Positions 1-64,000 of a stretch of DNA of 64,000 bases are shown here, one piece after another (the stretch's first letter is position 1; each line of letters opens with the position of its first letter). A program made the position numbers and the translations under genes. The notes below the pieces were generated by a model. That model was given only the letters and a program-made list of their open reading frames with translations, searched no databases and was not told the DNA's origin. Source of the stretch: Diatrype stigma (taxonomy: Eukaryota > Ascomycota > Sordariomycetes > Xylariales > Diatrypaceae); NCBI GenBank assembly GCA_022225965.2, contig JAKJXP020000003.1, positions 744,001 to 808,000 on the forward strand. Reading direction: 5' to 3'.

Positions 1-938
1 ATTTGGGTGGCGCTAACCAAATTGGGTAACCGTCCTATAACGATACCTTTTCATAACGATATCAAAGCGTTGATTTTTTAATATCGTTATGGAGAGGTTT
101 TACTGTATATCTAGAGGTAACTATGGATATTACGGAGGCACTGTCGTGTCCAACCGTTCAGCGCCATGTATACATACGTGCACATGTTTACCTACCTGAC
201 CTGCCTACTCAGCCTACCTATGCTCTGCGGGGTTACTGATGCTCGCTCGTGTTACTGCATGTGTGCCACTGTGTCACTGTTGGATGAGGATATCGCTGTG
301 GATATAAGGCTTTACCGTAACTTATCATCTGGGAGACTGGGACATCATACCATTCCACTGGGCGCCGGGCTATTCGGTATTAGGGTTTCCAACTCTTAGC
401 TAGCGGCCGTATAGTTGTTATAGTTGTTACCAGCTAATACATACCTACTATGTACATACCTATCGCCCTGGCTATATCTCCTTCCTAGGCTGTTAGGGCA
501 TCGCTAGCTTTACCAGCTTGACCTGACCTCCTTCAAACTTCTGCTACCTGACCACATCCCGCCCGTCCAACGTTTGATATTCAACCTCAACTGTTCTGCC
601 TGCTGAAATAGATGGGAGCAATCCTCTCTAGCAAAAAGACATCCTAAACTATCCAAGTAGGTAGCTTTCAAAAAGACTTCTGCCGAGAATCCTTCGAGTC
701 CCACCGGAGTCATTTGGCAAAGGAGTTCAACTTCTCCGTCGGGTTCTCTGGTACGTAGCCGCTCCGAATAGCCACCCACTATTTGACCTTCAGGGTGAAG
801 GCACTCTAGCAAAGTAACGAGAATCACATCACACGTAGAATATGGGCTCTTCTTGCGATACAGGATACAGAAGGGGTGAGAGCCTGCTAATATGTGTATA
901 TCTGCAGGTAGATACAAGCAGAGCATATTCAGTGCGCA
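1..938. other. Intergenic, no gene recognised
   Basis: No open frame here resembles a known protein. The 3' part must hold the promoter and 5' UTR of the uracil phosphoribosyltransferase. A 211-codon minus-strand open frame across 510-1145 covers that gene's first exon and shows no motif, so it is treated as chance. Confidence 0.5.
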
Positions 939-2009
<1,071 letters not shown>

Positions 2010-2262
2010 TGGCTAGCTGCATATGACTGTTGGAGGCTAGGGAGGCAGAGCAGAACCATCCGTGTTTGATAGCGCTGCTATGACCTCAGCTTCCAGGTCT
2101 CGTCAGGTATATTTGGCAACGGTAACGATCTAGCCTTGTGGCCCAAGGCATGATAATGAACCAACACTTTCCTAAAGCGTAAAACCGTTGCTTCTCGTAC
2201 CAAGGGGCATTCGTGATATGTCGGAGCAGATCTGGGACGTATCCAGAGTACTCATTCGGCAT

Positions 2263-2923
2263 TTAGTAATCGTCATCGTCAGCCACGATGCCTTCCCCAT
2301 CGTATCTGCGATCATCCTCGTCGTCACCGTCTGCCGCAGGCTGCCGTGTGCCTTGTCGATAACCCGGAGCAGATGCCGAAGCTCTTCCACCTGCATCCTC
2401 TTTTGCGACAGCATCTAGAAACAGTTCGAGTTAGTCATCGGGAATATCTACATATGAACATCAGTAAATCAGTGACAAGGCACATACCAGCGGCATCGAC
2501 CCATTCACTGTATACATCGACGGCGGCGGATAGATCTGGTCAGGGGTGTCAGTGGTGTGAGCGCATAGGACAATGATAGAACCGGCTGGAGTTGACTGAC
2601 AGTTGATGCCGCACTGAAACTTCTGACCGCACACCTTGCAATCCAATTGGCCGACGCCAGCTTTCTTATCCATCTTGACAGTAACGGCTTTCTCGTGGTT
2701 GCAGAACAGGCATGTAAAGGTCGTGGGCAGGGGTTCGTTCTGATATTAACTGAGTAAGCTTTCCTATAGCTACCACGCACGGAGTCGTTCGAGGTGCCGT
2801 ACCTTCTTGGGACCTTGCGGCTTTCTGGAGCTCTTCTTGCGTTTCCCCTATTGTTCCAGAACCCATCGTCAGCAATCGTTATCAGGTTGTCAAGAGAAAG
2901 TGAACGGCAAGCTAGCTCACCAT
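2263..2923 (-). CDS. ELF1: Transcription elongation factor Elf1 (zinc ribbon)
   Basis: Small nuclear factor that works with elongating RNA polymerase II on chromatin. Exons on the minus strand: 2921-2923 (only the ATG), 2803-2847, 2601-2739, 2488-2535, 2263-2414, giving 128 residues. The basic start [16 protein letters not shown], zinc-ribbon cysteines C26, C29, C50 and C53 (CLFC and CKVC), and the [14 protein letters not shown] helix match the Elf1 family. The tail is acidic and ends in DDDDY. The first intron begins directly after the start codon (ATG then GTGAGC), so exon 1 carries three coding bases. It is 3'-to-3' with the UPRT gene, about 250 bp apart. Confidence 0.93.
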
Positions 2924-5024
2924 GGCTGCGACTGCTCGCGCGTCGAGTAGTGAAGAGACGAGGCAGCCCTCCCACGGCGGGAAAACTGGTACTGGTAACA
3001 GGCGGTCGGCTGGTTAAGCAGAATCGGGCAAAATCGATCGCGAGGGCAAACCAGAAACCACAGACTTGAGAGGTGGCAGTTTGCGATTTGTCTTGAAGTT
3101 TGATGAAAGGAAGGCCGGCGCGATGACGTTTTGAGGCTGCTGCGTCGAGAAACGCGTGGGTCCAGCCTTGTAGGTATTGTACTACCTAAATTCTAATAAC
3201 GATAAGGGGATGGATTCGTTAAGTAGTGGACGCTAGACAAGTGAATGTAGGTACCTAGTAACATACTTACTACGGTACCAAGATAGCCTAATGTAGTTAA
3301 CCTTGTATGTATGTAGATATAGGCATCCTCAGGTACGGCTTTAGGTACCTAAACTACAGGCTGCTCAGACTCCAACAACGGCAGTCCGGGCAGTGCCAGT
3401 AACTATCCGCATCTGCCGCATGCCGCAGACGGCAGAAGAATGTTGGAGGTTCACACGCATGCCTTAGTTTCTGGACTGACCAGCCTACCAACCAATCCCG
3501 AAAATAAGATACACTATGAAATCTAAGGTCTGTGTAGTAAATCCAAGAGGTAATACACAGATTCCTGATAAGGCCGGGAATGATGGTAGGATAGATCAAT
3601 CGAACATTGACTTCGCGCTAGCCACAAATACTACATACATATAAGGCGCAAATAGCCCGTATTTCTTATATACTTTTGCCATATATTCCCACCTGTTAAG
3701 TACTTGTTAGTACTTATTATTAACTTGGTTCCATTATTTCCGATAAATTACCAATACTTAAATATAGGAAATAGTTTACGAATATTTTACATATATAAGT
3801 CTATATGTACATTACTTAGAAAAGCTATATATTTATCGTTTTAATACATACGTCGTCGTCGCTAAAAATACAGCAAAATGGCAGTAAGTGTGGCTTGGTT
3901 CCAGTACAAATCAGGGAATTAGCGGGGGCAAGTAATGGCTAGCGCCCAAGTCAATGTTCGATTAATCTTACGTCTCGGGAATGATCGCATAAACAAAGAG
4001 ATACCAGATATCAAGTGACAGGGCAGCTGCAGGGATACCAGCAATATTATATCATACCAAGAGGCGGAGAGTTGATAACACCCCCGGGTCTGCTGCCAAG
4101 AAGAAATCAGGGGGTAAGTATAACTAACGAACGCAGCTACATCGTATAGCTATAAGCCGTCAACTTGACCATCTCTGAGCATGGTACCTACCAAATATGA
4201 GTACAATCATAAAAAGATGCTAACATTAATATAAATCACCAGAAAACACATTGCCCAAACAAACACATGCTGCTTTCATGAGCTTACATTACATGCCTAG
4301 AAGCGTGATCATCTTACTCATTGCCTATCTACCTACCTATACCCCTCAGAACACCTATACCCACTACTATGTAGACTACCTACTATGTAGAATGCCCATA
4401 CACACTTACTTGTCCAAATAGATATAAGCATCCGTGATGTCTCGGGAGATAGCTCCTAAGGTACGCAGATAGGCTGAGATAGCCACACACCTCTGCATTA
4501 GGTATGTAGCTTGTAGTGTACCTACATATGCACATACACAAGAGACATAACGCTATCTCACCTGTATGTAGGTACAACGTGAGGCGTGTCAGCAGCCCAA
4601 GGAATGCCATGTCATAGAAGCTTTAGGTAGAGATATGTGCCTCTTCGGGAGTAGCGGGGCTGCTGCTTGCGACCCAAAGCTACCCCCCAAAGCTACCCGC
4701 CCTCCAACCACGTTCCTACCACCGACTGCCTAACTACTGCCTACTACATACCTATTGCCTACCTACATACTTGCCCATACATAGTCACCTCCAACTGGCT
4801 CACCGACTTCACTGATAAGGCCTGTCTCTGAGAACATCTGCTTAGTAGCTCCAAGAAGAACCGCACGCATATACTACATAGTTCATGAGAAGTCTGAGAG
4901 TGACCTGTCCATATTCAGATATTCTCCATACTTGCTTGTCACTTTAAGCTCTCATTAATCTTCAAACGAATCCTAGCATACAGCTCTTGCTCCCTCTGGT
5001 GAATTCGTCAAGGTTCAGCTCAAC
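2924..5024. other. Intergenic 2.1 kb, no gene
   Basis: Holds the divergent upstream regions of Elf1 and the URC1-type gene. There are many short TACC/GGTA runs and an AT-rich patch at about 3620-3870 that could be a decayed repeat, but no ends or coding similarity are visible. No RNA gene was recognised. Confidence 0.45.
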
Positions 5025-7623
5025 ATGTCAACATCCGGCTCACAAACAGAAGGCGGTGTGGGTATGAGCGATGTTTTGAAGGCCTTGGAGACCATCCAGG
5101 AGGGCCAGCGTCGACTTGCAACCGAAGTTGAGTCCGTTTCCCAACGACTTGATACTCTGGCTCCGGTCGTGCAAGACCCCAGCTCCTTCATCATCGGAAA
5201 GGTCGCACCTCCGAGCACAGGCGTGACCTCCGGATCTTCGGGTACAGATCCGGAGCGTTCCGCGAACGCTAGCGAGTCCGTCCCGGACCCTTCCTCGCCT
5301 ACCGCGAATGCCGCTATTCAAGCTCAAAAGTCGGGCTTCACATCTCGCATCATTCTAACGTGAGCGGACGTCTGTGTCCCACAAACCCACCAACATTGGC
5401 TGAATTTCGCAGAACCTACCCCAAGCAGAACGGCATCGAACCGATTCCTCTAGACTGGGGTGCTCGGGATGCCACCCAGCGAGGGCCAGTGGTTGTGTCC
5501 CGGTCCTCGTCCACGCTTCGCAGGCGGAATGGTTTGTCGCCGTACCTCTCCCTATTAGCAAGACAATAGTACTAACCTTTCTTTCCAGCCATCGGAGGTG
5601 AGCATGGTTTGCCGATTGTGTCCGTTGCCAGTATCTCATCGTTTTTCTAGCACACGGAGGTTCCTACTCTATCTATTTCGCTCTTGCTCTCGCCAGTAAA
5701 CAGCTTAATGCCAACTACAGGTATATTAGTAACTCACACAGCCCCTATTTCGAGGCGATGTTGTAGTTGACCAGGAATCTCTCGACTAGACCCGACTTCA
5801 CCAACACGGAGCCAGCAGCGAATATCGGGCCGTTCCCTCAATGGGGTGACAAGAAAAAGATTGTCGCTATGGACCCCTGGGGTCATCTAGCTCCATGGTT
5901 ATTTGCAGACACTATTAAGACTGAGGACGGTAAATGAAAAGATCTCACCATATGTAGCATACACCTGATCTCATACATTATAGTGGATATTCGACCGACT
6001 ATCGCCATCACGAAGGCACACATGAAGGTGAGACTTCCGCTGGTGCTTAATTATATACACTTAACTGACTCCTGAAAAGCTCCCGGAACTTCAAGAGAGC
6101 GTCCGCCGTGGTAGACTGTACGTTGCTCTCACTCATGTCCAATAAAAGCTAACCCCAGTCAGTGTCCCGGATGGGAAGGTTTGTCTGAACTCGGAGGGTG
6201 AACTCGCCGTCACTAAATTTGCTGTTGAGCCGGTGAGACAACACATCCATATCGCACACGATATGAATCAACTCCTGTTAACATGAATAGGTTTGGTATC
6301 TTCCTGGAGTGGCCGAGAGATTCGGAATTGGTGGGTAGCCCCCTAGGCTCATACTACGTCCAAGATACTGACTATAATAGACGAGGGTGTTCTTCGCCGC
6401 TCACTCTTTGAACACACCGGCGGCAGTTATCCCGAGGTATACACCTTCTTATAAAGGACGTTAGCATACAGCTAACTTTCTGTAGTTAATTACTCGTGGC
6501 GACATCAAAGTCTTCCTGCCACCCATTGGTAAGCGATTGAACAAGATACCCCCCGGGAGTCAATACAGACATTGTGACTAACAGGATGTGTCAACTACTA
6601 GGCGGCTTAACCGTGTACTGCTTCGGCGATCCAGCAAAGATGTCTGACGAGAACTCAAGGCTTGCATTGCGTATTCACGATGAGGTGAATCAGTCCAATC
6701 TCCTGTCTCTCTTTCTCATAGACCTACTAACTCGCGGGACAATGTAGTGCAACGGCAGCGATGTGTTTGGCTCCGACATTTGCACTTGCAGGCCTTACCT
6801 CATCTTCGGCATCGAAGAAGCCGTTAAGGAAGCGCAAAATGGCGGGAGTGGTGTTGTGATTTACTTCAGGAAGGAGGGCCGAGCCCTGGGTGAAGTGACC
6901 AAGGTAAAACAAGGCACTCGAATTATGTGAGAGAATTGACCAAAGCTGACTGTCTATAGTATCGTACGTACTCACGGATTGCTCCTCGCATATGAAGATA
7001 CTAATGCAATCCCCAATCCCCGCAGTCGTCTATAACGCACGAAAACGCGGAGAAGACCGGGCCTCGGACTACTTCAAGCGCACGGAGAACGTTGCGGGTG
7101 TCAAGGATATGCGGTTCCAGGCTCTGATGCCCGATATCCTGCATTGGCTCGGCATCAAGAAGATCGATCGGATGTTGAGCATGAGCAAGTGGGTCAAACC
7201 TATAAAATCAACAACGGCTATTCTACCCAATACTAACACAGATCGGCAGCATGAAATATGACGCTATTGTCGGCCAAGGGTAAGACTGACTGGAAATAAA
7301 TCGGTAACCCCGCCTAACGTTCGAGCAGGATACCCATCCACGAGCGCGTTGAACTCCCCGAAGACTTAATCCCCGCGGATTCCCGGGTAGAGATCGATGC
7401 CAAGATCACTGCCGGTATGGACATTCCTTATATACAGCTGCCCCTCCCCCTTCTGTGCTGTTGTAATGTCGGAGAGACTAACGAGGCAGGCTATTTCACA
7501 TCTGGACATCGGATGACGGAGGACGAACTGAAGGCTGTGCAGGGACGGATGTGGGATGAGTAAGTGTCTTTCATTCTTTCGCTTGAGGGCCTCATTAACG
7601 AATAAAACAGCATTGATCATTAA
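5025..7623 (+). CDS. URC1: URC1-type GTP cyclohydrolase II-like protein (uracil catabolism)
   Basis: Homologue of the GTP cyclohydrolase II-like protein required for the fungal URC route, which uses uracil as nitrogen source. I trace 19 exons: 5025-5359, 5413-5531, 5589-5597, 5651-5720, 5790-5929, 5984-6027, 6080-6117, 6163-6232, 6291-6330, 6381-6436, 6486-6528, 6602-6684, 6748-6903, 6960-6963, 7026-7188, 7250-7279, 7329-7414, 7490-7559, 7611-7623. They total 522 residues in one frame. The GCHII zinc motif C-x10-C-x-C is at C350/C361/C363 (CNGSDVFGSDICTC), followed by YFRKEGRALGEV. The first about 110 residues (coiled-coil-like QEGQRRLATEVESVSQRLDTL, then Ser/Pro-rich) are the variable part. 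Exons 3 (9 nt) and 14 (4 nt) are microexons. URC1 does not make riboflavin precursors; its exact reaction is unsettled. Confidence 0.9.
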
Positions 7624-9094
7624 GGCACGCCTTGCGTTGTTGTCAGACACGGGTGCCGTAGCACGGGATGGCGTTGTATTTCCGTATTATCATTATCAAC
7701 CCGTAGTGTTGGCAGAGCCCCGCACGCCCTCAATTTAACTAGTACGAAATCCTGCCCTCGAGTCTCGAGTCTCGAGTCTCGACAGGCACGTATTGTACAT
7801 AGCCTACGCTTGCCGCAGTAGCTGGCCCCACGGGGACAACGAATGAGGAGCAGGCGGTGACTGGTGACCGGTGACTAGTGGCTGTGGGAGGCGGCCAGCG
7901 CTGGATTTCAGGCATTAGACTTGGTAGGGGGTGTTGGATGTTACTCACACGTTAGAGCTCCAGGTTAGGTTAGAGTTGCCAATGGCCAGCCATTACGGCA
8001 CACAGAATGCGCCTTTTACTTTTCTGGCTACTTTTCCCGCATGGGCAGCCGTCCGTAAGGAACAGACTTCCGATTGAGCAATCAGGCGCTGGCCAAAGCA
8101 AGCCGTAGGCAGGCAGGCAAATCGGTGACGTTGTGACTGTGGTCGTGACTGGTTGTAACTGTCGTTGTTGGCAGCTCTCGTCCGTCTCTCGTGCGGATTA
8201 TCGCGGGCTTCGCATCGAGTATCCACTTCGGTCCAAGCTGACAACTTCGGGTCTTCTAGCCCACTCCTAGGGCTCCCAGTCACTGCGGTCACTGCAGTCA
8301 CTGCAGTCACTACTCCTACTTCGTTCCTCCTACATAGCCAGCTGGCCTCGACCAAAGGAAAACTGGAGAACCGCTGCAGGAGACAGCCAAGGACAGCGTC
8401 GAGATGGGCTGCGACTGGCCACGAGCGGCAAGGATTGTCGCTGTCGCTGGGACGGGACGTTCGATGCCTTGCACCCTAGCAGTGAAAACAGCTGCTGAAT
8501 TGTCAGTGCATTCCCCACACTCCTCGAGACGTTCGGGAAGTGCTAAGTAAATGGGAGTGCGTGAGTGGGAGTGAGGGGCGGTTGGGCCGTATTCTGCTTG
8601 CAGACTTGCAGATGGGTTACGCCCAAGTCCGACCGGGAGACCATACAATGAAAACCACATAGTTAGGACGAACCCCATGGCCGTCATGGCCCATGGACAT
8701 GTGGCACACTAGATCTGATGCCCCCGGGGTGGGAAATGGGAACTCTTGTTCCCACAATACCACGCGGCCGAGGATAGAGCATAGGTATTATAAGAGAGAG
8801 CAGCAAGCCAGCGCAGCGCAGCGCAAGCGCGTTTTCGATCTCTGGTTGCTGCCTTGTTCTATCTATGTAAAAAAAGCCTGTCTATACTATCTATATCTAT
8901 ACCTATTTCTATATCCTATATATCTATATATATTCCGGAAGGACGAAACGAAATCACGAGCTGTCTTGCCCCTTCTTAGTCTACCTACGATCGTGAAAGC
9001 AAGCGATAAAGCAAGCAAAGCCTACAACCACAAAACAACAAATATACCTATACTCATACCTATACTTGTACCTGTCCGTACCCACCTGCCAAAC
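7624..9094. other. Intergenic 1.5 kb with short tandem repeats
   Basis: Contains CGAGTCT repeats at about 7757-7782 and repeats of a 9-bp CACTGCAGT-like unit at about 8276-8312. Several open frames overlap on both strands but none has a recognisable domain. A 5' UTR for the next gene likely occupies the last few hundred bases, which are rich in CTATAC repeats. Confidence 0.4.
7757..7782. repeat. Short tandem repeat, CGAGTCT unit
   Basis: Roughly 3.5 direct copies of CGAGTCT in a run, just downstream of the URC1-type gene. Confidence 0.8.
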
Positions 9095-9790
9095 ATGGCC
9101 GCCACATTATCACCGGACTCGCACCACCGCCACCACCACCACCACCACCACCACCAGTACGCACCGTCACGGCGGGACGCCTCACCCAGCTGCGGCAGTG
9201 TCAGTGCCCGGCCGACGCGGCCGTCCCCGTCGCGGGACAGCAGCAGCAGCCGGCGGCAGCCGTCGCGGCCGCGGCTGCTCCGGGCCTGCGCCACGGAGCC
9301 GTCCATCACGACGTCCAACTCGTGCTCGGGGGTGCTGACGGCGCCCAACACCAGCCGCCGCGCCACCGAGCTGCTCAGCCGCGTCGCCGTCTCCAACTCC
9401 GCCGCCACCGAGGGCCTCCTGCGCCTGTCCCCGACCGTCTCGCCCACCTCGTCTACCCAGAGCTTCGGCGGGAGCGGCGAAGCGGACCGGGGCCGCATGG
9501 GCGATGGTGCTCGCCGCCAGCAGCAGCAGCTGTCTGAGGATGCGGCGGCGGCGGCGACGGCGCAGAGGATGATGCTGCATAGGAGCTGTACTGGTCAGCA
9601 ACAACGTTTGTCTCCCTCTCCCTTTCACTCTGTTTCTGATTCTGTTTCCGCATCATCGCCAAATCAAGAGCCCCGATCATCATCGTCGACCCTGCTGACC
9701 ACTTCTTTAGACTCGGCAAACTACTTCAGCTTTCCCAGTTTCGACGAGTGGGAGCAGCCGGCACAGCAGAACCAGGAGAAGGCGTATTGA
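9095..9790 (+). CDS. Hypothetical His/Ser-rich protein, unknown function
   Basis: An unbroken frame of 231 residues from ATG in aacATGGcc to TGA; the frame is also open upstream, but that part is AT-rich and reads as 5' UTR. The chain has an early histidine tract (about ten His around residues 9-18), then a Ser/Pro/Arg-rich low-complexity body with a QQQQ run and an Ala run. It ends in the more ordinary stretch YFSFPSFDEWEQ. There is no signal peptide or membrane segment. The GC-rich, biased codons with few stops in all frames mean openness alone is weak evidence. I do not recognise a family. Confidence 0.5.
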   Translation: MAATLSPDSHHRHHHHHHHHQYAPSRRDASPSCGSVSARPTRPSPSRDSSSSRRQPSRPRLLRACATEPSITTSNSCSGVLTAPNTSRRATELLSRVAVSNSAATEGLLRLSPTVSPTSSTQSFGGSGEADRGRMGDGARRQQQQLSEDAAAAATAQRMMLHRSCTGQQQRLSPSPFHSVSDSVSASSPNQEPRSSSSTLLTTSLDSANYFSFPSFDEWEQPAQQNQEKAY

Positions 9791-11067
9791 GGAGAGGAGA
9801 GAGGAGGTGAGGGGAGAAGGGACTACTGTACTGTATGAAGGAGGAAGAGGAGGAGTAAGAGCAAGAGCAAGGGCGCATTGCATTGACTTCGAAAACATTC
9901 GGCCGGACCGGACCGGACCGGACCGGGCCGTTTCGTTTTTTCTTCTGACTTTCATCGGCTGGACCGAGAGGCAGACCCGTCCCGACCCGACATGCCGGCA
10001 TGACGGGGGACACGGGAACACGGGAACACGGGAACACGGGAACACGGGACACGGCACGGAAACAACAGGACATGCGCGGTGTGTATATTGGCCGGGCATC
10101 ACGGGTTTTCCTTTTCTTCTTCATTCATCACTGCACTTCACCCGGTGAGGTGAGGTGGCAGACGGACGGACTGGATGGACGGGATATTCTAGCGAAGGCG
10201 TTGGGCGAAACTTCATACCTAGGCACGCACCTACATACCTGGTGCTGCCGAATCCATGAATTACCAGCTCGCACTCGCACATGCAGAGCGATCGTATATA
10301 GATCTACTTTGTCTGTCTTGTTATTCCTTTACCGCTGTACATACACAGTACCTACTTGCATGGTTATTATATACATACCTATACATATATATATATCACA
10401 TACCCCCATATACATACCTACTTACCTACTTACCTACTTACCGAATGATTTCCTCGGCAACATTGAAGGTTGTGTACATGGTCTACGTGGTGCAGTGAGT
10501 GAGTGAGGTGATATATCGTGCCACCAAACCGAGAGTCGGCGAAATAGTTCGGAGTAGGTAGTTGTGCGCTTGGAAGCAGAAGGGCCCAGAGCATTTACCT
10601 AGCTCTGGTCATGGGGGCTATAGACAGGCTAGCCAGGGGTTTAGGGCAGTTGTATTATAACGAGGGGGGACCTGTAGGGAGACTTACCAAGGAACTGAAG
10701 GTGCCGTCAGCGGGATACGAACGTTGTTCTAGATGGCTGGCAGTTGTAACTATAAAATACTAGAATCCCGTCTGGTGATGGTCCGAATATTCCATGTGTC
10801 TAACATGCCACTGCAAGTACTGTAGGTACCTACCAGGTAGCATATCAACATTGAAGCTCCAGCTGCGGGATGCTGCGATTTATTGTAGATGTACTCATGT
10901 AATAGGTCCACGGGTACTATAACTTCTAGGTTGTAAGTAGGTAGAATGTAGAATGCGGGGCAACTTGGAAGTGCACAACTAAGTGCATGCATGCATAACT
11001 GAGCCCAGACACACAGACCACCATAGATACAATCGTTCGCCTATCTGCTGCTATCGGCCATCTGTTA
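9791..11067. other. Intergenic 1.3 kb with minisatellites
   Basis: Holds a GGACC array (about 9904-9929), a (ACGGGAAC)n array (about 10014-10050) and TACC/TATA-rich stretches near 10330-10440. No coding similarity is seen. Confidence 0.5.
10014..10055. repeat. Minisatellite, ACGGGAAC unit
   Basis: About five head-to-tail copies of ACGGGAAC, ending in a variant copy. A shorter GGACC array lies 85 bp upstream. Confidence 0.85.
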
Positions 11068-11516
11068 ACGTCTTAGCCCCAAAGATCGGCCAGCCCCAAA
11101 GCTCGGCCACCTAATTTCTCATATAAAACCCAACTTTTTAAATTCGTATAACTTCGTTATACTTTAATGCATCTTTTTAAAACTTATATTATATATTATT
11201 TACGATATAAATTATATAAAAAGATTTTTATTTTATTTTTTAATATACATTTTAGCCTTATATATTAAAATAACGGTTAATTGCATGTTTATTAATACCG
11301 CATATATGCATAATTATATATGTAGCTTTTAAATTACTTAATATTAATTTTATATATTTTTTATATATAAACGTATTTAAAAAGAAGTATAATTATTAAG
11401 GTTTTATGTAAATTAAAGAAATATTCGTAAAGTTATGAATTTTTAAAGTATTATTACCAAAGTGAGTAATAAGGTGGCCGAGCTTTGGGGCTGGCCGATC
11501 TTTGGGGCTAAGACGT
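11068..11516. mobile_element. MITE-like element with 45-bp perfect TIRs, TA target duplication
   Basis: The ends at 11068-11112 and 11472-11516 are perfect inverted copies beginning ACGTCTTAGCCCC, each flanked by TA. This fits the target duplication of Tc1/mariner-type elements. Each TIR contains two tandem 17-bp near-copies (AGCCCCAAAGATCGGCC and AGCCCCAAAGCTCGGCC). The 360-bp core is extremely AT-rich and has no coding capacity, consistent with RIP or AT drift. It lies about 275 bp upstream of the eS1 start codon. Confidence 0.85.
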
Positions 11517-11792
11517 TATCTGCTATCTGCTGTCTGCTGTCTGCTGCCACGAGCTAGTAGCCACTAGCACCAATTCTCAATTTTCCCCTCGGATCACACC
11601 CGACGTTTTCCCACAGACACACAAACTTTTGAAATTTTGCAATCTCGTCTCAATTAATTCCTGCGCCGGCCGGGACCCATCGAAACAACCACACCCATTT
11701 CACGACAACAAGCCCAAATCACCAGTCCTTCCATCACCACCATTCCCCCGGTACCGTCCTGAATTGCGAGCAACAACAATCTCCTCGCAAAG

Positions 11793-12915
11793 ATGGCTGT
11801 TGGAAAGTGAGTACCCGTGCCGAAACCCCGCCGCCGAGTTTGACTTTACCTCAATCGCTTCACCTCAACCGCTTCACCTCAATCGCATACACTGCAAGGC
11901 CTTGTCCGAGGGGATCTCTATCCCGCCGCGTCTCCCGTCAAGGCCCAGACCAGTAGACACACGAAGAACCTTGCAGCGCCTAGTACTAACCTGCCCGATC
12001 AATAGGAACAAGAGGCTTTCGAAGGGCAAGAAGGGTCTCAAGAAGAGAACCCAGGATCCCTTCGCCCGCAAGGACTGGTATTCCATCAAGGCTCCCTCGC
12101 CTTTCAACATCCGAGAGTACGCACCCCCACGGATCAATCAACCCGGTGGAAGTGAATAGTGCATATCTGACTGTTGGATTGTAGCGTTGGTAAGACCCTC
12201 GTCAACCGATCTACCGGTCTGAAGAACGCGAACGACGCCCTGAAGGGCCGGATCGTCGAGGTCTCGCTCGCCGATCTGCAGAAGGACGAGGACCATGCTT
12301 TCCGCAAGGTTAAGCTGCGGGTGGACGAGGTCCAGGGCAAGAACTGCCTGACCAACTTCCACGGCCTGGACTTCACCTCCGACAAGCTGCGATCCCTCGT
12401 ACGAAAGTGGCAAACCCTGATCGAGGCCAACGTCACCGTCAAGACTACCGACGAATACCTGCTCCGTCTGTTCGCCATCGCCTTCACCAAGCGCCGGCCC
12501 AACCAGGTCAAGAAGACCACATACGCCGCCTCGTCTCAGATTCGCGCCATCCGGAAAAAGATGGTCGAGATCATCCAGCGCGAAGCTGCTACCTGCACCC
12601 TCCAGCAGCTCACATCGAAGCTGATTCCCGAGGTGATCGGCCGGGAGATCGAGAAGTCCAGCCAGGGCATCTACCCCCTCCAGAACGTATGTAGAGATAT
12701 ATCTGTCGATCCAGCGCCGTCACGCTAGGTAGTATTTGGGAACGTGGTGCTAACTCGGTCACTCCTCATAGGTCCACATCCGCAAGGTCAAGCTGCTGAA
12801 GGCACCCAAGTTCGATCTCGGTGCCCTGATGAACCTGCACGGCGAGTCCACGACGAACGAGGAGGGTCAGAAGGTTGAGCGGGAATTCAAGGAGCGCGTT
12901 CTTGAGGAGGTCTAA
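11793..12915 (+). CDS. RPS1: 40S ribosomal protein eS1 (S1/S3a)
   Basis: Structural protein of the small ribosomal subunit in the cytosol. Exons 11793-11806, 12006-12116, 12185-12686 and 12772-12915 give 256 residues, the family's usual length. The N-terminus [19 protein letters not shown], the core [17 protein letters not shown], and C-terminal [20 protein letters not shown] with an acidic tail are diagnostic. The first exon carries just 14 coding bases, a pattern common in fungal ribosomal genes. The MITE-like element sits in its upstream region. Confidence 0.97.
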
Positions 12916-14117
12916 AGGAACATCAGGTGCGGTCATGGAACGGCGTGGGTTTTTGCAATGGCATTAGGTCTCACTTATGATTGCATTTATGCGGCAAGGC
13001 AGCCGCGAATACAGCATCCTCTCATAGCAGATAAATGGGAGTATTAGCTGACACACCTGGAGTTTTAAAAAGACGACTACATGACTACATGACTTCCTAC
13101 ATCGGCCTAAGCTACGTGGCGTTGTTTCTTGTGTTTTGATGAAATGGGCTTAGCTTGATCAGGAGTATCAAGATGAGGGACTGGCCGACGTCACGGGCCG
13201 TTGAGTCGGAAGGCGAGGTTGTCTCAACCTATAGACACGAATATCAAGACATGTCTATCCATCCGGCTTTCAGTATGATTTGCAGAAAACTACCTTCGTC
13301 TCGTAGCACCCGGGCTCTTTCACTTGAAACAGATTTGGAGATTGACGATACTGATATGCTAGACATGTATCTATAAAACGGACCAAAACTTGCAACATGG
13401 TCTGGCTGGTGTCTTAACTTCATTATGTCGGGTGATACTCGACCAGACACAAGTTTTTGAAGTACCTGATGTAGAACCAGTTGTACTAAGTCAACAACCC
13501 TGACGTTGTGATAACATCATCCGAGCTAAACCAATAATTTACATGTCACTCGGTTTTCCTGAACATGAGTTAGTGAACAATGAACAACGCTCGCAAAATA
13601 TTTCCTAGATGCATTCTTCTCTTTCCGATGGCATGTCATCTGAGTGCAGGTAAGTAGAGCGAAGATAACTCGAGGTACGGTATCTACCTTATCTATGACC
13701 TCTCTCTGCCTCTTTCCCGTACCTTGTAGTTTATGTAAGTAGGTACTGTAAGTCATGACCACATGACGTTCCAAGTTCCAAGTTCCAGGTTCCCACCATT
13801 TACTTGCGATCGCATCCAATAACACCTGCTGGTCCCAACACACCTAACCCAGTCTAGACAGCTTCCGTTATCCTGAGGTCCTTAGCCTTACCTACACTTA
13901 CACTACCTACCTACAGTCTGAACCTACAGGTATCCTCACCTATCGAGTACGTAGTAATCGAGTAATACGCTATCTTACTATCTATCAGATCGAGCACTTC
14001 ACCTTCATCTTGTTCTTCTTCTCCTTCGTACATGATAAGCCGAACTGCACATCTGCATACAAGTAGTTATATTCCAAAGACACCACAACCAAACCACCAG
14101 CAGCCTCCACCGCCGCC
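12916..14117. other. Intergenic 1.2 kb, no gene recognised
   Basis: A 73-codon open frame at 13155-13376 shows no motif. The remainder is 3' UTR of eS1 plus upstream sequence of the Rab gene with TACC repeats. Confidence 0.5.
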
Positions 14118-15304
14118 ATGTCGTCCGAGGAGATCTTGCCGGTGCTGAAGATCCTCTGCATCGGGCCTTCCGGGGCTGGCAAGTCCGCTTGTAAGTTCCG
14201 CCCCCATCTCCGGGTCCGGCGCTACCTACCTACCACCTGCAGTTATGGAACCCGGGGAGTCGGCTCCCATGTAGTCTATCTAGGCTAGGCTAACGAATGG
14301 TTGCGACGTCCGCCCTGCTTGCTTGCTAACTATTACTATATAGTACTGCTGAGATATTGTGACGATCAGTTCGATCCAGAAAGCTCGACTGCCACGATTG
14401 GCATCGACTTCAAGGTAAGTGGGAGGAATCCACCCATAGCGTCTCTTATTTTTATTTTTGTTTCTCCATTACCTACCCTGGACCGATCGACCTGTTGTCT
14501 ATCACCACCAGTGTCTTCCTTTCTCTGCTTACGCCAGGTCTAGATGAAGAAGCTCGTCGTCCGAGATAGAGCATTCCGCCTAAACATATTTGACACTGTA
14601 AGCATCGCAACCTTACCTTACCTTGAGTCTTTGGTGTATATGAAAATCCCGGAATCTTGGTGGTGGCTAGCCGGCTACATCGATCCTATCCTATCCTATC
14701 ATTGCTCCGACGCCTAACTGATGCTTGCCATCCTTCTCCGGGCGGCATAAAAACAATTAGGCCGGCCAGGAAAGGTTTCGCACACTGTCGACGAGTTACT
14801 ACCGCGGCGCGCACGGGGTCATCATCGTCTACGACATATCAAACCGGAGGAGCTTCTCGAGTCTCGAGAAGTGGGTGGACGAGGCGAGGTCCAACGCCTC
14901 CCCCAACGCCGTGCTTTACGTGGTATGTAATAATGAACAAGCCTCCCACCTCCTTGATGTCTCTTACCTGCTTGCCTGCCTGCTTGCTTTCTTGTTTGCT
15001 TTCTTGCTTGCAACCAGTCAACTAACACGGGATGATTTACCCAAAGGTTGGGAGCAAGTTGGACAAGGCCACATCTGGCGGCCGAGTGGTGTCGTTCGAG
15101 GAGGGCAAGGCATTCGCCGAGGCCCACGGCGCGGGGTTCTGCGAGGTCAGCTCCAAGACGCGGGAGAACGTGCGGACGCCGTTCGTGGAGGTCGTCGACC
15201 AGATCGTACAGAACCCGGAACTGTTGCCGAAACCGCGCGGAGGCGGCGATACGTTGAACTTGGGCATCGACACCAGCTCCATCTCGTCGGCTTGCCCTTG
15301 CTGA
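14118..15304 (+). CDS. Rab-family small GTPase, Rab18-like, variant G4 motif
   Basis: Membrane-traffic GTPase. Exons 14118-14190, 14344-14414, 14544-14597, 14761-14922 and 15047-15304 give 205 residues. Visible motifs are the P-loop GPSGAGKS (16-23), switch I TIGIDFK (42-48), and G3 DTAGQERFR (65-73). The C-terminus ends CPC, a CxC signal for double geranylgeranylation. The switch region and the [20 protein letters not shown] stretch fit Rab18 best. The G4 motif reads SKLD instead of the near-universal NKxD, because residue 123 is Ser (AGC), and G5 reads SSK rather than SAK. The substitution falls just after a splice junction, but no alternative acceptor restores Asn. Rab identity is firm, Rab18 assignment is likely. 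Confidence 0.88.
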
Positions 15305-15348
15305 TGGAATCAGTTTGATTACGGCTTTGATATGCGTGTTTGTTCTGG

Positions 15349-15386
15349 ACGGACGGACGGACGGACGGACGGACGGACGGACGGAC
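15349..15386. repeat. Microsatellite (GGAC)n
   Basis: About nine uninterrupted GGAC units in the 3' region of the Rab gene. A related GGAC/GGAT run occurs upstream of Ykt6 near 49100-49130. Confidence 0.9.
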
Positions 15387-15562
15387 TGTGCTTTCCTCTA
15401 CTTGGTTGGTCGGCGGTCTCACTCTCAATGTGTATAGTAATAGATAGGTTAGGTAGTCTCATTACGGCTTCTCAAGGGCCCATCATAGATAGTCGCTTAT
15501 CACATGATACCCCCTCTTATACTCATACATTTTGACCACGAAATTTGACGTGTTGAGCTCAC

Positions 15563-16931
15563 TCACTCGTCCGGCTTCAAGAATTCGATGACGCCTGCGT
15601 GGTACCAAGTTAGTCCGTGGCCCTGAGCAAATACGGCTTCGTAGTCTGGGAATGAACGCCTTACTTTGTAGGAACGCCTCAGGTTTCTCGGATATAAGCC
15701 AGTGCCCAGCGTCAACATCTACGAGCGAGAACTTGGGGAAGAACTGGCCGATCAGGGGGATCACCTCGTCGGGGACGTATTTGCTGTGCGTGCCCCGCAC
15801 GAAGAGCGCCGGCTTCCCGAACCGCACCTGGTTGGGATCCTTGTAGGGGAAATCTCCCATGTTGTCGAGCGACTTGGCTAGCACGTCGAGCGGGACGCGG
15901 AACTTGCGCGTTTTGCTGCCCTCGGGCGTGTATAGGTTTCCGAGGAGGAATTGCCGGATCGGGAGCTCCTGTTGGTCGGTTGCTTCTACATTAGTTTATC
16001 TAGAGAAAACACCGATTGATGGATTGATTGGTCGACAGGGCGTTTGCTGAGGAGCTGAGACTGACCGGTTCGTATGGCTGGAGGATCTTGTCGGCCTGGC
16101 TTTGGCTCGTCACGCCGGCTTCCTCTATCTTCTTCATCCCCTGGATGTACTTGGCGAAGGAGCCGTTGAGCGCAGCGTCGAGCGGAGCGTTGTCTACCGA
16201 GACTAGATTGTCGACCATTTCGGGCTTGCTCAGCGCCAGCGTCATGGCTGTCTTGGCCCCCCTATTTGTTTGCGCTTCATGAGTCCCACGAGATTCGCGG
16301 CAGAATATTGTCCCTGTACAGCAACTGCGCAACTCACATAGAGTGACCGATCAAGGTCGAATCCTTCAGACTGTGATGGCGGAGAAACTCGGCGACATCT
16401 TCGGCCATGGCGGTGTAGTCGTGCCGCGGCGCATGGGGGGAGTCGCCGTGGTTGCGCAGATCCTGGTGAGCCCGGGGTGGTCAGCGACGGAGCGAGGGGT
16501 GGTTTTTACGGCGGCGGCGGTCGTCTCACTAGGGCGTAGACATGGCGCCCGAGGTCTCGGGCCAGAACCCTGGAAATCCCCCAACGTGGTCAGCCCCCCA
16601 GACGCAAATCGCAAGTTCTGCAACAGCGCGCGGCTTTTCAGGGTTGTTTTTTTTATTTCCCCATCTCTTCTTCTTTCTCCTACCTCGAAACGGCTCGGTT
16701 GTTCTTCTTGGACCCGAACAGGCCGTGCATGAAGATTATGGGCGCATCTTGACGGTGACGGTCGGATCCCGGGGGCTCGTGGTGGTCGAATGCCAGGGGT
16801 ACCGTCTGGATCGACGAGGAGAAGGGGCGGGAGCGGGGGCGGATCGATGGGGAGAGCGCATTCGCGATCGTCGTCGTTGTCGTTCGCGAAATTACGGGCG
16901 GGCAAATGCGCGGACGTATCATCACCATCAT
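15563..16931 (-). CDS. ABHD11/Imo32-like mitochondrial alpha/beta hydrolase
   Basis: Serine hydrolase of the ABHD11/Imo32 group, which acts in mitochondria. Minus-strand exons 16684-16931, 16530-16569, 16338-16462, 16066-16261, 15665-15968 and 15563-15594 give 314 residues. The start is the first ATG in frame (MMVMIRPRICPP); the next about 45 residues are rich in Arg/Ser/Thr with no acidic residues, as in a mitochondrial presequence. Family landmarks are the oxyanion-side motif IIFMHGLFGSKKNN, DLRNHGDSPHAPRHDY, the nucleophile elbow GHSMG with Ser137, and the histidine motif DAGHWLISEKPEAF. The last exon adds only VIEFLKPDE. It is convergent with the Rab gene, with stop codons about 260 bp apart. 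Confidence 0.9.
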
Positions 16932-17661
16932 TATTGTGGTGGACGCCGGCGCCGGCAGCAGAGGTGCGGGACAAATGAGTCTTTTTGGCGATGATGACTC
17001 CTTTCGCGTCAATTACAGCAGGGAGGCCGGTATATCGCGCGCTAAGCCGGTGGTGGTTCCTTTGCTTCAATGGCGATGCGAGGTCGGTGGATGACTCGTT
17101 TTTCGATTTGCGCCAGCCAGGGGAGGGAAAAAGCCAGAAAAAAAAAATCTAGTTACATAAGACCAACTACTAGTAACTACTAGAATAGGTAGTCTAGAAT
17201 AGTAGCATTGAGTATGTAGGCATTTTGAGCGTACACGGTTAGTCCATTGCACCCTCGGCCCACTACCGCATTGCATGCCGCACCTGCCGCACCTGCACCC
17301 GATGGCCGGCGGCATCCCGGCTATCCGAGTCCATCAGAATGGACCTCTCCTCAGCTTCTTCTGGTTTGCAGCCAAGTGCTTCATACCGTGGAAGTATTTT
17401 TGTGCATCAATTACCCGACTGCTGGAGCAGATATCTGAGTACACAAACTTTATTGCCTAAGTTATTATGCGTCGTTGCTTCCCTTCAAACCCGACTGTCA
17501 TCAATCAATCAACTCCAAATTTCAAAACTCCGCCATTCTATATTAAGCTACAAAGTATACCAAAGTTCCAACTAGCTACACGTTAGCGGGTTTCACTCGT
17601 GTACGATATGCTGATGAATAATCTACGACATCATTCGCTACATTTCCCTACTTTATGGGTA
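16932..17661. other. Intergenic between the hydrolase and the AT-rich island
   Basis: Normal-composition DNA containing the hydrolase promoter. No gene recognised. It ends abruptly at the left inverted repeat. Confidence 0.5.
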
Positions 17662-17697
17662 GCCACAGTGATCACTGTTTCAGAACACATTTCGACC
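17662..17697 (+). repeat. Left terminal inverted repeat of the island
   Basis: Begins GCCACAGTGATCACTGTTTC, contains the palindrome CAGTGATCACTG, and ends CATTTCGACC. It is not RIP-mutated, unlike the DNA 60 bp inward. Confidence 0.85.
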
Positions 17698-17837
17698 TGT
17701 TTTTTTAATAGGCATACCCCAGCGGCCTAAAGCAAAATTAGCCTGTTAATTGCATTATATATATTAAGCCTTCTTAATAATACCACTTATCCGCATATAA
17801 TCATCCAGCTTTATTGCATTGCTTACGTAATTAACTC

Positions 17838-17845
17838 TTTTTAAG
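17838..17845. repeat. 8-bp target-site duplication, left copy
   Basis: TTTTTAAG, repeated exactly at 19181-19188 on the other side of the 1335-bp TIR element. Confidence 0.85.
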
Positions 17846-19180
17846 GAGCCAGCCTATTGAGGCCTTAAGGTAATTGAGGCTATGCTCCACTTCTGGATTT
17901 CCACTCGGCTGCCACCTGCCACCCACCTACCTACCTACCTACCTACCTACCTACCTACCTACCTACCTACCTACCTACCTACCTATTTATTTACCTAACT
18001 ACTTACTTTCTTACTTTCTTACTTACTTATTTATTTACTTATTTATTTACTTTTTTTAAATTAAACTTTAACCTTTAATTTAAACTAATTTAAATATTAA
18101 TATATTATTTTTAAATGGAATTTATATAATGTTTTTAAAAAGAAATAATTATAATATAATAAAAATAACGCGTTTTTATTAAAATAATTAAGTATTATTT
18201 AATATATAATAATTAATTAATATTTTTATATTATTTAATTTAAATTTTTAATAAAAACTAATTAAAGTTAATAAAAGTAATATTAATTAAATCTTATTAA
18301 AACCGAATTTATAAAATAAAATAATATATATTAATTAAAAAATAAACCTTATAATTAAGTAATAATAAATAAATAAATAAGTAATAATAATAATTAAGCT
18401 ATTTACGTAAGTTAAAGGATTTATAATAACTAAGTAATTTAAAATAATTAAATATAAATATAATTATAAATATAATTATAAATATAATTATAAATGCAAT
18501 TATAAGTATAATTATAAGTATAATTATAAATTAATAACTTATATAAGTTAAAAATGCATTTAATTATAAGGCTAAGTTTCGTAATTATTTAATACGCTTT
18601 TAAAGTATTATATAATATTATTTAAAGCGTATTATTTTATATAAAGTTTTATTATATTTAAATAATGCTTTTTAAATAATGCTTTTAAGTAATATTATTT
18701 AATATTATTTATATAACTTTTAAAGATTTTATAAGTTTTAAAACTTTTAATTATTATATTTATAAAAATATATATTAAAGGTTTTATTATTATTAAATCT
18801 TTATATTAAAAGGTTTAAATTTTATTATATAAATATATTAATAATATACTTATTTAAATATAAATAATTTTTAATAATTTATATAAATATATAAAATTAT
18901 TTATAAAGTAATTAATTCTTTATTACTTTATTATATATTTATATTTAAAATTATTAATAAATTTCAAGAAAATCATTAAGTAAATAAATAGGTAGGTAAG
19001 TAGGTAGGTAAGTAAGTAGGTAGGTAAGTAGGCAGGTAGGTAGGTAAGTAGGCAGGTAGGTAGGTAAGTAGGTGGGTGGGTGGATGGGTGGGTGTGTAGG
19101 TGGGTGGCAGCTGGTAGCCGAGTGGAAATCCAGCAGTGGAGCATAGCCTCAACTGTTTTAAGGCCTCAATAGGCTGGCTC
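17846..19180. mobile_element. Non-autonomous TIR element with 8-bp target duplication
   Basis: The ends begin GAGCCAGCCTATTGAGGCC and form inverted repeats of roughly 85 bp with a handful of mismatches. They run straight into (ACCT)n on the left and the complementary (AGGT)n on the right, which lengthens the fold-back. The core (about 18055-18965) is almost pure A/T and codes for nothing. An 8-bp target duplication fits hAT, P or KDZ-type transposases, but the tip is not the CAGTG typical of hAT, so the superfamily is left open. Confidence 0.85.
17924..17985. repeat. (ACCT)n microsatellite inside the left TIR
   Basis: A run of about 15 CTAC/ACCT units. The mirror (AGGT)n run lies at about 18990-19075, making the open frames that read as Thr-Tyr-Leu-Pro repeats on each strand. 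Confidence 0.9.
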
Positions 19181-19188
19181 TTTTTAAG
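19181..19188. repeat. 8-bp target-site duplication, right copy
   Basis: TTTTTAAG, identical to 17838-17845. Confidence 0.85.
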
Positions 19189-19943
19189 CCGCTATATTAT
19201 AGCCATAGCAGCGCAATTATAGCTTTATAAAGCTGTAGCGCTGTATTATTTATAACTGTTAGAACGTTATAGCAGTTGTAGCGCTGTAATAGTTGCAGCG
19301 TTATAGCAGTTGCAGCGCTGGAGCGCTGGAGCCCTGAAGCGCTGGAGCGCTGGAGCGCTAAAGCCCTAGAGCAATAGCGTTACGGAATAAAATGCCCAAG
19401 TATTAACGTAGGTCATAAACTTGCTTATACCGTAATAAAACGAAGGGTTATTGTGTCGCTTTTTTTTTTATAAGAATTAAATAAAGTCGCCTGTTTTAAA
19501 TAAGAAAGTAACTTAATATGCGCATAACGGCCCGTACTCTTTTAAAATAACGGGTTATGCCCTTTTAAAGCAATTGGCTATTAATTTGCTTTATGCTTAA
19601 AATAACTAATTATTAGTTCATATTTATTATTTCTTATAGTTTTCTTTGTTATTACTAATTATTAGCTTTAATTTTATATATTAATGCCGCGATTTTTTAT
19701 TATTGCCGTTATTACTTTTAATTATTATTATTATTTATAAACTTTAAACTTTTATTATTATAACTATACCTTTTATTGTCTTCGTTATAACTTTCGTTAT
19801 TTTAGTTATATTTTTATTATTATAGCCTTTTTTTTATTATTATCTTTTTATTACCGCCTTTTTATTGCTAATACTTATTATTATTTTTGCCATTTTTATT
19901 TATTATTATTATTATTATTTTTAATTTTTATTGCTTTTATTAT
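19189..19943. other. AT-rich island DNA with a GC-rich minisatellite
   Basis: This segment belongs to the host island between two nested insertions. It carries a degenerate array of GCGCTGGA/GCGCTGTA-like units at about 19240-19375 that stands out as unmutated; beyond it the DNA is AT-rich and featureless. Confidence 0.55.
19240..19375. repeat. Degenerate minisatellite, AGCGCTGG-type unit
   Basis: Many partial copies of AGCGCTGGAGCGCTGG and TAGCGCTGTA separated by a few bases. The unit is itself palindromic (AGCGCT), so folding is likely. Confidence 0.75.
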
Positions 19944-19948
19944 ATGCT

Positions 19949-20099
19949 TATTACGGTATTAAATGTATAATTACCGGCCCGGCTTTATATCGTTATATAT
20001 AAAGAAACGTTTCGTTTCTTTTAATTTAAACCTTTTCTTTTTTTTTCGTATAATAATAACTATATCTTTTTAATTCTATATTTGCTTATAGCCGTAATA
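19949..20099 (+). repeat. 5' LTR of the gypsy element
   Basis: Starts TATTACGG and ends CCGTAATA; shares the GGCCCGGCTTTATATCG and TATATAAAG segments with the 3' LTR. The usual TG..CA tips read TA..TA here, as RIP would produce. Only about 150 bp long, short for the group. Confidence 0.9.
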
Positions 20100-21384
20100 A
20101 TTTATTGCATTTATCTTTTTTTATAAGTTTAATTTAATTATAAGCCTTAAAATCCGAACGATAAGCTATAAGCGCCAAAGGATCGTAATGACTTTATATC
20201 TAAATTAACCCTTTTCCATTACCGCTACGGCTATTCTTTAAGAATTCGAATATTTAATTCTTACGGTTTAATACTTTTAAGAGAACTTTTAACCGATTTT
20301 AAACTTAATTATTATTAATTTAACGATTAATCCCTTTTAATATGCCATTTTAAACGAAATAAAATAACGCCTTAAAACGTTTACTTAAAAAAACGAGGAA
20401 TTTTATCGTTAGTTTAACGCAATAATAAAGAAAAACGATTTCGAAACGATTCCGCAAATCCAATAGCAATAATCCCCATTTTTATATATTTCTTAATTAA
20501 ACCGTTTTATTAATTAAATATCCTTTTCGACTTTGGACCTCTTTTCGAACGTTATTTAATTAGGATCCTTTTTTTATTAGTCTTATTTTTAATTTATTCC
20601 GATAATTAATTAAACGTAAACTATTTGCTATATAAAATGCCTTAACGTTAAAGCGATAACGAAACCTAAGGATAATAACTTATTAAAGTTTAAAGAATTA
20701 AGCAATAACGACTTCGAAATATAAAAGAAATACGTTAATTAAAGGTTTTAAGTTTACCTAAAATTAGCCTTCGATCGTTACGTATATATAACGAAAATAA
20801 ACCGAATTATGTATATAACTTAGTATTTAAATAATAAAGCATATACCTATATTAAAAAACGGATCGATATAATTACCAAGTACTTTAACGATTTTTAGCA
20901 ATAACCGAAAAAATAACGAAATTATATTAACCTAATTACGTTTTTAAATATTTTATATATCGTTAAAAATATCCGAATAGCAGTTTATAAAAGCTTTATA
21001 GCTTTCCAATAAAGCAACAAATCCTTCGGAAAGTTTATAAGCCTATTCGTTAAATATGCGAATTAAAGCCAGCAATTTAACGCTATTCGCGTCGTAATAT
21101 TATAAACCAAAATTAACGGAGCTTTATAAAACGCATTCGTTTCGGTAATGGATTAGCTAATAAGCGACGATATCGTAAAATGGATTAACTTATACCGAAA
21201 CCTATTTAATAATTTAAAAAATAAGGCCCTTATTAAAAAATAACAATAACCCTTTTAATTAACGCATATATCCGCATTTTTATTAGCCTTTATATTAAAA
21301 CCTATATAATTCGACGCAATTAAAACGATATAATTCCGTAAGCTTTTTCCGCAAAAAAAAACCCGGCGTTTTAACGGTTATTTA

Positions 21385-21426
21385 TGCTTATATTATAAAA
21401 AGGCGGGTTATTTTTATAAAGATTGC
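21385..21426 (+). pseudogene. gag zinc knuckle remnant
   Basis: The 14 codons read CLYYKKAGYFYKDC, which keeps the C-x2-C-x4-H-x4-C spacing of a nucleocapsid knuckle. The second Cys and the His have both become Tyr, each by a single G-to-A or C-to-T transition. Confidence 0.8.
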
Positions 21427-22614
21427 TCCGAAAGAAACCGAAAAAAAAAATGGCGGATCGCCGGAAAAAGCTTAGCCTCCAATAAAAGTCGCAACTAAAG
21501 GCCCTTTTTAAAATATTTCGAAACTATAAAGAATAAATTATATATACGTTTAATAAGTTTTAATATATTATTTTCTTTTTTTATTAAAATATTTCGTTTT
21601 AATAGTAAACCAATTTCATTTTATGTTATAATCGATAATAAATGCTTATTATATGGTTTTGTTAATAATAATTTTGCGTATAATATTTATTTGCTTAGCC
21701 TTAACTTATTCGCTTTTAAAATATTTCGCTTTATAAACGGTATCGTAACGGAAATAATTTTTAAATATAACATCGTAAACTATTAATTAAAATCCATTAA
21801 AAAATAAATCCTTTTATATTAATAACGCCTAAACGGTTTTAACGTTATATTGGGTTTTTTTTTGGTTTTAACGTTATAATCCTAATATTAATTAAAACTA
21901 TAAAATATTCGCTATTAATAATAAAATATTTTTAAATTTAAACTTTTTTAGCTTTTTTCCGATTTTAATTTAATATTAAAACCTGGTTTAAAACCGAAAT
22001 TAAATTAAAAATTACGTTCAAAATTAAAACAAAACTAAAAGCCATATTCGAAACCGGACCTAAATTATAAATTAGGCCGTAAATTAATTCCGAATTTTAA
22101 TATTCGAAACTTTTAGATCCGAAAAAATACCCGTAATTTCCAAACCGGTTTCGAATTATGTTTAGGCCGATACCAGTTCCGTCGATATTCGGTTTTTTTA
22201 TGTTACGAACTTTTTTATATTTTGCCGTATAAACGGCGTATTAATGAATAATATATTATTTTAATAATTTATCGCCATAACGGATATATTTCGCTTTTTA
22301 ATCGTAATTAATCCAAAACCTTAAGCGTTAATCGAGAATATTATAAACCAAATATTTAATACCCTTTTTCGAAATATTTTAATATAAAATAATACCTTAA
22401 ATCCGAATGCAATACCGAAACGATTACGAAACTTTTACGATTAAATAACGGAAGCACCGTAATTACGACGAATTTTAAACGAAAACATTTAGAAATATTT
22501 AAATGGAAAACTTCCGGTTACGATAAAAGAAATCCTAAAAAAACTTTTTCCAAAATATTACGACTTAATTAAGGCCTTTTTTTTATACGAAACCGAAACG
22601 TTATTTTTTTATTA

Positions 22615-23140
22615 TTTATATAATTATAAAATAAAATTATTCCTTAATTAAACCTTTCCGTATAACCGATTTCGTTCGATATTTCTTAAAGAATTATTAA
22701 TAATTAAAAAATATATTAACGATTATTTCGAAAAGGAATTTATTCGGGCCAATATTTTTTTTATAATGATACCGGTTTTGCTTACGAAAAGATCCGAAAG
22801 CGAAATTCGTATTTGCATGGATTATAAAAAATTTAATAACGTTACCGTTAAAAACAAATATTTTATTCCGTTAATTCGAAAAACTTTAAATAACTTTTGC
22901 TAAGTAAAGATTTATATTAAACTCGACATTATTGCGGCATTTAATCGATTTCGAATCGCTTCCGGAAACGAATAAAAAATAACGTTTATTATAAGATTCG
23001 GCCTTTTCGAATGCCAGGTAATTAATTTCGGCATAACCGGTATTTCGAATTCGTTTTAATATTATATTAACGACATTTTATTCGACTTATTAAACCGATA
23101 TATTATAATATATTTAAACGATATCTTAATATATAGCAAA
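22615..23140 (+). pseudogene. Reverse transcriptase remnant (Ty3/gypsy pol)
   Basis: Recognisable stretches are FEKEFIRAN, RICMDYKKFNNVT and IKLDIIAAFNRFRIA, then the catalytic box YLNDILIYS at about 23111. The second residue of the YxDD box has become Asn (GAC to AAC). Premature stops interrupt the frame. Confidence 0.85.
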
Positions 23141-24199
23141 TTTAAAAAAAATACCGATAATACGTTCGAAAATTTTTTATTCGCTTAATAAATACTGGCT
23201 TTACGGTAAATATCCGAAAGTATAAATTTAACGTAACGAAAACGAAATATTTAAGATTTATCATATTAATAAACGGCATTTAAATAAACTTAAAAAAAAT
23301 CGAATTAATTAAAAATTAAAAGTCGTTTAAAACGTTACGCGAATTATAACGATTCTCGGATTTTGCGAATTTTTATTGTCGCTTTATTAAAGACTTTTTA
23401 ATCCTAGCCTATTTTTTAACGGCTTTAATAAATAAAAAAAAATGGCCAAAATACCTTTTAAACGTTATAATAACGGCGTTTTAACGATTAAAAGACGTTT
23501 TTTGCGACGTACCTATATTTATATATTATAACCTTAAACGCCGTATTATCTTAAAAATAAACGCTTTTAATTAAGTATTAAAAAGGATCCTTTTATAATA
23601 CGATTTACGAAAGGATTTACGCTTTATCGCTTTTTTTTCGGCAAAATATAACCTAATAAAATGCAATTACGAAATTTACGATAAAAAGCTTTTCGTTATA
23701 ATTAAAGCGTTTAAAAAATAACGTTCTGAATTATAAAGCATCGAAAAATCGATCGAAATAATTACGAATCATAAGAATTTATAGCATTTTATTATTATAA
23801 AACTATTAAATTAATGCTAAATCCGGTAATTAAAATTTTTTAATAACTTTAAATTTCAAATTACTTATAAATCCGGCAATAAAGCAACCGTTTTAAATGC
23901 ATTCTTCCGATTTTCCGGCGATAAGCCAGCGAATTATTACGACCTTAAAAACGAAAAAATAACTTATCGATACCGCATCTTATTATTTTTAAACCGTTAA
24001 ATATTTTTATAATTTTTTGCCTTAAACGTTAATAAATTAATCGATACTTTAATTAACGAAGCTTATAACGCGTTGCTTTTAATATAAGACTTTTTTTAAA
24101 TTATAACGAATTTTTAATGCAAAAAGTTTAATTAAAAAATTAAGAAATAAATAAGAATTATTAAAACCGATTACGTAACGATTTAAAAACGAATTTATA

Positions 24200-24720
24200 T
24201 TAAAAATAAGTTATTTATATTTCCGGACGAAACTTTTTACTTATAAATTCTTTACCGAATCCATAATTTTGCATTAAAAGGTTATTTAAAATAAACGAAA
24301 ACATACGACTTTTTTCGCCGTATTTATTTTTAGCCGAAACTTTCCCGAAATGTAATCGTTTTCGTTTAAGCCTGTTATTTTTATAAACGAATTAAGAACT
24401 TTCGTAATTCAGTTATTGGATTTTTTAATTCCTTATCGGTTCCGTTTCGTTTTTAATTCGATATTTTTATTAATTACGTAAAACCATTTCCTTTTTATAT
24501 CCGTAACGGTATTATATACGAATACGTCTTAATCGTAATCGATAAATTAACGAAAATGCGTTATTATATATCCGTTTTCGATACGAAAGCTAAAACTTTC
24601 GGAAACGCTTTCGTAATGCAAATTTATAAATTTTACGAAATCCTTAATACGATTATATTTAATAAAAATATATAATTCGTTTTTACGTTTTAAAATAAAC
24701 TTAATCGCCGATTAAACATT
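24200..24720 (+). pseudogene. Integrase remnant (zinc-binding and core)
   Basis: Stretches such as VIVIDKLTKMRYYI and FYEILNTIIFNKNI match the catalytic-core order of gypsy integrases (DRLTK and GxPxxIxSDRG regions). The frame differs from the RT remnant, so an indel lies between them. Confidence 0.75.
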
Positions 24721-25422
24721 AATTTATGCCATTTATTAATATATTACCTTAAATTTAATAAGCAAACGGAAATTATTAATAACGTTATAAAATAATATTT
24801 CCGCTTTTATTGCTTCTTTTATTAAAACAATTAAATCGATTAGTTTTTATTAACGGAATTCGCCGGAAATAATGCCGTTTCGGAAATAATTAATGTATTA
24901 TTTTTTTTCGTTAATTACGGCTTTTATTTAGAAATAAATATCAAACCGAGCCGCCTTATTATTGCCCTTAAAATATTAATCCGCCAATAAAAATTCCATA
25001 ACGTTACGACCGTAACTAATAGAATCGAAAAAGTCCTAGCAATAACCAGGTTCTTTATAATAAAATTCCAAAAACGTTAAGCTAAAAATGCAAACCGGTA
25101 CCGAATTAATGCCGGCATATTCGAAATAAAAGATTAAATTTGGGTTAATATTAAGAATATTAAGATAAAACGATTTATAAAAAAGTTAAGTAATAAATAA
25201 ATGGGTTCTTTTTTTATTACGAAAACGTATAAACGGGCCGTAACCGTTTAAATATTTAATTATTTTCGAATTTCTTTTATTTTTTATATTTTATTAATTT
25301 AACGGTACTAATAAGGCTTTTCCAATTAGGAAATTATTAACGAAAAATTAAACCGACGGGCCAAAAACGTTATAATACCGCAAAATAAAAAAATAAAAAA
25401 TAAGAAATAATACTTTAATAAA

Positions 25423-25575
25423 ATCCTTAATTTTCGACATATACGAATAAAATTATAATATCGAATAAAATAGCCGGCTTCGTATCGGCCCATTTAAGAA
25501 TCGGCCCGGAATTTCTAGAAATGCGATGATAATATAATAAACTTTTATAAAAAGAATCCTATTAAGCCGGATCCT
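25423..25575 (+). pseudogene. Chromodomain-type integrase tail remnant
   Basis: Reading from the ATC at 25423, ILNFRHIRIKL is followed by YRIK, then PASYRP and a tail NFYKKNPIKPDP. This aligns in order with fungal chromovirus tails of the type ILD.R..G..L.Y.V.W.GY and FH..YP.KPGPP. Confidence 0.65.
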
Positions 25576-25599
25576 TTAAATTAATAAATATGGCCCGAA

Positions 25600-27323
25600 A
25601 AAACCGCAGCTTTAAATTATAATTAATAAAAATTACAAAATAAACAAATAAAAGAAAAAAGGTTTTTATTTATATTGGCCCAAAAGGCTTAATAAATCGT
25701 AAGGCGATTTATATTAATAAAAGAAAAACAAAAATAATAAAAGAAATCGTAACTAAAAGGCCGAAACCAAATTACGAAAGCCGAAATAAAACCGAAGCAA
25801 TAATTAATTAGCCATAAATTAATGCCAAAATATTAGCAAAACGTAATCTAATATATTATCGCAAATAGGAGCCGGCAAAAAAAAACCGAACCATCGCCTA
25901 ATAAGCGGCAAAATCGAACGGAAACGTCGCCATATCGTTATCCGCTTAATTACGGCCGAACTTCGCAATTAAGATTTGCTTTATCTTTTAATAAAAAACG
26001 CATTTAGCGATCGTTTAAATTTATTAACCGGCGTCGCCGGAAATTAAACGCGGCTCGATGGCGACCTTTTAAGCCGTTTAAGTATCGTCGTTTTATTATT
26101 TTTTCGTTAGCCAATTAAAAACGAAACGGATACGAAACGGAATATTTACGTTATAAATACGAAAGGCGGGGTTTTATATTTATATTAAAATATAACGCGC
26201 GGCGATTTAAGCTATATATATATTCGGAACCTAAGCGTTTTACGGTTAATTTAATATTAATACGGCATTAAACGACTAAAAAGCAAGACATATCCGCTTT
26301 TTTTTAATACCGGTTTTATCGATAACAATACGATAAGCCTTTTTGGCCGTTTCGAAAGCGACGCAAACGCAAAATACGATCGTAACGACAACAATCCGGA
26401 CATTTTCCGAATAAATTCGAACGAATTTATTTTTAAAATTTAAAAGCGGATTATTATTATTATCGTTATCGTTTTAAATAATACCGAAAAAATAATCGAT
26501 TTAACGTAAAAAAGCAAATAAATCCGTTTAATCGTTTTATATTTTAAACGACGCTTAAATATAAAATTATTAATAAATAAACCTTATGTTATTTACAAAA
26601 TGCTATTAAAACGCCGATTAAACTTATAAATTCGTAAAAATCCTTATAACCGGCGCATAAAAAGTATATTACATTCGTCGCGTTCGTCCATTTATACGTA
26701 AACGCCGGCATTTCGCCGTTAATCGAATTGAAATGCTTTATGATATACCGAAAGCATTTTATATATAGCGACTTCGTTAAAAAAAACGAAGCGAAGGCGG
26801 TATAAAAACGGAAAAGCATAACGACGACGCGATAATAATATCGATAAATAAGTAAATAAACGAAAAGCAAATAAAGCAACAAAACGGACGCAAATATTAA
26901 TCGGTCGAAAAAAAAAGAAATAACGAAACAATTACGATTCGGCAAGCCTTAAAAAAAAACAAAATTATAAAATAAAAAAGAAAAAAATGCTAACGTATTT
27001 ATATTTTAAATACGGGGCCTTATAATTAGTAATTAAATATATAAATATATGGCCATTATAATAATACGTTATTCGGAGCAAGTATTTATTTCCGAATCCG
27101 GCTTGGCGCTTCGAATTAGCAAAAGGTACGAAACCAAATAATCTATTAAAACATACGCTATTCGGGGCAGGTGTTTTTTTTTCGAATCCGGTTTGGCGCT
27201 ATTAAATATATTTCGAATTAATACAAAATTATAATTAAAATATTACCTTTCCGTTGCCTAGTAATTCAGAAAATTAATTTTAAGAGGTAATTAAGAATAA
27301 TTATTTAAAAAAAGGGGATTTAT
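25600..27323. other. Post-pol segment of the gypsy element, content unknown
   Basis: About 1.7 kb between the chromodomain remnant and the 3' LTR. An antisense frame of 118 codons (26589-26945) stays open through RIP DNA and reads as a hydrophobic protein ending GYKDFYEFISLIGVLIAFC; I do not recognise it. Near the 3' end a 42-bp unit containing CGAATCCGG..TTGGCGCT is repeated (27070-27111 and 27157-27201). Confidence 0.5.
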
Positions 27324-27470
27324 TGTTACGGTATTAAATATATAATTACCGGCCCGGCTTTATATCGCTATATATAAAGGGACGTTTCGTTTCTTTTAGC
27401 TTAAACCTTTTTTTTTTCGTATAACAATAATTATATCTCCTTAATCCTATATTTGCTTATAGCCGTAATA
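27324..27470 (+). repeat. 3' LTR of the gypsy element
   Basis: Begins TGTTACGG (intact TG tip) and ends CCGTAATA. It is similar to the 5' LTR with mostly transition differences, followed by the ATGCT duplication. Confidence 0.9.
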
Positions 27471-27679
27471 ATGCTATTATTATTATAACTTTTCGTTATT
27501 TTTAATTCTTTTATTTTTTATTTCTTTTAATTGCCCTTTTATTACGATCGAATATTTATAACCGAATTTTTACGATTATATATTTACGATTAAACATTCG
27601 CAATTTAGCATTATTTTAATTTTTTATTATATAAGTATTTTTTGCTGGCCTTTGTAATATTTCAAAGCTTCTTATATTT

Positions 27680-29300
27680 AAACGCAATATCGTTACATAA
27701 GTAAATATTAATTCGAAACAAACGTTAATCTTTTATTTATAACATTTAATTACGATTATTTAAATAAGCTAACGTATAAACTTTATACCTAAATACGATT
27801 CTTAAAGTTAATTAATTACTTTTCATTATTACTATTATTATTAAGCCTTATTAATTTTTATTTCATTATTTGGTATTATAACGCATTTTTAATATTACTA
27901 ATTAAATTTATTTAACCGCTTATATTATAATACCGTTATTTACGAATACGTTTTTTAAAATCCTTTTATTATATTCCATCATATTAATAATACTTAATAT
28001 AATAACGATTTATATAACTTTATTACATTTTGTTATTAAGTAAACATTTTAATAACATCATATATCGACCAATTTCCGTTATTACCAAAATTATAAATTG
28101 CATAATTATTTTTATGTATTTCATTTAATATTAACCAATATTATTATCGTAATAATTATTTATAAAATATTATTAAGCCATTAAAATATTGGGATTATTA
28201 TCGTTAAACGATTAAATAATTAGCTTAATAAATATTTTATATTCGATATTATAAATAATTTGGTAACATTTAAATATAGCTATATAAAATCATATTGCCC
28301 ATATTTGGAAAATGCAAAGAAATGGTAATATTAATATTGCTAAATAAAATATTTTATTATATCTTTAATTATATTTTAATTAATTATATTTTAATTAATA
28401 TAATAACCATAAATTAATATTAATATAATATTTATAAGTAATTTATTTTTATTAATTAAAATGCAAAAGCATTTTAATATTTTAATAAACCTTTTTACGT
28501 CATTTACGAATATACGTATATATGTTTATAATTTTAAATAATTAATTATTAACTTAATATTTATAAAATTATAACAATAATACGATAAAATATTCTTTTC
28601 CGATTATTAATTTTGCTTCATTTTTAATTATGCCGCCGGATATTTTAAAACTATAACTCGATATTCCAAAATTATAATCCAATAAATCCTTATTATAATA
28701 TGCTTTTTTATATTTTAAAACTTTTTAATATTATTTTAATTACGAAAATAAACGCAAAATATATCGTTAATAAATACGAAACGTATTATATATTACGACT
28801 ACTTTTTTATGAAATAACGATTTTTATACCGATAATAACAAGTTAAATACATATTTAATTTAACGAAATAAAATAATTAATCGCAAATACGACGAATTTT
28901 ATAATTATTGCAAAATTATAACATAAATTATTAGCATATAATTATTTCATTTTTATCGATCGGTTTATGGATTTCATAAAAATGCATATATTAATTACGT
29001 TTTTTATGGTAAAGACTAAAAGTATTTTTATTACGGCGGCCTTATTCGCCTTTTTTCTTTAATCCGGCTACATTTATTAAGTCGCATTATAAAATTTATA
29101 AATCGTAACTTTAAATAACAATTATCAAAAAATCTTATGCGGTTTTTAAATAACGTTAAAAAGGAATTAAATAAATTAAATATGTAATAACATTATTTCC
29201 ATAAAAAAGCAAAAAATAATAATGGCATTTATGGTTTTAAAATAAATTCGTAATAAAAATATAAATTTATAATATACATTTTTTATTTTATGCATAATAA
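27680..29300. repeat. Long direct repeat, copy A (heavily mutated)
   Basis: Colinear with 41390-43000 at a constant offset of about 13.7 kb. Shared tracts include ATAAATTGCATAATTATTTT, TTTAATATTAACCAAT and AAAAGCATTTTAATATT. It has lost nearly all C/G outside CpG. The original content is not identified. Confidence 0.75.
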
Positions 29301-32300
29301 TATGCCTTTATATAATTCTTTATTAATATTAAAATAATTATTATATATTTAATATATTTAAATAATATATGCTTTTAATTTATACATAATTTTATAATAC
29401 ATATATTTATATAATAAAATAAAATGTTCTAATAATTACATTTTCCTTATAATAATATATTCGACATATGCATAAATTTATAAAAAAAGATTTTATACAT
29501 AATAAATTAAGGTATTCTTTTCTTATTATTTTTACCTTATTACTTTATTTTAAAATATCGTCATTTATATATCATAATTAAGTTTTATATTTATTTTAAA
29601 TCTAAAATCCCTAACGATAAACTTTTTTCTTTTATTTTACACTTAAAAGCTAAAATTTAACATTTTTTTTAATTATATTATTACGCGCAATTTATTTATT
29701 ATTTATGTTTAAAAAGTTTTATATAATATAATTAACATTTAAATAAATGCATCGCCATTTTCATTAATTTATGTATTCTTTTAATTTCGTATACCTATAT
29801 TATTAATTCTTTTGCCGTTATAACCAATTTCTTAAACTTTATTATTTTTTATTAATTATATTTACGCATAAAAAGTTATATACTTAAAATATACAAACAT
29901 TAATCGTTATTAATTTAATCGATTTAAGGAATTATATTTAAGCCATTTGCTTTATCTGCTTATTCGTAACGAATTAAAAAATAATCTACGTACTTTAATA
30001 TAGCGATAATCTTTTAGCTTACGTCGAAAAAATAATATTAAGGCTATTTTAATTTAAGTATTAAACATAAAACAAATAACTAACCTTCGATATATATAAT
30101 ATATTATAAAAAAAAAACCCTGGAATTGCTATATACGTATAAATCATATTATTCCAGGATTTAATTCTTTATAAGGAATTTGTATTAATTGCTATTATAA
30201 TGGCAATGGTTTAAAATATTCGTTTTATTAAGCATTTCGTAAGTATTTATTTTTTTCATATTTATTTAAACGATTAATATAAATAAAGCCATAATAAACC
30301 TTATCTCGAAATATTCGTTTTATTTTAAAATGCAACCAAAAGGCATAATAAAAATAAGCCTTAAGTTTAACATTATACGTTCATTTCGAAAAAATATTAA
30401 AATTTACGGCTTTAATTTTATAGTACCGATAAAAACATAACGATTATCTATTAATATACCACTAAAAAAAATGCTTTTCTTTATAAAAAAAGCACTTGAA
30501 ATGTTAAAAAAAACCCAAACCCCATATATATTATTTCAATTTATTTTTATATTTATTATATTAATTCCATATTAATGAAATTACTTAGCGCCGTTATTTT
30601 TTTATATCTTTTTTAACCAGTTTGCCTTTAAAAGTCGGAATAATCTTTTTATCGTTTAATAAATTAACTTAAAACGTAAAAAAAAAAATACTCGTAAGAC
30701 TTACCAGTTTATTCCTTATTATCTGGACGCTTAATAAACGAATTTTGCTCGGTATTATCCGAATCCGTAGTTTTAGCCGAGCCTTATTCTCGTAAGCCCA
30801 GTAATATATTATTATCGTCGTCCGAAATTTGCAGCTGCTTATTAGGCGATATTATCTTAATAACTAAAAAAGCCTAACTAAATAAAACATTTTATATGCT
30901 AGAAATACTAATAAGCTTAAAAAAAATAGGCGCAAAAAATGCCATTTATAATCCGCTAAAATTCGAATAAGCCTGTTTATTAATGGAAAATACGGCTATA
31001 CGTAATTTGCGCTAAATTTTAGCAACATAATTATAAAATAACGGAAAAATAACGTTTTAACGGTTATACGTAATAGCCGGCCTAAATAAATTAATAAGGA
31101 TTAAAAAAATATTAGCGAATATAAAATAAATTGGGACATATATTAAAGCATTTAAAGGTTTAAGCCCCGCAAATTCGATAAATTCGTTTTTAAGCTAACC
31201 GAAAATTATGCCTAATTTATATAATCCCTAGCTATTCTTTAATTTAAGGTTTTTATTACTGTTTACGTAAAAGAAATATCTCTTACGTTAAAGATTAATA
31301 ACGAAAACAAAAATAAAAAATATATAATTCCTTTTATTTATAAAAACGCCCAAAGCCTTTTCCGATTTATTAAAAAAAAAACCTTAACTTAATAAATACC
31401 CTTTTATTTAATAAGGGCTTAATGGAATCCTTTAAACGGAGCTTACGGCAATTGGAATATAACCGTATTATGCCGAAGAAATTATAAGAAATAAGTGCTT
31501 TAACGAAAGGAACGTCCGAAAATATAGGAAGTAAAATAAAAAGCCTAATTAAAAAGCGTTAATATTATGTTTATAATAATGCTAATATATAAATTATACT
31601 TACCGGATTATTTTTTTTAAATGGCATTATATAATAATACAATAGCCATTTTTTTTAAAAAAATCGCGCATATAAATAGCCCAAAAAAAATAAAAGCCTT
31701 AAACTTGTAAAACTAAATTACGCAAATATTCATTTTAACTTATTCCCATTTCGAATTACATAACGTTAACCACTATTTCTGACTTATAAAAATAATCCAC
31801 TAATACCGGCCAATCGAACAAATCATTAAAAAAAGGAATTCCTATAATTAAGATTACAGCCAAACTGCCAAAATTAAGGAATTAAACGTTTCGAATAAAG
31901 AACTCGATGCCTTAAATAGCAGCCAATATAATAACGTTTAATCCGGAATCGGCTCTTAAAAAACGTGCCCGAAAAGGAATAAAAGAAATGGCCATAATAA
32001 AAGAATTGCCAAAAAAAAGCCAATAACGTAATGTAATAAATAATATAATAAATATAAAAAAACCTAGCAAAATTAATTAAATAATCCTTATAATGCAATT
32101 AGTAATACAGAATTAATATAACCAATAACGCAAAAAATTCGAATAATAGCAATGGTTTTAAAAATAATGCAGAATAAATTAATGCAATACAAAAAAATAA
32201 AATGTCGTATCGAAATAATAGCAAAAATAAAGGAAAATATAAACAATAATAACGATAATAATAAAATATTCGTTATAATAATTTAAATTATAATTAAAAG

Positions 32301-32784
32301 GTATTTTTATATTATTTTAATTCGTATAATAAATTATATACGTATTCTTTTTTATTTCTTTTTCTTCGGCTTTTATTATATTATGCCAGTTTTTTTAATA
32401 ATATTAAAGCTTTATATTTTTACCGCTTCGATATTTCGGTTTTAATTATAACCATGCTTTTTTATTTTTTATTATATATATACGTATTATTATAACCTAT
32501 TATATAATATATAACCAAATTTAAAACTAATTAAGATATACGTAATGCGACTTTTAAATATATATTATTACGAAATAAAACTAGATCTATGCATAAATCG
32601 ATAACATACGTCTTAATTATATATAATAAATATTATTATAAATCCGGATAATTATAAGAATTTATAATGCATTATTATTTTTAAATATTCCGTTATTTTT
32701 AAATGCTCCGATTTAAAATAAATAATTAATAAATAGCTTTATATATAAATAACGCATATAATTATAAAGATATATTTAAAGATA
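29300..32784. other. AT-rich relic DNA, nothing recognised
   Basis: RIP-degraded sequence with no intact frame above about 75 codons. A small hairpin with arms CCTGGAAT/ATTCCAGG sits at about 30119-30160. No element ends or domains could be assigned. Confidence 0.5.
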
Positions 32785-33381
32785 TTAATACGTAAAAAAG
32801 GTAGAGACCAACCAATTAAGGTTAATCCAGGTTATCTAGCTATATATACCCTGTATGTATATATGTATATAGCGTACATCACTTGATTGGACCATGCTAG
32901 GCCCCCCTAGGCACCCGTATCAAAGTGCCGGGGACGAAATAACCTTTATCGACCTCGATAGTCTTATTGCCAGATTGGGCTTAGGGCCGGAGCGCGCATT
33001 CCCAGGTGTATATGGTGGAATGGGCTCGACGGGCTTATCGCCAATTGGGCTTATCGCTAGAGTCAGCTCGCCTTTCTTAGAATTTTTGGTATTTCGTACG
33101 GGAATCGAATCCGCCACTTTGCTGTGGCATATGCAGCACTTCTTTCCAATAAGAGAACGAGATGCGTGGATCCTAATGGCTGGGGCCCTTTCCTTATAAT
33201 GGCACTATACCGCTGCGCCACCAGACCGGAAATGCTACCATTTGATACGTGAAAAAGGTAAGGACCAACCAGTTAAGGTTAATCCAGGTTATTTAGCTAT
33301 ATATACCCTGTATGTATATATGTATATAGCGTATACCATTTGGTTAAACCATGCTAGGCCTCCCTAGGCACCCGTATTAAA
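32785..33381. repeat. Unmutated module: paired 140-bp repeats around a tRNA-like block
   Basis: Two near-identical direct copies (32785-32924 and 33241-33381) share GGTTAATCCAGGTTAT, CCCTGTATGTATATATG and CCATGCTAGGCC. Each is itself bounded by inverted tips of the type TTTGATACG..CGTATCAAA. Between them lie 316 bp of ordinary base composition. The whole module has escaped the mutation seen on both sides. It could be a miniature LTR-type (TRIM) element, or a short TIR element inserted twice around a SINE. Confidence 0.7.
33088..33230 (-). other. tRNA-like / SINE-like block with pol III boxes
   Basis: On the minus strand an A-box-like TGGCGCAGCGGTA (33209-33221) precedes a B-box-like GGATTCGATTCCC (33100-33112) by about 100 bp. 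I could not fold a good cloverleaf and the acceptor arms pair poorly, so this is not called a functional tRNA. A tRNA-derived SINE head or an intron-bearing tRNA relic are both possible. Confidence 0.4.
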
Positions 33382-36300
33382 TATATTATAATGTAATATA
33401 AATACAAACAAAAAAACGAATGCATATAATAAATAAATTAAACCCTTTTAATTTAATTTGTTATTATTTTATAAACTATTTATTTAGTTTCGTTTTTTAT
33501 TTAAAAAAAAACTTTTTTTATATTTATCATATTTCTTTATAATTTATTATAATTTATTATATCTTTTATTAATTTTAATGTTATAAAACAAAATCGATTA
33601 ATAAGGTTATTATCGAAATTTCTTATTCGATAAGATTTATTAAGCGATTTTTATTTTTATGCCTTACTTATTCGATAATTATATAAAAATATTCCGATTT
33701 TAATACCTTTTGCAATATAATTCTAACATTTAGCCTTTAATTTTATATTTTTTATTACGCAATTCCAGCATTTAATTTTTAATCATAATATTTTTCGCTT
33801 AACTTTATCTCTTATTTAATCCCAGTTTTAAAATTCTTTTTATAATGCCCCCGGTTTTACGCAAGCTTTCTTTTAATTGGATTCGGATAATTTCGAAACT
33901 TCATTAAGGGCATTAATTCCATCGCTTTCGCCCGTATTCGAAAGTAATGCCTTAAAATCCGTTAAAGCTTTATTAACGGCAATTAATTCCGAATTTTATA
34001 TTAATAAGTCGGCCTTTAAAATTCGTTCGTTTTTAAACCCTGTTTTTAAACGGCATAAGGCCAAGTTAATTCAGAACTTTTAAAAACAAATTCAAATAAA
34101 GTTTATATTTTTTTTAAAATAATGCCGCTTATATTTAATATAATGCTTTAAATTTAATCTTTATTATATATCCTTTTATAAAAAATCTTTATAACGCTTA
34201 TTTAATAAATTACAAACCCTTTATTTCTTTATTTTTAATAAGTACTTATATCGCCTTAATTATAAAAAATATTTTCCATTTAATAAAAACGTTAAAACAT
34301 AAATTTATTAAGATTATTATCGTTAAATTAATAAGAAACGTTTTCTTTAAAAAGTATATTTAATTATATTATATATTCCTTATAAGCATTATTGGCCAAA
34401 AGAAATTAAAGTTTTTCGTTTTCTTAAAAAGCGTTTCCTTACTTTTGGGATTACTTTTAAATACATAACTAAGTTATTTCTTAATTTAAAAACTAATTAT
34501 TCTTTTAGTTTTATATATTGCAAAGTTATTAATTATTTAACGGTATTTGTTAATAACATTTACGAAATTGCTAAAGTTTTACCGCGGCCCTTAAAAAACG
34601 TATTAAGCGAAATTCATATTATTTAGTATAACTTTAATCGTTTAAAAAAATAAAACCTATTATTATTTCTAGGATTACGTAAATCGGTTATAATAAAAGC
34701 ATTAATTTAATTGCGAATATATAATTATTTATATCGTTAAATTATAACAAATAATGCTTTTTAAAACATATGGCATAAAGCGAATGAAATATTTCCGCTT
34801 AATATAATGGAAAATATTACCTTAATGCCTAATATAAAATAAAAAAATGCCTAACGATTAATTTATATTCCAAAAAACAAATTTATGTTTCCTGTATTTA
34901 ATAAAAATGCAAATAATTTTAAAAATAATTCGAATAAAAACGAAAATATAAACCAAAGGAATAAACTTAATAAAAAATTACAAAAAAAAAACTAAACGCA
35001 GGCATTAAAAAAAACTAAAGCAATTATTGGTTCGTTTTTATATATCGATTAATAATTTGCATTATATTATAAAAAACCCCGAAAACCATGCATTAATAAA
35101 AAATAAATAATACATCTTTATTACGTCTTATACCTTTAATGTCTTTTAATTTATTTGCCAATTGCTTAAATCTTATAAAAAAAAACCAAGCATTTTATCC
35201 ATAATTATCTTTTTGGGATTTTTCTTATTAAATTAAACCCGTATTAATAATACGAAAAAGGCCCAATTCGTATAAAAATCTATTGCCCTTAAGTTTTTAT
35301 AAAGAAATAAATACCAAAATAACGTAACGGAAAAAAAAACTACCGAAGGTCGTTTATATGTACGGGTTCGTTTTGAGAACCACTTTTTAAGCGTCCGTAA
35401 TCCAGACTATTTTGCATTTACGTTTATTAAGATCCTACTATATGGAACTAAAGGTCTTATTCCTACCAATAGCGATTAAAAAAAAAGCTTAAAGCTTAAA
35501 ACAAAAACCATTTAATTTATAAAAATAAACAAAATCTTTATAATTTATTATATATATTTAATTAATATAATATAATTGGGCCTTAATAAAATTACGACAA
35601 CATAAAACCCATATTAAAACCTATTTAATCTTTTTATTTCTGGTATTTAATAGAATTATTCGAAATAATAGTTTTAAAATCAACAAAACCCGAACGTTTA
35701 AATTTGCCTTTTTACGATTACGGCGCATTTATAAAACGATTATATGCAAAGAACTGCTAAAAATTAACCAAGAATTAAAATAACATAAGCCTATTAATAA
35801 TTCTCGAATAATAAAGTTTTTACGAGAAATAATAATATTCGGCCGTTAATAATTATTATTAAATAAAATAAAAATGTAATAAAAAAATAAAATTAAGTTC
35901 ATAATTATGCAATATAGGATTCTTTTAATTTGGTTTATAATTAATCCGAACGACTTATTTTCTTTAATTCGAATTAAATTCGGCCGTTAATTCCGCGGAT
36001 CCAAATATTTTAAGCGATAATAAAAACGTATTAAAAAAAAGTTACTTATAAAAAGCCGCCGGATTTTTAAGGAAATTAACTAAAATCCTATATTTTTTAT
36101 ATAATAATTTCATACGCATATATAAAAACTTTTCGAAAAATTAATTTAAGCTAAAACTAAAAATAAAGCATTTAGGCCCGTAAACCATTATTTTAGCGTA
36201 ATCGAAATTAATAAACGAAAAACTTTTTATTTTTACGGCATTTTATAAATCGAAAAAAACATAAATGCTAAAAACCTATTAAATAATTTACATAACAGCA

Positions 36301-36510
36301 AGGATTTTAATAAAATTATACGTTTTATTTTTTTGAATTATTAAATATTTTTACGAAAACTACGACGCCTATGTATTAACTATTCGAAGAATTAATTATA
36401 TACGATTCGAATCGAATTCAAAGCTCGAATACGATTTTAATCGGCTAAAAACAAAATAAAAAAACGAAACATAAATAATTGCCATTATAATATAACGTTA
36501 TATATATAAT
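33382..36510. other. AT-rich DNA, probable N-terminal part of the Helitron relic
   Basis: Lies directly upstream of the recognised Rep/helicase remnant and is long enough to hold its N-terminal half, but stops are dense and I could not align it. A 68-codon frame at 33877-34083 is unassigned. Confidence 0.4.
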
Positions 36511-36513
36511 TAA

Positions 36514-37020
36514 ACATGTTTTAAATATGCCGCATTTAAGAATAACAAAAAGGAAAACCATAAACGACGATATCGATTTGGCTAGCCGTAAAACCGAAAA
36601 AAACGAATTTATATTAATAATAATAGCATTTTTTATATTAAGCGCTTAAATAAAAGCTGCTTTCGTTAAAACCCGATTATTGCTATTATATTAAGGCATA
36701 ATTATAATTTTTCGTTAATTTATACGAAAACCAAAATCCTTGCTTTATTATATTATATTACGGATTATGCTACCAAGTTAAAGTTTTTTATATACCAATA
36801 ATTGGCCATATTTATAACCCATTTAAATACGTTAACAAAAATCCCAAACTTTATTAATCAAAATAATCCGAATATGGTTACTATAAGCTTTATAATACGT
36901 ATTATTAATAAAATATTTTTAAACCGAGAATTATTCTTTATTAACGTTTATAATTATTTATTAAATTATAAAACTTATTATTACTTAAAAAAAATTAACG
37001 TTGGCTGCATATTATAACCA
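36514..37020 (+). pseudogene. Helitron Rep/helicase (Helitron_like_N) remnant
   Basis: One frame carries, in order, TCFKY, RRYRFG, INNNSIFYIKRLNKSC, NPIIAIILRHNYNF, ILALLYYITDYATK and NKIFLNRELFFINVYNYLLN. This is the order of fungal Helitron helicase-like N-terminal regions (TCxKY..CRFGFPR..NPxIxxxxRxNHD..ALxYYITDYxTK..RELSxxEVxxYLLG). The frame is interrupted by TAG/TAA codons at positions where CAG or TGG would be expected. Helitrons move by rolling circle and normally lack TIRs, so this is either a nested Helitron or a captured gene. Confidence 0.75.
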
Positions 37021-39939
37021 TATATTAATTAATTCGTTAATTATGGCGTTACTTATAAAAGCTTATCGTTAAAAATGTTAACGAAAAAAAAAATCGGTTA
37101 ACCAAGATTCGGTTTTATTTAGTCCAAAATATGAAATAAAACCCATTATTTTTTAGGCGTACCAAAAACGTAGCCCTTAATTTCGTAATTTGTACTTTTA
37201 TAATTATGCTTTTATAATAAAAATTGCTAAAAAATCGGATAAAAATAAATAATCAGCATAAAGATATGCTAAATTCGAAGGATTTTTGCATACGAATTCT
37301 TATTATTAACGGGTTTTATATTAAAATTACGTAAAGGTTTTTATATTTATTGGGTCGTTTTTATTACAAATAAACGATAATAATATAACATTTACTTATA
37401 ATTTAATAATTCGGTTCGTTTTATTCGTTCCTTAATAACATTTTATTAATAATAAAACCGAAATACCTCTTAAATTATGGCAGAAATTCCGACATACCAT
37501 GCTTAAAAAATTACGGCATTATAATAATAACTTTAATTTATTATATAAATTCCGTAAAAACGCTAAAAAGGACGCTTAATTATGGAATATACGTAAAAAC
37601 TAAAACATCGGAATTAAAAACGATAATCCCGTTAAACCAACGAATAAAAACGGGCTTTAATAAAAACAAAAAAAATTCCAAATTATAAAAACCTATTAAG
37701 CTTTATTTAAAACGTAACTAACATTTTAACGGATACGAAAAATCGTAAAATAAGCATTTTTAAAAATACCATACGATATATCTTTTAATTTGCCACTTTT
37801 ATATAGCCATTTATTATAACTTAATTTCTTTATCGAATGGAATTAAACAGATATTAGGATTTACATAAAAAGCTAAAAGAAAATAACATAAAACGAAATT
37901 TATAATATATTATCGACGAATCGAATAAAGCCTAAAAATCGGAACTAAAGGCCTTAAAGCAAAATTTATTAAAGCAAGCTATAAAAAAATTAAATGAAGT
38001 TTCGGAATTACTTTAATAAGGCCTAAACTTTATTTTAAAGCAACGTTAATTATTCCCTTTAAAAGATTTAAATAATAACGATAACTTAATAAAAATAAAT
38101 AATAATCCCATACTTATTGCCTTTAATCGATTATGCCGAACCCAATAATAAAACCGCATTTAAATTAGGCCTATCGTAATAATTATTAAAAAAAAAAGGC
38201 ATAACCTAAAAAAACATAAATAAAAGGCTATAACAAAAACTTTAATTTAATTTTAAATAAGCCGTAACATTAAATATAATTCTACGCTATATAAACAAAT
38301 TCGATAAATTTAAAAAAGGCGTTAACGAAAATTACGGACCTATATAAAAAGCCGATAGCCATTTTTTATCGAATAAACCTTTATAATTATTATTTTACCT
38401 TAGCAAAAAAGGTAATACAAGAAAAAATCGAATTATTAAAGCATTAACAATAGCTTTTAAACAAAAGAATCTCTAATAAAAGCTTAAATTAATTAATACA
38501 TTAGGATCTGCTAAAGCTGGAATTAATAGCATTACATTTTATTCCGCATTAAACCTATAAATTATAAATAACGGCAACAAAAAAAAAACCTATTCCGGAA
38601 TTTATAACTAAAGCTTTATAAAAAATTAACGTTTTAATTATCGATAAATATAACATAATAAGTAATATAAACTTTTATTAAATGCATAAGCATTTATAAT
38701 AAGTTATCGACCATTTTATTAATTTTAGCGAAATGCTTATTATTATTATTTTTAAAAACTTTTATTAATTCGTACTAATTCGTTCCGATCCTATGCTTTT
38801 TTCTGGCAAACCTATAAGCGCTACCGATTACGAGGCAACGGAAAAACATTTTAATATTTAAAAGAATCTTTAATATTTTAATTACAAGCTTTAAAAAGAG
38901 TTTATTAATATAATACTTCTTAATAAATAAATAAGAACCATAAACCAGGAATTTCGTAAAATCCTTATTGCTTTTCGAAATAAACAGCAATTAATAAGAA
39001 ATATAAAGATTTTAAATGCTAAATTAATTAACGCAATTACGATTCGATTTTTATCCATAATTAAAGCGATTATTCCTATTAATATTATAAAATATTTCTT
39101 AAATTTGCAAGTAATATTGGCATTTACTAAAAGACATAATTAATAAGTATATATTTTTTTATTACATTATACGCCTAAAAAAGGATTAATTATTAAAACT
39201 ATTTATAAGGCGTTTACGATAATAAACGACTTAACTTTAAAGCTTTTAGCATATTTGGCCTTTATTTATAACATGCTTATTACGGTTATTATAAATAAAT
39301 ATCCAGGTTTTAAGGTAATTAATAATACGAAATTCATTATAAAAGGATTCGTTCCTAATTTATAAAGCGAAACTTATAAGCTATCTTTTTTAGTTTTAAT
39401 TATTACTCATCCATTTAAGGTTATTTTAATTACATTAATTAATAATACAAACGTTTATATCCTTAATTTACCCCTTAATATAATTCCAATCTTTCCGGAA
39501 AAATTATATGCCACTTAATTAAGACCATTCGATAAAAAAGCATATCCCTTAATACCTATTTTTATAATAACCGAATATAAATCTTAAAACATAACGTTAT
39601 AAAAGGCCTATTTAAATTTAACGTTAATTCGAATTAAAGTTAAAGAAATTAATTTCATTAATACTTATATTTAATTATTTCGATTAACGGAACTTAAAAG
39701 GCTTTATTTGCTTAATTTAATTAATAAAACGCATTAACTTAACTTGGTATTATTATTTCGAATAAAACCTATTATTAAACGATTAAAAAAACTAAACCGC
39801 CAAATAATTAAAAAATACCATACGAATATATAAACGATATCGCTTTTTACGTTATTTTTTAATTATGCTTAATTAATTTATTACGACCTTAATAATATTT
39901 TAATCTTAATTTATTATTATGGCTTATTAATATAACCCT
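37021..39939. other. AT-rich DNA downstream of the Helitron remnant
   Basis: The place where the Pif1-type helicase half would be expected. The DNA is too mutated to recognise Walker motifs by eye. No intact gene. Confidence 0.4.
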
Positions 39940-40240
39940 GTTATTATTTTTAGGTTTCTTTTATTATTATCCTTAGGTTGTTTTTATTATTATTTTTAAG
40001 TTGCTTTTATTATTATTCTTAGGTTACTTTTATTATTATTTTTAAGTTGCTTTTATTATTATTTTTAAATTATTTTTATTATTATCCTTAAATTGCTTTT
40101 ATTATTATTCTTAAGTTGCTTTTATTATTATTTTTAAATTGCTTTTATTATTATTCTTAAATTGCTTTTATTATTATTTCTAGGTTATTTTTGTTATTAT
40201 TTCTAAATTATTTTTATTATTACCATTATTAAATTGTTTT
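39940..40240. repeat. Tandem array, about 23-bp unit
   Basis: Roughly a dozen copies of a unit like TTGCTTTTATTATTATTCTTAAG, differing mainly by C/T and G/A changes. Confidence 0.85.
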
Positions 40241-40319
40241 TATTGCAACTTAATAAATTATTTAAATATGAAAAAAATAGGAAATCCAAAGCGGTAATAT
40301 TACTAGTATATTTTGCGTA

Positions 40320-40690
40320 TAATTATATATAGGCGCTAATAAATAAGCGATTAAAAAGCGTAAGAAGGCATAATAAATAATGCCGCTGCTATATTTCGGA
40401 TATAATTATACGTAAGCGCTAACGAATAGGCCGCTAGAAAGCGTAAAAAAACGCGACGGCACCACCTATTAATATATTCCGGATATAATCGTATGCAAGT
40501 ATTAACGAATAAGCCGCTTAAAGCATAAAAAAGTACGGCGGTATTACTTATTAATATAATTATAAGCAAACGCTAATAAATAAGCCGTTTAAAAACGTAA
40601 AAAGGCCTAATAAATAATGCCGCTATTATATTTTACGTAAAATCACGTATAAGCAATAGCGAATAAACCGTTAAAAAACGTAAAAGAACG
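40320..40690. repeat. Tandem array, about 80-95-bp unit
   Basis: Four to five imperfect copies of a unit with GCTAACGAATAAGCCGCTAAAAAGCGTAAAA-like sequence, interspersed with ATAATGCCGCTATTATATTT. It follows the 23-bp array directly, both lying 3' of the Helitron remnant. Confidence 0.8.
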
Positions 40691-41051
40691 TTTATATATA
40701 GCATTTAATATATTAATATAACAAATTAACATATAACGAAAACGTCGTTTCTTTAATTTATCCGTAACGTATATTTCCTTAAGGATGTTTTTTTATTTAT
40801 TAGTATTAATATGCAAAGTTAATGCCATCGTAAATTTCAGGCTATTAAATGCATTTTAACCGTATATTTTAGGTTATGCCTTAAAAATAAACGTTATAAC
40901 AAAAAGGTTCGATATTAAAATTCCTTTTTCGTATTTAAGGTAATTAATAATACGTATAACTTATTTATATTAATACATACCTGCTTTTTTAATAGCTAAA
41001 AAATATACATATATATAAAGCTTCGTTTTTATTTTTTAATTTTTTCTTATT

Positions 41052-41082
<31 letters not shown>

Positions 41083-41389
41083 TACTATTTAAATCGCATT
41101 AAAGTACGTATCTAGGCATATATTATAATTCCTTTTAATAAATACGTACCTAAATACGTATTATAATTCCTTTTAATACCTATACGTAATTTATTTTATA
41201 AATTTCCTTTTATTATAATACCTATTTATTTACTTTTTTTGTAATTTTTAATCTTTAAGCTAGGCGTTCGTTTAATTAATTATAACTTCGGACGTTATTT
41301 ACGGGGAATTATAATTATTTTTTTCTTATTTTTTTATTATTTTTTTCGTTAACGCCATTTTTATTAACATTTTAAAAGCCCTTAAACGC

Positions 41390-43000
41390 AATAGCAATGT
41401 CGTTACGTAAGCAAACGCCGGCTCGAAACCAATGCTAATCGTCCGTTTAAAGCAATAAATCACGATCGTTTATATAAGGCTAAGGCGGAATTAATATAGC
41501 TAATAACGATTCGCAAAATAAATTAATCACTTCTTATTATTTTCATTATTATAAATAATTATTAATTAATGCTTAAATACTTAATGCTACGACGCGTTTT
41601 TAATAACCGCGATATAATTAATTTAACCGGCCATATTACGTTATCGTTTTCCGAAAATACGTTTTTTATAATTACTTTAATATATTTTATTATATTAATA
41701 ATAATTAATATAATAACAATTTATATAAATTCATTAACTTTTGTTATAAAACAAATATCGAAGCAATATTATGCATTTACCAATATACGTCGCAATAAAA
41801 GTTATAAATTGCATAATTATTTTTATATGTTTTATTTAATATTAACCAATTTTATTATTATAAACGTTATAAATAAAAACGTATAAAATTAATAAAATAT
41901 TAAAAACGCAATTGCGAAATTATCGAATAATTAAAGCAATAAATATATATTTATAAATAATTTTAATACTTTAATATCGATATTAATAAAGCTATAATAA
42001 AATATAAACCCCAAGTTAAAATAATGCGTTAACGTAATAATGTTAACGGTATTAAATAAAATAATCGAGTTAATAAATTAATGCATAATATTTAATTATA
42101 TTTAAACCAATATAATAATTATGAATTAATATTAAAATAATATTTATTAGCAATTCGTCGTTCGAAATTAAAATCCAAAAGCATTTTAATATTCCGATAA
42201 AACCTTATTAATAAGCCGTAAACGTAAATATATATAATAATAATTAATAATAAATAAAAACTAATTAAATATATATAAAATAATAACGATATGCAAATTA
42301 TTGCGATTTATAAAATTATAAACCGCTATCGAACCCCGGATATTATACGTAATTACGAAAAACTTATTGCTAATATTAACGATTTAATGGAATTTATTAA
42401 AGTTAATCGTTATAAAATAAACCAATCCGGACTTATTGTAATCGTAAACCGTTAATTTAAAAATATAATATGAATTATAAATAATTACATAAAAAGCCTT
42501 AACAGCTATATTAAGGCCTTATAATAAATGCATAATAACGACAAATTCGATAAATATATCATTTAACGTAATTTAAAAATTAAGGCGATAAATAAAAAAC
42601 CATGCAACCGTTATAAAATTAACGAATAATCCGATAATATGTTGCCATTTAAGTTTTATTAATTAAATAAGTTTTTTTATAATAATGCATACGCTAATTG
42701 CATATTTTATAATAAAAGCGATAAATATATTCGTAAAAGCCGCAAAAGCGACGTTTTAAATTTAATTCCGTTTAAGTAATTATAAACCAACATTAAAAAG
42801 TTTAAAAAGGATTTCGATAATAATAAAAAAAGCAAACCAAATATTAACTTAATATATTAAAAGCTTAAAAAATAAAAAGCATATTAAGCAATTAAGCAAA
42901 ATATAAAATAACGTTACGAATAATAATATTAAAAAAATATAATTATGCTTTAATAAAACGTTATAAAAATTATAATAGGTTTATATATTAAATAAGGCTA
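41390..43000. repeat. Long direct repeat, copy B (less mutated)
   Basis: Same orientation and order as copy A at 27680-29300. This copy keeps far more C and G (for example GCAAACGCCGGCTCGAAACC), so it was hit less by RIP or arrived later. A 105-codon frame (41569-41886) and a Lys/Asn-rich stretch with KPCNRYK and NCIFYNKSDK lie in it; no family recognised. Confidence 0.75.
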
Positions 43001-43436
43001 TTTAATATATGCAATTAAATAAATTTCGTAATTAAAATTATTATAATGCTTAATAATAAGTACGAAAATAAAAAGAATTATGCAAAAAATTAAAAATAAA
43101 TGCATATATAATGCAAGTATATAATAAAGTTTATATATATATAAACGTATAATTAAGACTGGCATTTAATACTTAGGCTTTTATGTTTCTTCGAATTAAA
43201 AGGGCCTTACGTTATGTATTATGCCGCTAATGTACTTAATTAAAGTACTTACCGTATCTTTTAAATGCTATTTGGAAATAAAGAAAATATATATACAGCT
43301 AGATATAATTGTAATTTATATTAACGTTATATTTACGGTTTAATGGATTCCAAGTAGCTAGCGTTATGAATAAATGCCTAGCGGCACGGTTAATTGCATA
43401 ATATCTGGCTAAAGCCGCGAAGGGGTGAACCTATAG

Positions 43437-43472
43437 GGTCGAAATGTGTTCTGAAACAGTCATCACTGTGGC
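43437..43472 (-). repeat. Right terminal inverted repeat of the island
   Basis: Reverse complement of 17662-17697 with a single C/G mismatch. The AT-rich composition stops here. Confidence 0.85.
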
Positions 43473-44343
43473 CGACCGTACTACTTAAGTACTTAGTCTA
43501 TCTAATCGATGATCCGGGTATAGAAGAATCCAAACCTGAATACCTAAGCACTCGGATAGAGTAGATGAACTAACTGATTAGATGAAGATGGATGACTGAC
43601 TACCTCCATGTAGGGGTGCATGACGTATGGCGATCTCGCCCACGGCTGCGGGGCGCCGATTGCGGATTGCGGGGTGTCATCAAAACAACTTTGCACCTGC
43701 AGATGCCCTACCTAAAGGGACCCCTGTCCACATGAGCCACCTGCATGCTGAGCATCCAATTGGAAGGGTACCTGATGAAATTTTTTAATCCAACTACGTA
43801 TGTTTCCGGTTTGGGGAAAATGTTCTGTCTGGGGCCCTCTGGGCAGCTGGGCTGGCCTGGTGCAGCAGCTTATTGACACCCGCTAGCTATGGGCAATGCC
43901 GAAGTACCCAGGCAAGCCCAATTAGCCAGCCAGTGTAAGCCAGGCCTTGTAAGTACCTACTTCGTAGAAATGTACATATATTGCGGGGTGTGATCGGCCG
44001 GACTCCCGAGGAAGAATGAACTCTCAAAGTCAACTTAGTCAAGTCCCGGGTACTTCTGCGTACCCAGAGCAGCCCAGAGGTAGTCCGTAAGTTTGTAGAG
44101 CGAGTGGAAACAAGGTGAGTCACCGAATTACGGCGTTTCGTCAATTGGCTACCAAGCCCCGCACAAAATCTTTCCTCTCACATATCTACATATACACTAA
44201 CGTCACACAGCACGGCAGCTTAAGCCTTCTGTTCTTCTGTTCCTCTTTTCCCCCTTTCCCCCTTTCCCAGAGATATTAGAAACAACAGTAGTCCGTCCGT
44301 TCGCACAGCTTGTTTACCCATTCGAACGAACCCACCGCACACT
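43473..44343. other. Intergenic, upstream region of homocitrate synthase
   Basis: Ordinary composition, no gene. Contains a TGAGTCA element and pyrimidine-rich tracts (CTTTCCCCC near 44250) typical of fungal promoters. Confidence 0.55.
44116..44122. promoter_or_regulatory. Cross-pathway control element (Gcn4/CPC1-type site)
   Basis: A perfect TGAGTCA palindrome-type site 222 bp upstream of the homocitrate synthase start codon. This is the binding sequence of the bZIP factor that induces amino-acid biosynthesis genes on starvation, and the gene is the first step of lysine synthesis. Confidence 0.6.
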
Positions 44344-46154
44344 ATGGCTGCTGCTACCGAGAACACGAACGGCCTCAATGCCGCCAATGGCACGAATGGC
44401 ACACGGTCAGGGCACAGCACAAACCCTTACCAGCCCGTGCCCGATTTCCTGTCCAATGTTGGAAGATTCAAGGTCCGAACCATGAATCTTGACCCAACGC
44501 AATACAAAAGGCTGACCATGCCACCAATAGATCATTGAGTCCACCCTCCGAGAGGGCGAACAGTTTGCCAATGCCTTCTTCGATACCGGCAAGTCCCGCT
44601 CTCTGCTCCTAATACCAACTAGATCTAACCCCTTGTTTAGAAACCAAGATCAAGATGTATTACTCCCCTAACCAAGCTCTATAACAAGCTCGAATACTCA
44701 CCCCTTCATAGTGCTCGCATGCTCGACGACTTCGGCGTTGACTACATCGAGTTGACATCACCGGCTGCCAGTGAGCAGTCGAGAGAAGACTGCGAGGCCA
44801 TCTGCAAGCTTGGCCTGAAGGTTTGTCCCCCGACATCAATTCCAAGTTGCGAGCATGGGCTAACAGTTTCCCCAAGGCCAAGATTTTGACACGTTAGTAT
44901 CCGCAAATCCTATAAATCCGTACCACTATCTCACAACCGAATCTACAGACGTAAGATGTCATATGGAAGATGCCAAGTTGGCTGTTCAGACGGGCGTGGA
45001 CGGCTTAGATCTGGTCATTGGCACATCTAGCCTTCTTCGCGAGTTCTCGCACGGAAAGAGCATGACCCAGATCACGGAGTCCGCTATCGAAGTCATCAAC
45101 TATGTCAAGTCCCAAGGCCTCGAAGTCCGATTCTCTTCCGAAGACTCGTTCCGGTCCAACCTCGTCGACCTGCTTTCTCTCTACCGGGCCGTCAATGATA
45201 TTGGAGTCGACCGCGTTGGAGTGGCAGACACTGTCGGCTGCGCAAGCCCAAGACAAGTATACGACCTCATCCGGACTCTACGGGGAGTTGTCAAGTGCGA
45301 TATCGAGACGCATTTCCACAACGATACCGGCTGTGCCATCGCCAATGCCTACGTTGCATTAGAAGCCGGCGCAACACGTGCGTTATACTGAAAAGGTCAC
45401 TCTTTGTGCACATACTAACAAGTATTAGATGTTGATACCTCGGTTATCGGTATTGGCGAGCGGAATGGCATCACTGTAAGTATATCCCCTGTGTCTTGAT
45501 TATTGACACTACCTGGTTCTAACTTGCAAAGCCATTGGGAGGTCTTATGGCCCGTATGATCGTCGGTAGTCACGATTACGTGACAAGCAAGTATAAGCTG
45601 TCTAAGCTCAAGGAGGTCAGTACACTAGGAAACCGATCTTGTGGTTTAAATACTTACTTTGTCTAGATCGAGGATTTCGTTGCAGAGGCCGTCAACATCA
45701 ACGTGCCGTTCAACAACCCCGTTACCGGCGTGTGCGCATTTACTCACAAGGCGGGCATTCATGCCAAGGTAAACATCTCTGAAGTCCGTTTGAAAGGATA
45801 CATGCTTATCATACCGAACTACAGGCGATATTAGCCAACCCCTCTACATATGAGATTATCAACCCGGCTGATTTCGGCATGAGCCGATATGTGCACTTCA
45901 CGTCCAGACTTACGGGATGGAACGCTATCAAGAGCCGTGTCGAACAGCTTGGATTGAAGATGACCGATGAGCAGGTCAAGCTCTTGTACGTCCCTGCCAA
46001 CTTCCCTGACTCCTACGACCTGCCGGGGACTCAGCTAATATTTTGGTTTAGGACACAGAAGATCAAGCAAATGGCGGATATCCGTCCTCTCGCCATCGAT
46101 GATACTGATTCCATAATCAGGTCTTTCCATCTCGAACATATGGAGGAGAGTTAG
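44344..46154 (+). CDS. LYS20/LYS21-type: Homocitrate synthase (lysine biosynthesis)
   Basis: Condenses 2-oxoglutarate and acetyl-CoA to homocitrate, the committed step of the fungal alpha-aminoadipate lysine pathway. Exons 44344-44472, 44531-44588, 44641-44656, 44712-44820, 44877-44892, 44949-45377, 45429-45475, 45532-45615, 45667-45768, 45825-45985 and 46052-46154 give 417 residues. DRE-TIM landmarks are [14 protein letters not shown] (from S47), the metal-binding HFHNDTG (H231, H233) and GERNGITPLGG. The intron after 44588 starts with GC (GCAAGT), a GC-AG intron. Two exons have only 16 coding bases. The Ala/Asn/Thr-rich N-terminus is not an obvious mitochondrial presequence. A Gcn4/CPC1-type site lies upstream. 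Confidence 0.96.
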
Positions 46155-48335
46155 TTGGGCTTTGTTGCAACGAGCCGTTACTGATATAGCCACTATCACC
46201 ACGTTGCCGTTATGGTTGGTGGGGTAGAAAATAGGTCTTGATATGGCCTGGAACGAATACCCATGAAATAATGTATGAGGGACGGTAGAAAAAATGCATG
46301 GCACTGGATTTGGAAAAGCCTTCCGAGGCAGCGAGCACAAGGGCCCCCTCCGACCACCCGTCACTATATCCTCGATGGTTTCTGCTGTAGGGCGAATGGC
46401 CTTGTGTATGGCTGATTGCATCGAGTTGCATAGCTACTAGTGACTCATATCGAGTGAGGCCCGACAAGCTTTCGAGGATGTGGTGCAAAGTCGGGAGATA
46501 TCATTTGAGTCATTTCAGGAGTCTAACGGGGGTGGTCTACTGTCATAAAAGTTTGAATTTGAAGATTTTATTATGCCTTCCGCTCGATGATAATCGCTGC
46601 ACTCTACCTTCCGCTTGATATATCTTTGCCCCCCTCTTGACTCATTTAAGCCGAAGGTAAGTTCTGTATAGACCTAGGTTGCCGCAACAAACTTATGTTC
46701 AGGGCTTGATGCAAGCCATGGACGACCGGCCCTTGCTTTGCTTTGCTTTGCTTTCCTTTCCTCTGCCTGTGTGTGTACATGAAGTGGATGGTTCCAACCG
46801 GGCAGCCTACACTATCGTCGAGACTCAAAGAAATGAACCGAGAATTGTCTTTATTCGACAACCTAACACGTAGTACTATGTAACAGATGGCCCAGGAAAG
46901 GTGGGTGATGTGTATGTCAGAGGCTTGTGGACTGAGAATATAATAGGTCTCCTGACCCTGCACGCTGGGTTTGCGGACGGCGAGACAGCTTAATCAAAGG
47001 TCGTGCGGATTATAGAGGCACTTAAAGTACAATGGTGCTTGGTAGGATCTGTCTGGCTGGGTAGTCCGGATCTCCTGGAGAGGCGGGCGGGCATATCATG
47101 GACAGGGACCACGGCTGATAGGGTAGACAGGGTGTTACCGTGCTGGGTAAATATCAAATGGGGATAGAGGAGGGGGGAATGGGAGCTACCCAGTTCCGTA
47201 TGATGGCAAGTTCTCCTAGTTTCTGGGACAGGGAGCCGCGAATCCAGCGATACGAGCGCGAACGCGAACGTCCCTTATTTCCCACCCAATAGCTAGACTC
47301 AGGGGTCGATACACCGTTACGGACTAGGTAGGTAGATAGGTAGGTGCCTAGTAGACGTAGATAATCTCAAATACCATACCATACCATATCATACTTCCCC
47401 TTCTTGAAACTACTCAGTCTACAGGCAGTAGTAGTAAGCTTTACATAGCACCACCTCTAAATAGAGGTGTAAACAAACACTTGTGTGCCCTTCGTACCCG
47501 ACTACCTCGCATGTTTGTCCCAAGTCAACCATCCATCCCGTGTGTCACTAGGTACGCTAGCAGTAGCATCGCGGGAAGGGGAGAAGGGGAAATGTAATTA
47601 CTTAGCCACTCATATTGGTGTTTCCTCATCGTGGTGTTATGCAGTCTGGTTTGTTACCTGGACAGACATATGGATGGGTAAGTGGCTTCCATGTGCGTGT
47701 TGAATGAAATAGCCAGCCAGCTACCTCTGACCCGTACCCCCTGACGGTGGTCTGCCTCGTGATACGGGCTGTGTTGATATTGAACCCGTGCTCATTCGTA
47801 CTCGTTTGCTTCCCCCCTTACCCCACACCCCTTTTCTAGCACCGATCATACAAGCGGCCCTTTTGTGCGAACTGGACCCGCGAGAGGTGCGACCAGGTTA
47901 CAGAGGCTTTTTCGGTGAGATACTCGTAACGCAAGGCTTTGGGACGCGGTCCCAGGGGTATGGTTAACCACGTCAATCTCTCATTGAGCCAATCACTCGC
48001 AGGTTCGCTCGAAGATGCAGTAAATTTCTTTCATTGCACGCTAAAACATATAACAAAAAACACCACACCGTAACTCCGTGTATGAACAGCCGGTTTGAAA
48101 AGCTTCATATCAAGGCCAGTGTCGTCGACTAGTATGTCAAATATGCAACTACAAGACCTGTATCGTGATTGGCAGCTCAGGAAGAGCCGGGCTGAGCCGA
48201 GCCCCTCCGGACACATGCTCTTCCTTCTTGTTCTCGTTCTTCTTTCCTGTAGGTTGTCTCCTGTAGGAAGTCCCCCCTCCGCGCTCCCTTTTTCCCTCTC
48301 ACACCTACCCTCGCCTCGCTCCGCCTCGCCCCCTA
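46155..48335. other. Intergenic 2.2 kb, no gene recognised
   Basis: Holds the 3' flanks of homocitrate synthase (+) and Ykt6 (-), which converge here. Short repeats include (GCTTT)n at about 46735-46752 and GGTA runs near 47330. Open frames up to 128 codons show no domain. Confidence 0.45.
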
Positions 48336-49041
48336 TTACATGACGGTACAGCACGAGTTCTGCTTCTTGGCGCTCGTGTAGAAGGCCTTGCTCTGGGTGC
48401 TCAGGTCGGAGCTCTTGGCGACGAGGTCGTCGATCTTCTCGCCGCGCTGCAGCACGCTCTCGATGGTCTTGTGCAGCACGATCTTGGTCTCGTCGAGCTC
48501 CTGCTGGATCTTCAGGATGCTGTTGGCCTGGCTGGGGTCCTGGCACGTGTCCAGGTGCTCCCGCAGCGCCGGGAAGGCGATCAGGTTGTCCTGCGTCGCC
48601 TGCCCCGGCTTCCACCGCGGGTTCTCGCTCAGGAAGCTGTCGAGCACCTTGGACAGCACCGCGTGCGCCGCCAGCGCCGGGTAGTCCTTGCTGATCACGA
48701 CGCCCGCGAGCCCCTCGGATCGCGCGTAGCAGTGGAAGACGTAGCCTGTTTTTAAATCGCAAAGACAATCGCATGGGTTAGAATCGGTGGGCTTTCAAAA
48801 CGCTTGAGATAAGGCCAGGTGGTGGTGGTGGTGATGGTAGGTAGATGGGAGTACCTTGCTCTTCGATGCTCTGGCGCTGGCCAGGCTTTGTTCGCTCGGC
48901 GATGGTTTTGCTGAACATCAACATGAACTTGGAGTATTCGCCTCGGGTGAAGCGGGAGAACTCGCTGAGCTCATATTCGCCGGCGAGCTGGACGGCGGGC
49001 TGCTGGGTGTTGTCCAGCACTCCGATATGGTAGAGCTTCAT
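48336..49041 (-). CDS. YKT6: R-SNARE Ykt6 (longin, prenylated)
   Basis: Lipid-anchored SNARE acting in Golgi, endosome, vacuole and autophagosome fusion. Two exons, 48855-49041 and 48336-48745, give 198 residues, the normal length. The longin domain starts MKLYHIGVLD and runs to about residue 125. The SNARE helix (ILKIQQELDETKIVLHKTIE..) has the zero-layer Arg at residue 163 in LQRGEKID. The C-terminus CCTVM provides the palmitoylated and farnesylated cysteine pair. A GGAC/GGAT repeat lies within 100 bp upstream of the start. Confidence 0.97.
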
Positions 49042-50689
49042 GGTTGCTGTATTTCAGAATCTACAGCGGTGGTTCTGTATCTCTGTGTAACTCGGATGAA
49101 CGGACGGACGGATGGATGGATGGATGGACGGGATGGCGTCGTGTCGCAAATGCCGGGTAGGTGTCGACGGACGGACGACCAAGAGGGCGGGAGGATGGAT
49201 GAGATCGGGAGGATCGGAAATCGGTGGGATTACAGGCTTTGTCGGTACCTTAGGTATTAAGGTATCCTTAGGCTGCTAAGGCAGGTAACTAAGACAAGAC
49301 TCGCAGGTTTGAAAGGAGTCGCGCGGGAAGCTTGAAGGCGGGGCGCATCACCAGATGCAAAGGCAGAACATTGAAGGGCAGAAGAGCTGCTGAGGAGGCG
49401 GTCAAAGACAGGCAGGCGAGACAATGCTACTGTAGGTAGACTGGGTATGTAGTTACTGCGGAAAGTTGTCACGTCACACTATCAAGTGCCCGCCGCCCGC
49501 CGCCCGCAGCGCCCCTGCCATCCCTGCCATCCCTGCCATATCTGCTAAAGCCATCCCCGACTGCCCCCCCAAGTTGCCCCAACTGCGACTGCCACAGCGG
49601 CAACAAGCGACTCCGAGTTATGCATGTGCAAGTAACGGCTCCAATATTAGGTCTTGGCGCGATGCTTTAGGTTAGGTCGCTGTGAACTACGAGTCCACCT
49701 GCCACCCCGCGTACGTAGTTGACAAAGAGGATGAATACTTACCTAATAAATAGTCTTGTCCCTCATCATGAGTTCTCAACATCGTATTATATGCCTGAAA
49801 TATACGTCCCATGTCTCATTGCTACTGGTCGTTATAAGTAATGTGCTGGGAGATTTCAAGTTGTGATGAATTTTCTGAGTGAGGTTAGTCATTTGTTCGA
49901 TAAGAGCATCTAGGACTTTCTAATGGTGGTGTGAGCCCAAGAAGAAAGACGAAGAAAAGGGGGGAGCCAGATATATCCCACGGCAAGAGTTGTCACAACG
50001 TCACAACAGCAGGTTCTGCCTGCAACTACGCGGTAAGATGGAGATAAGCCATTAGGCGTTCTTAACTAGCAACGATGCAAACCCAGGAAAGTACAGCGCT
50101 AGTAACCATATCTGTTTGCTTGCTCGTGGTGAGTCTTTAGGACTATAGCTGCTCTCAACCCTTCCACCTTCCAGATGTCAATAGGGGCTCAATCCCCTGG
50201 TTCCGTGCCAAAGAACGGGATAGATTTATAAATAGAGTGATCATTTGGTTACGTCCAGCTTGAAACTTCCTAGGTGGTTGTATAATGTGCAGTGTGCAGT
50301 TCATCGCTCGGTATTTTCTCTTGGGAACTCGAGTATAAAGAATAGGATGAACTGCTTATTAGGGATATTGGTCGTAACGGAAGCCTTGGAAGAGTATACG
50401 GATGTGGTGTAAATAGCCGTATCACCAGCATGGCCGTGCCACGACAAACTACAACACACTGGTATAACACCATCGAACATCATACATATAGACCAAGCGA
50501 GGCTGTGATGGCTGATATGTTGGACAAGCTATAAACATCTTAGGCAGAACTGGTATTTCAGAGGTAGTGCCCTCCCTTTACTTCCACAGCTCCTAGAGTT
50601 TCTTTTCGTTTCTTCTTGTCTCTATCTTGTCTCCCTCCAGATTTCAATGCAAGGTGAACATTCTACTATATATATAGACATACATCGAG
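49042..50689. other. Intergenic 1.6 kb, no gene recognised
   Basis: Divergent upstream regions of Ykt6 and the Cys-rich membrane protein. Contains (GGAC/GGAT)n at about 49098-49130 and three CCCTGCCAT copies at about 49512-49540. Confidence 0.5.
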
Positions 50690-52079
50690 ATGCCCTCTAT
50701 CACGATCACAGTCACACCAATACCAGCCGTCACAGACGAGCAAGCAGACACAACAACACTGCCGCCGCCAGCACCTGTCCTGCCGCCACAAACCACACCC
50801 TTCGTGCCCAGCCCCGGCCCGGAGGCGTGTGAACTATCAGGTAAACCACCTAACTCACTTCCATCCACTTCGCTAGTCACCCCTCCTCCGTCCATGCCGA
50901 AGGGAAACCAGATGACCAGCTCTGACTATGTAATTGATTGATGATATGATCTGCAGTGTACTGCAGTTTCCTCAGCCAGTACGTCTACCAGACGATAGCG
51001 GAGCACGGCGGACACCCGCTCGGGGGCGAGCAGTGCACGGCGGCCCAGACGAGCAAGTTCTCGGCCGGCTCGGTGATGGCCCACATCTCGCGGTGCTATC
51101 CCGACGGCTACTTCGACATCTTCAACACGCTCACCCTGAGGCCCAGGCAGGACGGCGCATCCGCCGCAGCAGCAGCACAGAAACACGAAGAAGAAGAAGA
51201 AAGGGGGAGCACCGCACTCGACAGCGCCCTGGCCTACCCCGGCTCTGCCTGCATGTCCGGCTGGACCACGGCGTGCACCACGACCGTCACGCAAGGGGGA
51301 CGGGGGTATCCTCAAGCATGGTAAGGAGAAGCCCCCACCCCTGCCCCTTTTCTGAGGTTGAGCCCGATACGTCACCGGGTTAAGTATCGGTTATGTGAAC
51401 GAAACACTAGACAGATAAGAGATAAACCTGGCTGACTCCCAAACTTTTTTTTCTTCTTGTTTCTTACAGGTGCTGCCCGCCGGGCGAGTGGGCCTGCGCC
51501 CGGGCCGAGGGTGACCGTCGCTGCTCGAGCATCCTGACCGGGCGGACCGCAATCTGGCTGACCTGGGACCCGGCCTTCACGTCCCTAGACGGCTACGAAT
51601 GGTACACCTATCCGACGTGGGTGAAGAGCGAGGCCGTGGAGAACGCCGCCACCGTCTGGCATGACGTCTTCCCGCTGCAGATGACGGTGGCTGCTGGTGG
51701 TGGTGGTGGTAGAGATGGCGCAGTGCAGCTACAACTGCAGCCGACAGCCCGGGACGACAACAACAACAACCAGAGCATTGCCACGATCGGTGTTGCTGTA
51801 CCGCCGTTGACTCGCAGCATTACACTTCAGGATCGCGCTGCTGGTGCTGGTGCGGCTGGTAGTGGTGCGGGAACAACGAGCGGCAATAGAGCCTTGGTCG
51901 CTGCTGCTGCCGCCGTGTTAGTGGTCTGGCCTCTGGCGACGTTGATCATGCTCATGAAGCGTAGACGTCATGTCAAAAAGAAGAGAACCGTAGCGATTGC
52001 ATCTGCTGGGGCTCCGACGTATCGTCCCGAGGGGGTTTCCCTCCGATCCAATCTTCGGCCTGAGGGTGCATTGTCATGA
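50690..52079 (+). CDS. Single-pass Cys-rich membrane protein, unknown function
   Basis: Exons 50690-50840, 50957-51320 and 51470-52079 give 374 residues in one frame. The N-terminus is Pro/Thr-rich (TLPPPAPVLPPQTTPFVPSP) with no clear signal peptide. The middle carries dispersed cysteines, ending in WCCPPGEWAC and CSSILTGRTAIWLTWDP, which looks like a disulfide-stabilised domain. A glycine run and an Asn/Gln stretch lead to one hydrophobic helix at about 313-333 (ALVAAAAAVLVVWPLATLIM). After it comes a basic RRRHVKKKR stop-transfer and a short tail. The outline resembles fungal surface proteins with an outside Cys domain and cytosolic tail. Function is not known to me. Confidence 0.75.
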
Positions 52080-52459
52080 ATTGCGAGATAGTCAGAAGAG
52101 TCAGCCCCAAGACATAGGATGTAGGGACGTGAGGTGTCGATGATAGGCGGTTATGCTGGATGCAGGTGTCTGTTCTGTCTTTACATACAATGCTAGGCGT
52201 TTTTCTTGCTAGGGATTGCATTCCATTGTTGTCAGTATAAGAGTTTGTCGTATGCTTGCTTCGCTCACCACGCCATTGCCCTAGCATTCCTGGGACAGGG
52301 CCTTCCTGTCATATAGAAAATAGCTAGCCTACCTACATACGTCTTCTGAACAGCCGTCCAGAGGACGCCCTTCTAGAGAATGCAACATCCTGCCTGGTCT
52401 TTTCGTAACAACAGACGTACTCGAGGGATAACAGCTCTGACGGATTGTAGTTTCTGCGA
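52080..52459. other. Convergent 3' intergenic
   Basis: Between the membrane protein (+) and the methyltransferase (-). No gene seen. Confidence 0.5.
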
Positions 52460-53398
52460 CTATGCTATGGTTGAATCGCGATGTTTCCAGACAGATATCC
52501 AGTCTTGGATGGCACCATCTTTGGTTCCAGCCGCGAAGGTTCTACGAGGCTTGAAATGAACCGTGCGAACCAGACCGTCTGTATGCTGGGCAACCTCGCC
52601 ATTTGATAGAACACCACCGAACTCGTCCGTCTCAACGCGAGCCCCGGGCTGCGATAAATACGCCACGTAGGTGTGTGGCGGCAGAGCCCAGGGCGGACCA
52701 GGCTCCGCGGGTTCTCGAGATGGAAACTCAAGACAGACTAGTCGCCCAGTTGGTGCTAGGAGGTCCCTCATGCGCTCTGCCCACCGTGGTCGTTGGACCG
52801 GATGTAGTGCACAGAGGAACTTTTTATCGTGTCAGAGTAACTACCGAAACAATGAGATGTACATGTGTATGTATGGGAGAAAGGAACGAACCGTATAGTC
52901 ATAGATGAGGTCGAACTTCCTTCCACTCATGTCAGCCTCTCGCAGCCAGTCGTCTTCGAAGAAGTCGCCCGACAGCCAGGTGATCGATCCACGCTCGTCG
53001 CTTCCCCGAGACACATCGTCGTCAAGACCCTCCACTGCCGGTTTTCTCTCCGCATTCTTCCTAGCCTCCTCGATGGCTTTCGGGGAGTAGTCTACCCCAT
53101 ATACGTCATAGCCAAAGGAGCTGAGTAGTAGAACATCGTGACCCCTGCCGCAACCCGGCACGAGCGCCGTCTTCCTCGCAGCAGCAGCAGCAGCGCTGCC
53201 GTCTGCGTTCTTTGGGCTACCAGCAGAGAGTTCCGGGTGCTCTTTGAGAAGGTCGTACAACGCCCAGCTGTGTCCGCCGCGATCCCAGGGTGTCCACTCT
53301 TCCTCCCAGCAGGCGTTCCATCCGCTGCCTTGCCGCGAAGGATCCAGGGTCTTGAAATGGTTAGTGAGGGATCGTGCGGGTGTCTCTTGTGTTGCCAT
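52460..53398 (-). CDS. TPMT-family SAM-dependent thiol/halide methyltransferase
   Basis: Exons 52892-53398 and 52460-52819 give 288 residues. The family's N-terminal W-E-x-x-WTPWDRGG signature is at 31-42, the SAM-binding loop ALVPGCGRGHD at 78-88, the acidic motif VYGVDYSPKAIEEA follows, and FDLIYDYTFLCALHP is rejoined across the single intron. These features fit the thiopurine/thiol methyltransferase group found in fungi, which methylates small thiols or iodide; the substrate cannot be told. It is head-to-head with the SDR gene, 399 bp apart, so they may share a promoter. Confidence 0.88.
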
Positions 53399-53797
53399 GA
53401 TCGCTAGTGATTATTTCAAAAGTAGTGTCTATTGTTGCAATTTGATCATGCGGAAGTTAATTATACAGAGTTGAAATCGAATCGGCGTCCTTCGTAGCGA
53501 CCAAGATCATTGCCGGTGTGGGGCTAACATAAGGTGTAAACTCCAATGTGACGTAGTTATGAACTACTTTGGTGAACGCACAGATTCCGTGGGATGGCAG
53601 GTACTTCTCATCTGATCTCCAACGAAACAACAAGCCTCGGCTCATCCGCCCCTTTATCCCTTTATAGGGCTGCATGGGTACGGCCCCACTCAACCAGTGC
53701 CCGGGCCGCCGGGGTCGTTGTCACTTATTTATTATGTCGGAAAGGTCGTCTACAAAACGTCACTTATGCTTATGTACTACACAGATTACACTTAAAG
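53399..53797. other. Divergent promoter region, methyltransferase / SDR
   Basis: 399 bp between two divergently transcribed start codons. No defined factor site is claimed. Confidence 0.45.
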
Positions 53798-54942
53798 ATG
53801 GACGCAAAGAGCTTATTTGATGTTAATGTAAGTGTTATTCCCTCCACAATGAAGCAAGGCCCCTATGACTGACCATATCCCCAGGGCAAAGTTGTGCTTG
53901 TCACAGGAGGTATGCAAGCCGAGTCCCCAATGAACGACCCTCGCTCCCCCTCTTCCTCCCCCCTTTCGCAACTCTACCCATAGGCACCTAGCCACTTCCA
54001 CTAACCGTACCTACTCCGTACCATGCACAGGGGCCCGCGGCATCGGGCGCATGATCGCCGAGGGCTTCGTCGCCAACGGCGCCAAGGTGTACATCGCGTC
54101 GCGCGACGGCGCCGCCTGCGCGCGCGCCGCCACGGAGCTCAACGCGCAGGGGCCAGCGGGATCGGCCGTCGCGCTCCCCGCCGTCGACCTGGCGCAGCTG
54201 GCCGACTGCGAGCGGCTCGCGGCCGAGCTCCGCGCCCGCGAGCCCGCCCTGCACGTCCTCGTCAACAACAGCGGCGCCGCCTGGGGCGCGCCCCTCGACG
54301 ACTTCCCCGATGCCCAGTGGTCGCGCGTCCTCACCCTGAACCTGCAGCGCGTCTTCACGCTGACCCAGCTCCTGCTGCCGCTTCTCGAGGCCGCGTCGGG
54401 CGGATCTTCATCGCCGGGGGCTGGGGCTGGAGCTGGTGGTCGTGATGGTCACAGCGACAGCGTCGAGCCCCCATCGCCCTCGCCTGCGGCTGTCATCAAT
54501 ATCGGCAGCATCGACGCGCTGCGCGTGCCGACCATGGAGAACTACTCGTATAGTGCGGCCAAGGCCGGCCTGCATCATTTGGGACGCGTGCTGTCGCAGC
54601 GTCTGGGCCCGCGCGGCATCACGGTCAACACGCTTGCATGCGGTCCCTTCGATACCAAGATGACGGCCTTTGCCATGCGCAATTTCCGCGAGTCCCTTGA
54701 AGAAGGCAACCCGATGGGCCGAATTGGGCGTCCTGGCGACGTGGCGGGCGCCTGTATCTTTCTCGCAAGCCGAGCAGGGTAAGTTCCTATGCATACGAAC
54801 TCTTTGCGATATATATGGGGAAGAGGGAGAACTTGAGGCTCTAGAGCGGTTATACTAACATCAATAATCAACACATAGGTCGTACGTGAACGGAGCCACG
54901 ATATCTATTGACGGAGGTGTGCATTTGGCTGCTAAGATGTGA
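53798..54942 (+). CDS. Short-chain dehydrogenase/reductase (classical SDR)
   Basis: NAD(P)-dependent oxidoreductase. Exons 53798-53827, 53885-53909, 54031-54778 and 54879-54942 give 288 residues. The cofactor motif TGGARGIG is at 17-24, NNSG replaces the common NNAG, and the catalytic triad is Ser178 (NIGSID), Tyr192 and Lys196 (YSAAK). IDGG near the end is family-typical. A low-complexity insert of about 28 residues rich in Gly/Ser/Pro (GGSSSPGAGAGAGG and SVEPPSPSP) lies just before the strand carrying Ser178, longer than in most relatives. Exon 3 has strongly GC-rich third positions compared with neighbours. Substrate unknown. Confidence 0.92.
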
Positions 54943-55499
54943 GGCCTTGGGTGGGTTGAATCTTGCATATTACTCTGGTATTGGTACCAAGAGGTGGTTT
55001 TACGGTGTGCGTTCTGAGGTGTAGAAGCGTTGAAATATATGAATACAGCTTTTGACTACATATTATTTGCCCTTCTTCCTTCTACCCAAAACATATATGC
55101 CCACTTGAACTTCTTTCCCCCGAAAACGAAAGATAATATTCCAAACCCAGAAGGGACACACATATAATTTCGCTAGTTCAATCGTTTTTTAAGGCACGGA
55201 AATAATAGTCCGAGAAATGCTCTTCTATTTCCGTAATTCTATAGACATTGCCCCTGGTTCCGGGTATCTATAACCTATCAATTTTCGGGACCCCTCATCA
55301 ATCCGATACCGTAACCACCATCGGCTATTCCAACGACGCTATTCTATTCTATGCTATGGCTACTATCAAAGCGCATGGAAGAACAACCAAACCCCTAAAA
55401 CGCACGATATACTCTCCATCATTCTTGGTTATCGGAGCCCTGCAATCACCACAAAGGATATAACTATCAAGCACCTAAGAGTCCAACAAACCGGTGACC
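54943..55499. other. Intergenic between SDR and hydrolase
   Basis: No gene recognised. It includes the promoter of the alpha/beta hydrolase. Confidence 0.5.
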
Positions 55500-56835
55500 A
55501 TGACACTCTCCGGCATCAACCCAGATTTTCTCGATCGCCTCGACCAGGATTTCATCGACTATTACAACGAACATATCGCCACCAAGCCGGCTACGCACGG
55601 GATCACCATCGCGGATCTCCGGGCCGACCCTCGGAAGTTTGCGTCGGCATGGTGTCGTGATACTTCGAGCGAACCGTTCGTAAAGGACATCGAACTCAGA
55701 GCTGATGACGGCCACGTATTTACTGCGAGATGCTATCATCCTGATGAGCATACATCGCCTTTTAGAGCGGGCCCTTACCCCATATATATCAATTTCCACG
55801 GTGGGCAGAACCCCTATAGCGACACCATCAACATGGAGGGAAACGTTCACTAATCAATCTGCGACTAGGCGGGGGATGGGTATTGGGCGACCTGACGGCC
55901 GACGCGGCTATTTGTACGGCCATTAGAAATCGTCTGGGTATCATGGTAATGGACGTCGACTACAGATTATCACCAGGTAGGGCATCATCCCCATAACTTC
56001 CACTTAATAATCATAATAGGTACTAATCCAGAGCCACAGAAAACCTTTTCGGTGCAGGCGCTGATGATGCGTGGGCTGCCGTCCGTTGGGTAAGGCTCTT
56101 GACCCTAGAGCGCAGTTACGTTGTTTGGAACAGCCCTGGTAACCAGCAATGCTCAATACTAGGTGCACCAAAAAGGCAGTACTATCAATGCTAGGCAAGA
56201 CTGTATCGCTATCGGCGGCATCTCAGCCGGCGGCCATATATGTGCCACAGTTCAGCAACTTGCGCGCGATGCTGGCCTAGAGCTGAAGCTAGGTACGCCC
56301 GCCTGTCTGCCTGTCTGCCTGCCTGCCTGCCTGCCTGTCCTTCTCTCACCTTACAACATCGTCCCCCTCCCCCTTAGAACCGTAGAGCTAACCAAGCACG
56401 CAAGCCATCGCCTCCGTCCCCGCGGTTATCTACGAGGGCGAGTGGGAGAAGCCCACGGACTCTCCCTACGCCTCCATGGTGGAGAACGAGTTTGCGCCGT
56501 GCCTCAACTGGGCGCGCATGGACTGGTTCCGCCAGCACTACCGGCCCAAGAGCGCCGCCGAGCAGGCTGCTCTCGCCGCGCGTCCGATCTGCTACAAAAG
56601 CCCGCTGTACGGCGACCTGTCGGGGCTCTGCGACACGTTCGTCTGCACGGCCTCGTGCGATCCGCTCCGCGACGAGGGGGAGGCCTACGGCCGGAAGCTG
56701 CTGGAGGCCGGCGTCAGGGTGTCGATGCGCCGGTACACGGGCGTGCCGCACCCGTTCATGCATATGGCTCCTGTCAAGAAGGCACGGATGTATTTAGATG
56801 ACATCTGCGGGGAGTTGAAGAGGGTGATGACTTAG
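55500..56835 (+). CDS. HSL-type alpha/beta hydrolase (esterase/lipase)
   Basis: Serine esterase of the hormone-sensitive-lipase group. Exons 55500-55800, 55869-55976, 56040-56089, 56163-56292 and 56405-56835 give 339 residues. The oxyanion motif HGGGW (100-104) is restored across intron 1. The nucleophile elbow is GISAG with Ser174, with Asp282 (SCDPLRDEG) and His312 (GVPHPFMH) as the likely triad. The third exon needs the acceptor in gccacag and the fifth the one in cgcaag; other nearby AGs shift the frame. Intron 4 contains a (CTGC/CTGT)n run. It follows the SDR on the same strand, so joint action on one metabolite is possible but unproven. Confidence 0.88.
56298..56341. repeat. (CTGC)n microsatellite in intron 4 of the hydrolase
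   Basis: About ten CTGC/CTGT tetramers fill the 5' half of the intron. Confidence 0.85.
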
Positions 56836-57151
56836 AAGGGATGTAGATAGGTAGTCCCCGGTATACGCAATGATAAAGGGGGGATTTCCCACATCTATTG
56901 TTACTAGCTAGCTATTCTAACCACCGCCTCCTCTCCGTACTTTCATGCCCAAGTACCGTTGGCGGGCCCAAAATAACCAATATCGGGCATGGGCAGCCAC
57001 GGCAATCCCAGCCCATCCGCAGTGTTCTGCCACCTAAGCTGATTGTTAGCACTTATACTGCATGCCCGACATTACGGAGAGGGGGAGAGGGGGAGAGGGG
57101 GAGAGAAAAGAAGACACGATCAATCGGTCGATCGACAACGTAGGGAAGGAC

Positions 57152-59583
57152 TTACACTGTGTTACCCCACCAATCCGGGAACTGCACGCCCGGCCCGTAC
57201 GTGACGGCCAGGAAGATGACGATGCCGCTGAGGGCAAGGCCAGTGTCCAGCGCGGCGGCGAGGACGTAGGTGTACTTGGTCCACCAGGCGAAGAAGCGGC
57301 GGTAGAGGACCTTGTTGAAGACGACGTTGACGATGTACCAGCTGCTGTAGTTGATCCCCGTGGCGGGCGGGACGTTGTACGTGCCGACGAAGATGAGCGG
57401 CCAGTTGATCTTGCGGACGAAGTCGCTGCCCGTCCGCCGCCAGGCGTAGTAGGTGATGGGCGGCAGGATCAGGCCGATCCAGAAGAAGTGCAGCAGCGGG
57501 CTGTAGATCTGCCCGACGGAGTAGAGGCGGGCGGGCCCCACCAGGCCCCAGATAACGGAGCTGCTGTAGACGGTGCGGCCGTTGGGGCAGCTGAAGCCGT
57601 TGGCCTGGTCCTCGGAGCAGACGTCGGGCACGTGGCCCAGCATCCACAGCGTGACGCCGGTCTGGGTCAGGGCGCCGAGCACGGTGGCCAGGCCCTGGGC
57701 CCAGAAGAGCGTGCGCGGCGCGATCTTCAGGTAGTGGCCCAGCTTCATGTCGGCGGCGAAGTAGAGGCCCTGGCCCACGACGTCCTGCGACAGGATCTTG
57801 AACAGGATGTTGGCCACCGGCCGCCCGGGGAACATGTAGCCCCCGATGAACTCGGCCAGCACGTTCAGCTGGTTCGCGTCCACGTTGGTCACGCCCTGGA
57901 TCATCCCGCACGGCACCATGTACACGCTCGCGATCACGAACGCCAGCACCACCCCGTACCACGGCAGCCCCGTGTCGTACGCCTGCGCCATCGCCACGCT
58001 CATACCGAACACGACCAGCACGAGCGGCGTCCACCAGTACCACGGCGCCTTCTTGTAAGTCCTCATCAGCCGCGCGTGGATGTCCTGCTTGAGCGTCCCG
58101 CGGAGCGCGTGCTTGATCTCGCTCCAGTGGAAGAAGTACACGTGCGAAAGCACACTACGTTAACGGTCAGTACGTTTCTGTCCGCGACGACGTACGAGGC
58201 GTAAGCTTGGCTTGGGAGGGGAGGAGACTTACCTGGTGATGGACGCGAAAGACAATCCGTAGACGAACGCAAAGGTCGCGGGAAGGTACGGCGGAGAGTA
58301 TGCTGCGTACTTCTCCTGATCGAACAAGTTATTGGTGATGACGGCCGTCGTGTTGTACAGCTGTCCGAAGCGGTCGTACACGTCGGCAGTGCAAAGGGGC
58401 AGGTAGGAAGTGAACCACGTATTGGTATAGTAGAGCCCGGGGGTGATGATCCAGAAGAAGACCACGAATCCCGCAAAGACGTTCAGGGCGGCCCAGTGCG
58501 GGCTGAGCAGCGGATTCGTGTTGTAGGCCACCATGGACCAATCGAAGGTCAGCGGGAACAGCCCCAGCCCCGTGACCATGCCGAAGACCTGGTTCACGGC
58601 CAGGTTGTCCGGCACAATCCAGCATATCCACGTGAAGTAGGTCAGCCCGGTGAAGATCAGGCCGGGGAACCAGTACCACACAAAGGCGGCGCCTCCGACC
58701 ACCATGAAGAACTTGATGCGGGTGATCCTCCAGCCGTCAGCGACGGCGTTCGCCCGGGAGTGGATGGAGCTCAGCAGCGCGATGTTGCTGAGAACGCCGG
58801 GCCAGATCATCGAAGCAGGCTCCACCAGCCAGGCGCTGGAGAGGCCCGCAATGCCGTACCCGCCGAGCTGGCAGCAGATGACGACCATGATGGAGAAGCC
58901 GGTCGGGATGTCGAAGCCGTAGAACCGCGCGGCCTGGATGAGGTTCGTGGCGTCGGCCGAGCCAAACCCGAAGGAGACGTTGCTCATGATGGTGACCAGG
59001 GCGTGCTCCTTGATGTTGAAGTGGTGGTCCGGGTTGAAACGGCTGATGGGCAGGATCTTGGCCATGGCTACCCCGAGCGGGAACGCCAGCAGCTCCGCCA
59101 CAAGCGACACAATGCGAATCCCCGGGTAGCGCAGCGAGAAGAACTGGTTGACTCCGGCGCCGAGGAACACAAAGACCTGTGCTAAACGTCAGACTAACGG
59201 CCCAATGAGAGGCTCCTTCGCCCCCTCCCCTGAATCCCAGGCTTGCTTACGATGCCCAGAAACCAGGCCCTGAACGTATTGACGGGAATGGCCGGGTCGT
59301 CATACTCAGGCACCACTGCCCTCACGGCCGGGAAGGGACTCGTGTCCGCATCCCAACTGCCCTCTTCCTCGGCTTTGGAGAGGACACCGGTGATGTCGAC
59401 CTCGAGCTCGGCCAGATGGCCGTTCTGTATCTCCACATCGTGATCTGTGGTTGTGAAATTGCGCGCTGTCTTGCCCTCGTCGCTGACCAGATCATTGCCG
59501 CCGACTTCCCTATCGCTGTTGTCCTTTTCAGACGGGCTGTGACGACCTGGTGTGTCTGCCATCGTCGTTGTCGTCATGGTCAT
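57152..59583 (-). CDS. OPT-family oligopeptide transporter
   Basis: Proton-coupled importer of small peptides or related compounds at the plasma membrane. Exons 59251-59583, 58233-59176 and 57152-58154 give 759 residues, standard for fungal OPTs. A hydrophilic N-terminus of about 100 residues is followed by the conserved DDPAIPVNTFRAWFLG entry, then about a dozen hydrophobic segments. Typical landmarks include NPDHHFNIKEHALVTIMSN and MKLGHYLKIAPRTLFWAQ. The C-terminus ends WWGNTV. It is convergent with the hydrolase (stops 316 bp apart). Substrate cannot be predicted. Confidence 0.95.
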
Positions 59584-61100
59584 GGCAAATCCGTAACCGT
59601 GTTAGTGGTTGGATTCGGCTTGGAAGAGAAAACAAGCCAAGCAGAAGGAGGACGGGACGACGATTAGACGGGATGCACATGCACCATGTACATATCGTGC
59701 TCCTTGTTCAGGGAATGATAAGGACATATTTGGAGTTCCTACTGATCCTGGTACTAAAAGATATACTAGACAATATACTAGAGATAACATCTCGCATTCG
59801 CCGCTTCCTCTGGCTGGACTGTCAGTGTTATCGAGTCTTCAATAAGACCGATCGAGCAAGCCTGCAAGATTGACGGGGTTGGAGAGATCTCGAACGGCTT
59901 ACAGCCAATTGATTGCCGTCCCTTTATCTGCTCCCCACATCCACACCCCCGTTTCAGGAAGGCGACTCGGCGACTCGGTGCCGCCCCCGGGACTATAGCC
60001 GCGACGTTGCAATCTCAGGATCAAGCCGATACCTACTCGATCTGGCCTTATCAATATTATCATTGTTATTATATAACAAAGAGCAGAAACGGGCCCTTAC
60101 TTTTTCGGCTTGTTGCCGGTGCTGGCCGTAGCGTTGCCTGGGTATACGAAGTTGTTCTCTTATTTATTGTTCCAGATTGTTCTCCAAGTTCTCCCCTGGC
60201 ACCCCTCCAATGCGCGTGGCGTGGCAAAACGGATATACTCCTCTCCAGGCCCATGACTTACCTACCTAGGTATAAGTTATGGCCTTACTATACTGTAATG
60301 GAACGACGTGGGACCCCCTGAGTTTGAAAGAGCACAGATAGTTAGTTAAGCTCTCATGTTAAGAGTATCGCGAAGCTCCGATGCCAGCTGCCGCTCCCAC
60401 TTGGGATCAATCAGAGTACCAGGGCAACCTTTTGTATTCACAGTGATTTGAAATCCGACCTTGGTGTGCCCCTGGAACTGGAGCTATTCTTTGACACTCA
60501 TAGAGTGTGATGTACAAGCAATAGATCCCGTTGACGGCTGGCACAAGCTACAACGGCCCTTTACATACTAGTCCTGAGATCCAGACTGAATTGTCTGAGC
60601 GTAAGCAATAAGAGACCTACAGCCTGCCGAAGATATCAAGACAGACAGACAATCTCGACGTGATACAGGTTGGTGAATACCTCTTCGCATGTTTTTTGTT
60701 TTTGGTAACGCCATAGCATTCGAAATATGTATATACAAATACCCATTAGCCCCATTCCATCTATGTATGTAATGCCATTCCCAGGCTAGGTCGGAGAACG
60801 AGTGCTCGGAACGGGGGTCTGTGATAGAGATGAATTGCAACGGCAACGGGCAGAGGCGCAATCGTCCTCTTCCTGGAAACGCCATAACATAACGTTCAGA
60901 TGCACCAAAAACACCAAACCGCACAGCGGGTGTTACATGCGCGTCGTGCCCTCCCTCTTCAGCAGTTATTATACACTGACGACAAACCCCCCGACTTTTT
61001 GTGAGCTCTCCTATTTTGAGGGTCCCATCCCAGTCCACCCCAGCACAGCTCAGTAGCATCGTACACCCTATCGTCCCCTCTAGGGTCCTGGACGGGAGCG
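59584..61100. other. Intergenic 1.5 kb, no gene recognised
   Basis: Promoter region of the OPT gene and 3' flank of the ABC transporter. A 163-codon minus-strand open frame at 60568-61059 has no recognisable motif. Confidence 0.45.
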
Positions 61101-64000
61101 CTACTCGTCATCCACAAGCCTGCTCTTGTCCCAGGCCTTCTTGGCAGTCGTTTTCAAAGTTTCCAGGTCGCCACTCATCTCGCACATCTGTTTGAATACA
61201 CCATCCTGCTTCTTAATAAGCTCGTAAGGGTGCGCGTATTCGACGACCTCTCCATGGTCTAGAACAAGCACTTTGTCATAATCCGCGATGGTGGCAAGGC
61301 GGTGAGCTATCGTGACGATAGTACTCTTGAGCTCGCGGATCGTGCCCTGAATTTTGGCGTCTGTTGCGTAGTCGATAGACGCTGTGGCTTCATCCATGAC
61401 GAGCACAGTTGGGTTCTTGAGCATTGCACGGGCTAAACACAACAGCTGGCGTTGGCCCTGAGACAAGTTGCTCCCTGACTCTGCGACATGCGATGAGAGG
61501 TCTAAGAAAATATTCTTATTGGTTGCAATTGTTGGGGTCGAAGCCCCTGTTGCTTGTTCACCGTCGCTATCGGAATTGGTAGAGGAGCCAGATGGCAATA
61601 GGCCATGGCCATTGGCAAGTGCGATAGGTGTCCGCGGAGTCTCGTCTGGTCCTATTAGCTGGACTCTACGCAGGGCGGCGAAAATTTCCTCGTTGGTGTA
61701 AATGTTGAAGGGGTCGAGATTTGTCCTGATGGTGCCGGTGAACAACGTCGGATCCTGAGGAACAATAGTGATTGCTTCACGGAGGTCTTGAAGCCCGATC
61801 TGACCAATGTCTATATCATCGATCAAGATCTTGCCACTATCTGCTTCGAGTGCGCGGAAAATAGCCAACGTCAGGGAGCTCTTGCCAGCACCGGTGCGAC
61901 CGACAATGCCGACCTTTTCACGCGGTTCGATCTTGAAGGTGACATTTTTCAGAACGGGGTCTAGTTCCTTTCGGTATCTCGTGGAATATCCGATAAATTC
62001 AACAGCGCCGTTGGCTGGCCAGTTCTGGGGAGGCCGGTTCTCGACAATCGCATCTGCTTCCTGTTCCACATCGAGATACTCTTTGACACGCTCCACCGCG
62101 TTCATGTTTTGTTCGTTGACAGCATACAGCCTGATAAGCCAGAGGATGTTCTCCGAGAAGCTGATGGCGTAACTTAGGGAGAGACCTGCGGAACCAGCAT
62201 CAATCTTACCAATGCTCAGGATTACGAAGACTCCAGCGAAGAAAGCTACGAAATCACCGAGGAAATCTGTCCGGAATGCTAGCCATCTATTAGCGGCCCA
62301 CAAGTAAATGAACGGACGGGCCTGAGTATTAATCTTCGACAGGTTCTCTCTGATGAAGCGCCGCTCATCGCCGTATGCTCGAATAGTAGTGACACCCGAC
62401 AAGGTTTCGCCGAATTGCTGGAATAGAGGACTTCGATTCACGGACTCCAGTCGCTTGAGATCCCGCGATGCTCGTAGGTAGAATATTCCCACAAAGACGT
62501 ATAGCACGGTTATGAAAACAGCCGCAATCAAGAAGCCCGGGGTGACCATTGCGATGAGCACTACAGTGACTATGATGCCTAAAGCGCAGCTCATAACTCC
62601 GACGGCAACGGGTGCTATTTCTTGGTCCACGGCCTCGAGGTCCTTGCTGAACCGATTCATGAGCTGCCCGAGCGGGGTAACGTCGAAGAACTTGAATTTG
62701 GCGCGGCACACGGCAGACATGAGCCGGTCGTGTATCTTGCGGGACGCTGTCAAGGAGCCAAAGAATAACCATATGTCTCGAATAAGAGCGAGGAAGGCGC
62801 TTGCTATGCCAATCAAAGCAAGTACGAGAAGATAGTAGTTGGCATTGACGTCCGGTGCTGTTGTGGCCGAGTACGTGGCGGGCGTCCCGGCATTCTTGAT
62901 GAAATCGAGGACCGGAGTGAATAAGCTGGGGGACGCCAAGAAGCTTATGGATTTCTGTGCAGATGCGGCCACATGGAATCCAGCAACACTTTCCTTCACC
63001 TCGGTGTACTGGTTAGCCCACTGTCGGATCCAGAGATTCGATGCAACGCTGCCAAGTTGCTGGGTGGTAAAGACGAGGATAGTAATGACCCAGAACCACC
63101 AAGAGCCCATAGCGCGGAGGTATAACTTGATCACAGGCCATTTGACAGACCCGGTAGCTTTGGTTTCCTCCATGGCATCCTTTGATTTTGGCTCTTTCTT
63201 AGACAGGGGTTTTCCATTTGCATTACCATTGCCCCCATCGTCGACAAGCGTAGTGCCACTCTCCTCGCCCACGCTAGAGGGAACTCGGGATGGCACTTGA
63301 GACACGTGTGAAGACCCTGGTCGTGACCTGTTCTGTATTTCTTCGCCGAGCTTTCCTGAGGCCATGACTTCCGTTGCCGCTCCTTGAATATCAACTCTGC
63401 CGTTATCCAGTAATACAACATACTCTGAAGATGGTACGCAGAGACTGGTGTTGTGTGTAACGAGTATGCACGTTCGATTCTTCATGAGCGGTCCATTGAC
63501 GCAGTTATTGAAGATCCACTTGGCGGTATGCGAGTCAACAGCGCTGAGACAGTCGTCGAGGAGCAGATGGCGGGAACTCGAGTAAACGGCGCGAGCTAAT
63601 GATATACGCTGCTTTTGGCCACCGGATAGCGAGATACCATTCTCTCCAACCAAAGTCTCATCGCCATTATCTAGAATTTCGAGATCGCGTTCCAAGGCAC
63701 AAGCAACTATGACGTCTTTATATCTCTTCTCATCGTAAGAAGAAGAGAACAAGATGTTCTCCTTGATGTTAGCATTCACCAACCAGGCGGACTGCGCAAC
63801 ATAGGCACAGGTTTCGGTGAGACCAGTTTCTGGATCCGGCCTAACATCCTCACGACTCTGTCCACCTGGAAGATATACATTGCCCTTAGCCAACGTCATC
63901 TCTCCAAGTAGAGCCATGAGCATGGAGGTCTTTCCAGAGCCTGTAGGGCCGCAAATGATGTTCAGCTTCCCAATCTTGAAGTCGATATTCAGATCAAGAA
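61101..64000 (-). CDS. ABCC (MRP-type) ABC transporter, 5' part beyond the window
   Basis: ATP-driven exporter of the multidrug-resistance-protein class. One uninterrupted frame of 965 codons to the stop; the frame continues past the window edge, so the N-terminal TMD0/TMD1 part is missing. NBD1 shows Walker A GPTGSGKTS, signature LSGGQKQR and Walker B HLLLDDC. A linker of about 100 residues rich in Ser/Lys follows, then TMD2 with several hydrophobic helices and the loop GQLMNRFSKDLEAVDQEI. NBD2 shows Walker A GRTGAGKSS, signature LSQGQRQL and Walker B VLVMDEATASID. The C-terminus is KSRLVDDE. Both nucleotide sites look intact. The inner ATG at 63923 is not the start. Confidence 0.95.
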   Translation of the reverse strand, partial: LDLNIDFKIGKLNIICGPTGSGKTSMLMALLGEMTLAKGNVYLPGGQSREDVRPDPETGLTETCAYVAQSAWLVNANIKENILFSSSYDEKRYKDVIVACALERDLEILDNGDETLVGENGISLSGGQKQRISLARAVYSSSRHLLLDDCLSAVDSHTAKWIFNNCVNGPLMKNRTCILVTHNTSLCVPSSEYVVLLDNGRVDIQGAATEVMASGKLGEEIQNRSRPGSSHVSQVPSRVPSSVGEESGTTLVDDGGNGNANGKPLSKKEPKSKDAMEETKATGSVKWPVIKLYLRAMGSWWFWVITILVFTTQQLGSVASNLWIRQWANQYTEVKESVAGFHVAASAQKSISFLASPSLFTPVLDFIKNAGTPATYSATTAPDVNANYYLLVLALIGIASAFLALIRDIWLFFGSLTASRKIHDRLMSAVCRAKFKFFDVTPLGQLMNRFSKDLEAVDQEIAPVAVGVMSCALGIIVTVVLIAMVTPGFLIAAVFITVLYVFVGIFYLRASRDLKRLESVNRSPLFQQFGETLSGVTTIRAYGDERRFIRENLSKINTQARPFIYLWAANRWLAFRTDFLGDFVAFFAGVFVILSIGKIDAGSAGLSLSYAISFSENILWLIRLYAVNEQNMNAVERVKEYLDVEQEADAIVENRPPQNWPANGAVEFIGYSTRYRKELDPVLKNVTFKIEPREKVGIVGRTGAGKSSLTLAIFRALEADSGKILIDDIDIGQIGLQDLREAITIVPQDPTLFTGTIRTNLDPFNIYTNEEIFAALRRVQLIGPDETPRTPIALANGHGLLPSGSSTNSDSDGEQATGASTPTIATNKNIFLDLSSHVAESGSNLSQGQRQLLCLARAMLKNPTVLVMDEATASIDYATDAKIQGTIRELKSTIVTIAHRLATIADYDKVLVLDHGEVVEYAHPYELIKKQDGVFKQMCEMSGDLETLKTTAKKAWDKSRLVDDE

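Follow-up and report, generated by a model that had tools for sequence, protein, structure and literature searches.

Within the window, the whole 64,000-nucleotide stretch of Diatrype stigma DNA analyzed here, lies a 25.8-kb AT-rich island whose two borders carry the same sequence in opposite orientation. This raised the question of whether the borders are the ends of one very large transposon or belong to something else. Analysis of the borders, of their other copies in the genome and of the DNA between them revealed that the island is made up of mutated fungal transposons nested in one another.

Borders of the island and the elements within it

Complementarity between the left arm (17662-17697) and the right arm (43437-43472) extends to 35/36 bases (97%), and the GC content drops from 0.52 in the part of the window beyond the island to 0.21 in the large insert, its two nested insertions excluded; the predicted 36-bp inverted borders around AT-rich RIP-type DNA are therefore real. 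Their pairing is not due to chance, since the tips of the element extend 8 bp further on each side (to 17654 and 43480), where they are immediately flanked by a perfect duplication of 6 bp, CTACTT (17648-17653 and 43481-43486). No tRNA genes were called in the island, and scanning the window against Pfam in a single frame found no domain.

The original prediction took these tips to define a giant TIR transposon. A search of the genome showed that they belong to a MITE of 0.65-0.76 kb, that is, to a small element present elsewhere and unrelated to the intervening DNA, which was the very outcome named beforehand as counting against the prediction. Ten MITE loci were found, eight uninterrupted and two interrupted (the window and C50). 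The window MITE spans 17654-43480 including its insertions and consists of three pieces on the plus strand: a left piece with the tip TATGGGTAGCCACAGTG (17654-17845), a middle piece (19181-19392) and a right piece with the tip CACTGTGGCCGACCGTA (43213-43480). When joined, these pieces match seven small copies at 85.8-90.4%.

The 6-bp target duplication is exact at 7 of the 10 loci; it agrees in 5/6 bases at C50, is RIP-compatible by inspection at C34 and is absent at C85. The left end is TATGG at all ten loci and the right end is CCGTA at nine, that of C34 being mutated. These ends, which are of the TATGGGTAGCCACAG-like type, together with the inverted repeats of >30 bp and the 6-bp duplications, correspond to the TAYGG..CCRTA ends, repeats and duplications of IS3EU DNA transposons as described in the available parts of PMC12730594 and PMC10853768; unlike those, the 0.65-0.76-kb MITE has no transposase. 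On its sequence we classify it as a putative non-autonomous IS3EU-like DNA transposon. An autonomous parent inside C50, the only interrupted copy scanned, was ruled out, as its content is a retrotransposon with 210-bp terminal repeats. Seven tip-like sites with 1-2 mismatches were considered as further copies and taken as chance matches because a reversed control pattern also gave seven.

Two insertions separate the MITE pieces. The first is a 1,335-bp inverted-repeat element (GAGCCAGCC...GGCTGGCTC; 17846-19180) with an 8-bp duplication, TTTTTAAG, at 17838-17845 (the last 8 bases of the left MITE piece) and 19181-19188. The second is a Helitron2-type element on the plus strand (GCCCAAGTATTAACG...CCTTACGT; 19393-43212), 15.75 kb long without its own insertions; base 19393 (T) can be assigned to either the MITE or the Helitron. 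Inside the Helitron are an LTR retrotransposon of ~7.5 kb on the plus strand with Ty3/gypsy-type RNase H domains (19949-27470; 5-bp duplication ATGCT) and a TRIM-like element of 594 bp with 140-bp terminal direct repeats (32786-33379; duplication GATAT/AATAT), so that each of these nested insertions except the Helitron has its own duplication. The original prediction of two later insertions in a founding element of about 17 kb was thus close in its arithmetic, but the remainder is not a single unit: it is made up of the MITE pieces (665 bp in total), the 1,335-bp element and the Helitron. The island does contain a large transposon encoding a Helitron-like helicase, but this is a Helitron and not a TIR element, and both of its ends fall within the MITE.

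Ends, copies and gene of the 15.75-kb Helitron

Seven copies with both ends, one in the window and six at other loci with mutually unrelated flanks, were aligned tip to tip (only 12.6 of 15.75 kb in C63). The ends follow the pattern TGCC...CCTYACGT (family ends TGCCYAAGTATTAA). The start is TGCC[CT] in 6/7 copies and TTCCC in C165; the 3′ end is CCT[TC]ACGT in all seven, in the forms CCTTACGT and CCTCACGT. An asymmetric terminal inverted repeat of 13 bp, RIP-varied in some copies, pairs GCCYAAGTRTTAA with an inverse copy located 34 bp from the 3′ end. A stem predicted at the 5′ end gave z values of -1.10 and 0.31 against shuffles, and the end hairpins were no better than shuffles.

The empty site for the insertion is visible in MITE copies. 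No target duplication beyond one T was present in the seven long and ten short copies with both ends, the flanks of which are unrelated. In the seven long copies the tip T's are bordered by a..t or t..a, but short copies also have g..a, g..g and t..t; as these neighbouring bases vary, we recognize no target motif beyond the T at each tip. The short relatives, of 1.8-3.8 kb, have retained the large element's ends, and both of those inspected contain internal tandem repeats. Seven of the 20 short-element loci retrieved run off a contig end. Telomeric targeting was rejected on finding a telomere array in 0/7 of these ends, and assembly breaks in internal repeats are the likelier explanation.

The Rep-helicase gene (33958-39793, plus strand) is a pseudogene with RIP stops and frame breaks, and its domains were seen in copy C4. 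With stops read as X, Helitron_like_N and PIF1 lie in the same frame, the former scoring 33.3 bits against a cut-off of 28.9 and the latter 32.5 bits against one of 25.9; DUF6570 was also over its cut-off. A single gene of copy C4 thus combines a Rep domain with a PIF1-like helicase domain, as is characteristic of the Helitron superfamily. The Rep domain of the window itself is absent from the genome-wide list of 39 Helitron_like_N places and is supported by alignment and tblastn. Relatives of the Rep-helicase occur in Monosporascus and Fusarium, as judged by identities to two named proteins. Comparison of two full copies, C64 and C4, gave 2,191 transitions and 2 transversions in 15,750 columns; they are near-identical copies later mutated by RIP.

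The Helitron contains three DUF3716-like segments, and copies of a diverged 1.4-kb direct repeat flank the Rep-helicase gene, all on the plus strand. The 5′ repeat copy (27623-29037) includes one segment (~28850-29023), a second (30048-30222) was located by alignment to C63, and a weak third lies in copy C4 at the place matching the 3′ repeat copy (41333-42740). A captured host gene was considered as their candidate source; tblastx of five other genomic DUF3716 places against the 5′ part of C63 yielded one 18-residue match. An unbroken 153-aa stretch of C63 had no relative in the protein collection searched, no listed DUF3716 place outside the Helitron is near any of the listed Helitron_like_N places, and a literature search did not find DUF3716 together with Helitron or with fungi. 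It is conceivable, if somewhat doubtful, that the element represents an undescribed giant fungal Helitron2 lineage with DUF3716 zinc-finger-like proteins, encoded on either side of the Rep-helicase, as permanent accessories of transposition and not as chance captures.

Order of insertions and alternative explanations

We propose, with a probability of about 0.93, that a 0.7-kb non-autonomous IS3EU-like transposon inserted first, producing the CTACTT duplication; that the 1.3-kb inverted-repeat element and the 15.75-kb Helitron would then have landed within it; that the Ty3/gypsy-type and TRIM-like elements followed within the Helitron; and that RIP mutated the repeats, lowering their GC content. 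The Helitron probably moved by rolling circle via its Rep-helicase, as suggested by the domains, asymmetric ends, absence of target duplication and kinship to FoHeli elements, and would now be inactive in the Diatrype stigma genome.

The 15.75-kb element could instead be of another giant kind (Starship-, Polinton- or tyrosine-recombinase-like) with a captured Helitron gene, as its unusual size might suggest and as the DUF3716-like segments and the 1.4-kb repeat, not standard Helitron parts, would allow. Six-frame Pfam scans of C4 (E up to 0.1), with sensitivity lowered by RIP, nevertheless gave no recombinase, DDE transposase, integrase or DNA polymerase, while the ends, the asymmetric inverted repeat, the lack of duplication and the end-keeping short relatives fit Helitron2 as presented in the available parts of PMC5148889; we regard this origin as very improbable. 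Much the same low probability applies to the idea that the MITE, with the Helitron inside, was once mobile as a 16-17-kb unit through an IS3EU transposase: the target duplication around the loaded MITE is still perfect, but no Helitron is present at the nine other MITE-tip loci and one later Helitron insertion accounts for everything. A single undescribed TIR transposon of ~17 kb with tips CACAGTG..CACTGTG and a helicase gene aboard has next to no probability, for although the island as a whole lies between paired tips with a perfect duplication of 6 bp, the tips enclose the Helitron at 0/9 other loci and the Helitron, with its own ends, recurs at six loci in unrelated flanks. Intact MITE tips and a perfect duplication around a nest mimic a giant TIR transposon exactly, a tempting artefact that is corrected here.

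Comparison with known Helitrons

The ends differ from the 5′-TC...CTRR-3′ of canonical Helitron1. They agree with Helitron2, or FoHeli group II, in the TGCCT start and in the asymmetric terminal inverted repeat with a subterminal 3′ copy. According to the available parts of PMC5148889, FoHeli3-FoHeli5 of Fusarium oxysporum share with our element the TGCC[T/C] start, an asymmetric inverted repeat (13-16 bp there) whose 3′ copy sits 34 bp in from the end, a Rep-helicase without endonuclease, the lack of target duplication and 5′ ends doubled through self-insertion. The same parts of that source give sizes of about 9-11 kb and the 3′ end CTCCTGT, as against 15.75 kb and CCTTACGT/CCTCACGT here, and the DUF3716-like segments and diverged repeat around the gene are likewise unlike FoHeli3-FoHeli5. 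The protein, read across RIP stops, has only 26% identity over 92% to an F. oxysporum Rep-helicase. By its sequence the element probably works like FoHeli3-5, yet we place it outside those subgroups because all seven copies end in CCT[TC]ACGT and none in CTCCTGT. Helentrons carry an endonuclease domain within the Rep-helicase or next to it, whereas none was listed in the six-frame Pfam scans of C4, where RIP lowers sensitivity; the short relatives with kept ends and internal tandem repeats (two inspected) are shared with helentrons and DINE/HINE.

A literature search for Helitrons together with Xylariales listed no paper on such elements, judging by titles and abstract openings, and the present work describes one from tip to tip in Diatrype stigma, a member of that order, with seven copies and short relatives. 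At 15.75 kb it slightly exceeds the 14 kb given as the upper size of fungal Helitrons in the available part of a review (PMC6431247).

Borders of the AT-rich island

The 25.8-kb AT-rich island of the window was originally predicted to be a giant transposon closed by terminal inverted repeats. Matching inverted arms are present at its borders (17662-17697 and 43437-43472) and are complementary at 35 of 36 positions. The change in composition was also confirmed: GC content is 0.52 in the parts of the window that flank the island versus 0.21 in the large insert after subtraction of nested insertions. Pairing of the arms goes beyond chance: the element tips reach outwards as far as 17654 and 43480, where they are immediately bordered by a perfect 6-bp duplication, CTACTT. 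A genome search with the tip sequences nevertheless showed that they do not define a giant transposon. The left 99 bp produced 17 matches at 10 loci, with ten full-length left ends, and the right 93 bp produced 19 matches. At seven loci the element is complete and spans 653-757 bp from its GCCACAG tip to its CTGTGGC tip, and the copy on contig C34 is complete in outline, with a heavily RIP-mutated right tip. The two interrupted loci are the window and C50, where a retrotransposon that has 210-bp terminal repeats and encodes RNase H domains has inserted. Therefore, the small element is uninterrupted at eight of the ten loci.

Seven of ten loci show an exact 6-bp duplication (the window, both C31 copies, C35, C102, C36 and C18); at C50 it matches in 5 of 6 positions and at C34 it is by inspection compatible with RIP; among the ten loci checked it is absent at C85 only. 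All ten copies start with TATGG and nine end with CCGTA. When joined, the three pieces of the window copy make 665 bp, with matches of 85.8-90.4% to the seven small copies. Published descriptions of fungal IS3EU transposons give 6-bp duplications, inverted repeats of >30 bp and TAYGG..CCRTA ends (PMC12730594), and 6-bp duplications are likewise described for Styx of Zymoseptoria, which is linked to IS3EU (PMC10853768). The small element, a MITE, fits this description; no transposase was found for it.

Pieces 1 and 2 of the MITE are separated by a 1,335-bp inverted-repeat element (17846-19180) with an 8-bp duplication, TTTTTAAG; its core is rich in AT, with a GC content of 9% in 18001-19000. 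C23 and C37 carry relatives that have paired arms.

The 15.75-kb insertion and its copies

A large transposon (19393-43212), a Helitron of 15.75 kb without its own insertions, sits between MITE pieces 2 and 3. The junction reads AATAAAAT, then the transposon, then TATGTATT, and the seven small MITE copies have uninterrupted variants of AATAAAATYATGTATT at the same point. Among the 40 of 54 candidates scored, its left 407 bp gave full or near-full-length matches at seven places, one of them the window, and partial matches of ~120-155 bp at many more. The right 916 bp gave near-full-length matches at eight places, again including the window. The two ends are found together, in matching orientation, on C64, C4, C56, C122, C165, C63 and in the window; C97 (L034 1-2174) holds a fragment with only the last 1.35 kb. 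The C97 contig begins with a telomere array and the fragment lies 0.7 kb inwards.

The alignment of C4 with C64 is unbroken from tip to tip (15,751 columns, 86.1%). C56, C122, C165 and the window copy also align with C64 tip to tip, with breaks, and only 12.6 kb of C63 align. The breaks in the window copy are a 7.5-kb element with a 5-bp duplication, ATGCT, Ty3/gypsy-type RNase H domains and a sub-threshold integrase zinc-binding match, and a 594-bp TRIM-like element (32786-33379) with 140-bp terminal direct repeats. The latter has six further long, two terminal-repeat-sized and one weak match in the genome.

Six of the seven copies start with TGCC[CT]AAGT[AG]TTAACG (C165 has TTCCC) and all seven end with CCT[TC]ACGT. 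Their flanks are mutually unrelated, and no target duplication beyond one T was seen at the ends of the seven copies. The terminal inverted repeat is asymmetric: the inverse of GCCYAAGTRTTAA is found 34 bp inside the 3′ end, varied by RIP in some copies. The 5′ stem predicted at the Helitron end is not better than those of shuffles.

RIP damage and short relatives

Across 15,750 columns, C64 differs from C4 by one gap and 2 transversions, as against 2,191 transitions. The remaining 20 copy pairs have 15-54 transversions in 12.5-15.7 kb, and those involving the window copy 24-54. These counts indicate that the copies were near-identical before RIP and that the window copy is among the more diverged. 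The base following C-to-T changes in C64/C4 is T in 459 cases, A in 441, C in 227 and G in 84, a context wider than the strict CpA pattern. Genome-wide, 39 Helitron_like_N places were listed and stop codons are present in all 39. Five of them belong to the 15.75-kb family (the window and C56 copies are absent from the list); since most fall outside it, several further RIP-damaged Helitron families are present in the genome.

Twenty loci with short left-end matches were examined. A matching right end was within reach in ten, giving sizes of 1.8-3.8 kb, and these short relatives match the large Helitron over approximately 140 bp at the start and 54-63 bp at the end. Arrays of 18-bp units were found in both loci tested. 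At L051 (131-2342) and L039 (106-2419) a short Helitron has inserted into another copy, in the T tract close to position 71 of the latter, an arrangement resembling the doubled 5′ ends described for FoHelis of Fusarium oxysporum (PMC5148889). Two left-end matches on C145 suggest a third case of self-insertion. Seven of the 20 run off the contig end (L043, L044, L045, L048, L049, L052 and L053). No telomere array is present at these seven ends, so they are probably assembly breaks in internal repeats.

Gene content and comparison with known Helitrons

Six-frame Pfam scans of the whole C4 copy, with stops as X, placed DUF6570, Helitron_like_N and PIF1 above cut-off on the + strand, with a DUF3716 match just below it (21.9 versus 22 bits). 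A 1,400-aa stretch of the C4 Rep-helicase pseudogene, corresponding to 33958-39793 in the window, matched ten proteins; the best named matches were those in Monosporascus sp. CRB-8-3, covering 31% of the query at 46%, and in Fusarium oxysporum f. sp. matthiolae, covering 92% at 26%. The Rep-helicase is flanked by a diverged direct repeat (27623-29037 and 41333-42740; 68.6% identity in 860 columns and 71.4% in another 126), and an array of 23-bp units (13 overlapping copies listed, 39872-40290) lies just 3′ of it within the Helitron. Two DUF3716 segments are above cut-off in C63, and a third, weak one is located in the 3′ repeat of C4 (13.7 bits, cut-off 22). As CxxC motifs are visible in these segments, our guess is that they may bind nucleic acids.

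Elsewhere in the window, a short-chain dehydrogenase (53997-54779) is a 100% match to Diatrype stigma SLS62_000827, the next named genus being Monosporascus (74%). A literature search for Diatrype stigma and transposable element returned only what its title indicates is a grapevine trunk disease survey.

FoHeli3-5, Helitron2-type elements of F. oxysporum, are described in PMC5148889 as ~9-11 kb long, starting with TGCCT and ending with CTCCTGT, with asymmetric inverted repeats of 13-16 bp and without a 3′ hairpin. A review passage gives fungal Helitrons as typically 6-7 kb and up to 14 kb in size (PMC6431247). The 15.75-kb Helitron differs from FoHeli3-5 in its 3′ end and size and resembles them in start, inverted repeat and gene. 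Based on these three likenesses, and on its size against the range in the review, we would class it as a large new representative of the FoHeli-like Helitron2 kind.
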